In this document: piece after piece, positions 1 through 64,000 of the stretch
Numbering within the stretch: position 1 is the stretch's first letter
How the letters are laid out: the number at the start of each line of letters is the position of its first letter
From: Gavia stellata
Lineage: Eukaryota > Chordata > Aves > Gaviiformes > Gaviidae
NCBI RefSeq assembly: GCF_030936135.1
Contig: NC_082636.1
Coordinates: 62,001 to 126,000, forward strand
Length of the DNA stretch: 64,000 nt
Direction of reading: 5' to 3'
Program-made: the position numbers and the translations under genes
The notes under the pieces: generated by a model
Databases searched by the model: none
What the model was told of the DNA's origin: nothing
Seen by the model: the letters and a program-made list of their open reading frames with translations, nothing else

Positions 1-400
1 AGCTGTGGGGAACCCGGAACTTGCATGAACTCATCCACGTTTGGTGGCCCATCCCGCATTTTATGGGTTGGGTTGGAGATAACGGTGGAGGACGTCAATC
101 CTGGAATGGCCCTGTCCCTGTGCCAGGGCCCACCCCAGGTTCCGTGGCTCAAGCGTGGGGTATTTGTGGGGAACCCAGACCTCACATGAACCATCCACGT
201 GCCGTGGTCATTCCCTGGTTTAATGGCTTGGGTTGGAGATAACGGAGGAACGCAAAGCTTGCCTGGACTTGTCCACGTGCCAGAATCCGACCCCAGATCC
301 GTGGCACAAGCGTGAGGTAGCTGGGGGGCGACCCAGACCTCGTGTGGACCCGTCCACGTGCCGTGGCCCTTCTCTGCCTTAACGGTTTGGCTTGAAAGAC
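1..400. repeat. Diverged 163-bp tandem repeat
   Basis: About two and a half diverged copies of a unit near 163 bp. The motif ggttggagataacgg recurs at about 68 and 231, and each copy carries an ...aacccagacct... and a ...tccacgtgccgtgg... segment. It lies in what should be the last intron of KLK-A, downstream of exon 4. No GDSGG-type final exon is visible here on the minus strand. Confidence 0.6.
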
Positions 401-524
401 CCCAAGACTTGCATGGAGCCATCTCACCCTGTGTTTGAACTCAAAGCCACCCCAAGAGCCCCCTTTTCCCAGCAGCAACCTGGGAGGTGGCTGAAGGGAC
501 GTCACACTCCCCCCCACCCCTTAC

Positions 525-3500
525 CTGGCAGGAATCGATGCCCCCCTGGGGGACGCCGGCGCAGAACATGTTGGGGGTGATGGCGTTGCCGTACGCCCTC
601 GCGCACTTGTCCTTCCCAAAGGCTCGGATGGCGGCGCACTGCAAATTTTTGGGCAGCTTTGCTGCAGAACGAGGTGGGGATGGAAAGAGAGAGAGAGACG
701 GTGAGCAGCGTCAACCTCCGAACGCTGAGGCCTGAGCAGAGCTCATTACACTTTTGGGGGGGTTCTCTGGGAGGTGGACAAGGGAGGTGGCTCCGTCAGA
801 GATGGCCACAAAGGAAACCCAACCCCAAAGGGGGAAACCCAACCCCCAAAGGGAAAACCCCCAACTTCGAAGGGAAAAAACCCAACCGCGAAGGGAAAAA
901 ACCCACCTTGAAGGGAAAAAACCCAACCCCGAAGGGAAAAACCCCAACTTTGAAGGGAAAAAACCCAACCCTGAAGGGAAAAACCCAACCCCGAAGGGAA
1001 AAAACCCAATCCTGAAGAGAAAACCCCAACTCCGAAGGGAAAAAACCCAACTCCGAAGGGAAAAAACCCAACCCTGAGGGAACAACCCAACTCCGAAGGG
1101 AAAAAACCCAACCCCGAAGGGAAAAACCCCAACTTCGAAGGGAAAAAACCCAACCCTGAAGGAACAACCCAACTCCGAAGGGAAAAAACCCAACCCCGAA
1201 GGGAAAAACCCCAACCCCGAAGGGAAAAAACCCAACCCTGAAGGGAACAAACCCAACTCCGAAGGGAAAAAACCCAACCCCAAAGGGAAAAATCCAACCC
1301 CGAAGGGAAAAATCCAACCCCAAAGAGAAAAAATCCAACCCCAAAGAGAAAAAAACCAACCCCGAAGGGAAAAAAGCCCAACTAGAAGTCGTTCTCCGTG
1401 GGGAGCTACTTGCTGGGCAGAGTTAAGGTGACATCGGGGACGCCCTTATCCCATTTTCCCAGCTGGGAAGGCCACCGGGCCTCCTTGGCAAGTCCTCCCC
1501 CCGCATCCCACCTCCTCCACCGAGGTCTCCATCCCAACCAGTACCTCCGGGGGACTTGGTTGTGCCCCAGCCAGAGACGCTGCACCTCATCCCGTCCATG
1601 GGACACTTGGTGGCTAATCGGATCTTCTTGATGTTGGTGCTGAACTGAACGGGTTTGTTCAACCTCAGGAGCATGAAGTCGTTGTCGTTCTTGCGGGGGG
1701 TTATAGGCCGGATGGACCTGGAGTTTTGAAATCGACCTCACTTCCCCCGTCCCGTCCCGTAACGTGTCCGTCCCGATTAATACCCTGAGGTCTCTGCCGG
1801 GGGAAGAAGGTCAAGAAATCAACGCTGGGCCCTCGAGGAGACGCAGAAACCCTTGGCCTCAAGGGGCGTCTGTAAAGGAGGCGATCAAGACCCGTCCACT
1901 GGAGCGTCTCCCCGGGGCAGAGTTAAGGTGATACGGCCGTGGGACCCACTTATCCCCTTTCCCTCAGGGAGGAGACCAGGAAAACACGCTAACGCCTTGA
2001 AGATTCACGAGCCAGCTCTTCTCCAAGAGCTCTTTGATGGCTCAGGTACCCTGGGGCATCTCCCATCTCCCCGGGAAACTCTTGCGTCTCTTGACATTAA
2101 CTCCGTGACTTCATCTTCCTGACTCCGGGAATCCCACCTGCAACACCTCAGCCACGTTGCCCTGAGCCTGACTTCTCACCGACTTTTCTTCCGCCCTTTT
2201 TCATGAATTCCCCTCCAAATGTCCAACTTCTTCTCACGGGACCTTGAGGAAAAGCTGGAGAAACCTGGCTGGGGAGGGGGAACCTGCTCCACTTAGAGTC
2301 GTGCTGGAAAAAGGGGGTGAGGGACCTCAAAGTGGGGGGACGTTGGCTCCCGTAGGGATTCTTAGGCGGAAGTCGTCACCCCGCGAAGGCCACACCAGCT
2401 CCTCCAGTCTCCGTGGGGAGGACGGCCGTAGCTTCATTGCCCTCTAGAGGTACCAGCACCTCGGCACCAACATCTGGAGCTACCCCTGCCTAGAACGTCA
2501 ACATCTGGAGCTACCCCTGCCTAGAACGTCAACATCTGGAGCTACTGGCCGTGGGACACCAGACTCCGGAGGTAATGTCTGGGATACAAATATCTGGACG
2601 GACCGACCTCTGGCTACCTCTGGAGGTACCCACCTCTGGAGCTACCAATCTCAGGAGGTACCAACCTCAACTTCCGGACCCCAAAATCGGAAGGTGTTGA
2701 CATCTGGAGGCAACAAACCCTGGAGATGCCAACATCTGGGGCGTCTCCCTCTGGATCCCGCCATTTGGCGGCATCAGCCTCTGGAAACGCCAACGTCTGG
2801 GGCGCCCGGAGGACCCACCTCTCACCCTTGGTCGTTGGGGAAGGAGATCATTGGCCCGTAGGAAGCCATGGGGCACACGAGCACGGCTCCGGCTTACCTG
2901 ATTGGCTGCCTGCAGTGGGCGGCCGTCAGGACCCATTGGGCATCTATCAAGCTTCCCCCGCACAGGATTTGACCCCTTTTGATGAGAGCAACTTGGAAAG
3001 GTCGCTGGTTGATGGAGCAGGGTTTCCCCCCGATGATACGGGATTCGTCCTCCTCCGGCACTGTAACACAGAGCACCAAAAGGCGCCGTCAGCGCGTCGC
3101 GTGGCTGTCGCCAGGCGCCGAGTCTTCCGAAGCAACCCGTCGGTTTGGGTGGGAAAGAAGGCGAACCGATGCGAAAAAGAGTCTTTAAAAAGGGGAAATG
3201 AAAGAGAAAAGGGAAAGGCCTCTTGTTTTTCGGTCTTAAGCTCCCATCAGAACACCCCAAATCGTCTTAAAAACCTAAAAATAATATTTTGGATTCACCG
3301 AGTCAACCCACTGGCGTCCCACCGGGCTTTTTTTTTGGTTGTTTTTGGATGAAAAAGAGACGATTTTGGAACCAGTTGAAGTCCAACCGTTCGTAGCCAA
3401 GACTGAACCGATTCTTGAAGGTCTCTTTTCTTCCGGCACCATTTGAAGGAGCCCCCGCCTCCGTCCCTGACCACCCATCCCAGGTAGAGGACTGGGGTGG

Positions 3501-6500
3501 GACGTCCTGAAAGGAAACCCCCCGGCTCCGGCACTGGGACCGGTCTGTCATGCCGGCTTGTGCCGATGAGCTGTCCTGGCAATCACCGCTCATCAGGAAG
3601 TCACCAGGGGCCACTTATCTCCGCCGGTTTCGCCATGTGCCTCTGGGAGGGGCATCCGTTCCACCTCTAAGATTCCTCCCAGCCCAAGATTGGACTCCGA
3701 AAGGGAGATGACGCACCCCTAAAAGAGCTGATTTCTTCGGTCTCGCTTGGTGAGAAATCCTGTAGGACCAGCTGGAAAAGCCTCCTACCTCCCGGATGCC
3801 TCATGCACCCGGGACTCCCAGTTAGGGCCGGGGTAGGAGACGGTCGCATCGACACAAGCAGGAGAAGCCCTGACACGGGGAGAAATGATAAGAGGAGCTC
3901 ACTCAGGAATGTGAGGCCTTACGTCGCTCCGGAGCCGAGATGTCTCGGTCCCGCCGGGTTGATTGAGAAGAGAGAAGGCCATCAGCTGGGTTTGGGGGGG
4001 GTTTCCTTCGGTCATATCATAGCAAAAAGGGTCTCACCACTTGAATTCCCCCACTTCTGATGTGGATCTCCCAATATTCAGGTTTCTGGAGGCATCTCCC
4101 TTGGATTTAGGTGGCAGCAGAAACATCTCCCTTGGCTTTAGGTGGCCACAGAAGCATCTCCCTTGGCTTTACGCAGCTGCAGAAGCATCTCCCTTGGCTT
4201 TAGGTGGCCACAGAAGCGTCTCCCTTGGCTTTAGGTGGCCACAGAAGCATCTCCCTTGGCTTTACGCAGCTGCAGAAAACATCTCCCTTGGCTTTAGGTG
4301 GCCGCAGAAACATCTCCCTTGGCTTTTCGCAGCTGCAGAAGCATCTCCCTTGGTTTTGGTGGCGGCAGAAGCATCTCCCTTGGCTTTAGGTGGCTGCAGA
4401 AACATCTCCCTTGGCTTTAGGTGGCCACAGAAGCGTCTCCCTTGTCTTTAGATGGCCACAGAAACATCTCCTTGGCTTCAGGTGGCTGCAGAAACATCTC
4501 CCTTGGCTTTGGTGGCAGCAGAAACATCTCCCTTGGCTTCATGCGGGCCGCAGAAACATCTCCCTTGGCTTTAGGTGGCCACAGAAGCATCTCCCTTGGC
4601 TTTACGCAGCTGCAGAAGCATCTCCCTTGGCTTTAGGTGGCCACAGAAGCATCTCCCTTGGCTTTACGCAGCTGCAGAAACATCTCCCTTGGCTTTAGGT
4701 GGCCGCAGAAACATCTCCTTGGCTTTTCGCAGCTGCAGAAGCATCTCCCTTGGTTTTGGTGGCGGCAGAAGCATCTCCCTTGGCTTTAGGTGGCTGCAGA
4801 AACATCTCCCTTGGCTTTAGGTGGCCACAGAAGCGTCTCCCTTGTCTTTAGATGGCCACAGAAACATCTCCCTTGGCTTCAGGTGGCTGCAGAAACATCT
4901 CCCTTGGCTTTGGTGGCAGCAGAAACATCTCCTTGGCTTCATGCGGCCGCAGAAACATCTCCCTTGGCTTTAGGTGGCCACAGAAGCATCTCCTTGGCTT
5001 TACGCAGCTGCAGAAGCATCTCCCTTGGCTTTAGGTGGCCACAGAAGCATCTCCCTTGGCTTTACGCAGCTGCAGAAACATCTCCCTTGGCTTTAGGTGG
5101 CCGCAGAAACATCTCCCTTGGCTTTTCGCAGCTGCAGAAGCATCTCCCTTGGCTTTAGGTGGCAGCAGAAACATCTCCCTTGGCTTTAGATGGCCACAGA
5201 AGCATCTCCCTTGGCTTTAGATGGCCACAGAAACATCTCCCTTGGCTTTAGGTGTCCACAGAAGCATCTCCCTTGGCTTCAGGTGGCTGCAGAAACATCT
5301 CCCTTGGCTTTAGGTGGCCGCAGAAACATCTCCCTTGGCTTTTCGCAGCTGCAGAAGCATCTCCCTTGGTTTTGGTGGCGCAGAAGCATCTCCCTTGGCT
5401 TTAGGTGGCCAGAGAAGCATCTCCCTTGGCTTTGGTGGCAGCAGAAACATCTCCCTTGGCTTTTTGCAGCCGCAGAAGCATCTCCCTTGGTTTTGGTGGC
5501 GGCAGAAGCATCTCCCTTGGCTTTAGATGGCCGCAGAAACATCTCCCTTGGCTTTAGATGGCCACAGAAACATCTTCCTTGGTTTTGGTGGCGGCAGAAA
5601 CATCTCCCTTGGCTTTTCGCAGCTGCAGAAGCATCTCCCTTGGTTTTGATGGCAGCAGAAGCATCTCCCTTGGCTTCAGGTGCTGCAGAAACATCTCCCT
5701 TGGCTTTACGCAGCCGCAGAAACATCTCCCTTGGCTTTAGGTGGCAGCAAAAACATCTCCCTTGGCTTTAGGTGGCCCCAGAAATATCTCCCTTGGTTTT
5801 TCGCAGCTGCAGAAGCATCTCCCTTGGTTTTGGTGGTGGCAGAAGCATCTCCCTTGGCTTTAGGCAGCCACAGAAGCATCTCCCTTGGCTTTAGGTGGCG
5901 GCAGCAGATGTGTGTCCACCACCGTTGCCCAACGTCGATGGGCCTTGGAGAGAGGAAGGGACCATCCTGAGAGGCAATCCCACCCCATCCAACGTCAGGC
6001 GTCTACAAGATGAGGTGCCCCTCCCCTTGTCAGGATAGTTACGACGGTCGAGGTTTGCGGGGCCACCGTCCTGAGGCCACGACCATCTTCAAGCCATGAC
6101 CGTCTTGAGGCCACAACCGTCTTGAGGCCACGACCGTCTTGAGGCCATGACCATCTTGAGGCCACGACCATCTTGAGGCCACGACCATCTTCAAGCCATG
6201 ACCATCTTGAGGCCACGACCATCTTGAGGCCACGACCGTCTTCAAGCCATGACCATCTTGAGGCCACGACCGTCTTGAGGCCATGACCGTCTTCAGGCCA
6301 CGACCGTCTTGAGGCCACGACCACGCAGAGCTCCACTCAGGTGGCCACAGAGCGGGAGTCCGAAGCCTTGCGACGTGCTCCACGTGTCCCTTCCCGGCCT
6401 CCAGCTCCAGCTCTACGCGGGCAAAACCTTTGGGGGAAGCTGAAGGTGGCACCTCTGCCGAGGCCACTGGAGAAGACCCCTGATGCTGAGTTGTGTCCAA

Positions 6501-8108
6501 GCGGGAGGTGGCAAGATTTTGAAAAAACAACAACAAAAAAGGATAATCAGCACAAAAATGTTGTGGTTTTTTTTTTTTTTCCCAAGAAAAAGACCTCCCT
6601 CCCACCCCAAAAATATGCCGTAAGACTTCCAAATGGGATCTAGCAAGTCCTTGTTCTCCGCGGTGTCCTCACGGGTGTTGAAGTTGTCCCCACCCCACGC
6701 CGTGGTCCGGGCCACCCCACACGTGGGATTTTTTGGGGTCTTTTTTTGGCTATTTTGGGGGAGAAGTCACGACTCCGAGCGTTGACCACCTTGGCGAAGA
6801 GCCGTATGGATGGTAGAGCGCGCCAGGTGGTTCCGGTCCCCGGCATCCGCGATTGCCTTCCACCAAAGGTTGGGACATCGGAATTTACCAGTGGGACTGG
6901 TTTGTGCTGGTGGGGATTACAGCCTGTGATGGGTGGCAATGGGAGACGCCCGAGTTTCAAGCCGCCTGGAATTCGCTCCTATCCGGTCCCGGCTGCCAAA
7001 GTCAGAGGGTGGGAACCATCCTCCCGTAAATGCTCATCGGGGAAATATCCCTGGTCATCCCGAGGGCCGTCCTTGAGCCTTCGGAGACCAACCAGAGGGG
7101 TTTAGATTCCACCGAGCTCCTTGAAGGCATCTCGGCAGCTTCCCTGAGCTGCCACGGTGGAGGGGGGGATCCATCAACCACGGGTCAATCGATGGAGATG
7201 TGAACAATGCGAGATGGTGGATCCTGCCCTGGAATTCCGGAGGCAACCAGAGAGCTCCGAGCACGGTGCCTCCATCCCAAATGATAAACCTGCTCCCAAG
7301 AAACCCGTTTTTGGTCAGTCACGGGGCAAATTATCCGGCCGTTGGGTCTGGACGTGACCTTCTTCCTTCTCCGCAGGACCTGGGCATTCCGGAGTCAGCT
7401 CTGGGGCTGCAGATTTGGGTTAAGAGGCACCGGGATCAGGTCAGATCCTGAGGTCTTCGCATTCCACAGTCAGAAATCACCGGATTCCGCTTTCCGCCCT
7501 AACCGAGCCCCATCCCTTGGGGCTCTCCTTTGGCAGAGCGTCATTTTGGAGGCCGGAAGAAAGGAAGGGGATGTTCCCATCGGGATTAAGTCTCTCCTTT
7601 CTTTCCCTCACCCCGGCTGACTCTTTTTATCTCCTTCTTTTCGCAGCTGTAACGGAAATCCCCGTACGAACTTCCGGAGGAGGGAAAGCAGTTATCCCGG
7701 AGATCCCAGCGCCTCCAATGGGATGTGGGAATTTTTCCTCCGTGTCTCTTTTGGGACCATTTCTCAAGTTTTATCTCAGCTCGAAACCAAAACAGGTTTC
7801 GAAACTCCAGGGCCTTGCTCAAACCTTCCCGTCAGCAAGAATCCCACGAGCCAAGGGAAGGCATCTCCTCATCCCATCCCAACCTGTCCCATCCCACCGG
7901 ACACATTCCCCTACGAGGTGGCTGTGAAACACCCGTGGGTGTCTCCGTCCCCCCCCCACCTCCTCGGCCACTGGTTTGACTTACGCTCATCGCCTTCGTT
8001 GCCCGTCTCCTGAGCTCGCGCCGGCGGCGGCGGGACGGTCAGCAACAGTCCGGTTGCGAGGATGAAGATGGGGATGAAGCCAAAGACCCCGTGTCCGTCA
8101 CGAGCCAT
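525..8108 (-). CDS. Kallikrein-type trypsin-like serine protease KLK-A, 3' end missing
   Basis: This is a secreted S1 serine protease zymogen cut off by the left edge. Coding exons are 8108-7985, 3060-2898, 1793-1545 and 661-525, with GT-AG borders and phases 1, 2, 1, 0 as in kallikreins. Exon 1 encodes a signal peptide ([20 protein letters not shown]...) and an acidic propeptide. Exon 2 has the activation site ESR^IIGG and TAAHC with His57. Exon 3 has NDNDFMLL with Asp102 and CSVSGWG. Exon 4 ends GGIDSCQ, placing Asp189 in the S1 pocket and predicting cleavage after Arg/Lys. The exon with Ser195 is not in the window. A 5' non-coding exon is likely, because a splice acceptor (ctctgccccag) sits two bases before the ATG. 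An in-frame upstream ATG at 8183 falls in that intron and was not used. Exon 3 is broken by one extra base in a G6 run at 1695-1700. The orthologue within the KLK/trypsin group is not determined. Confidence 0.9.
815..1380. repeat. 21-bp minisatellite in KLK-A intron 3
   Basis: About 26 copies of a 20-21 bp unit of the form ccgaagggaaaaaacccaac. It fills most of the 883-bp intron between exons 3 and 4, and exon sequence is not affected. Confidence 0.9.
1695..1700 (-). other. One-base frameshift in KLK-A exon 3
   Basis: Upstream of this homopolymer the exon reads ...LQVHPAYNP; downstream the conserved [14 protein letters not shown] is in the next frame. Six C on the coding strand separate them. 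Removing one base restores the frame and an exon of 248 nt with the expected phase-1 end. It is either a homopolymer error or a real inactivating insertion. Confidence 0.85.
2420..2790. repeat. Imperfect short repeats in KLK-A intron 2
   Basis: Degenerate copies of tctggaggtacc and acatctggagctac recur every 20-35 bases, including a 31-bp direct repeat at about 2489-2550. The rest of this 1.1-kb intron (1794-2420) is unique sequence with nothing recognised. Confidence 0.6.
3061..4084. other. Unique part of KLK-A intron 1
   Basis: Single-copy-looking intronic sequence between exon 2 and the 31-bp satellite. I see no exon, RNA gene or interspersed element that I can name. Confidence 0.5.
4085..5905. 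repeat. 31-bp satellite array in KLK-A intron 1
   Basis: Nearly 60 tandem copies of a 31-bp unit built on agcatctcccttggcttta followed by ggtggccacag. Because 31 is not a multiple of 3, three units make a 93-bp period, which gives long spurious ORFs with 31-residue repeats on both strands. A variant containing acgcagctgcag recurs through the array. Confidence 0.93.
6060..6325. repeat. 17-bp minisatellite in KLK-A intron 1
   Basis: About 15 copies of cttgaggccacgaccgt and close variants, exactly 17 bp apart over most of the array. Confidence 0.9.
6326..7984. other. Unique part of KLK-A intron 1
   Basis: Intronic sequence up to the exon 1 donor (GAGC|gtaagt at 7985/7984). It holds a poly-T run near 6566-6579. 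No coding exon, RNA gene or recognisable transposon was seen. Confidence 0.5.
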
Positions 8109-8624
8109 TCCTGGGGCAGAGAAACCAAACTGGATCAGCTCTGGGGTTGCGGGAGAGAGCGGCCGGTGGCACGTGGGGGCCACGGGGAAGATCCTCAGCG
8201 GTGGCCTTCTGTCTCCGGCGTGGTACGGAGGGTGACACGAGCGAGACGGTGGTGGTGGCTTGGTTCACCTTCACCCTTCCAGACCTTGGCGTGGTCTCCG
8301 TCCTTCTCCACCCTGTTTCGGTTGGGTTCGGCTCACCCGTGGCACCAAACCCACCTGTAAGAGCTCAGGAAGGACCACTTCCCTCCGGATCTCCGTGAAA
8401 CCGGGAGATCCGAGCTAAACTGGGAGACGGAGGGTGTTTCCCACCGAACCCATCCCAAAACGGAGCCACCACGCGAGCTGAGCGCGTGCGGCGTGGACGG
8501 ATCCGAGCCGTGGGAAACAAGAGATGGGGGAAGTCCCCCGCCGGGACTCCCGGTTCCCACACCGCCCCGTGGCAGCCGTCCCTCGGAGGGACATCCGTGA
8601 TCCTGGCCACGGGGCTGGACTCAC

Positions 8625-8697
8625 CTGCTGGAGGAGAAGGACGGGGCCGGCTCCGCGCGTCGGGAAGCCGAGAGCCGGTGGTTTGGGCATATTTATA
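8625..8697 (-). promoter_or_regulatory. KLK-A TATA box and 5' non-coding exon
   Basis: On the minus strand TATAAATA lies at 8697-8690. A donor CAGCAG|GTGAGT follows at 8625/8624 and matches the acceptor just before the ATG (8112-8111). The first exon is therefore predicted at about 8662-8625, entirely 5' UTR, with an intron of about 510 bp. The start of transcription is inferred from TATA spacing. Confidence 0.65.
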
Positions 8698-8699
8698 CC

Positions 8700-9135
8700 C
8701 GGGGTGAAAAGTAGGCCGTGTCACCGACGGGGTGAGTCAAGAGGAGTCGGGCGACGGTGCCGCGCGGCAACGGGGCGAGCGTGGCCCGTGGGTGTCTCCC
8801 CGGTCCCGGTGGGTGATTACGGCTTTGATGTCCCAGAGGAAACGCCGCCGGGCTCCTCGGCAAAGGGGAAACGCCCGCTCCTCCCGGCCTCAGAGCCGCC
8901 CTGGACACGGGAATGAGGAGGCTCAAAACCAGCCCGCCCGGGCGGAGCGGCTGCCACGCCCCACCCTGCGCCCCCTGGCGGGGTGGGGGTGGGGGGGGTG
9001 GGGAAGGGGGGGGTTCCCATCCCCCGCAGGGTGGGGTGGGGGGTGGGGGTGGGGGTGCTGACCCAGCCCCTGGGGGGTGTGAAATGTTAACGGCGTCCGG
9101 CCGCTGCCCGCCCACCCGGCCGGCTGTCCACTCGC
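8700..9135. other. GC- and CpG-rich upstream flank of KLK-A
   Basis: Sequence upstream of the KLK-A TATA box with many CpG and G runs. The segment about 8975-9060 has repeated runs of four to eight G and is a good G-quadruplex candidate on the plus strand. No gene was seen. Confidence 0.5.
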
Positions 9136-9139
9136 CTGC

Positions 9140-9990
9140 TTAGCTGTTCGTCTGTCTGTCTGTCTGTCTGCTCATCCGGCTGCCTACTTGCCTGTCCATC
9201 TGTCTATCCGTTCATCCGTCTGTCTGTCTTTCTGCTGATCCAGCTGCCTACTTGCCTGTCCATCTGTCTATCCGTTCATCCGTCTGTCTGTCTGTCTGCT
9301 CATCCGGCTGCCTACTTGCCTGTCCATCTGTCTATCCGTTCATCTGTCTGTCTGTCTGCCGATCCAGCTGCCTACTTGTCTGTCCATCTGTCTATCCACT
9401 CATCCATCCATCTGTCCGTCTGTCTGTCTGCTGATCCAGCTGCCTACTTGTCTGTCCATCCATCTATCTGCTCATCCGTCCGTCTGTCTGTCTGTCTGCC
9501 CATCCAGCTGCCTACTTGTCTGTCCATCTGTCTATCCGCTCATCCATCCATCCATCCGTCTGTCTGTCTGCCCATCCAGCTGCCTACTTGTCTGTCCATC
9601 CATCTATCTGCTCATCCGTCCGTCTGTCTGTCTGCCGACCCAGCTGCGTACTTGTCTGTCCATCTGTCTATCCGCTCATCCATCCATCCATCCGTCTGTC
9701 TGTCTGCCCATCCAGCTGCCTACTTGTCTGTCCATCCATCTATCTGCTCATCCGTCCGTCTGTCTGTCTGCTGACCCAGCTGCCTACTTGTCTGTCCAGC
9801 CATCCGTCCATCCATCCACCTAGCTGTCTGTCTGTCTGTCCCAGCAACTGTAAGTCTGTCCGGATATCTGTCCATCCACCTGTCTGTCTGTCCTCCCACT
9901 TGCCTGTCCATCCATCCACCTCCATCTCCACCTGACTCTAAGTCTGCCTGTCTGTCTGTCCAGCCAGCCGTCTACCTGTCCATCTGTCCG
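9140..9990. repeat. 64-80 bp minisatellite rich in CTGT and CATC
   Basis: Copies share the anchor tgcctacttg (for example 9181, 9245, 9309) separated by variable runs of tctg and catcc. The basic period is about 64 bp. Confidence 0.85.
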
Positions 9991-10019
9991 TCCATCTGTA
10001 GAGCCGTCTCACTGTCTGG

Positions 10020-10900
10020 CTTTCCGGTGAGCTGGATGGCCGGCTGTCCATCTGTCCTCCTATCTAGCTGTCCGTCCATCCATCTATCCCTCCATTCCTT
10101 CATCCATCCCTCCATCTCTCTCTCCATCCCTCCGTCCATCCCGCTGTCCATCCCTCCATCCCTCCGTCTGTCCATCTGTCCATCCCTCCCTCTACCTCTC
10201 CATCCCTCTGTCCATCCATCTTTCCATCCCTCTGTCCATCCATCTTTCCATCCCTCCGTCCATCCGTCCATCCATCCCTCCATCCCTCCGTCTGTCCATC
10301 CCTCCGTCCGTCCATTTATCTCTCCATCCCTCCATCCATCCCTCCGTCCATCTAGCTGTCCATCTGTCCATCCATCTCTCCATCCCTCCGTCCATCCGTC
10401 CATCTGTCCATCCATCTGTCCGTCCCTCCATCTATCTCTCCATGCCTCCATCCCTCCGTCCATCCCTCCATCCATCCCTCTGTCCATCTGCCCATCTGTC
10501 CGTCCCTCCGTCCATCCCTCCATCTATCCCTCCATCCGTCCATCCATCCCTCCATCCCTCCGTCTGTCCATCCATCCCTCCATCCCTCCGTCTGTCCATC
10601 CCTCCATCCATCTCTCCATCCTTCCATCCCTCCATCCATCCCTCTGTCCATCTAGCTGTCCATCTGTCCATCCCTCTGCCCATCTAGTTGTCCATCTGTC
10701 CATCTGTCCACCCATCTCTCCATCCCTCTGTCCATCCGTCCATCCATCTGTCCGTCCCTCCATCTATCTCTCCATCCCTCCGTCCATCCCTCCATCCATC
10801 CCTCTGTCCATCTGTCCATCCCTCCGTCCATCCCTCCATCTATCTCTCCATCCATCCCTCCGTCTGTCCATCCCTCCGTCCGTCCATCCATCTCCTCCCT
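10020..10900. repeat. Degenerate TCCA/TCCG/TCTG tetranucleotide array
   Basis: Almost wholly composed of tccatccatccctccgtcc-like words. It is open in several frames on both strands because of low complexity, with no domain or codon structure. Confidence 0.9.
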
Positions 10901-12135
10901 CCCTCCGCCCTCGCCCCACGCACACATCAAGCCCGCCAGAAGCCGGGCAGACGACCCGTTACCCGCCCGCCTCCGCACACGCTTCCCCCCCGCCGCACAC
11001 GCGTGTGCGAGGACGGGGCGGAGGGGCGGGAACGGCCTTGGCGGATGCAACGGGAGCGCGCGGGGACGCCACCTCCCGGAAGGGACCTTCACGGCTCCGG
11101 GATGGGGGACACGGCCCCGTCACCGGACCGGAGGACCCCGAGGAACCTACGTGCCACCATCCTTCGGCACTCGGCCCCCGGTTGCACGTCCCCGATGAGT
11201 AACGCCGCGGATGTGGGTGAGCGCTGGGCGAGGCCGCGGCCCGTTGCCAACCCCGCGAGTCACTTCTGGTGAGTCAAGGGGACACCGGGGATGGGGGTGT
11301 CACTTGTGTCCCCCCCCCTGCCACCTGAACGCTGTCCCCAACCCCGGAGGGGTGTCACGGCCCCTTCCTCCCTCCCCCATCCCCAACGGCGTGGGGGTCT
11401 GGAGGGTCCCCAAGGTGGGAGGTGACCACCCCGTGCCCAGAGAGGGTGATCCGGGTGCAATCAGTGTCACCCACCGTCCCCAGGGCCACCAGGGCCATCT
11501 CCGCCCGGGGCGGTGACAGCAGTTGAGGACCCCGGCGTCTCCCGGCCCTTCCTGGGGCGGGTTTTGGGTGCGTGCCGGGACGTGAGCCAAGCGCCGGGCG
11601 GACGGGACGGGTGGCCCGAAATTCTTGCTGAGCTCAGCAGCGGTCACCAGCGCCCCCACCCCCCGACTCCGCCGCCGCCGGTGGCACCTCTTTCCGGGAG
11701 GTTCAAGTCATCTTCACCGATGGTTCTCGTGCTCGATCTCCGGCACGTCCTGCAAACGAGAAGGTCCCGAAAGGATTTTTAGGGCATGGAGGGACCCTCT
11801 AAAGCCACCCCAGACTGGGCGACCCCGGCGGTGGTGGGACCAGAGCTGCAACGTGGGTTGAGGAGCTCCGGGGATGGTGTGAAGGAACCTCTGGGCCTCT
11901 TCAACGGCCCCTTCGGTAGGGCCGGGAGAGGAGAGGAAGCTGGGAGCAGCTCAAGGCAATTAACAACCTGACGAGCAATTAAGGGTGGAGAAGCCCAGGA
12001 GCTGAGGCCTGACAAAAGGAAAGGTCGGGGTTGGGATGAATCAGGGTTTGGAGATGCTGATCTCGCTCTCTGCTGGTGGCAAGAGGAAGCCCGGGGCTGG
12101 GTTTGGTCCTAAACCCGGTGGTGAAACTCCTGGAA
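10901..12135. other. Spacer without a recognised gene
   Basis: GC-rich unique sequence with short ORFs only. None matched a family I recognise, and none has a convincing exon structure. An AT-rich patch with two aattaa motifs lies at about 11957-11983. Confidence 0.45.
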
Positions 12136-12139
12136 TTGC

Positions 12140-13450
12140 AACTGTCCCGGCATATCCGTGGAGATCTGGTCTGCGGAGATCCTCAACGAAGAGGTGGTGG
12201 TCTTGGGGAGCTCATCTCTGGAGGTCTGGCCCACGGAGATCTCACCTACCAGGGTGCCATCCTGTGGAGATCCCACCCTACGGAGTTCTGGACCACGGAG
12301 ACCTAATCCACCAGAGTGATCCGTGGCGATGTCCCATGGAGATCTGGTCCACAAAGGTCCCATCCACCGGGATCCTATCCAGCAGGATCCCAGCCTGTGG
12401 TGGTCTGGTCCACTAAGATCCCATCGGTGGAGATCTGGTCCGTGGAAATCCCATCCGCAGAGGCGTGTTGATCTTGGCTACGGGGGATCCTGTCCGTGGG
12501 GATCTTGTCCACGGAGCGGTCGGCTGCGGAGATCATCCGTGGATATCCCATCCATGGGAATCCCTTCTACCGGCCACCTGGGCCACGGTGATCCTGGTGG
12601 AGAGATGTGGTGGGCAGAGATCTCATCCACCGGGATCCTGTCCGTGGAAGTGCCACCCATGAAGGGACAGGACACGGTGATCCCAGGCCACGGAGGTCAA
12701 TTCCGCTAGGCTTCGAACCACGGGGATCCCATCCCTGGGGATCCCTGATCCCCTCGGGACACGAGGGGCCTGGGGGACTCGCAAGGTGACACGGGGGCTC
12801 CCGAGGGGAACAGAGATCCTGGGTAGGGACGGGGGACACGTGAGGTCACGGCAGGACACGGGGTACCTGAGGGGACACAAAGGGACACGGGGACATGTGA
12901 GGGGACGTGGGAGCGCATGAGGGGACATGGGGCACATGAGGGGACACGGGGGTCCCAAAGGGAACAGAGATCCTGGGTAGGGACGGGGGACACGTGAGGT
13001 CACGGGGGGACACGGGGTACCCGAGGGGACACGAAGGGACATGGGGACATGTGAGGGGACACAGGAGCTCATGAGGGGACGTGGAGGCATGTGGGAGGAC
13101 ATGGGGCCATGTGGGGGGACATGGGAGGTCATGAGGGGACATGGGAGCGCATGAGGGGACACGGGGCACATGAGGGGGACGCAGGTACGTGAGGGGACGT
13201 GGGGGGACATGGGGGGACATGAGGGGGACATAGGGGGATATGGGGGGATGTGGGGGACCCAGGAGCCCACGGGGGGACCGGGGTGGGGGGGGAGCACATG
13301 AGGAGCCGTGGGGCACAGAAGGGGATAAGAGGTGACACGAAGAAACACGAGGGGACACGAGGGGATGTGGGGACACAGGAGGGGACACGGGGGCACCAAC
13401 GGGGACATGGGGGCACAAACGGGGACATGGGGGGACCGGTGGGGGAACCC
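12140..13450. repeat. Two adjacent minisatellites
   Basis: From 12140 to 12720 there are imperfect repeats around gagatctggtccacgg. From 12780 to 13450 there are repeats around ggggacacgtgagg, including a duplicated block at about 12790-12870 and 12960-13050. Confidence 0.75.
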
Positions 13451-13561
13451 ATGAGAGGCCCCATGGAGATGGCGGGGGGGGGGGGGTGGGTGATGACGTT
13501 AGCGCGGGGCTGGGGCTGGGTCCAACCAGTTCTCCCAGTTCCTCAGCTGCCATCTCGGGCG

Positions 13562-13585
13562 TAATTAGCGCTAATTACCTAATTA
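13562..13585. promoter_or_regulatory. Palindromic homeodomain-type TAATTA cluster
   Basis: A perfect 16-bp palindrome TAATTAGCGCTAATTA at 13562-13577 is followed by a third TAATTA at 13580-13585. TAATTA is a core site for many homeodomain proteins. It lies in a short unique stretch between minisatellites, about 3.6 kb past the KLK-B poly(A) signal. Function is inferred only from the motif. Confidence 0.35.
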
Positions 13586-13789
13586 CCCTGCGGGCCCAGG
13601 CAGAGCCAGCCTGGGCCTGCCACCCACTGTCAGGGCCACCCAGGACCTCCTGCCTCCCCCCCCTGCCACCAGCTGAGAGTGGCAGGGAGGGGACACGCCA
13701 CCCCCTGCTCCCATCCCTGTTCCCTGTCCCCTCCCAGATGTCCTCACAGCCCTGGGAGCCGCTGTGTCCAGGGTGGCCCCGGGTGACAC

Positions 13790-14080
13790 AAGAGGTGGCA
13801 GTGCCCTGGGTGACATGGTAGGTGGCCCTGGTTGACACATGGAGTGGCAGCAGCGTGGGTGGCAGTGCCCTGGGTGACACAAGGGGGTGGCAGTGCCCTG
13901 GGTGACACAAGGGGGTGGCAGCGGCCTGGGTGACCCCGGGTGCGGTGGGGGGGTGGCCCTGATTGACACACGGGCTGGCAACACCGTGGGTGACAGTGCC
14001 CTGGGTGACGCAGGGGTTGGCTCAGGGGACACGGGTGACACAGGGGTGGTGGTGTCGGGTGCCAGGGGTGTCAGTGTCTT
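13790..14080. repeat. Minisatellite of ggtggcagtgccctgggtgac type
   Basis: About ten imperfect copies, about 30 bp apart, sharing gccctgggtgacac and ggtggca. Confidence 0.7.
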
Positions 14081-14329
14081 GGATGCGGTGGCAGTGGCCA
14101 CACTCCAGCTGTTGCCGGCACGGTGGTGGCATGGACATGCACCCACTTGCCTTCGGGATCCCATGAATTCACCCCCCTCCACGGTCCCACACGGACCTGG
14201 AGACCTCCTTTGTGCACCCGTGGTTGCCAGTCCGTGTCTCCTTCCCCGCTGGTGGCTCATCTTCACGGCCAGCAGGACCACGTTCCGTGGTGGTCCTTTT
14301 GGCTCACCTAAGGGATGGTTCGACGTCAC

Positions 14330-15300
14330 CTCCATGGACAGGGTGACTTACGGGACCCCACGGACCTGGCTGTGTCACCTACACCTCCATGAACACCTTG
14401 ACCCAAGGGCGACAGTGGCCAGACCTCCATGGCCTTGTTGCATAGACCCCAACAATGTGACACGTTAGGTAGACCCCAATGTACCTTCAGAAACATGTTG
14501 ATAGATCCCAGTGGACACGTTGACCAGACCTTCATGAACAAGTTGACCAGATCTCCGCGGATGCATTGACGAGATCTCCATGAACACGTTGACCACACCT
14601 TCATGAACACATCGATCAGACCTCCGTGGACATATTGACCAGACCTCCATGGACATATTGACCAGACCTCCGTGGACACGTTGACCAGATCTCTGTGGAT
14701 GCATTGACGAGATCTCCATGAACACGTTGACCAAATCTCCATGAACACATTGACCAGACCTCCATGGACATATTGACCAGATCTCCATGAACACATTGAC
14801 CAGACCTCCATGGACACATTGACCAGACTTCCATGAACATGTTGACCAGACCTCCATGGACACGTTGACCAGACCTCCGTGGACACATTGACCGGACCTC
14901 CATGCACATATTGACCAGATCTCCATGAACACGTTGACCAGACCTCCATGGACACGTTGACCAAACCTCCATGAACACATTGATCAGACCTCCATGCACA
15001 TATTGACCAGATCTCCATGAACACGTTGATCAGACCTCCGTGAACACATTGACCAGACCTCTGTGGACACGTTGACCAGACCTCCATGAACACGTTGACC
15101 AGACCTCCATGAACACGTTGATCAGACCTCCGTGAACACATTGACCAGACCTCCATGAACACGTTGACCAGACCTCCATGGACATATTGACCAAATCTCC
15201 GTGAACACATTGATCAGACCTCCATGAACATGTTGACCAGACCTCCATGGACACGTTGACCAGACCTCCGTGGACATGTTGATGAGATCCCAGTAGGCAC
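14330..15300. repeat. 23-bp minisatellite
   Basis: About 40 copies of a 23-bp unit around tgaccagacctccatgaaca. Three units make 69 bp, producing a spurious 23-residue repeat in minus-strand ORFs. Confidence 0.9.
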
Positions 15301-15304
15301 CTTG

Positions 15305-16270
15305 ACCAGCCCTCCACGGACAATGGACAAACTGGAGTTGCCTGTGCCGGAGCCCGATGTGGCAGCCCACCAGAGCCGACGGCCACCAACGTGGGACCCT
15401 CCAAGTCAAACCTCCTTCACGGGATGCTGAAAGGTGGTTGAACCATCCCGTGAAGTGCTGAGCGAGAGCTGGAACTCACCGGTGGCCACCGGTGGCCCCA
15501 GCAATGACGGGCAATTGCTCCACCACCTCCCTGGGGATTTGGACCTGGACCAAAGCCTCTTTCCCCACCGCGGCGGCCAGACAAGGCCCACACCCTCCAA
15601 CGCGCCGGGCCTGGGCCACGTGGGGAAAGAGGGAGGGGTGACACCTTGCGCAAGGCCGCCGGCGTCGCTCCCTGCCTCGCTGAGCCACGGGGGACGACAC
15701 GTGATGGTGTGACCTTGCCAGGTCTCCTCTCGCACCGGGGAAGGCATCGAGGTACTTTTGTAGCCCTCCAACCCCTCCGCCACGTCCTGGAGACACGGGA
15801 TGGTGAAACCGGGCTGGCACCGCTCTCCAGCACACCCCACCACCAAGATGGGACCGTGGTGACCCCATGGAGGGGAAAAATCCTGCCCGCCCCCAAAAAA
15901 TAGAGGCCTCAGCTCCATGTGAACGGGTAAATTTGGCCTCCAGCGGGTGATTTCTTCCCGAGCCAACGTGGCCTGGGTGGATGCTCCCCGTCGGGGAGGC
16001 GAAACAGCCCTGATCTGCTGCCAGTTTACCCCAGGTGGGGAAATTTGGCCCCTTCTGCTCCCGCTGAGTCACGGAGAAATTTCTCCCCTCTGGAAACGGG
16101 AAGTCCTCCCCCGGCCACGCGTTGACCCACGGATATGGGGTTGGGACGGAGGCGTCAAGGAGGGTGCGGCTCCGGGGCACTGTGAGGGCTTGTTGCTCTT
16201 GCGGGGGGACACCGAGTTGGATTTTGTTCCCCCCATGGTGGGGCAAAGAGCAATGGGTGACCCCGAAGCA
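15305..16270 (-). other. Unique spacer with an unassigned open frame
   Basis: The minus strand is open for 186-275 codons in two frames here, and one frame reaches a consensus donor (CG|GTGAGT at 15480-15474). I recognise no domain, initiator context or partner exon. The neighbouring minus-strand genes do not need an exon here. It could be a lineage-specific exon, but chance openness in GC-rich DNA is more likely. Confidence 0.25.
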
Positions 16271-16274
16271 GCCA

Positions 16275-17010
16275 ACAGGTCTGCCCCACGGCGGGGTCAA
16301 CAAGTCTACTGCAGTGGGGTCAACAAGTCTACTGCAGTGGGGTCAACAGGTCTACCCCACGGTGGTCTGCCCCATGGTGGGGCCAACGGATCTGCCCCAC
16401 GGTGACGTCAACAGGCCTATGGCAGTGGGGTCAACAGGTCTAACTCATGGTGGTCTGCCCCATGGTGGTCTGCCCCACGGCGGGGTCAACAAGTCTACTG
16501 CAGTGGGGTCAACAGGTCTACCCCACGGTGGTCTGCCCCATGGTGGGGCCAACGGATCTGCCCCACGGTGACGTCAACAGGCCTATGGCAGTGGGGTCAA
16601 CAGGTCTAACTCATGGTGGTCTGCCCCATGGTGGTCTGCCCCACGGCGGGGTCAACAAGTCTACTGCAGTGGGGTCAACAGGTCTACCCCACGGTGGTCT
16701 GCCCCATGGTGGGGCCAACAGATCTGCCCCACGGTGAGGTCAACAGGCCTACGGCAGTGGGGTCAACAGGTCTAACTCATGGTGGTCTGCCCCATGGTGG
16801 TCTGCCCCACGGCGGGGCCAGCAGGTCTGCCCCACGGTGACGTCAACAGGCCTACAGCAGTGGGGTCAACAGGTCTACCCCACGGTGGTCTGCCCCATGG
16901 TGGGGCCAACGGATCTGCCCCACGGTGACGTCAAGAGGCCTACGGCAGTGGGGTCAACAGGTCCACCCCACGGTGGAGTCAATGGGTCTACCCCATGACA
17001 GGGCCAACAG
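16275..17010. repeat. Minisatellite with ~166-bp higher-order unit
   Basis: Words such as ggtctgccccacggtgg and ggggtcaacaggtcta are arranged in a higher-order unit of about 166 bp, repeated roughly three times and then degenerating. It sits just past the 3' end of KLK-B. Confidence 0.85.
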
Positions 17011-17139
17011 GTCTACCCCAAAGACGGTGACCTGGGTCTTCTCCTGCCCCTCTGAGACCTGGGGCAACTCGGGACACCTTCACCTGCCAGGGCCGGGCTC
17101 CACCCCTTAAAAACCTGGTGAAAAGCCACCTCGAAAAAC

Positions 17140-17145
17140 TTTATT
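17140..17145 (-). terminator. KLK-B poly(A) signal AATAAA
   Basis: AATAAA on the minus strand, 185 bases after the KLK-B stop codon. It implies a short 3' UTR. Confidence 0.8.
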
Positions 17146-17329
17146 CATCGACTTCTCAACGGGGCCCTGCGCTCAAATCCCTGCCCGCCCCCTCCCTCCC
17201 CAGGGCACGTGCCCCAGCGCTCGGACCGGCCGGCTCTGGGGACCTTCATCAGGGAGGAGGAGGAGGAAGAGGAGGAGTGGGGTCCATCCCATGGCCGTTG
17301 GGTCTGGGGATGGATTGGGGACGGGGGGC

Positions 17330-20459
<3,130 letters not shown>

Positions 20460-20499
20460 GCCGGAGGGCCGGGAGCTGCGGGGAGATGGCGAGGGGGTG

Positions 20500-20585
20500 A
20501 GTCAGGGTGGGGGTCAGGGTGGGGGTCAGGGTGGGGGGTCAGGGTGGGGGTCAGGGTGGGGGTCAGGGTGGGGGGTCGGGGTGGG
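20500..20585 (+). repeat. GGGTGGGGGTCA repeats, G-quadruplex candidate
   Basis: About seven copies of a 12-bp unit with runs of three and five G on the plus strand, just upstream of the KLK-B first coding exon within the 5' UTR intron. Confidence 0.7.
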
Positions 20586-20629
20586 GACATGGACCTTTGG
20601 GGACAGGGGGTGTCGGGAGGACAGGAGGT

Positions 20630-21830
20630 AAATGAGGGTGGGGGGAAGGAGGGGAGGGAGGGTGGGAAAGGGGGGAGGGAGGATGGGAAAAGGGGGAAGG
20701 AAAAGGGGGAAGGGAGGTGGGAAAAGAGGGAAGGGAGGACAGGAAAGGGGTAAGAGAGGACGGGAAAGAGGGAAGGGAAAAGGGGGAAGGGAGGTGGGAA
20801 AAGGGGAAGGGAGGTAGGAAAAGAGGGAAGGAAGGACAGGAAAGGGGGAAGGGAAAAGGGGGAAGGGAGGATGGGAAAGGGGAAAGGGAAAAGGGGGAAG
20901 GGAGGATGGGAAAGGGGAAAGGGAGGACAGGAAAGAAGGAATGGAAAAGGGGGAAGGGAGGATGGGAAAAGAGGGAAGGGAAAAGAGGGGAGGGAGGTGG
21001 GAAAAGAGGGAAGGGAGGTGGGAAAAGAGGGAAGGGAGGACAGGAAAGGGGAAAGGGAGGATGAGAAAGAAGGAAGGGAAAAGGGGGAAGGGAGGACAGG
21101 AAAGGGGGCAAGGAAAAGGGGGAAGGGAGGATGGGAAAGAGGAAAGGGAAGGCAGGAAAGAAGGAATGGAAAAGGGGGAAGGGAGGATGGGAAAAGAGGG
21201 AAGGGAGGACAGGAAAGGGGAAAGGGAGGATGAGAAAGAAGGAAGGGAAAAGGGGGAAGGGAGGACAGGAAAGGGGGCAAGGAAAAGGGGGAAGGGAGGA
21301 TGGGAAAAAAGGGAAGGGAAAAGAGGGAAGGCAGGACGGGAAAGAAGGAGGGGAAAAGGGGGAAGGGAGGATGGGAAAGGGGGAAGGGAGGACGGGAAAG
21401 GGGGAAGGAAAAAGGGGGAAGGGTGGATGGGAAAAGAGGGAAGGGAGAAGAGGGAAGGGAGGTGGGAAAAGAGGGAAGGGAGGACAGGAAAGGGGAAAGG
21501 GAGGATGAGAAAGAAGGAAGGGAAAAGGGGGAAGGGAGGACGGGAAAGGGGGAAAGGAAAAGGGGGAAGGGAGGATGGGAAAGAGGAAAGGGAAGGCAGG
21601 AAAGAAGGAATGGAAAAGGGGGAAGGGAGGATGGGAAAAGAGGGAAGGGAAAAGGGGGAAGGGAGGACGGGAAAGGGGGAAGGCAAAAGGGGGAAGGGAG
21701 GATGGGAAAAGAGGGAAGGGAAAAGGGAGGATGGGAAAGGGGGAAGGAGGACGGGAAAGGGGGAAGGGAAAAGGGAGGATGGGAAAGGGGGAAGGGAGGG
21801 GAGGGGAGGACAAGGGAGGACGAGAAAGCG
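20630..21830. repeat. Polypurine minisatellite in the KLK-B 5' UTR intron
   Basis: About 1.2 kb of plus-strand purines in gggaaaagggggaagggagga-type units with few pyrimidines. It fills the intron between the predicted non-coding exon and the first coding exon. The large minus-strand ORFs rich in Pro, Phe and Ser are artefacts. Confidence 0.92.
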
Positions 21831-21996
21831 GAGAGGGCGAGAGGGAGGGCAGGGGGAGGGACGAGAGAAGCCGGGATGGCCGGAGCCGCCCTGACTCCCC
21901 CTCGGGGCACTCCAGGGACCCCCCACCCTCTCCCCCCACCCCAAAATGGGTGCCACCCCCCCCCCCCCCCCAACCCCCAGGGCCCCATCTTCCTAC

Positions 21997-22099
21997 CGAG
22001 GGCTGGCGTGGGGCCGGGAGGCCACGGGGAGGGGAGTTTCCACGGGAGCGCGGCCGCGGGCGCGTCTTCCTCCTGCCACGGCCAAGGCCGGGTTTTTAT
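21997..22099 (-). promoter_or_regulatory. Predicted KLK-B promoter and 5' non-coding exon
   Basis: On the minus strand ATAAAAAC at 22099-22092 could serve as a TATA box. A donor CTCG|GTAGGA at 21997/21996 would end a non-coding exon of about 70 nt that splices to 20475. The arrangement parallels KLK-A. Support is motif-level only. Confidence 0.45.
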
Positions 22100-22229
22100 C
22101 TGGGGCCGGAGGAGGAAACGGCTTCCTCCGCCTTCTCCTCTAATCCGGCACCTTCCGCCAGGCTCCGGGAAACCCGTGGCGTGGGGTGGCCCCACGGGGT
22201 GGGTGGGTGGGGGAAAGGGGTGGGAGGAG

Positions 22230-24010
22230 GATGGTGGAGAGGGCACCGGGATGTGGCTCTGGTGGGGGTCGAGCCCAAAACGTGGCTCCTTGACGGGTGT
22301 CGGAACCTGGAGCTGGAGGAGGATGGTTGAGGGGACACCGGGACACATCTCCAGTGGGATCGAGCCCAAAACGTGGCTCCTCACCGGAGACGGGACCTTC
22401 ATTGGGCAGTTGAGGGGACACCGGGACACATCTCCAGGGAGTTGACCCCAAAACGTGGCTCCTCACCAGAGATGGGACCTTCGTTGGGCAGTTGAGGGGA
22501 CACCGGGACACGTCTCCGTGAGGACCTCGACAAAACGTGGCTCCTCACCGGAGACGGGACCTTCGTTGGGCAGATGAGGGGACACCGGGACTCATCTCCA
22601 GGGGTTCGACCACAAAATGTGGCTCCTTGACGGGTGTCGGAACCTGGAGCTGGAGGAGGATGGTTGAGGGGACACCGGGACACATCTCCAGTGGGATCGA
22701 GCCCAAAACGTGGCTCCTCACTGGAGACGGGACCTTCGTTGGGCAGTTTGAGGGGACACCGGGACACATCTCCAGGGAGTTGACCCCAAAACGTGGCTCC
22801 TCACCGGACACGGGACCTTCGTTGGGCAGTTTGAGGGGACACCGGGACACATCTCCAGTGGGATCGAGCCCAAAACGTGGCTCCTCCACCGGACACTGGG
22901 ACCTTCGTTGGGCAGTTGAGGGGACACCGGGGACACATCTCCAGGGGGTCAATCCCAAAACGTGGCTCCTTGATGGGTGTCGGAACCTGGAGCTGGAGGA
23001 GGATGGTTGAGGGGACACCAGGACACGTCTCCAGTGGGATCGAGCCCAAAACGTGGCTCCTCACCAGACACGGGTTGGGCAGTTGAGGGGACACCGGGAC
23101 ATGTCTCCAGGGGGGTCAATCCCAAAACGTGGCTCCTTGACGGGTGTCGGAACCTGGAGCTGGAGGAGGATGGTTGAGGGGACACCAGGACACGTCTCCA
23201 GTGGGATCGAGCCCAAAACGTGGCTTCCTCACTGGAGACGGGACCTTCGTTGGGCAGTTGAGGGGACACCGGGACACATCTCCGGAGGGTCAATCCCCAA
23301 AACGTGGCTCCTCACCGGACATGGGACAAGGGTTGGGCAGTTGAGGGGACACCAGGACACATCTCCAGGAGGTTCGACCCCAAAACGTGGCTCCTCACTG
23401 GAGACGGGACCTTCGTTGGGCAGTTGAGGGGACACTGGGACTCATCTCCAGGGCATCAATCCCAAAACGTGGCTCCTTGACGGGTGTCGGAACCTGGAGC
23501 TGGAGGAGGATGGTTGAGGGGACACCGGGACACGTCTCCAGTGGGATCGAGCCCAAAACGTGGCTCCTCACCGGAGACGGGACCTTCGTTGGGCAGTTGA
23601 GGGGACACCGGGACACTCTCCAGGGGGTCAATCCCAAAACGTGGCTCCTTGACGGGTGTCAGAACCTGGAGCTGGAGGAGGATGGTTGAGGGGACACCGG
23701 GACACGTCTCCAGTGGGATCGAGCCCAAAACGTGGCTCCTCACCGGACACAGGACAAGGGTTGGGCAGTTGAGGGGACACCGGGACATGTCTCCAGTGGG
23801 ATCGAGCCCCAAAACGTGGCTCCTCACCGGAGATGGGACCTTCGTTGGGCAGTTGAGGGGACACCGGGGACACATCTCCGGAGGGTCAATCCCAAAACGT
23901 GGCTCCTCACCGGACACGGGACAAGGGTTGGGCAGTTGATGGGACACCGGGGACACATCTCCGGAGGGTCAATCCAAAACGTGGCTCCTCACCGGACACA
24001 GGCCCAGGAT
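22230..24010. repeat. ~83-bp minisatellite upstream of KLK-B
   Basis: About 20 copies with a period near 83 bp (for example 22341, 22424, 22506). They share gagcccaaaacgtggctcct and ggacaccgggacacatctcc. A variant ending in cggaacctggagctggagg is interspersed, giving a mixed higher-order pattern. Confidence 0.9.
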
Positions 24011-24099
24011 TGGGCCGAGAGGTGCTGGGGCGTGGCTCTGGTGGGGGTCAACCCCAAAACCGTGGCTCCTCATTGGACGCAGGACCGGGGTCAGCTGAG

Positions 24100-24490
24100 G
24101 ACAGGCCACGACGTGGCTCGCCCTTTGCCCCGCCCCTTTTTGCCCCGTCTCCCCGCCCCCCCCCCCCCGGCCTCTCTCCATCCTCCCCTCCCCCCCCCTC
24201 CCCAGTTGCTCCCAGTTCAACCCACAGCACCTTGGTGGACCCGCCCAGTTGGCCACGCCCGGCCCCGCCCGGCCCCCGCCCGGGATCCACCGGCTGGAGC
24301 GAGTCTACCAGTTCTCCCACCATCCCAGTTGAACCCCGTCACTGGGTTGAACTGGGCGGGGCCGGGTGGACGCAACCCCGCCGGATTAGTCGGGACTCGC
24401 CCTGGGCCCCCCCACGGCGGCCAATCAGCTTTGAGCTCATTAAGAGGCGCCGTAACGAGCTCAGGGGTTAATTGAGCTCCGGGCTGTGAT
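24100..24490. promoter_or_regulatory. Promoter-like GC island without an assigned gene
   Basis: Unique sequence with several CCGCCC/GGGCGG Sp1-type boxes and a CCAATCAG box at 24421-24428. There are three GAGCTC sites at 24433, 24457 and 24474, and AT-rich homeodomain-like words (GTTAATTGAG, GATTAAC). A 13-bp inverted repeat with one mismatch (24324-24336 and 24344-24356) could form a hairpin. It lies 2.1 kb before the CREMP promoter and 2 kb before that of KLK-B. No transcript start is assigned. Confidence 0.35.
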
Positions 24491-24499
24491 TAACGTGGG

Positions 24500-25103
24500 C
24501 CGGCAGGGAGCCCCCCCAACTCTGCCCCATATGTGGGGGGGCCCCGCCCCGAACTCTGCCCCCAACAAGGGGTGACCCCGAACTCTGCCCCCCAACAAGA
24601 GACCCTTAACTCTGCCCCACAACCAGGAGCCCCCCAACTCTGCCCCACACATGTAGGTGCACCCCGAACTCTGCCCCCCAACAAGGACACAACCTTATCT
24701 CTGCCCCCCAACAAGGAGACCCTGAACTCTGCCCCCCAACAAGACCCTTAACTCTGCCCCACAACCAGGAGCCCCGCAACTCTGCCCCACACATGTAGGT
24801 GCACCCCGAACTCTGCCCCCCAACAAGGACACAACCTTATCTCTGCCCCCCAACAAGGAGACCCTGAACTCTGCCCCCCAACAAGACCCTTAACTCTGCC
24901 CCACAACCAGGAGCCCCCCAACTCTGCCCCACACATGTGGGTGCACCCCGAACTCTGCCCCCCAACAAGGACACAACCTTATCTCTGCCCCCCAACAAGG
25001 AGACCCTGAACCTCTGCCCCCAACAAGACCCTTAACTCTGCCCCACAACCAGGAGCCCCCCAACTCTGCCCCACACATGTGGGTGCACCCCAAAATCTGC
25101 CCA
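24500..25103. repeat. 142-bp satellite truncated by the gap
   Basis: Four copies of a unit of about 142 bp, itself made of aactctgccccccaacaagg words. The array runs into the N gap, so its true length is unknown. Confidence 0.9.
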
Positions 25104-25303
25104 NNNNNNNNNNNNNNNNNNNNNNNNNNNNNNNNNNNNNNNNNNNNNNNNNNNNNNNNNNNNNNNNNNNNNNNNNNNNNNNNNNNNNNNNNNNNNNNNN
25201 NNNNNNNNNNNNNNNNNNNNNNNNNNNNNNNNNNNNNNNNNNNNNNNNNNNNNNNNNNNNNNNNNNNNNNNNNNNNNNNNNNNNNNNNNNNNNNNNNNNN
25301 NNN
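25104..25303. other. Assembly gap (200 N)
   Basis: Exactly 200 N, between two unrelated repeats. Frames drawn across it are meaningless. Confidence 1.
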
Positions 25304-26340
25304 TGATGAATGGAGGGAGGGATGGACAGAGGGATGGTTGGAGGGATGGAGGGAGGGGGAGAGGGAGAGAGGGGTGGAGGGATGGGTGGAGGGAGGGATG
25401 GAGGGATGGGTGGAGGGATGGAGGGATCATTGGAGGGATGGTTGGAGGGATGGTTGGAGGGATGGAGGGTGGGGGAGAGGGAGAGAGGGGTGGAGGGATG
25501 GGTGGAGGGAGGGATGGAGGGGTGAACAGAGGGAGGGAGGGAGGAATGAGTTGAGGGATCATTGGAGGGAGGGAGGGAGGGAGGGATGGTCAGAGATGAA
25601 TGATTGGAGGGATGGATGGACAGACAGACAGACGGAGGGAGGGAGGGATGGGTGGACAGATGGACGGAGGGATGGGTGGAAGGAGAGAGGGAGGGAGGGA
25701 GGGAGGGAGAGGTGGAGGGATGGACAGAGGGATGAATCACTGGAGGGACGGACGGTTGGAGGGAGCGTTGGGTGGATGGATGGAGCGGGGGTGGAGAGAA
25801 GGATGGACAGACGGACGGATGGACAGATGGATGGAGGGGTGGTTGGATGGAGAGAAGGATGGACAGACAGACGGATGGATGGAGGGGTGGTTGGGTGGAG
25901 ATATGGACGGACAGATGGACAGATGGATGGAGAGGTGGTTGGATGGAGCTATGGATGGACAGACGGACGGATGGATGGAGGGGTGGTTGGACGGAGATAT
26001 GGATGGACAGACAGACAGATGAATGGAGGGGTGGTTGGATGGAGATATGGACGGAAGGACAGACGGATGGATGGAGGGGTGGTTGGATGGAGCTATGGAC
26101 GGACAGATGGACAGATGGATGGAGGGGTGGTTGGATGGAGATATGGACGGACAGATGGACAGATGGATGGAGGGGTGGTTGGATGGAGATATGGACAGAC
26201 AGACGGATGGATGGAGGGGTGGCTGGGTGGAGATATGGATGGACAGACGGACAGATGGATGGCGGTATGGATGGACAGATGGATGGAGGGATGGAAGGAT
26301 CATTGGCTGGACATACGGACGGACAGACGGACGGACAGCG
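25304..26340. repeat. GGATGGA/GGACAGAC array
   Basis: Purine-rich array of gggatgg words grading into units of about 56-60 bp with ggaggggtggttggatggag and atggacagacagacgg. No coding content. Confidence 0.9.
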
Positions 26341-26535
26341 GCACCCACGGGTGGACAGATGGACGGAGGGGGAGACCCCAGAGGACCCACCCCACCACCA
26401 CCAGCCCCACCCGCCGCCCCACTGGCGCCAGCCTGGACCCAGAGCCGTCCAGCCCCAGATCTTATCTCTGCCCTGGGGCCAGGGTGCCCCCAGGCCCCGC
26501 CCCCTCCACAGGGACCAGTGGGGCGGCACTGGGAG

Positions 26536-26633
26536 GGGGGCGGAGCCAGCACGCCATTGGTTGACGCCACCCCATTGGCCCCTACAAAAACCCGGAGCCT
26601 TTGGAGGAGTCACAGCCCCGTGGCCCCGGGAAG
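26536..26633 (+). promoter_or_regulatory. CREMP core promoter and 5' non-coding exon
   Basis: A GC box (GGGGGCGGAGCC) lies at about 26536, with two inverted CCAAT boxes (ATTGG at 26556-26560 and 26574-26578). TACAAAAAC at 26583-26591 could be a weak TATA element. A donor AAG|GTGAGT at 26633/26634 ends a short non-coding exon that would splice to 27208. The transcription start near 26612 is inferred from spacing. Confidence 0.6.
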
Positions 26634-26644
26634 GTGAGTCCTGG

Positions 26645-27160
26645 ACACCTGGGTCCCCTGTCCAGCTGTGGGGTCTATGGGGCAGGGTCTATGGGGTGGA
26701 GTGGGGCAGGGTGCGTTCCGGACGCCTGGGTCCTCTTTCCTTTCTGGGGGTCTATGGGGCAGGGTGGGTCCCCGGACACCTGGGTCCCCTGCCCTGCTAT
26801 GGGGTCTATGGGGCAGGGTGGGTCCCTGGACACCTCGGTCCCCTGCTCTGCTATGGGGTCTATGGGGCAGGGTGGGTCCCTGGACGCCTGGGTCCCCTGT
26901 CCTGCTATGGGGTCTATGGGGCAGAGTGGGTCCCCGGACGCCTGGGTCCCCTGTCCTGCTATGGGGTCTATGGGGCAGGGTGGGTCCCCAGACGCCTGGG
27001 TCCCCTGTCCAGCTGTGGGGTCTATGGGGCAGGGTGGGTCCCGAGCGCCGGGGTCCCCTGTCCAGCTGTGGGGTCTATGGGGCAGGGTGGGTCCCCGGAT
27101 GCCTGGGTCCCCTGCCCTGCTATGGGGTCTGTGGGGCAGAGTGGGTCCCGGGCGCCTGGG
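26645..27160. repeat. 54-bp minisatellite in the CREMP 5' UTR intron
   Basis: About nine copies of a 54-bp unit around gggtctatggggcagggtgg. As 54 is a multiple of 3, the array stays open in frame and makes an 18-residue artefactual repeat. Confidence 0.9.
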
Positions 27161-27207
27161 TCCCCCCACCCCCTTTCTCACGGTCCTCTCTCCAACGTGT
27201 GGGGCAG

Positions 27208-30200
27208 ATGGGGCCTCCTCGGACGTTCCTCCTCTGGGTTTGGTTCCTGCTCCAGTGCGGTGAGTCCCATTTGGCCAAAATCCCCCTTTCTCCACCCAAA
27301 TTCCACCTTTTCCATATCCGGCCCCAAATTCCGCATATCCGGCCCCAAATCCACCCACCCTTCCGTTCCACCTCTCCCTTTGCATCTCCAGCCCCAAATT
27401 GGGCGTTTTCAGCCCCAAATCCACGCACCCTTTCACTCCACCTCTCCTTTTTCATCTCCGGCCCCAAATTCGGCATTTCCAGCCCCAAATTCGGCATTTC
27501 TGGCCCCAAATCCACGTGCCCTTCCATTCCACCTCTCCCTTTGCATCTCCAGCCCCAAATTCGGCATTTCCGGCCCCAAATCCACACACCTTTCCATTCC
27601 ACCTCTCCCTTTGCATCTCCAGCCCCAAATTTGGCATTTCCAGCCCCAAATCCATGCGCCCTTCCATTCCACCTCTCTTTTTCCATCTCCAACCCCATAT
27701 TTGGCATTTGCAGCCCCAAATCCACACACATTTTCATTGCACCTCTCCATCTCCAACCCCAAATTCGGCATTTCCGGCCCCAAAGCCACTCACGCTTTCA
27801 TTCCACCTCTCCTCTTCCATCTCCGGCCCCAAATTCGGCATATCCGGCCCCAAATTCGGCATTTCCGGCCCCAAATCCATGCGCCCTTCCATTCCACCTC
27901 TCCTTTTCCATCTCCAACCCCATATTTGGCATTTGCAGCCCCAAATCCACACACATTTTCATTGCACCTCTCCATCTCCAGCCCCAAATTCGGCATTTCC
28001 GGCCCCAAATCCATGCGCCCTTCCATTCCACCTCTCCCTTTGCATCTCCAGCCCCAAATTTGGCATTTGCAGCCCCAAATCCACACACATTTTCATTGCA
28101 CCTCTCCATCTCCAGCCCCAAATTCGGCATTTCTGGCCCCAAATCCACACGCCCTTCCATTCCACCTCTCCTCTTCCACCTCCAACCCCAAATTCGGCTT
28201 TTCCAGCCCCAGAGCCACTCTCGCTTTCATTCCACCTTTCCCTTTCCATCCCCAACCCCAAATTCGGCATTTCCGGCCCCAAAGCCACTCACGCTTTCAT
28301 TCCACCTCTCCTCTTCCATCTCCGGCCCCAAATTCGGCATATCCGGCCCCAAATTCGGCATTTCCGGCCCCAGAGCCACTCACGCTTTCATTCCACCTTT
28401 CCCTTTCCATCCCCAACCCCAAATTTGGCATTTCCAGCCCCAAATTCCCTTTAGAATGGGCAGCAGTGAGTGCTCAATCCCTACGCAAGCCCCTGGAGAG
28501 TCCCCACCCTTAAATCCCCCCATGACTGTAGACCGAAGGGAGGAAAGAGCGAGTTTGAGTGGGAGGAGAACAAAAAACAATGGGGAATTCTGCCTCATTG
28601 GACAACAGAAGAAGCTTCACACACACACACACAGAGACGCAGTGGATTCTCTGCTGTCTGATAAGGGGTTGGGCTGTTGCTCACTGACCTCTGGGTTTTA
28701 TTCCCCAGGTGCCGATCCACCGGCCCAGAGCGGAGCCAAACTCTGCCTTGGGGTGCGATGCGGACCGGGGAGCACGTGCAGAATGTCCGACGCCGGGCCC
28801 AAATGCGTCCCCTTGCCCTCATGCAAAAACTACCAGTGCAAGGAGGGGACGCAGTGCAAGATGGTGGACGGGTGGCCAAAATGTGTCCCACTGCCTTCGT
28901 GCAAGAACGTCCGCTGTGGAGAAGGAACGGAGTGCAAAATGGTGGATGGGTGGCCCAAGTGCGTCCCGTTGCCTTCATGCAAGAACACCCGTTGTGAAGC
29001 CGGAACCCAGTGCAAGATGGTGGACGGGTGGCCCAAGTGTGTCCCACTGCCTTCGTGCAAGAACATCCGTTGTGAAGCCGGAACCCAGTGCAAGATGGTG
29101 GACGGGTGGCCAAAATGTGTCCCACTGCCTTCATGCAGGAACGTCCGTTGTGGAGCTGGAACCCAGTGCAAGATGGTGGACGGGTGGCCCAAATGTGTCC
29201 CGTTGCCTTCGTGCAAGAACATCCGTTGTGAAGCCGGAACGCAGTGCAAGATGGTGGACGGGTGGCCCAAGTGTGTCCCGTTACCATCGTGCAAGAACAT
29301 CCGCTGTGGAGAAGGAACCCAGTGCAAGATGGTGGACGGGTGGCCAAAATGTGTCCCACTGCCTTCGTGCAAGAACGTCCGTTGTGGAGCCGGAACCCAG
29401 TGCAAGATGGTGGACGGGTGGCCCAAATGTGTCCCGTTGCCTTCATGCAAAAACGTCCGTTGTGGAGAAGGAACCCAGTGCAAGATGGTGGACGGGTGGC
29501 CAAAATGTGTCCCACTGCCATCGTGCAAGAACATCCGTTGTGGAGAAGGAACCCAGTGCAAGATGGTGGACGGGTGGCCAAAATGTGTGCCACTGCCTTC
29601 GTGCAAGAACGTCCGTTGTGGAGCCGGAACCCAGTGCAAGATGGTGGACGGGTGGCCCAAATGTGTGCCACTGCCATCGTGCAAGAACGTCCGTTGTGGA
29701 GCCGGAACCCAGTGCAAGATGGTGGACGGGTGGCCCAAGTGTGTCCCGTTACCATCGTGCAAGAACGTCCGTTGTGGAGCCGGAACCCAGTGCAAGATGG
29801 TGGACGGGTGGCCCAAGTGTGTCCCGTTGCCTTCATGCAAGAACGTCCGTTGTGGAGAAGGAACCCAGTGCAAGATGGTGGACGGGTGGCCCAAGTGCGT
29901 CCCATTACCATCATGCAAGAACGTCCGTTGTGGAGCCAGAACCCAGTGCAAGATGGTGGATGGGTGGCCCAAGTGCGTCCCATTACCATCGTGCAAGAAC
30001 ATCCGTTGTGAAGCTGGAACCCAGTGCAAGATGGTGGACGGGTGGCCCAAGTGTGTCCCACTGCCTTCGTGCAAGAACGTCCGCTGTGGAGAAGGAACGG
30101 AGTGCAAAATGGTGGATGGGTGGCCCAAGTGCGTCCCGTTGCCTTCATGCAAGAACACCCGTTGTGAAGCCGGAACCCAGTGCAAGATGGTGGACGGGTG

Positions 30201-33200
30201 GCCCAAGTGTGTCCCACTGCCTTCGTGCAAGAACGTCCGCTGTGGAGCCGGAACACAGTGCAAGATGGTGGACGGGTGGCCAAAATGTGTCCCGTTGCCT
30301 TCGTGCAAGAACGTCCGTTGTGAAGCCGGAACCCAGTGCAAGATGGTGGACGGGTGGCCCAAGTGCGTCCCCATCCCCTCGTGTCACCGATTCCGTTGCG
30401 GCGAGGGCATGCGGTGCAAGATGGTGGCTGGTTGGCCCAAATGCGTCCACCTCCCGCCCTCCTGCCGGCCCATTCGCTGCCCGAAGGGGACCCGTTGCAA
30501 GATGGTGGACGGTTGGCCCAAATGCGTGCGCAAGCAGCTCTTCCAGAGGGAAGCGCCACCGCCTCCGGCTCTTCACGTGTCACCCTCGTGCCACCATCAT
30601 CCCTGTCCCGAAGAGTCCACGTGTAAGGTGGTAGATGGTTGGCCCCGGTGTGTCCCAACCAAGACGTCCCCAAGGCGACCTTCTTGCGGTGACATCCACT
30701 GTCCCAAAGAGACCACGTGCAAGATGACGGACGGGTGGCCCCACTGCGTCCAAACCGGTCCCTCCTGTCACAACATCCAGTGCCAGAAGGGAACCGCGTG
30801 TCGGATGGTTGACGGTTGGCCACGGTGCGTCCCAACCAAGACGTCCTCAAGACAACCTTGCCGGGACGTCCCATGTCCCAAAGGGACCACGTGCGAGATG
30901 GTGGACGACCAACCACGCTGCGTCCCCAAACCCCCCTCCTGCGACGACGTCCAATGCCAGAAGGGAACCGTGTGTCACATGGTTGACGGGTGGCCTTGGT
31001 GTGGGCCAACAAAGACCTCCCACTTGCAACTGGTCCACAAAATCCCGACGTGTGAAGACATCCGTTGCCAAAAGGGGACGGTGTGTAAAATGCTGGACGG
31101 GTGGCCCAAATGCGTGGGTCCCCTGCCCTCCTGCAGTGACATCCAGTGTCCCCAAGGTACCACGTGCAAGATGATCAGCGGTTGGCCCAAATGCATCCAC
31201 AACCCGCCCTCCTGCGGCAACTTTCCGTGTCCGAAGGGGACCGTGTGCCTCATGGCGCACGGTTGGCCCCGCTGTGTGCAGAGAGGGCCGTCCCGCCACC
31301 AACCAGCTTCTCCCGCTCGGGCGGGAACCGGGAAATATTCCGATTCCCATCCCAGCCCGAAACATCTGCCCAGCGCGCAACCGTCCTGCACCAACGTACG
31401 GTGTCAGCAAGGGACCACGTGCAAGATGACGGATGGACAACCACGGTGTGTCCACAACCCGCCCTCCTGCAGTGACATCCAGTGCCAGAAGGGAACCACG
31501 TGTCAGATGGTCGAAGGTTGGCCACGGTGTGTCCAAACCAAGATGTCCATCAGGAAACCTTCTTGTGATGATGTCCACTGTCCCCAAGGGACGACGTGCA
31601 ACTTGATCAACGGCCAACCACGGTGTGTCCACAACCCGCCCTCCTGCCAGGACATCCAGTGCCAGAAGGGAACCATGTGTCAGATGGTCGATGGTTGGCC
31701 ACGGTGTGTCCAAGCCAAGATCTCCCACACACCACCCATCCCAAAAAGACCAACCTGTGAGGACATCCACTGCGCAAAAGGAACCGTGTGCACCACAGTC
31801 GATGGTGGACCCAAGTGCGTGGCCCAACAGCCTTCCTGCAGTGACGTCCAGTGTCCAAAAGGGACCACGTGCACGATGACGGATGGTCAACCACGGTGCG
31901 TCCACAACTCGCCCTCCTGCAGTGACATCCAGTGCCAGAAGGGAACCACGTGTCAGATGGTCGATGGTTGGCCACGGTGTGTCCAAACCAAGATGTCCAT
32001 CAGGAAACCTTCTTGCAATGAGGTCCGCTGTCCCCAACGGACCACGTGCAACTTGATCGACGGCCAACCACGATGTGTCCACAACCCGCCCTCCTGCAGT
32101 GACGTCCAGTGCCAGAAGGGAACCACGTGCCAGATGGTGGATGGTTGGCCACGGTGTGTCCAAGCCAAGATCTCCCACACACCACCCATCCCAAAAAGAC
32201 CAACCTGTGAGGACATCCACTGCGCAAAAGGAACCGTGTGCACCACAGTCGATGGTGGACCCAAGTGCGTGGCCCAACAGCCTTCCTGCAGTGACGTCCA
32301 GTGTCCAAAAGGGACCACGTGCAGGATGACGGATGGACAACCACGGTGTGTCCACAACCCGCCCTCCTGCAGTGACATCCAGTGCCAGAAGGGAACCACG
32401 TGTCAGATGGTCGATGGTTGGCCACGGTGTGTCCAAACCAAGATGTCCATCAGGAAACCTTCTTGTGATGATGTCCACTGTCCCCAAGGGACGACGTGCA
32501 ACTTGATCAACAGCCAACCACGGTGTGTCCACAACCCGCCCTCCTGCCAGGACATCCAGTGCCAAAAGGGAACCACGTGTCAGATGGTCGATGGTTGGCC
32601 ACGGTGCATCCAAACCAAGATGTCCATCAGAAAACCTTCTTGCAACGAGGTCCACTGTCCCCAAGGGACAACGTGCAACTTGATCAACGGCCAACCACGG
32701 TGTGTCCACAACCCGCCCTCCTGCAGGATGACGGATGGACAACCACGGTGTGTCCTCAACCCGCCCTCCTGCAGTGACATCCAGTGCCAGAAGGGAACCA
32801 CGTGTCAGATGGTCGATGGTTGGCCACGGTGTGTCCAAACCAAGACATCCTCAAGACCACCGTCTTGTCATGACATCCAGTGTCCCCAAGGGACCACGTG
32901 CAAGATGACAGACGATTGGCCCCACTGTGTCCACAACGCACCCTCCTGCAGTGACATCCAGTGCCAGAAGGGAACCACGTGTCAGATGGTGGATGGTTGG
33001 CCACGGTGTGTCCAAGCCAAGATCTCCCACACACCACCCATCCCAAAAAGACCAACCTGTGAGGACATCCACTGCGCAAAAGGAACCGTGTGCACCACAG
33101 TCGATGGTGGACCCAAGTGCGTGGCCCAACAGCCTTCCTGCAGTGACGTCCAGTGTCCAAAAGGGACCACATGCACGATGATGGATGGACAACCACGGTG

Positions 33201-36200
33201 TGTCCACAACCCGCCCTCCTGCAGTGACATCCAGTGCCAGAAGGGAACCACGTGTCAGATGGTCGATGGTTGGCCACGGTGTGTCCAAACCAAGATGTCC
33301 ATCAGGAAACCTTCTTGTGATGATGTCCACTGTCCCCAAGGGACGACGTGCAACTTGATCGACGGCCAACCACGGTGTGTCCACAACCCGCCCTCCTGCC
33401 AGGACATCCAGTGCCAGAAGGGAACCACGTGCCAGATGGTTGATGGTTGGCCACGGTGTGTCCAAACCAAGACATCCTCAAGACCACCGTCCTGTCATGA
33501 CATCCAGTGTCCCCAAGGGACCACGTGCAAGATGACGGATGATTGGCCCCACTGTGTCCACAACGCACCATCCTGCAGTGACATCCAGTGCCAGAAGGGA
33601 ACCACGTGTCAGATGGTGGATGGTTGGCCACGGTGTGTCCAAGCCAAGATCTCCCACATGCCACCCACCCCGAAAAGACCAACCTGTGAGGACATCCACT
33701 GCGCAAAAGGAACCGTGTGCACCACAGTCGATGGTGGACCCAAGTGCGTGGCCCAACAGCCTTCCTGCAGTGACGTCCAGTGTCCAAAAGGGACCACGTG
33801 CACGATGACGGATGGTCAACCACAGTGTGTCCACAATCTACCCTCCTGCCAGGACATCCAGTGCCAGAAGGGAACCACGTGCCAGATGGTCGATGGTTGG
33901 CCACGGTGTGTCCAAACCAAGATGTCCATCAGGAAACCTTCTTGCAACGAGGTCCGCTGTCCCCAAGGGACCACGTGCAACTTGATCGACGGCCAACCAC
34001 GGTGTGTCCACAACCCGCCCTCCTGCAGTGACGTCCAGTGCCAGAAGGGAACCACGTGTCAGATGGTCGAAGGTTGGCCACGGTGTGTCCAAACCAAGAT
34101 GTCCATCAGGAAACCTTCTTGTGATGATGTCCACTGTCCCCAAGGGACCACGTGCAACTTGATCGACGGCCAACCACGGTGTGTCCACAACCCGCCCTCC
34201 TGCCAGGACATCCAGTGCCAGAAGGGAACCACGTGTCAGATGGTCGAAGGTTGGCCACGGTGTGTCCAAACCAAGATGTCCATCAGGAAACCTTCTTGCA
34301 ACGAGGTCCGCTGTCCCCAAGGGACCACGTGCAACTTGAGCGACGGCCAACCACGGTGTGTCCACAACCCGCCCTCCTGCCAGGACATCCAGTGCCAGAA
34401 GGGAACCACGTGTCAGATGGTCGAAGGTTGGCCACGGTGTGTCCAAACCAAGATGTCCATCAGGAAACCTTCTTGTGATGATGTCCACTGTCCCCAAGGG
34501 ACCACATGCAACTTGATCGACGGCCAACCACGGTGTGTCCACAACCCGCCCTCCTGCAGTGACATCCAGTGCCAGAAGGGAACCACGTGTCAGATGGTCA
34601 ATGGTTGGCCACAGTGTGTCCAAACCAAGACATCCTCAAGACCACCGTCTTGTCACGACATCCAGTGTCCCCAAGGGACCACGTGCAGGATGACAGATAA
34701 TTGGCCCCACTGTGTCCACAGCGCACCCTCCTGCAGTGACATCCAGTGCCAGAAGGGAACCACGTGCCAGATGGTCGATGGTTGGCCACGGTGTGTCCAA
34801 GCCAAGACCACCCTGAGGCAACCATCTTGCAGCGATGTCTACTGTCCCCAAGGGACCATGTGCAACATGGTCAATGGGTGGCCCCAGTGTGTCCAAAATC
34901 GTCCCTCCTGCAGTGACATCCAATGCCAGAAGGGAATCACGTGCCAGATGGTCGATGGTTGGCCACGGTGTGTCCAAACCAAGCTGTCCCCAAGGAGACC
35001 TTCTTGCAGGAACATCCAGTGTCCCAAAGGGACCACGTGCAAGATGACAGACGGTTGGCCCCGATGTGTCCAAAATCCACCCTCCTGCAGTGACATCCAA
35101 TGCCAGAAGGGAACCACGTGCCAGATGGTCGATGGTTGGCCACAGTGCACCCAAACCAAGACCGTACTGAGGCAACCTTCTTGCAGGGACGTCCAATGTC
35201 CCAAAAGGACCACGTGTAAGATGCTGAAGGGGTGGCCTCAATGTGTCCACCACCAGCCCTCCTGCAGTGTCGTCCACTGTCCCGAAGGGACCACGTGTAA
35301 GATGACAGGTGGTTGGCCCCGATGTGTTCATATTCAACCTTCCTGCGAAGATGTCCAGTGCCAGAAGGGAACCACGTGCCAGATGGTCGATGGTTGGCCA
35401 CGGTGTGTCCAAACAAAGACATCCCTCAGGAGACCTTCTTGTAGCAACATCCACTGTCCCAAAGGGACCATGTGCAAGGTGACCAATGGGTGGCCTCAGT
35501 GTGTCCACAACCCGCCCTCCTGCCATGAGGTCCAGTGCCAGAAGGGAACCACGTGTCAGATGGTTGATGGTTGGCCACGGTGTGTCCAAGCCAAGACCAC
35601 CTTGAGGCAACCATCTTGCAGCGATGTCCGCTGTCCCCAAGGGACGACGTGTAGTTTGATCGATGGCCAACCACAGTGTGTCCCCAACCCGCCCTCCTGC
35701 AGCGACATCCAGTGTGAGAAAGGAACCACGTGTCAGATGGTCGATGGTTGGCCACGGTGCATCCAAACTAAGACCTTGCCAAGGCGACCTTCCTGCAGTG
35801 ACGTCCACTGTCCCAAAGCAACCACATGCAAAATGCTGCAGGGTTGGCCACAGTGTGTCCACAACCAACCCTCCTGTAACGACGTCCAATGCCAGAAGGG
35901 AACCACGTGTCAGATGGTTGATGGTTGGCCACGGTGTGTCCAAATCAAGACTTCCATTCGGAGACCTTCTTGCCGGGACGTCCAATGTCCCCAAGGGACC
36001 ACGTGCAAGATGACAGACGGTTGGCCCCGATGTGTCCACAATCGTCCCTCCTGCAGTGACACCCAGTGCCAGAAGGGAACCACGTGCCAGATGGTTGATG
36101 GTTGGCCACGGTGTGTCCAAATCAAGACCTCCATTAGGAGACCTACTTGCAGTGATGTCCACTGTCCCAAAGGGACCACGTGCAAGATGCTACAGGGGTG

Positions 36201-39200
36201 GCCCCAGTGTGTCCACAGCCATCCCTCCTGTAATGACGTCCAATGCCAGAAGGGAACCACGTGTCAGATGGTGGATGGTTGGCCACGGTGCGTCCAAACC
36301 AAGACCGTTCTGAGGCAACCGTCTTGTGGTGACATCCACTGTCCCAAAGGGACCACGTGCAAGATGCTGCAGGGGTGGCCTCAATGTGTCCACAGCCATC
36401 CCTCCTGCAGTGACATCCAGTGCCAGAAGGGAACCACGTGTCAAATGGTCGATGGTTGGCCACGGTGCGTCCAAACCAAGACCGTTCTGAGGCAACCATC
36501 TTGCAGTGACATCCACTGTCCCAAAGGGACCACGTGCAAGATGCTGCAGGGGTGGCCCCAGTGTGTCCACAGCCAACCCTCCTGTAATGACATCCACATC
36601 CACTGCCAGAAGGGAACCACGTGTCAGATGGTTGATGGTTGGCCACAGTGCATCCAAATCAAGACCTCCATTAGGAGACCTAGTTGCAGTGACGTCCACT
36701 GTCCCAAGGGGACCACGTGCAAGATGCTACAGGGGTGGCCCCAGTGTGTTCACATCCAACCCTCCTGCAGCGATGTCCACTGTCCCCAAGGGACCATGTG
36801 CAACATGGTCAACGGGTGGCCCCAGTGTGTCCAAAATCGTCCCTCCTGCAGTGACATCCACTGCCAGAAGGGAACCACGTGTCAGATGGTCGATGGTTGG
36901 CCACGGTGTGTCCAAACCAAGTTGTCCATCAGGAAACCTTCTTGCGATGATGTCCACTGTCCCCAAGGGACCACGTGCAACTTGATCGACGGACAACCAC
37001 GGTGTGTCCACAACCCGCCCTCCTGCAGTGACATCCAGTGCCAGAAACAAACCATGTGCCAGATGGTCGATGGTTGGCCACGGTGCGTCCAAACTAAGAC
37101 CTTGCCAAGGAGACCTTCCTGCCGTGACATCCACTGTCCCAAAGCAACCACGTGCAAGATGCTGCAGGGCTGGCCACAGTGTGTCCACACCCCACCCTCC
37201 TGCCAGGACATCCAGTGCCAGAAGGGAACCACGTGCCAGATGGTTGATGGTTGGCCACGGTGTGTCCAAAACAAGATGACCCCAACGAGACCTTCTTGCA
37301 TGAATGTCCAATGTCCCCAAGGGACCACGTGCAAGATGAGAGACGGTTGGCCCCAATGTGTCCAAAATCGTCCCTCCTGCAGTGACACCCAGTGCCAGAA
37401 GGGAACCACGTGCCAGATGGTTGATGGTTGGCCACGGTGTGTCCAAATCAAGACCTCCATTAGGAGACCTTCTTGCAGTGATATCCACTGTTCCAAGGGG
37501 ACCACGTGCAAGATGACCGATGGTTGGCCTCAGTGTGTCCACAACCCACCCTCCTGCCAGGACACCCAATGCCAGAAGGGAACCACGTGCCGGATGGTTG
37601 ATGGTTGGCCACAGTGCGTCCAAACCAAGACCGTTCTGAGGCAACCATCCTGCAACGATGTTCACTGTCCCCAAGGGACCACGTGCAACATGGTCAATGG
37701 GTGGCCCCAGTGTGTTCACAACCCACCCTCCTGCAGTGACCTCCAGTGCCAGAAGGGAACCACGTGCCAGATGGTTGATGGTTGGCCACGGTGTGTCCAA
37801 ATCAAGACCTCCATTAGGAGACCTTCTTGCAGTGATATCCACTGTTCCAAGGGGACCACGTGCAAGATGACCGATGGTTGGCCTCAGTGTGTCCATAACC
37901 CGCCCTCCTGCCAGGACACCCAATGCCAGAAGGGAACTACGTGCCGGATGGTTGATGGTTGGCCACGGTGTGTCCAAACCAAGACCGTTCTGAGGCAGCC
38001 ATCCTGCAACGATGTTCACTGTCCCCAAGGGACCACGTGTAATATGGTCAATGGGTGGCCCCAGTGTGTTCACAACCCACCCTCCTGCAGTGACCTCCAA
38101 TGCCAGAAGGGAACCATGTGCCAAATGGTTGATGGTTGGCCACGGTGTGTCCAAACCAAGACGTCCATTAGGACACCTTCTTGCAGTGATGTCCGCTGTC
38201 CCAAAGGGACCACCTGCAAGATGCTGCAGGGTTGGCCTCAGTGTGTCCACAGCCAACCCTCCTGTAACGACGTCCAATGCCAGAAGGGAACCACGTGTCA
38301 GATGGTTGATGGTTGGCCACGGTGTGTGCAAAACAAGATGACCCCAACGAGACCTTCTTGCCGGGACGTCCAATGTCCCCAAGGGACCACGTGCAAGATG
38401 ACAGACGGTTGGCCCCGATGTGTCCAAAATCGTCCCTCCTGCAGTGACATCCAGTGCCAGAAGGGAACCACGTGCCAGATGGTTGATGGTTGGCCACGGT
38501 GTGTCCAAACCAAGACCTCCATTAGGAGACCTACTTGCAGAGACGTCCGATGTTCCAAGGGGACCACATGCAAAATGCTACAGGGTTGGCCTCAGTGTGT
38601 CCACAGCCAACCCTCCTGTAACGACGTCCAATGCCAGAAGGGAACCACGTGCCAGTTGGTCAATGGTTGGCCACAGTGTGTCCAAACCAAGACGTTCATC
38701 AGGAAACCTTCTTGTAATGATGTCCACTGTCCCCAAGGAACCACGTGCAACTTGATCGATGGCCAACCACGGTGTGTCCACAACCCGCCCTCCTGCAGTG
38801 ACATCCAATGCCAGAAGGGAACCACGTGCCAGATCGTCGATGGTTGGCCACGGTGTCTACAAACCAAGACCGTTCTGAGGCAACCGTCTTGCAGTGACGT
38901 CCACTGTCCCCAAGGGACCACGTGCAAGATGACAGACGGTTGGCCCCAATGTGTCCAAAATCGTCCCTCCTGCAGTGACATCCAGTGCCAGAAGGGAACC
39001 ACGTGTCAGATGGTGGATGGTTGGCCACGGTGTGTCCAAACCAAGACCTCCATTAGGAGACCTTCCTGCAGTGACGTCCACTGTCCCAAAGGGACCACGT
39101 GCAAGATGCTGCAGGGGTGGCCCCAGTGTGTCCACAGCCAACCCTCCTGTAACGATGTCCACTGTCCCCAAGGGACCACGTGCAACATGGTCAATGGGTG

Positions 39201-42200
39201 GCCCCAGTGTGTCCAAAGTCGTCCCTCCTGCAGTGACATCCAGTGCCAGAAGGGTACCGCATGTCAGATGGTCGATGGTTGGCCACGGTGTGTCCAAGCC
39301 AAGACCACCCTGAGGCAACCATCTTGCAGCGATGTCCACTGTCCCCAAGGGACCATGTGCAAGATGACAGATGGTTGGCCCCGATGTGTCCAAAACCGAC
39401 CTTCCTGCAGTGACACCCAGTGCCAGGAGGGAACCACGTGCCAGATGGTCGATGGTTGGCCACGGTGTGTCCAAATCAAGACCTCCATTCGGAGACCTTC
39501 TTGCAGTGACGTCCACTGTCCCAAAGGGACCACGTGCAAGATGCTGCAGGGGTGGCCCCAGTGTGTCCACAGCCATCCCTCCTGCAGTGACATCCAATGT
39601 CCCAAGGGTGCCACCTGCACCATGACAGATGGGTGGCCCCGCTGCCTTCCCAGCTATCCCCTCTTCAGATCTGTCTCCTGGGGCCACCCCGCTTCCGTCC
39701 CTCCGTTTTCTCCTGGCCTCTCATCGCTTCCCTTGTCCTGCGTCGGCATCCACTGCGTCACCATCCCCGGCTCCTGCCAGCACGTGGCCTGCAAACCCGG
39801 CACTGCCTGCGTGGTAGTGCACGGTCATCCTGCCTGCGTCTCCCGACCCTCCTGCAAGAACCTCCGCTGCAAGGCGGGAATGGGCTGCAAGGTCCTCAAC
39901 GGGTGGCCCCGCTGCGTCCGCGTCCCCTCCTGCGGTGACCTGCGGTGCCCACGCGAGACGACGTGCCGGGTGGCGCAAGGGTGGCCCAAATGCGTGCGGC
40001 TGACGAGGAACGCGCCCGCGACGTCTTGCGCCGACCTCTCCTGCAAGTCCGGCACCGTGTGTCGCGTGGCGGAGGGCGTCCCCCGCTGCGTCCCCCCTAA
40101 GCCCACCTGTGCCACGGTGCGCTGCTCGGAAGGTACCACGTGCCAGACGGTGGAGGGTTGGCCCAAATGCGTGCCAAATCAACCCACCTGCAGCACCGTC
40201 CGCTGCCCCGTGGGCACCGCCTGCCAGCCGGTGGGAGGTTGGCCCACGTGCGTACCCAACAAGCCCTCCTGCCGCACCGTCCGCTGCCCGGCTGGGACCA
40301 CGTGCCAGATGGTGGAGGACTGGCCCAAATGCGTACCCAACAAGCCGTCTTGCACCGAGGTGCATTGCCCGGCGGGGACAACCTGCCAGACGGTGGAGGA
40401 TTGGCCTACGTGCATGCCCAAGAAGCCATCGTGCCACGATATGAGTTGTCCGGCTGGAACAACCTGCCAGTTGGTGGAAGAGTGGCCCAAATGCGTGGCC
40501 AAGAAGCCCTCCTGCAACGACGTGCGTTGCCCGTCTGGAACGACGTGCCAGATGGTGGAAAGCTCCCCCAGCTGCGTCCCCAACAAGCCGTCGTGCAAAG
40601 ACCTGCGTTGTCCAACCGGAACGAGGTGTAAGATGGCGGAAAGCTCCCCCAGCTGCGTCGCCATCAACCCATCGTGCAACGACGTGGATTGCCCGAAGGG
40701 GACGAGGTGTAAGATGGTGGAAAACTCCCCCAGATGCCTCCCCGTCTCGCAGCCCCCACTCATCTGCCACGTTTTGGGGCGTTGGCGCTACCGGGCCTTC
40801 GACGGGAAGAACTACGGCTTGAGCGGAGCTTGCACCCAGACGTTGGCCACCACCTGCGGCACCCACTTGCCCACCCTGCAGGTGACGGCGGGTGGCCAGG
40901 TGGGCAGGGGACCCGCCGCCACCTTCGGCCACGTCACCCTCCGCGGGGACGGCTACGAGGTGGTCCTGCTCCGAGGAGAGGAGACGACGGCGAGGGTGAG
41001 GATACGGCTCTGGGCGGAGCACGGGGTGGGGTGGGTGGGTGGGTGGGTGGGTGCGGGATCTTCTCCAGGAGGGGACCCAGGCGTCCGGGTGTCCCAGCCG
41101 GTGTCCCCTCCCCGCAGGTGGCCGGGCGTCAGATCCGCCTGCCCCTCTCGCTGGCGGGGGGTCGGGTGCGGCTGGAACGTCGGGGGGGCCAGCGGCGGGT
41201 GACGACAGCCGCGGGATTGCGGGTGGCATTCGGCGGGGACGGCGCGGTGACGGTGACGGCGCCGGGGTGGCTACGGGGACAAGTCTGCGGGGTCTGCGGC
41301 CAGCCTGAGGAGGGGGACAGCGGGGGACAGGGGACGCGGTGCCGTGAGTGGGGCGGGGGGGTGGGGGAGGGGACACGGGGGATGGGGGGATGGAGGAGGA
41401 GGAGGTGAGGAGGGAGGGAGGGAGAAACAGTGGGAGAGGGATGGAGGGAAGGAGGAAGAGTGGGAGGATGATGATGGGATGGAGAAGTGGGTGAAGAGGG
41501 ATGGAGAAACAGTGGAGGAAGGATGGAGGGATGAAGGGAGAGAGGGATCAAGGAATGGGTGAAGAAGGAGGGAGGGAGGGAGTATCAGTGGGAGAGGGAT
41601 GGAGGGATGATGGGATGGAGGGAGAGAGGGATGACGAAGGGTGTGAAGAAGGATGGAGGGATGGAAGGAGGGATGGAGAAAGAGTGGGAGAGGGATGGAG
41701 GGATGGAGAAGTGGGTGAAGGAGGATGGAGGCGTGAAGGGAGGGAGGGAGGGATGGAGAAAGATGGAAGAGGGATGGAGGAAGAGTGGGAGGATGATGAT
41801 GGGATGGAGAAGTGGGTGAAGAGGGATGGAGAAACAGTGGAGGAAGGATGGAGGGATGAAGGGAGAGAGGGATCAAGAAATGGGTGAAGAAGGAGGGAGG
41901 GAGGGAGAAACAGTGGGAGAGGGATGGAGGGATGATGGGATGGAGGGAGAGAGGGATGACGAAGGGTGTGAAGAAGGATGGAGGGATGGAAGGAGGGATG
42001 GAGAAAGAGTGGGAGAGGGATGGAGGGATGGAGAAGTGGGTGAAGGAGGATGGAGGCGTGAAGGGAGGGAGGGAGGGATGGAGAAAGATGGAAGAGGGAT
42101 GGAGGAAGAGTGGGAGGATGATGATGGGATGGAGAAGTGGGTGAAGAGGGATGGAGAAACAGTGGAGGAAGGATGGAGGGATGAAGGGAGAGAGGGATCA

Positions 42201-45200
42201 AGAAATGGGTGAAGAAGGAGGGAGGGAGGGAGAAACAGTGGGAGAGGGATGGAGGGATGATGGGATGAAGGGAGAGGGGGATGACGAAGGGTGTGAAGAA
42301 GGATGGAGGGATGGAAGGAGGGATGGAGAAAGAGTGGGAGAGGGATGGAGGGATGGAGGAAGAGCGGGAGGATGATGACGGGATGCAGAAGTGGGTGAAG
42401 AGGGATGGAGAAACAGTGGAGGAAGGATGGAGGGATGAAGGGAGAGAGGGATCAAGGAATGGGTGAAGAAGGAGGGAGGGAGGGAGTATCAGTGGGAGAG
42501 GGATGGAGGGATGATGGGATGGAGGGAGAGAGGGATGACGAAGGGTGTGAAGAAGGATGGAGGGATGGAAGGAGGGATGGAGAAAGAGTGGGAGAGGGAT
42601 GGAGGGATGGAGAAGTGGGTGAAGGAGGATGGAGGCGTGAAGGGAGGGAGGGAGGGAGGGAGAAAGATGGAAGAGGGATGGAGGAAGAGTGGGAGGATGA
42701 TGATGGGATGGAGAAGTGGGTGAAAAGGGATGGAGAAACAGTGGAGGAAGGATGGAGGGATGAAGGGAGAGAGGGATCAAGAAATGGGTGAAGAAGGAGG
42801 AGGGAGGGAGAAATAGTGGGAGAGGGATGGAGGGATGATGGGATGAAGGGAGAGAGGGATGACGAAGGGTGTGAAGAAGGATGGAAGGAGGGATGGAGAA
42901 AGAGTGGAAGAGGGATGGAGGGACGGAGGAAGAGTGGGAGGATGATGACGGGATGGAGAAGTGGGTGAAGAGGGAGGGAGGGATGGAGAACCAGTGGGAG
43001 AGGGATGGAGGGATGGATGGAGGGACCAAAAAACAGTGGGAGAAGGACGGAGGGATGATGGGATGAAGGGAGAGAGGGATGACGAAGGGTGTGAAGAAGG
43101 AGGGAGGGACGGAAGGAGGGATGGAGAAGTGGGTGAAGGAGGATGGAGGCATGAAGGGAGGGATGGAGAAAGATGGAAGAGGGATGGAGGGATTGAGAAA
43201 TGGTGGAAGAAGGATGGAGGGAGGGATGGAGAAAGAGTGGGAGAGGGTCGGAGGGATGGACGGAGGGACCAAAGAGCAGTGGAAGAGGGATGGAGAAGGA
43301 TGGAGGGAGAGAGGGATCACGAAATGGCTGAAGAAGGAGGGAGGGATGGAGGAAGAGTGGGAGGATGACGGCGGGATGGAGAAGTGGGTGAAGAGGGATG
43401 GAGGGATGGAGAAACGGGAAGAGGGATGGAGAAGTGGGTGAAGAGGGATGGAGAAACGGGAAGAGGGATGGAGAAACGGGAAGAGGGATGGAGGGATGGA
43501 GAAGTGGGTGAAGAGGGATGGAGAAACGGGAAGAGGGATGGAGAAGTGGGTGAAGAGGGATGGAGAAACGGGAAGAGGGATGGAGAAACTGGAAGAGGGA
43601 TGGAGGGATGGAGAAGTGGGTGAAGAGGGATGGAGAAACGGGAAGAGGGATGGAGAAACGGGAAGAGGGATGGAGGGATGGAGAAGTGGGTGAAGAGGGA
43701 TGGAGAAACGGGAAGAGGGATGGAGAAACGGGAAGAGGGATGGAGGGATGGAGAAGTGGGTGAAGAGGGATAGAGAAACGGGAAGAGGGATGGAGAAACG
43801 GGAAGAGGGATGGAGAAACGGGAAGAGGGATGGAGGGATGGAGAAATGGGAAGAGGGATGGAGAAGTGGGTGAAGAGGGATAGAGAAATGGGAAGAGGGA
43901 TGGAGAAACGGGAAGAGGGATGGAGGGATGGAGAAGTGGGATGGAGGGAGAAACAGTGGGAGAGGGATGGAGAAGTGGGTGAAGTGGGATGGAGAGAGGG
44001 TGACGGTGGGGTGGAGGGAGGGAGGGATCATCGGATGGAAGGAGGGAGGATCCCGGGCTGGATCCCAGGCCGGATCCTGGGCCGGAGGAAGGGATGGAGG
44101 GAGGGATGAAGAACCCTTCCAAGAAGGACGACCGGACTAACCAGCGCTCCTCCTGACCCCACAGCGCCCCTCTGCTCCCCCAAACACCCCCCGGAGCCCT
44201 GTGCCCCCGTCCCCGTCCCCAACCCCGTCCCTGTCCCCAACCCCGTCCCCGTCCCCAACTCCGTCCCCGCCACCTGCTCCGCCCTGGGCATGGGTCACCT
44301 CCGCACCTTCGACCGGCTCCATCGGGATTTTCCCGTCTCCTGTTTCTACCTCCTGGCGGGACTCTGCCCCGGCGCCGGGGGGGCAGAGCCTTTCCGCGTC
44401 CTCCTACGGGGCGGCCCCAGCGGCATCGAGGGCGCCGAGGTCCTGGCGCGCGGGACGCGCGTGGGGCTGGAGGCCGGGCGGGTCACGGTGAGTAGCTGTG
44501 GTGAGTAAAGCAGGAGTAAGGGATGAGTATGGCAGCGGGAGGCTGGGGGGGGGTGCGAGGAGGGAGGGGTGAGGATGGAGTAACCCTGGAGGCTGCTGAG
44601 TAGCGCCTTCTCCCCGTGGTGGTAGTAAGCGGCGAGGCGGTTGTTGGCCAGGTGATGAGTAGCGAGCGAGTAGAGGGCGCACAGAGCGTTTTAGCTGGGC
44701 CGCGTGGTCCAAGGAGGGAGTAGTAAGCGAGTAACGAGTGAGGAGTGAGCAATGAGTGAGTAGCGAGTGAGGAACGCTGAGCAAGCTGCGAGGACGTAGC
44801 GAATGTAGAGTTGCCCGCGGATGTGTAGTGAGTTAAGAGTGAGTAGCGAGTGAGTAAGGAGGGAGTAAGAGGGGAAATGTGGTAAGCTGGAAGTTCAGCG
44901 TTGAGTAGTGAGTGAGTAAAGCCTGAGTAGTGAGTAAGTAAGGCCTAAGTAGTGAGTAAGAGGGCTTGTTCCCATCCGGTCCCCACCGCAAGCTGCCTTG
45001 GAGGGCTGATACCGAGGGGTGAGCAGGGAGCGAGTAGCTTGTGAGTAAATGGTGAGTGGTGAGTGAGTAAACGGTGAGTGGCGAGTGAGTAAATGACAAG
45101 TAGCAAGTGAGTAAATGACGAGGGGCGAGCGAGAACATTATCAGTGGCAAGCGAGAAAATTACGAGTAGCTTGTGAGTAAACCAGGAGTAACGAGTGAGT

Positions 45201-48200
45201 AAACCGGGAGTAACGAGTGAGTAAACCACGAGTAGCAAAGAAACAGGCTCCAGGAGGGCTGAACGCAGATTCCGCCCCCTCCTGACCCCCATCTAACCCC
45301 TGCGGTCCCCCACCTCCTTCGCCCCCCAGGTGAACGGCGTGCCCACCCGCCTGCCCCACACGGTGGGGACCTCGGCGGTGACCCTGGAGCCCCGGGGGTG
45401 GGAGGTGACGGTGAGGACCCCCGGGGGGGTGACGGTGGCCTTCGACGGGCGCCACGGCCGGGTGAGCGTCCGGGTGGCGGAGGTTTACGGCGGGCGGCTC
45501 TGCGGGCTCTGCGGGGACTGGGACGGGGACCCCCGCAACGAGGCGGCGCCGGCGGGGGGGTGGCGGGTGAGGGGGGTGGGGGAGGAGGGGTGCGGTGAGG
45601 TTTTGGGGTGCGGGGGGGAGGGGAAGGGACAGTCAGAGGGTGGGGGAGAGTGTGGGGTGCTGCTGAGGAAGGAAGGACCTTTCCGGCTCTGCCACGGGAG
45701 CGTTCACCCTGAAACCTACTACCGGGATTGCGTCGCCGACCGGTGTCACCGCGAGGGCGTCTGCCGCGTCATCGCTGCCTACGCCGCCGCCTGCCAGGAG
45801 GCCGGGAAGAGGGTGCTGGAGTGGCGCTCCGAGGGCTTCTGCCGTAAGTACACCCACACAACACCCAGGGACCCAGGCGTCTGGGTGGGACCAGCCCCAT
45901 AGAGCACCCAGGGACCCAGGCGTCCGGGTGGGACCAGCCCCACAGAGCACCCAAGGACCCAGGCGTCCGGGTGGGACCAGCCCCATAGAGCACCCAGAAA
46001 GGACCTGGGCACCCTGAAGAGCACCCAGGCACCCAGGCGTCCGGGTGGGACCAGCCCCATAGAGCACCCAGGGACCCAGGCGTCCGGGTGGGACCAGCCC
46101 CATAGAGCACCCAGGGACCCAGGCGTCCGGGTGGGACCAGCCCCACACAGCACCCAGGGACCCAGGCGTCCGGGTGGGACCAGCCCCATAGAGCACCCAG
46201 GGACCCAGGCGTCTGGGTGGGACCAGCCCCACACAGCACCCAGGGACCCAGGCGTCCGGGTGGGACCAGCCCCATAGAGCACCCAGGGACCCAGGCGTCC
46301 GGGTGGGACCAGCCCCATAGAGCACCCAAGGACCCAGGCGTCCGGGTGGGACCAGCCCCACAGAGCACCCAGGCGTCAGGGTGGGACCAGCCCCATAGAG
46401 CAACCAGGCACCCAGGCGTCCGGGTGGGACCAGCCCCATAGAGCACCCAGGGACCCAGGCGTCAGGGTGGGACCAGCCCCACACAGCACCCAGGGACCCA
46501 GGCGTCCGGGTGGGACCAGCCCCACACAGCACCCAGGGACCCAGGCGTCAGGGTGGGACCAGCCCCATAGAGCACCCAGGGACCCAGGCGTCCGGGTGGG
46601 ACCAGCCCCATAGAGCACCCAGGGACCCAGGCGTCCGGGTGGGACCAGCCCCATAGAGCACCCAGGGACCCAGGCGTCCGGGTGGGACCAGCCCCATAGA
46701 GCACCCAGGCACCCAGGCGTCCAGGTGGGACCAGCCCCACGGAGCACCCAGGGACCCAGGCGTCCGGGTGGGACTAGCCCCATAGAGCACCCAGGCACCC
46801 AGGTGTCCGGGTGGGACCAGCCCCACAGAGCACCCAGGGACCCAGGCGTCCCGGTGGGACCAGCCCCACACAGCACCCAGGGACCCAGGCGTCCGGGTGG
46901 GACCAGCCCCATAGAGCACCCAGGCACCCAGGCGTCCGGGTGGGGCCAGCCCCATAGAGCACCCAGGCACCCAGGCGTCCGGGTGGGACCAGCCCCACAC
47001 AGCACCCAGGGACCCAGGCGTCCGGGTGGGACCAGCCCCATAGAGCACCCAGGCACCCAGGCGTCCGGGTGGGACCAGCCCCACAGAGCACCCAGGGACC
47101 CAGGCGTCCGGGTGGGACCAGCCCCATAGAGCACCCAGGCACCCAGGCATCAGGGTGGGACCAGCCCCATAGAGCACCCAGGGACCCAGGCGTCCGGGTG
47201 GGACCAGCCCCATAGAGCACCCAGGGACCCAGGCGTCCGGGTGGGACCAGCCCCATAGAGCACCCAGGCACTCAGGCGTCTGGGTGGGACCAGCCCCATA
47301 GAGCACCCAGGGACCCAGGCGTCCGGGTGGGACCAGCCCCATAGAGCACCCAGGGACCCAGGCGTCAGGGTGGGACCAGCCCCATAGAGCACCCAAGGAC
47401 CCAGGCGTCCGGGTGGGACCAGCCCCACAGAGCACCCAGGCGTCAGGGTGGGACCAGCCCCATAGAGCACCCAGGGACCCAGGCGTCCGGGTGGGACCAG
47501 CCCCACACAGCACCCAGGGACCCAGGCGTCCGGGTGGGACCAGCCCCATAGAGCACCCAAGGACCCAGGCGTCCGGGTGGGGCCAGCCCCACAGAGCACC
47601 CAGGGACCCAGGCGTCCGGGTGGGACCAGCCCCATAGAGCACCCAAGGACCCAGGCGTCCGGGTGGGACCAGCCCCATAGAGCACCCAGGCACCCAGGCG
47701 TCTGGGTGGGACCAGCCCCATAGAGCACCCAGGGACCCAGGTGTCCGGGTGGGACCAGCCCCATAGAGCACCCAGGCACCCAGGCGTCCGGGTGGGACCA
47801 GCCCCACAGAGCACCCAGGCGTCCGGGTGGGACCAGCCCCATAGAGCACCCAGGCGTCAGGGTGGGACTAGCCCCATAGAGCACCCAGGGACCCAGGCGT
47901 CTGGGTGGGACCAGCCCCATAGAGCACCCAGGGACCCAGGCGTCCGGGTGGGACCAGCCCCACACAGCACCCAGGGACCCAGGCGTCCGGGTGGGACCAG
48001 CCCCATAGAGCACCCAGGCACCCAGGCGTCCGGGTGGGGCCAGCCCCATAGAGCACCCAGGGACCCAGGCGTCTGGGTGGGACCAGCCCCATAGAGCACC
48101 CAGGGACCCAGGTGTCCGGGTGGGACCAGCCCCATAGAGCACCCAGGAAGGACCTGGGCACCCTGAAGAGCACCCAGGGACCCAGGCGTCCGGGTGGGAC

Positions 48201-51200
48201 CAGCCCCATAGAGCACCCAGGGACCCAGGCGTCCGGGTGGGACCAGCCCCATAGAGCACCCAGGCACCCAGGCGTCCGGGTGGGACCAGCCCCATAGAGC
48301 ACCCAGGGACCCAGGCGTCCGGGTGGGACCAGCCCCATAGAGCACCCAGGCACCCAGGCGTCCGGGTGGGACCAGCCCCATAGAGCACCCAGGCACCCAG
48401 GCGTCTGGGTGGGACCAGCCCCATAGAGCACCCAGGGACCCAGGTGTCCGGGTGGGACCAGCCCCATAGAGCACCCAGGGACCCAGGCGTCCGGGTGGGA
48501 CCAGCCCCATAGAGCACCCAAGGACCCAGGCGTCCGGGTGGGACCAGCCCCATAGAGCACCCAGACACCCAGGCGTCCGGGTGGGACCAGCCCCATAGAG
48601 CACCCAGGGACCCAGGCGTCAGGGTGGGACCAGCCCCATAGAGCACCCAGGGACCCAGGCGTCTGGGTGGGACCAGCCCCATAGAGCACCCAGGCACCCA
48701 GGCGTCCGGGTGGGACCAGCCCCACACAGCACCCAGGGACCCAGGCGTCAGGGTGGGACCAGCCCCATAGAGCACCCAGGGACCCAGGCGTCCGGGTGGG
48801 ACCAGCCCCATAGAGCACCCAGGGACCCAGGCGTCTGGGTGGGACCAGCCCCATAGAGCACCCAGGCACCCAGGCGTCCGGGTGGGACCAGCCCCATAGA
48901 GCACCCAAGGACCCAGGCGTCCGGGTGGGGCCAGCCCCACAGAGCACCCAGGGACCCAGGCGTCCGGGTGGGACCAGCCCCATAGAGCACCCAAGGACCC
49001 AGGCGTCCGGGTGGGACCAGCCCCACAGAGCACCCAGGCGTCAGGGTGGGACCAGCCCCATAGAGCACCCAGGCGTCAGGGTGGGACCAGCCCCATAGAG
49101 CACCCAGGGACCCAGGCGTCCGGGTGGGACCAGCCCCATAGAGCACCCAAGGACCCAGGCGTCCGGGTGGGGCCAGCCCCACAGAGCACCCAGGGACCCA
49201 GGCGTCCGGGTGGGACCAGCCCCATAGAGCACCCAAGGACCCAGGCGTCCGGGTGGGACCAGCCCCATAGAGCACCCAGGCACCCAGGCGTCTGGGTGGG
49301 ACCAGCCCCATAGAGCACCCAGGGACCCAGGTGTCCGGGTGGGACCAGCCCCATAGAGCACCCAGGCACCCAGGCGTCCGGGTGGGACCAGCCCCATAGA
49401 GCACCCAGGCGTCAGGGTGGGACTAGCCCCATAGAGCACCCAGGGACCCAGGCGTCTGGGTGGGACCAGCCCCATAGAGCACCCAGGGACCCAGGTGTCC
49501 GGGTGGGACCAGCCCCATAGAGCACCCAGGAAGGACCTGGGCACCCTGAAGAGCACCCAGGGACCCAGGCGTCCGGGTGGGACCAGCCCCATAGAGCACC
49601 CAGGGACCCAGGCGTCCGGGTGGGACCAGCCCCATAGAGCACCCAGGGACCCAGGCGTCCGGGTGGGACCAGCCCCATAGAGCACCCAGGCACCCAGGCG
49701 TCCGGGTGGGACCAGCCCCATAGAGCACCCAGGCACCCAGGCGTCTGGGTGGGACCAGCCCCATAGAGCACCCAGGGACCCAGGTGTCCGGGTGGGACCA
49801 GCCCCATAGAGCACCCAGGGACCCAGGCGTCCGGGTGGGACCAGCCCCATAGAGCACCCAAGGACCCAGGCGTCCGGGTGGGACCAGCCCCATAGAGCAC
49901 CCAGACACCCAGGCGTCCGGGTGGGACCAGCCCCATAGAGCACCCAGGGACCCAGGCGTCAGGGTGGGACCAGCCCCATAGAGCACCCAGGGACCCAGGC
50001 GTCCGGGTGGGACCAGCCCCATAGAGCACCCAGGGACCCAGGCGTCAGGGTGGGACCAGCCCCATAGAGCACCCAGGGACCCAGGCGTCCGGGTGGGACC
50101 AGCCCCATAGAGCACCCAGGGACCCAGGCGTCTGGGTGGGACCAGCCCCATAGAGCACCCAGGCACCCAGGCGTCCGGGTGGGACCAGCCCCATAGAGCA
50201 CCCAAGGACCCAGGCGTCCGGGTGGGGCCAGCCCCACAGAGCACCCAGGGACCCAGGCGTCCGGGTGGGACCAGCCCCATAGAGCACCCAAGGACCCAGG
50301 CGTCCGGGTGGGACCAGCCCCACAGAGCACCCAGGCGTCAGGGTGGGACCAGCCCCATAGAGCACCCAGGCACCCAGGCGTCAGGGTGGGACCAGCCCCA
50401 TAGAGCACCCAGGCACCCAGGCGTCAGGGTGGGACCAGCCCCATAGAGCACCCAGGCACCCAGGCGTCCGGGTGGGACCAGCCCCACAGAGCACCCAGGG
50501 ACCCAGGCGTCCGGGTGGGACCAGCCCCATAGAGCACCCAGGCACCCAGGCGTCTGGGTGGGACCAGCCCCATAGAGCACCCAGGGACCCAGGTGTCCGG
50601 GTGGGACCAGCCCCATAGAGCACCCAGGAAGGACCTGGGCACCCTGAAGAGCACCCAGGGACCCAGGCGTCCGGGTGGGACCAGCCCCATAGAGCACCCA
50701 GGGACCCAGGCGTCTGGGTGGGACCAGCCCCACGGAGCACCCAGGCACCCAGGCGTCCGGGTGGGACCAGCCCCATAGAGCACCCAGGGACCCAGGCGTC
50801 CGGGTGGGACCAGCCCCATAGAGCACCCAGGCACCCAGGTGTCCGGGTGGGACCAGCCCCATAGAGCACCCAGGCACCCAGGCGTCCGGGTGGGACCAGC
50901 CCCATTGAGCACCCAGGGACCCAGGCGTCCGGGTGGGGCCAGCCCCACAGAGCACCCAGGAAGGACCTGGGCACCCTGAAGAGCACCCAGGGACCCAGGC
51001 GTCTGGGTGGGACCAGCCCCATAGAGCACCCAGGGACCCAGGCGTCTGGGTGGGACCAGCCCCACACAGCACCCAGGGACCCAGGCGTCTGGGTGGGACC
51101 AGCCCCATAGAGCTCCCAGGGACCCAGGCGTCCGGGTGGGACCAGCCCCATAGAGCACCCAGGCACCCAGGCGTCTGGGTGGGACCAGCCCCATAGAGCA

Positions 51201-54200
51201 CCCAGGGACCCAGGCGTCCGGGTGGGACCAGCCCCATAGAGCACCCAGGGACCCAGGCGTCTGGGTGGGACCAGCCCCACGGAGCACCCAGGGACCCAGG
51301 CGTCCGGGTGGGACCAGCCCCATAGAGCACCCAGGGACCCAGGCGTCCGGGTGGGACCAGCCCCATAGAGCACCCAGGCACTCAGGCGTCTGGGTGGGAC
51401 CAGCCCCATAGAGCACCCAGGGACCCAGGCGTCCGGGTGGGACCAGCCCCATAGAGCACCCAGGGACCCAGGCGTCAGGGTGGGACCAGCCCCATAGAGC
51501 ACCCAAGGACCCAGGCGTCCGGGTGGGACCAGCCCCACAGAGCACCCAGGCGTCAGGGTGGGACCAGCCCCATAGAGCACCCAGGGACCCAGGCGTCCGG
51601 GTGGGACCAGCCCCACACAGCACCCAGGGACCCAGGCGTCCGGGTGGGACCAGCCCCATAGAGCACCCAGGGACCCAGGCGTCCCGGTGGGACCAGCCCC
51701 ACGGAGCACCCAGGGACCCAGGCGTCTGGGTGGGACCAGCCCCATGGAGCACCCAAGGACCCAGGCGTCCGGGTGGGACCAGCCCCACAGAGCACCCAGG
51801 GACCCAGGCGTCTGGGTGGGACCAGCCCCATAGAGCACCCAGGCACCCAGGCGTCAGGGTGGGACCAGCCCCATAGAGCACCCAGGCACCCAGGCGTCCG
51901 GGTGGGACCAGCCCCACACAGCACCCAGGGACCCAGGTGTCCGGGTGGGACCAGCCCCATAGAGCACCCAGGGACCCAGGCGTCCGGGTGGGACCAGCCC
52001 CATAGAGCACCCAGGGACCCAGGCGTCCGGGTGGGACCAGCCCCATAGAGCACCCAGGGACCCAGGCGTCCGGGTGGGACCAGCCCCACAGAGCACCCAG
52101 GGACCCAGGTGTCCGGGTGGGACCAGCCCCACACAGCACCCAGGGACCCAGGCGTCCGGGTGGGACCAGCCCCATAGAGCACCCAGGGACCCAGGCGTCC
52201 GGGTGGGACCAGCCCCACAGAGCACCCAGGGACCCAGGCGTCCGGGTGGGACCAGCCCCATAGAGCACCCAGGCACCCAGGCGTCTGGGTGGGACCAGCC
52301 CCATAGAGCACCCAAGGACCCAGGCGTCCGGGTGGGGCCAGCCCCATAGAGCACCCAGGAAGGACCTGGGCACCCTGAAGAGCACCCAGGCACCCTGGAG
52401 GGCACCCAGGCAGGACCCCACCCCCAATATCTTTCTCCCCCCCCCCCCAGCACCCAACTGCCCAGCGGGCACCCGCTACGCCACCTGCACCCCTAGCTGC
52501 ACCCAAGGGTGCCGGGAGGGCTGCGTCTCCCCCCCCGGTGCCGGGGGCACCCAGGGGTGCTCGGCGGCGTGGGAGAGGGCGTGGGGTGCCGGCGGCACCC
52601 CGGGGACCTGCCGGGCGGTGGGGACCCGGCACTACAGGACCTTCGACGGAGCGGCGGTGGCGGCGGGTGGGGACAACTGCTCCTACGTGGTGACGCGGAG
52701 CTGCGGCGGCGGTGGCGTCCAACCCGCCTTCGCCGTCACCGTCACCGAGGCACCCCGGGGTGGCCCCGAGAGGCGGAAGGTGACCGTCAGCGTGGAGCAG
52801 CGGAGTTGGGTGCTGCGGGGAGGGCGCCCCGGTGTGGTGGAGGTGAGGGGGTTGGGGGGAGGAAGGGGGCGATGGGTGGAGAAGGATGGGATGGAGAAGG
52901 ATGGGATGGGGTGGAGAAGGATGGGGTGGAGAAGGATGGGATGGGGTGGAGAAGGATGGGATGGGGTGGAGAAGGATGGGGTGGAGAAGGATGGGGTGGA
53001 GAAGGATGGGGTGGAGAAGGATGGGATGGGGTGGAGAAGGATGGGGTGGAGAAGGATGGGGTGGAGAGGATGGGATGGAGAAGGATGGGATGGGGTGGAG
53101 AAGGATGGGATGGAGAAGGATGGGATGGGGTGGAGAAGGATGGGGTGGAGAAGGATGGGGTGGAGAGGATGGGATGGAGAAGGATGGGATGGAGAAGGAT
53201 GGGATGGGGTGGAGAAGGATGGGGTGGAGAAGGATGGGATGGAGAAGGATGGGATGGGGTGGAGAAGGATGGGGTGGAGAAGGATGGGATGGGGTGGAGA
53301 AGGATGGGGTGGAGAAGGATGGGGTGGAGAGGATGGGATGGAGAAGGATGGGATGGGGTGGAGAAGGATGGGATGGAGAAGGATGGGATGGGGTGGAGAA
53401 GGATGGGGTGGAGAAGGATGGGGTGGAGAGGATGGGATGGAGAAGGATGGGATGGAGAAGGATGGGATGGGGTGGAGAAGGATGGGGTGGAGAAGGATGG
53501 GATGGAGAAGGATGGGATGGGGTGGAGAAGGATGGGGTGGAGAAGGATGGGATGGGGTGGAGAAGGATGGGGTGGAGAAGGATGGGGTGGAGAGGATGGG
53601 ATGGAGAAGGATGGGATGGAGAAGGATGGGATGGGGTGGAGAAGGATGGGATGGGGTGGAGAAGGATGGGGTGGAGAGGATGGGATGGAGAAGGATGGGA
53701 TGGAGAAGGATGGGATGGGGTGGAGAAGGATGGGATGGGATGGAGAAGGATGGGGTGGGGTGGAGAAGGATGGGGTGGAGAAGGATGGGGTGGAGAAGGA
53801 TGGGATGGAGAAGGAAGGGGTGGAGAGGATGGGATGGAGAAGGATGGGATGGGGTGGAGAAGGATGGGGTGGAGAAGGATGGGATGGAGAAGGATGGGAT
53901 GGAGAAGGATGGGATGGAGAAGGATGGGATGGAGAAGGATGGGATGGGTGGAGAAGGATGGGATGGAGAAGGATGGGATGGAGAAGGATGGGATGGGTGG
54001 AGAAGGAAGGGATGGGGTGGAGAAGGAAGGGATGGGGTGGAGAAGGAAGGGATGGGATGGGATGGAGAAGGATGGGGTGGGGTGGAGAAGGATGGGGTGG
54101 AGAAGGAAGGGATGGGGTGAAGGATGGGGTGGGGTGAAGGATGGGGTGGGGTGGAGAAGGATGGGGTGGGGTGGAGAAGGATGGGATGGAGAAGGATGGG

Positions 54201-57200
54201 ATGGAGAAGGATGGGGTGGGATGGAGAAGGATGGGATGGAGAAGGATGGGGTGGAGAAGGATGGGGTGGAGAAGGATGGGGTGGAGAAGGATGGGGTGGA
54301 GAAGGATGGGGTGGGATGGAGAAGGATGGGATGGGGTGGAGAAGGATGGGATGGGGTGGAGAAGGATGGGATGGGGTGGAGAAGGATGGGGTGGAGAAGG
54401 ATGGGGTGGGGTGGAGAAGGATGGGGTGGAGAAGGATGGGATGGAGAAGGATGGGGTGGAGAAGGATGGGGTGGAGAAGGATGGGGTGGAGAAGGATGGG
54501 GTGGAGAAGGATGGGGTGGAGAAGGATGGGGTGGGATGGAGAAGGATGGGATGGGGTGGAGAAGGATGGGGTGGAGAAGGATGGGGTGGGGTGGAGAAGG
54601 ATGGGGTGGAGAAGGATGGGATGGAGAAGGATGGGATGGAGAAGGATGGGATGGGTGGAGAAGGATGGGATGGGTGGAGAAGGATGGGGTGGAGAAGGAT
54701 GGGGTGGAGAAGGATGGGATGGGGCGGAGAAGGAAGGGATGGGGCGGAGAAGGAAGGGATGGGGCGGAGAAGGATGGGGTGGAGAAGGATGGGATGGGAT
54801 GGAGAAGGATGGGGTGGAGAAGGATGGGATGGGATGGAGAAGGATGGGGTGGAGAAGGATGGGATGGGGTGGAGAAGGATGGGATGGGGTGGAGAAGGAT
54901 GGGATGGGATGGAGAAGGATGGGATGGAGAAGGATGGGATGGGGTGGAGAAGGATGGGATGGGATGGAGAAGGATGGGATGGGGTGGAGAAGGATGGGAT
55001 GGGGTGGAGAAGGATGGGATGGGGTGGAGAAGGATGGGATGGGGTGGAGAAGGATGGGATGGGGTGGAGAAGGATGGGGTGGAGAAGGATGGGGTGGGAT
55101 GGAGAAGGATGGGATGGGGTGGAGAAGGATGGGGTGGAGAAGGATGGGGTGGGGTGGAGAAGGATGGGGTGGAGAAGGATGGGATGGAGAAGGATGGGAT
55201 GGGTGGAGAAGGATGGGATGGGTGGAGAAGGATGGGATGGGTGGAGAAGGATGGGATGGGGCGGAGAAGGAAGGGATGGGGCGGAGAAGGAAGGGATGGG
55301 GCGGAGAAGGAAGGGATGGAGAAGGATGGGATGGGGTGGAGAAGGATGGGATGGGATGGAGAAGGATGGGATGGAGAAGGATGGGATGGGGTGGAGAAGG
55401 ATGGGATGGGATGGAGAAGGATGGGATGGGATGGAGAAGGATGGGATGGGGTGGAGAAGGATGGGATGGGGTGGAGAAGGATGGGATGGGGTGGAGAAGG
55501 ATGGGATGGGGTGGAGAAGGATGGGGTGGAGAAGGATGGGGTGGAGAAGGATGGGGTGGGGTGGAGAAGGATGGGGTGGAGAAGGATGGGATGGAGAAGG
55601 ATGGGATGGAGAAGGATGGGGTGGGGTGGAGAAGGATGGGATGGGGTGGAGAGGGATGGGATGGGGTGGAGAGGGATGGGAGGGAGAAGGATGGGATGGG
55701 GTGGAGAGGGATGGGAGGGAGAAGGATGGGATGGGGTGGAGAGGGATGGGATGGGGTGGAGAGGGATGGGATGGAGAAGGATGGGATGGGGTGGAGAGGG
55801 ATGGGATGGAGAAGGATGGGATGGGGTGGAGAAGGATGGGATGGAGAAGGATGGGGTGGGGTGGAGAAGGATGGGATGGGGTGGAGAGGGATGGGAGGGA
55901 GAAGGATGGGATGGGGTGGAGAAGGATGGGATGGAGAAGGATGGGATGGGGTGGAGAGGGATGGGATGGGGTGGAGAGGGATGGGATGGAGAAGGATGGG
56001 ATGGGGTGGAGAAGGATGGGGTGGGGTGGAGAAGGATGGGGTGGGGTGGAGAAGGATGGGGTGGGGTGGAGAAGGATGGGGTGGAGAAGGATGGGATGGG
56101 GTGGAGAAGGATGGGGTGGAGAAGGATGGGGTGGAGAAGGATGGGGTGGAGAAGGATGGGGTGGAGAAGGATGGGGTGGAGAAGGATGGGGTGGGGTGGA
56201 GAAGGATGGGGTGGGTGGAGAAGGATGGGATGGGATGGAGAAGGATGGGATGGGGTGGAGAAGGATGGGATGGGGTGGAGAAGGATGGGATGGGATGGAG
56301 AAGGAAGGGGTGGGATGGAGAAGGAAGGGGTGGAGAGGATGGGATGGAGAAGGATGGGATGGGGTGGAGAAGGATGGGGTGGAGAAGGATGGGGTGGAGA
56401 AGGATGGGATGGAGAAGGATGGGATGGAGAAGGATGGGATGGAGAAGGATGGGATGGAGAAGAATGGGATGGGATGGAGAAGGATGGGATGGAGAAGGAT
56501 GGGATGGAGAAGGATGGGATGGAGAAGGATGGGATGGAGAAGGATGGGATGGGTGGAGAAGGAAGGGATGGGGTGGAGAAGGAAGGGATGGGGTGGAGAA
56601 GGAAGGGATGGGGTGGGGTGGAGAAGGATGGGGTGGAGAAGGAAGGGATGGGGTGAAGGATGGGGTGGGGTGAAGGATGGGGTGGGGTGAAGGATGGTGT
56701 GGGGTGGAGAAGGATGGGGTGGAGAAGGAAGGGATGGGGTGGAGAAGGAAGGGGGGATGGAGAAGGAAGGGGGGATGGATGGATGGAGGGGACGGAGAAG
56801 GACGGATGAGATGGAGAAAGATGGATGGAGAAGGACGGATGAGATGGAGAAGGACGGATGAGATGGATGGAGAAGGACGAGATGGGGAAGGACGGATGAG
56901 ATGGAGGATGGATGGAGAAGGAGGGATGGAGAAGGATGGACAGACGAGATGGGGAAGGACGGACAGAGGACAGATAGAGAAGATGGATGGAGAAGGACGG
57001 AGGGGATGGAGAAGGACGAGATGGAGAAGGACGGAGAAGGATGGGATGGAGGAGGACGAATGAGATGGAGGAGGACGAATGAGATGGAGGATGGACGGAG
57101 AAGGACGGATGAGATGGGGAAGGACGGATGAGATGGGGAAGGATGGATGGAGAAGGATGGGGGAGATGGAGAAGATGGATGGGTGGGTAGATGGGGAAGG

Positions 57201-60200
57201 ACGGATGAGATGGGGAAGGACGGATGAGATGGGGAAGGACGGATGGAGAAGGATGGGGGAGATGGAGAAGATGGATGGGTGGATAGATGGAGAAGGATGG
57301 AGGGGATGGAGAAGGACGGATGAGATGGAGAACGATGAGATGGAGAAAGATGGATGAGATGGAGAAAGATGGATGGAGAAGGACGGGATGGAGAAGGACG
57401 GATGAGATGGATGGAGAAGGACAAGATGGGGAAGGACGGATGGAGAAGGATGGACGAGATGGAGGATGGATGGAGAAGGATGGACAAGATGGAGGATGGA
57501 TGGATGAGATGGACAAGGACAGATGAGACGGAGGACATACGAGACGGGGAAGGATGGATGGAGAAGGATGGATGGAGGATGGATGGAGAAGAATGGATGA
57601 GACGGAGAAGGATGGATGGAGAAGGACGGATGAGACGGAGAAGGATGGATGGAGAAGGACGGATGAGACGGAGAAGGATGGATGGAGAAGACGACTGGCT
57701 GGATGAATGGGAAGGATGGATGGATGAAGGATGTAGGATGGAGATGGATGGAGATGGATGGAGATGGATGGACAGACAGAAGGATGGAAGGATGGACAGA
57801 TGGCTGGAGAAGGTCGGAAGGATGGAGGGATGGAGAAGGTTGGACGGATGAATGGATGGATGGAGAAGGTTGGAAGGACAGATGGCTGGAGAAGGTCGGA
57901 AGGATGGAGAAGGTTGGATGGCTGGATGGACGGACGGATGGCTGGAGGACAAACGGACTGCTGGCCAGAAGGAACCGGGTGGAGGACCAGGCGGAGCAGC
58001 CAACCAGGTCCCCCCGCTCACCCCACCCCACCCCACGCAGGTGGACGGCGCCGAGGTGCCGCTGCCCTTCTGCCCGCGGGGCGGGGCCGCCTGCGTGACA
58101 CCCCAAGGTGCCACCACCCTCCTCCTCCTCCTCGACTCGGGCCTCCGCGTGGCCGTCGGCCCCGGGGCCGCGGTGGCCGTCACCGTCTCCCCCCGTTACC
58201 GCAACGTCACCTGCGGCCTCTGCGGCAACTTCGACGGCCACCCCTATAACGACCACCTCCACAAGGCCACCGCCGGCACCACGTGTCATCGGCCCTGCCC
58301 CGGACCCGCGTGTCCCCCTTGTCACCAGCCCCCCAAGAGGGCCTTCGTCCACACCAAGCTCTGTGGTCTCCTCCGAGCCCCCCGAGGTCCCTTTGGGGAC
58401 TGTCACACCGTGGTCCATCCCGGAATCTTCTTCGACATCTGCCTCTGGGAGCTCTGCGAGGCCCCCGGGGACAAAGAGGTCCTCAAGGAGGTCCTGGGTG
58501 CCTACGAGGCCGCCTGCCACCAGGCCGGGGCTCGGGTGGGACCCTGGAGCACCCCCAACGTCTGCCGTGAGTTGGGGACCAGGGGGTGGGAGGTGGATGT
58601 GGGGCCGTGGGGCCTCTGGAGGGGCTGTGTCCATCCCTGATGTTCTCCAGCTCTCTGTCCATGACATCCCTACATGTCCATGGTGACCTCTGTGTCCATC
58701 CCTGATGTTCTCCACCTGTCCATCCGTGACGTCCCTACGTGTCCATGGTGACCTGTGTCCATCCCTGACGTTCTCCAGCTCTCTGTCCCTCCATGACATC
58801 CCTACGTGTCCATGGTGACCTCTCTGTGTCCATCCCTGATGTTCTCCAGCTCTCTGTCCATCCATGACATCCCTACATGTCCATGGTGACCTCTCTGCGT
58901 CCATCCCTGATGTTCTCCAGCTCTCTGTCCATCCATGACATCCCTACATGTCCATGGTGACCTCTCTGCGTCCATCCCTGATGTTCTCCAGCTCTCTGTC
59001 CATCCCTGACGTCCCTACGTGTCCATGGGGACCTCTCTGTGTCCATCCCTGATGTTCTCCAGCTCTCTGTCCATCCCTGACATCCCTACGTGTCCATGGT
59101 GACCTCTCTGTGTCCATCCCTGATGTTCTCCAGCTCTCTGTCCATCCCTGACGTCTCTACATGTCCATGGTGACCTCTCTGTGTCCATCCCTGATGTTCT
59201 CCAGCTCTCTGTCCATCCCTGACGTCCCTACGTGTCCATGGGGACCTCTCTGTGTCCATCCCTGATGTTCTCCAGCTCTCTGTCCATCCATGACATCCCT
59301 ACGTGTCCACGATGACCTCTCTGTGTCCATCCCTGATGTCCTCCAGCTCTCTGTCCCTCCATGACATCCCTACGTGTCCATGGTGACCTCTCTGTCCATC
59401 CCTGATGTTCTCCAGCTCTCTGTCCATCCATGACATCCCTACGTGTCCACGATGACCTCTCTGTGTCCATCCCTGATGTCCTCCAGCTCTCTGTCCATCC
59501 CTGACGTCCCTACGTGTCCATGGTGACCTGTGTCCATCCCTGATGTTCTCCAGCTCTCTGTCCATCCCTGACATCCCTACATGTCCATGGTGACCTGTGT
59601 CCATCCCTGATGTTCTCCAGCTCTCTGTCCATCCCTGACATCCCTACGTGTCCATGGTGACCTCTCTGTGTCCATCCCTGATGTTCTCCAGCTCTCTCTC
59701 CATCCCTGACTTCTCTACCCGTCCCCTCCATGATGTCCCCCGTGGTCTGTCCCTCCCCGACCTGTCACGTGTCCCCACGTCCCCACCCAATCCCTCTATC
59801 ACCTACAGCCCCGTGGTGCCCCGAGGACTCTCGCTGCCGCCCCGGTGACAACTGTGTCCCCCACCGAACGCTGCTGCCACGGGACCTGCTTGGAGGTGAG
59901 GGGACACCATGGGGACGAGGGATGGGGGGACCTCCAGGTGAGGGGACACGGGATGGGGGGACCTCCAGGTGAAGGAACGCAACGGGGATGGGGAGACGGG
60001 GACGGGGAGACGGGGACGGAGGAAGCGTGACTAGAGGAGGAATGGAAGGTAGAGGGGATGGGTGGACGGCCGAGGAGATGAAGAAGCCACTGGAGAAGGA
60101 CAGCTGGGTGGTTGGGTGGATGGAACCCCAGAAGAAGGATGAACGGACGGATGGACAACTGAAGGAGCTTCTTCAACGGCTTCTCCATCCATCCGTTCCT

Positions 60201-61598
60201 GGAAATATGGCTGGAAAAGCACTGAGGATGATGGATGGATGAAGAAACTATTGAAGACGGATAGCTGAAGAAACCATCGAAGATGGACGGATAGATGGAG
60301 AGATGATGGATGGAGAAACCATGTAGATGGACAGATGGATGGAGAAACCAAGGTGGAGGGATGGATGGAAAAACGAATGGAGAAACCATGAAGATGGACA
60401 GATGAATGAAGAAATGGATGGAGAAACCACTGAAGATGGATGGATGGAGAAACCATCAAAGATGGATGGATGGAGAAACCATGAAGATGGACAGATGGAA
60501 GATGGATGGAGAAACCATGAAGATGGACGGAAAGATGGATGGAGAAACCATGAAGATGGACGGAAAGATGGATGGAGAAACCATGAAGACGGACGGATGG
60601 AAAGATGGATGGAGAAACCATAAAGATGGACGGAAAGATGGATGGAGAAACCATCGAAGATGGACAGATGGAAGATGGATGGAGAAACCATGAAGATGGA
60701 CGGAAAGATGGATGGAGAAACCATCAAAGATGGATGGATGGAGAAACCATCGAAGATGGATAGACAGAAAGATGGATGGAGAAACCATGAAGATGGACGG
60801 AAAGATGGATGGAGAAACCATGAAGATGGACGGATGGAAAGATGGATGGAGAAACCATCAAAGATGGATGGATGGAGAAACCATCGAAGATGGATAGACG
60901 GAAAGATGGATGGAGAAACCATGAAGATGGACGGATGGATGGAGAGATGGGAGAAGCCATGAAGATGGATGGAGAAGCCATGACGATGGATGGATGGATG
61001 GAAAAATGGATAGAGAAACCACTGAAGATAGATGGAGAAACCATCAAAGATGGATGGATGGATGGAGAGATGGATGGAAAAACCCTGGAGATGGATGGAC
61101 GGACAAACCATTGAAGATGGATGGATGGAGAGATGGATGGAGAAACTATAAAGATGGATGGATGGAGAGATGGATGGAAAAACCACTGAAGATGGAGTGA
61201 TGGAAAAACCAAAGATGGACGGATGGATGGAGGAATAGATGGAGAAACCATCAAAGATGGATGGACGGAGAGACGGATGGAGAAATCACGAAGATGGATG
61301 GATGGATGGAAACAGAAATGAAGATACGGATAAAGAAACGGGATAACGGATGGAGAGAAGGGATGGGGAGATGGATGGAGGGATGGGGAGATGGATGGAG
61401 GGATGGGGAGATGGATGGAGGGATGGAGGGACGGAGAAGACACCCTGACCCCATCTCCCCCCCCCAGGCCAGCTGCTGGGAGCGCTGCCGCTGCGAGGCC
61501 TCGGCCAGACCCTGGTGGCCCCGGGGGACGCCGTGGGCCAGATCCTGGGGTGGCCCCTGGGCCTCCGACCCCTCCAGGGTGTCCCCTTGGTCCCATAG
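27208..61598 (+). CDS. CREMP: Cysteine-rich eggshell membrane protein (CREMP) with VWD/C8 tail
   Basis: This would be a secreted, disulfide-rich structural protein of the eggshell membrane. Coding exons are 27208-27259, 28709-40995, 41118-41343, 44165-44487, 45330-45843, 52451-52842, 58041-58566, 59809-59895 and 61468-61598. Phases are 1, 0, 1, 0, 1, 0, 1, 1, all introns are GT-AG, and the sum is 14,538 nt (4,845 residues plus TAG). Residues 1-18 ([18 protein letters not shown]) are a signal peptide. About 30-4030 hold about 135 four-cysteine modules. VWD1 is about 4035-4188. VWD2 with C8 is about 4227-4467. A short TIL-like segment and VWD3 with C8 occupy about 4470-4773, followed by a tail of about 70 residues. 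Module spacing C-X4-C-X5-C-X8-C with linkers of 5, 6 or 11 residues matches the a and b modules published for chicken CREMP, as I recall that work. Each module also resembles a FOLN domain. Identity rests on spacing and pattern. The VWD tail could also earn the name zonadhesin/FCGBP-like. Confidence 0.85.
27290..28440. repeat. 70-bp minisatellite in CREMP intron 2
   Basis: About 16 copies of a unit near 70 bp sharing ccattccacctctcc and ccccaaattcggcatttcc. It fills the intron between the signal-peptide exon and the giant exon. The plus-strand frame leading into the giant exon happens to be open here. Confidence 0.92.
28816..30375 (+). repeat. CREMP: Coding array 1: 20 exact 78-bp units, 5-residue linker
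   Basis: Twenty consecutive 26-residue modules ([20 protein letters not shown] then PKCVPL) occupy exactly 1,560 bp with no indel. Spacing is C-X4-C-X5-C-X8-C-X5. Variation sits mainly at positions such as V/I/T after KN and GA/GE/EA before GTQ. One degenerate module (KLCLGVRC...) precedes the array. The uniformity indicates recent homogenisation. Confidence 0.95.
30376..31434 (+). repeat. CREMP: Transition modules of CREMP
   Basis: About ten divergent modules with variable linkers. Two linkers are rich in Pro, Ser and charged residues and lack cysteine, at about 30526-30585 and 31282-31380. They separate the 78-bp array from the alternating a-b array. Confidence 0.85.
31435..39650 (+). repeat. 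CREMP: Coding array 2: alternating a and b modules, 177-bp period
   Basis: An a module with a 6-residue linker (27 residues, e.g. CVHNPPSC) alternates with a b module with an 11-residue linker (32 residues, e.g. [13 protein letters not shown]). This gives a 59-residue, 177-bp dimer over about 46 dimers. Super-repeats are visible: a block with [14 protein letters not shown] recurs near 31.75, 32.20, 33.05 and 33.68 kb, and blocks with [10 protein letters not shown] dominate after 35.8 kb. The reading frame is never lost. Confidence 0.93.
39651..40758 (+). repeat. CREMP: C-terminal divergent CREMP modules
   Basis: A Ser/Pro-rich linker (39651-39770) is followed by about 12 modules that differ clearly from each other (for example [36 protein letters not shown]). 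They probably escaped array homogenisation and may be nearest to the ancestral unit. Confidence 0.85.
40759..41343 (+). other. CREMP: VWD1 of CREMP (no C8)
   Basis: Begins [18 protein letters not shown] at the end of the giant exon and continues in exon 41118-41343 to [12 protein letters not shown]. The halves meet at a phase-0 intron of 122 bp. The family signature CGLCGN is weakened to CGVCGQ, and the domain ends at a phase-1 intron with no C8 domain behind it. Confidence 0.85.
41360..44060. repeat. Polypurine minisatellite with 325-bp higher-order repeat
   Basis: Purine-rich gggatggagggatgg words. A block starting near 41481 recurs at about 41806, 42131, 42386 and 42711, so the main higher-order period is 325 bp with one shortened copy (255 bp). 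From 43380 a simpler gagaaacgggaagagggatg array follows. It fills the intron between VWD1 and VWD2. Confidence 0.92.
44165..45843 (+). other. CREMP: VWD2 and C8 of CREMP
   Basis: Exon 44165-44487 starts with a short Pro/Val spacer (repeated PVPVPN), then [16 protein letters not shown] of VWD2. Exon 45330-45843 continues VNGVPTRLP to [12 protein letters not shown]. It runs without an intron into a C8 domain ([20 protein letters not shown] ... FC). There is no GDPH autocleavage motif. Confidence 0.88.
44500..45240. repeat. GTGAGTAA-type minisatellite in a CREMP intron
   Basis: Many imperfect copies of gagtgagtaacgagtgagta words. Each carries GTGAGT, the consensus 5' splice-site sequence, directly downstream of the true donor ACG|GTGAGTAG. 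Confidence 0.85.
45850..52400. repeat. 43-bp minisatellite of 6.5 kb in a CREMP intron
   Basis: About 150 copies of a 43-bp unit containing cacccagggacccaggcgtc and gggtgggaccagcccca. A variant unit with aaggacctgggcaccctgaa recurs near 46.0, 48.15, 49.53, 50.63, 50.96 and 52.36 kb, which shows kilobase-scale internal duplication. All long ORFs on either strand here are artefacts. Confidence 0.95.
52451..58566 (+). other. CREMP: VWD3 and C8 of CREMP
   Basis: Exon 52451-52842 opens with a reduced TIL-like segment ([18 protein letters not shown]), then [10 protein letters not shown] of VWD3. Exon 58041-58566 continues [10 protein letters not shown] to the good signature CGLCGNFDG and a C8 domain ([15 protein letters not shown] ... 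NVC). Both NCS (52677) and NVT (58203) are glycosylation sequons. Confidence 0.88.
52860..57990. repeat. 5-kb polypurine minisatellite in a CREMP intron
   Basis: Runs of ggagaaggatgggatggggt and shorter variants from 52870 to 56770 are almost pure purine on the plus strand. They grade into gatggagaaggacggatgaga and gatggatgg units to 57990. The very large minus-strand ORFs, up to 2,073 codons of Pro/Ser/His, are artefacts of this array. Confidence 0.95.
58640..59740. repeat. ~71-bp minisatellite in a CREMP intron
   Basis: About 15 copies of a 71-bp unit with gatgttctccagctctctgt and ccctacgtgtccatggtgac. Confidence 0.92.
60230..61440. repeat. GATGGATGGAGAAACCAT array in the last CREMP intron
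   Basis: Units of about 25-35 bp around gatggatggagaaaccatga, grading to gatggagggatgggga before the last exon. Confidence 0.9.
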
Positions 61599-61695
61599 CG
61601 CCTCTGTCACCCCCAGGAGCACCCGGGGGGGAGCGGGTGTTCGGGGTGGGGGGGTTGTCCCCCTCCCCCGACCGTCCCACCCCTCCCTTTTAACG

Positions 61696-61701
61696 AATAA
61701 A
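61696..61701 (+). terminator. CREMP poly(A) signal AATAAA
   Basis: AATAAA 98 bases after the CREMP stop codon, implying a short 3' UTR. Confidence 0.85.
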
Positions 61702-61842
61702 AACCTTCTGGCTCCAAATCCGGGCGGGGTCTCCCATCTGTCCCCTCCCCCCACCAGGGGACACGGGTGTCCCCACCCCCACCCCACCTTGGGGACCCAC
61801 CCCCCCCCCCAGCAAAACCCACACCCAGGCCCAGTTCAACCC

Positions 61843-61848
61843 TTTATT
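61843..61848 (-). terminator. COX6B1: COX6B1 poly(A) signal AATAAA
   Basis: AATAAA on the minus strand, about 145 bases after the COX6B1 stop codon and 142 bases from the opposing CREMP signal. Confidence 0.85.
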
Positions 61849-61993
61849 GGCTGTGCCACCACCCAGGTGACAGCGGTGTCCCCTCACGGTGTCCCCTCCC
61901 TGGGTGACAGCCCCCGTGTCACCTCCCACCCCCCCCCCGCGGTGACACGGATGTCCCCTCCCCGGGGCGGGGCAGGGCGGGGTCGGGTGAGGC

Positions 61994-62047
61994 TCAGATC
62001 TTGCCAGGGAAGGTCCCCTCCTCGCGGTACTCGTCCCACGTTGTCAC
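61994..62047 (-). CDS. COX6B1: COX6B1 terminal coding exon
   Basis: The exon starts after the acceptor caccccgcag (AG at 62049-62048) and encodes VTTWDEYREEGTFPGKI and a TGA stop (61996-61994). Human COX6B1, as I remember it, ends ...WDEQRAEGTFPGKI, so the match is near-exact over a distinctive tail. COX6B1 is a small subunit of cytochrome c oxidase on the intermembrane-space side of mitochondrial complex IV, held by a twin CX9C fold. The cysteine-bearing exons are not in the window; the upstream intron runs past the right edge. Phase 0 entry fits. A processed fragment is unlikely because a splice acceptor and a poly(A) signal are both present. Confidence 0.88.
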   Translation of the reverse strand: MTTWDEYREEGTFPGKI

Positions 62048-62059
62048 CTGCGGGGTGAG

Positions 62060-64000
62060 ACGGTGACAGCGTGAGTGACGGGAGGGCGGTGGGGAGCTCG
62101 CGGGGACGGCGGTGACATCGTGGGGGACGCGGTGGCACCACGGGGGGACACAGGGACCGCAGTGACATCGTGGGGGAGGCAGTGACACCATGGGAAACAC
62201 AGTAAAGCCACGGGGGGCACAGGGACTATGGTGATGTCACGGGGGACTTGGTGACACCATGGGTGGCACAGGGACCACGGTGACATCGTTGCAGACACGG
62301 TGACACCATGGGGGACACGGGGACTGTGGTGACATCATGGGAGACATGGTGACACCATGGGTGGCGCAGGGACCATGGTGACATTGTGGGGGACATGGTG
62401 ACACCATGAGGGACACAAGGACCACGCTGACATCACGGGGGACACGGTGACACCATGGGGCACACAGGGACCGCGGTGACATCATGGGGGACATGGTGAC
62501 ACCATGGGGCACACAGGGACCACAGTGACATCATGGGGGACACGGTGACACCATAGGGGTCCCAGGGACCACGGTGACATCATGGGGGACATGGTGACAC
62601 CATGGGGCACACAGGGACTGCGGTGACATCACGGGGGACACGGTGACACCATGGGGCACACAGGGACCCTGGTGACATCATGGGGGACACGGTGACACCT
62701 GGAGACCCTGAGGAATGTGGGGGACGCTGTGGGGACACTGTGGGGGTCCTCAGGGCCATGGGGACACCGTGGGGACACTGTGAGGACTCTGAGAGTCATG
62801 GGGACACCACGGGGGACCCAAGAGGGACACAATGACCATGGGGACACTGTGGGGACACTGTGGGGACTTTGAGGGGGACCTGAGGGCCATGGGGACACCC
62901 TGGGGACACTGTGGGGACCTGAAAACACGAGGGGGACACCATGGGGGACCCTGAGGGCCATGAGGACACTGTGGGGACCTCGAGGGGGACCTGAGGGCCA
63001 CGGGGACACCGTGGGGACAGTGTGGGGACCTCGAGGAGGACCTGAGGGCCACGGGGACACCCTGGGGACACTGTGGAGACCTCGAGGGGGACCTGAGGGC
63101 CATGGGGACACCGTGGGGACCTTGAGGGGGATGTGAGGGCCACAGGGACACCCTGCGGACACTGTGGGGACCTCGAGGGGGACCTGAGGGCCATGGGGAC
63201 ACCGTGGGGACCTTGAGGGGGACCTGAGGGCCACGGGGACATCGTGAGGACAGTGTGGGGACCTCGAGGAGGACCTGAGGGCCATGGGGACACCCTGGGG
63301 ACACTGTGGAGACCTCGAGGGAGACCTGAGAGCCATGGGGACAACCTGGGGACACTGTGGGGACCTCGAGGGGGACCTGAGGGCCATGAGGACACCGTGG
63401 GGACCTCGAGGGGGACGTGAGGGCCATGGGGACACCGTGGGGACACTGTGGGGACCTCGAGGGGGACGTGAGGGCCATGGGGACACCGTGGGGACCTTAA
63501 GGGGGACCTGAGGGCCATGGGGACACCGTGGGGACCTCGAGGGGGACCTGAGGGCCACGGGGACACCGTGGGGACCTCGAGGGGGACCTGAGGGCCACGG
63601 GGACACCGTGGGGACAGTGTGGGGACCTCGAGGAGGACCTGAGGGCCACGGGGACACCCTGGGGACACTGTGGAGACCTCGAGGGGGACCTGAGGGCCAT
63701 GGGGACACCGTGGGGACCTTGAGGGGGATGTGAGGGCCACAGGGACACCCTGCGGACACTGTGGGGACCTCGAGGGGGACCTGAGGGCCATGGGGACACC
63801 GTGGGGACCTTGAGGAGGACCTGAGGGCCACGGGGACACCGTGGGGACCTCGAGGGGGACCTTGAGGGGGACCTGAGGGCCACGGGGACATCGTGAGGAC
63901 AGTGTGGGGACCTCGAGGGGGACCTGAGGGCCACAGGAACACCGTGAGGACCTCGAGGGGGACCTGAGGGCCACGGGGACACCGTGGGGACAGTGTGGGG
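62060..64000. repeat. Minisatellites in the COX6B1 last intron
   Basis: From 62060 to 62700 there are units of about 49 bp with ggtgacatcatgggggacac. From 62740 to the edge there are 40-55 bp units with acctcgagggggacctgagg and ggacaccgtggggacc. A block of about 550 bp is repeated at high identity (compare 62995-63250 with 63595-63850). No COX6B1 exon is visible within it. Confidence 0.9.

Follow-up and report, generated by a model that had tools for sequence, protein, structure and literature searches.

Organization of the locus

The stretch of DNA analysed here (the window) covers 64,000 nucleotides of the genome of the loon Gavia stellata, namely positions 62001-126000 of contig C43, which is 142,769 bases long. 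On its forward strand, from 27208 to 61598, it carries a nine-exon gene predicted to encode a cysteine-rich eggshell membrane protein (CREMP). The alpha-A globin of this genome is bird-like: in the PDB its six top rows are double-alpha constructs, and the best-matching single chains, 1faw, 3eok and 1a4f, are haemoglobins of goose and duck. We rebuilt the exons from the sequence, the splice borders and the domain content, and arrived at the codon count and the end points of the initial annotation. All introns are of the GT-AG type, the successive exon borders have phases 1, 0, 1, 0, 1, 0, 1 and 1, and the reading frame is kept throughout. The spliced coding sequence of 14,538 nt comprises 4,845 codons followed by a TAG at 61596-61598. 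The predicted protein of about 527 kDa consists of a signal peptide, a long array of cysteine modules and a tail with the order VWD, VWD-C8, VWD-C8. Its 4,845 residues include 597 cysteines (12.3%), a content that falls with that of CREMP at about 12-14%, and 8.7% glycine; the eggshell membrane itself has been reported to contain 10.1% cysteine and 9.5% glycine (PMC3068167).

Exon 1 (27208-27259) is predicted to contain the ATG and the signal peptide and ends with the phase-1 donor GCG/GTGAGT, the slash marking the exon border. The ATG at 27208, immediately preceded by an AG, was the one candidate within 25,400-28,700 to pass a filter that combined a hydrophobic core with a phase-1 donor, in agreement with the signal-peptide exon proposed initially. 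The promoter of the initial annotation can be matched, with low confidence, to a TATA-like TACAAAA at 26583-26589; after it comes an equally tentative untranslated exon ending with GAAG/GTGAGT at 26633/26634.

Exon 2 (28709-40995; 12,287 bp) is one open frame holding the entire module array, followed by the first half of VWD1 (40762-40995), which Pfam VWD recognizes in the array's own exon and frame and which ends at a phase-0 donor. Left unspliced, this frame continues into the intron up to a stop at 41202. Introns within the array were considered, notably where modules 31 and 123 have long linkers, and rejected: exon 2 contains neither a GTRAGT nor an acceptor-like site by our own definition of these. 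The shorter GTRAG occurs 10 times in it, whereas 200 codon shuffles averaged 22.9 and never had fewer than 13. Since one uninterrupted exon of 12.3 kb spans the array as well as this half of VWD1, their fusion needs no splice prediction.

The remainder of the tail is spread over five exons. Exon 3 (41118-41343), identified by Pfam and intron homology, provides the second half of VWD1, with no C8 after it. Exon 4 (44165-44487), delimited by Pfam and splice borders, opens with C/PPLC and continues with a PVPVPN linker and the first half of VWD2, whose second half is found together with a C8 in exon 5 (45330-45843; Pfam, intron homology). A short cysteine-rich stretch starting with C/PPNC and the first half of VWD3 make up exon 6 (52451-52842; Pfam, splice borders), and exon 7 (58041-58566; Pfam, intron homology) supplies the second half of VWD3 and its C8. 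The frame of exon 8 (59809-59895) was accepted because exons 4, 6 and 8 each begin with C/PPxC in phase 1. Exon 9 (61468-61598) would encode a cysteine-free C-terminus and the TAG; it is the weakest of the nine, called from its phase, its stop and the AATAAA poly(A) signal at 61696-61701, which was already part of the initial annotation. An alternative, frame 1, was discarded for exon 9, as it reads through beyond the poly(A) signal.

No assembly gap falls inside the gene, the window's sole run of N (200 N, 25104-25303) being upstream. The longest exact repeat within exon 2 is 188 bp, so that long reads, if such were used, should resolve the array rather than let it collapse in assembly. The gene length given here is that of one assembly. 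The initial annotation held that this gene would settle the size and the architecture of the protein. The model was indeed reproduced, but the word is too strong for a size and an architecture predicted from the gene sequence.

The module array

Exon 2 contains 135 strict C-X4-C-X5-C-X8-C modules between 28744 and 40737. The last module having no follower, these give 134 module-to-module distances: 61 of 27 residues (X6 linker), 39 of 32 (X11), 23 of 26 (X5), 5 of 37 and 6 others. The spacing and the 6- and 11-residue linkers described in the initial annotation were thus recovered, and so was its 59-residue a-b dimer, which predominates from about 34 to 39.5 kb of the window. Modules 1-21 (28744-30381) are of 26 residues each, with an X5 linker that mostly reads VPLPS. 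Modules 22-123 (30382-39774) comprise a modules (27 residues), b modules (32) and modules of 37 residues, arranged as aabaB units of 150 residues and then largely in a-b alternation. Both of these segments match the solved CREMP structure PDB 9PGB. Modules 124-135 (39775-40737), set apart by spacing and pN/pS, are mostly of 27 residues and have diverged.

Two irregular units lie between strict modules with the frame intact. One is truncated to two cysteines (32641-32769, near 32722), and the other has X6 in place of X4 (CNDIHIHC; 36502-36684, near 36583). Both are additional to the 135 strict modules, and the array as a whole has about 136 modules.

The differences between modules fall mainly at third codon positions. 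In the coding frame, pN/pS among modules was 0.17 for the 26-residue type (n=21), 0.43 for the 27-residue type (n=62, including the last module), 0.38 for the 32-residue type (n=39) and 0.51 for the last nine modules. Four of the other frames gave 0.87-1.88, and the fifth, an antisense frame mirroring the codon positions, gave 0.36-0.66. Read in its coding frame, the array shows purifying selection. One may wonder whether it could instead be a minisatellite that is open by chance, as about 72% of the 120,769 assembled bases of C43 are masked as tandem repeat or N and other repeats of the window also yield long ORFs. Such an origin has a negligible probability: pN/pS is well under 1 in no frame but that of CREMP and the one mirroring it, and the identity to 9PGB reaches 74%. 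We rejected a chance ORF or minisatellite on these two grounds.

A search of the genome (1.32 Gb, 1,185 contigs) with a module query gave 78 scored candidates and at least 68 matches, all at the CREMP locus of C43; the a/b module query also reached the 26-residue modules of the array.

Identity of the gene as CREMP

The entry 9PGB, entitled '4-module Cysteine Rich Eggshell Membrane Protein' and listed without a source species, was matched by modules 101-104 with a phmmer E-value of 2.9e-58 and by the first four modules, of the 26-residue type, with 3.6e-31. Its chain 9pgb_A showed a best ungapped identity of 88/119, and across four modules the likeness goes up to 74% (36 a-b-a-b windows, 46-74%, mean 68%).

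In chicken CREMP, P7 and P26 are found only in a modules, P7 'always', and K25 only in b modules, while D3, K8, G9, G17 and P19 are conserved (PMC3068167). Among modules 22-122 of the loon array, P26 is present in 52/52 a and 0/38 b modules, P7 in 43/52 a and 1/38 b, and K25 in 38/38 b modules. P19 occurs in all a and b modules, D3 in 44/52 a and 36/38 b, G9 in 47/52 a and 36/38 b, and G17 in 47/52 a and 38/38 b; K8 is kept in 36/38 b and merely 25/52 a modules, Q8 taking its place in 26/52 a. When all 32-residue modules are considered, 38/39 have K25, module 126 having T at this position.

The loon array is like chicken CREMP and 9PGB in its spacing, its a and b types, its 59-residue dimer and the placing of P26 in a modules and of K25 in b modules. 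It differs from the chicken sequences in that Q8 is about as frequent as K8 in a modules and P7 is present in 43, not all, of the 52 a modules. It also differs outside modules 22-122, where K25 appears in 6/9 of the last nine 27-residue modules and the array opens with 21 modules of the 26-residue type, having N3 in 20/21 and no P7. The arrangements described for the chicken fragments, namely runs of a and a-b alternation, are found inside one loon exon; the a-b-b order, also reported for chicken (PMC3068167), was not seen in the loon array.

Altogether, the match to 9PGB and the mostly kept a/b marker residues support the identification of this gene as a CREMP gene, and the agreement with published chicken CREMP asserted in the initial annotation extends to most of the markers given in PMC3068167. 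The annotation was also right that assembly had hampered earlier work: the abstract of that 2011 report leaves open how many CREMP proteins there are and how long they are, for that very reason. The chicken sequences presented in its accessible text are fragments that show no signal peptide, no VWD and no C8, whereas the loon gene model has all three.

The VWD/C8 tail and its relatives

Pfam recognizes three VWD stretches (2.2e-64) and two C8 domains (3.9e-35) in the C-terminal 810 residues; VWD2 and VWD3 are each accompanied by a C8 and VWD1 is not. The best PDB match of the tail is FCGBP, with 1.2e-195 as a sum over nine stretches, and exon 7 alone gave FCGBP again (1.8e-108 over six stretches). 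At E 1, Pfam gave no TIL match for the tail, where only the short C/PPxC stretches are seen, and the autocleavage motif GDPH is absent from all 4,845 residues. Pfam detected no IgGFc-binding domain in the tail or in the 90 residues that follow exon 1; between those ends the scan took in two samples of the module stretch. In a tree of 13 VWD sequences, the CREMP VWDs had no resolved placement.

We compared this tail with related loci on contigs C578, C11 and C26. Those of C578 are FCGBP-like genes, as indicated by the one exon tested (match to FCGBP of 6.7e-252 over six stretches). A phase-0 intron interrupts the VWD at one and the same point, before V/I-N/D-x, in 3/3 CREMP VWDs and in 7/7 VWDs examined on these contigs from 31 paralogue matches, the VWD1 of CREMP reading VAG at this point. 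A phase-1 donor follows the last C8 cysteine in 2/2 CREMP C8s and 13/13 paralogue C8s, a set in which five from C11 represent two sequences in tandem copies and from which the motif left out the C8s of C26. The shared positions and phases provide independent support for exons 2-7. The description of the gene as full length is hence well supported by homologous introns from exon 2 through exon 7; exons 1, 8 and 9 are predicted from ORF and splice logic alone.

These comparisons bear on whether two genes have been misjoined, that is, a CREMP gene ending in or just after exon 2 and a downstream FCGBP-like gene. The exon joins are predicted from DNA alone across introns of up to 6.6 kb that are filled with minisatellites, and Du 2015 has separate isthmus entries for CREMP and for an FCGBP-like gene (PMC4608100). 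We nevertheless find a misjoin improbable. A single open frame runs from the array through the first half of VWD1, the exon for the second half begins 122 bp downstream of exon 2 at a homologous phase-0 acceptor, and the later exons maintain the phase; moreover, what was listed as a distinct FCGBP-like transcript could represent the 3' portion of this one mRNA.

The cysteine spacing of the modules is also found in the related genes. The paralogue loci L023-L030 (C578, C11, C26) contain 17 matches to the spacing pattern, 14 of them distinct, and all 17 are exactly X4-X5-X8 although the pattern permitted X7-9 in the last gap. A VWD starts at once after 15 of these units, one is cut by the end of its locus and one stands at an exon end. 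Over the entire C578 there are 10 such units, nine followed by a VWD start and one at an exon end, and outside the array none occurs on the assembled 120,769 bases of C43. Conversely, a VWD-start motif detected 14 VWDs in the paralogue loci, 10 with an exact-spacing unit before them. In the four others, one unit has lost a cysteine, one is spaced otherwise, and two identical copies have none. Two exons of C578 consist of one module and half a VWD, entered in phase 1 and left in phase 0. They have the plan of CREMP exon 2, but a single module where that exon has about 136.

CREMP resembles FCGBP and related VWD proteins in its VWD-C8 units, in the introns within the VWD and after the C8, in the four-cysteine unit just 5' of most VWDs and in the lone-module exon. 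It differs from them in having about 136 modules and not one or two, in the lack of GDPH, in a VWD1 without C8, in the absence of a detected TIL and, in the pieces scanned, of an IgGFc-binding domain.

Some further features of the related loci were noted. The FCGBP-like genes at C578:14,000-75,400, a contig of 94 kb, lie on both strands. One of them appears to have two successive four-cysteine modules across an intron, an arrangement that could possibly represent a first step toward the CREMP array. On C11 (16,379,982-16,443,072; L016-L020, L022, L027, L028), near-identical units of a VWD locus recur mostly every 8.4 kb, with an in-frame TGA in two of its matches.

Origin of the modules

We propose that CREMP is likely an FCGBP-type gene in which the pre-VWD half-E module, the C-terminal half of TILa, has been amplified inside one exon. 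This kinship and this module origin are a new reading, drawn from the tail and absent from the initial annotation. The Pfam TILa profile matches the modules with its second half alone (profile positions 26 or 33 to 54) and exceeds its cut-off in 2/3 module samples. Using a profile built from 98 distinct modules against the ORFs of the paralogue loci, we found the paralogue half-E weakly: the best match, 8e-4, is the unit before GDPHYNTFD, in two identical tandem copies. The third and fourth matches (0.017 and 0.024) appear fortuitous. The two lone modules gave 1.5 and 2.0, which is not significant, and a control with shuffled columns reached 0.26 at best.

Another hypothesis is that the gene is CREMP with its own tail but that the modules are FOLN units, of the follistatin/osteonectin type, inserted before a VWD gene. 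FOLN also passes the Pfam cut-off in 2/3 module samples and scores there slightly above TILa (33.5 and 41.6 bits versus 31.5 and 30.1); in the third, C-terminal sample TILa leads with 25.6 bits versus 15.8, both under the cut-off. The FOLN of follistatin and osteonectin, like the slime-mould protein SP75, has four cysteines with nearly equal spacing. PDB follistatin and its relatives match the modules with just 0.009-0.06, and for SP75 the comparison consisted of one weak Pfam match to a Dictyostelium spore-coat family (0.49). FOLN was absent at E 1 from four paralogue stretches searched with Pfam, which would make the modules slightly more FOLN-like than the half-E units are. On the other hand, the modules adjoin a VWD, share an exon with it and have intron phases equal to those of the FCGBP-like lone-module exons, and 10/10 spacing matches of C578 are inside VWD genes. 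In addition, FOLN and half-E may be related to each other. We thus regard the insertion of FOLN units as rather unlikely. The half-E origin is nonetheless held merely likely, because FOLN scores slightly higher in two samples and the module profile misses the lone modules.

Proposed action and significance

How such a protein could work may be pictured by combining the gene model with published biology. The chain would enter the secretory pathway of the isthmus glands by means of a classical signal peptide. Each module would then close two disulfides, giving a long beaded rod, and lysine 25 in the b-module linkers could offer evenly spaced sites for cross-linking between rods by LOXL2, a lysyl oxidase. 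The VWD/C8 tail, without GDPH cleavage sites, may serve in packing or in end-wise association before cross-linking. Disulfide-dependent folding, lysine-derived cross-links and LOXL2 in the membrane have all been described (PMC3068167, PMC4608100, PMC6811977, PMC7881572, PMC10057008). QSOX1 oxidises a recombinant CREMP fragment and is a possible oxidase (PMC3068167). Unconventional secretion was once suggested for CREMP, whose 5' end was then uncertain (PMC4608100). To this the gene model adds a predicted classical signal peptide, a regular K25 and a VWD/C8 end.

In the chicken isthmus, CREMP is upregulated 58-70 fold and an FCGBP-like gene 7.6-34 fold (PMC4608100). The two top entries of a membrane powder are LOXL2 (28%) and CREMPs (27%), as given among PMC6811977, PMC7881572 and PMC10057008. 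The same powder includes a protein 'similar to IgGFc-binding protein-like of wild turkey', an entry that would fit the CREMP tail.

Taken jointly, a complete bird CREMP gene, its derivation by half-E amplification in an FCGBP-type gene and the fibre action proposed here seem to us quite probable. We are more reserved, and lean slightly against it, about a broader proposal as a whole, in which an FCGBP-like exon with one module grew to about 136, the 'CREMP1-6' entries and the isthmus 'FCGBP-like' transcript reported for chicken are parts of one giant mRNA, and secretion is classical. If true, the fibres of the eggshell membrane would be a re-invented mucus protein.

No full-length CREMP gene appears in the portions sampled of the eggshell literature (PMC3068167, PMC4608100, PMC11117225, PMC13074765, PMC7881572, PMC10057008, PMC6811977), and we found no literature joining CREMP with 'von Willebrand'. 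Chicken CREMP has been entered as LOC107049904 (PMC13074765); since this locus is already named CREMP, it may carry a full-length annotation. With a gene model free of gaps, the number and length of CREMPs become testable, and a protein once given an unconventional route acquires a predicted signal peptide. The chief protein of the fibres in bird eggs would further be tied to the mucus proteins of the VWD/FCGBP family, and the structure of the gene would suggest how a cross-linked biomaterial could evolve from one exon.

Surroundings of the gene

Upstream of the gene, exons of trypsin-family serine proteases are found on the minus strand at 1426-1737, 17655-18047, 18140-18604 and 18758-19057 of the window, and further ones on C43 from 23,170. 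Pfam Trypsin was detected in 7/8 upstream ORFs submitted, all seven on the minus strand. Within the gene, introns 5 and 6 (45862-52359 and 52871-57758) are almost wholly minisatellite, made up of a 43-bp unit in 154 copies and of 15-35 bp GATGGAGAAG units with a GC skew near 1.0.
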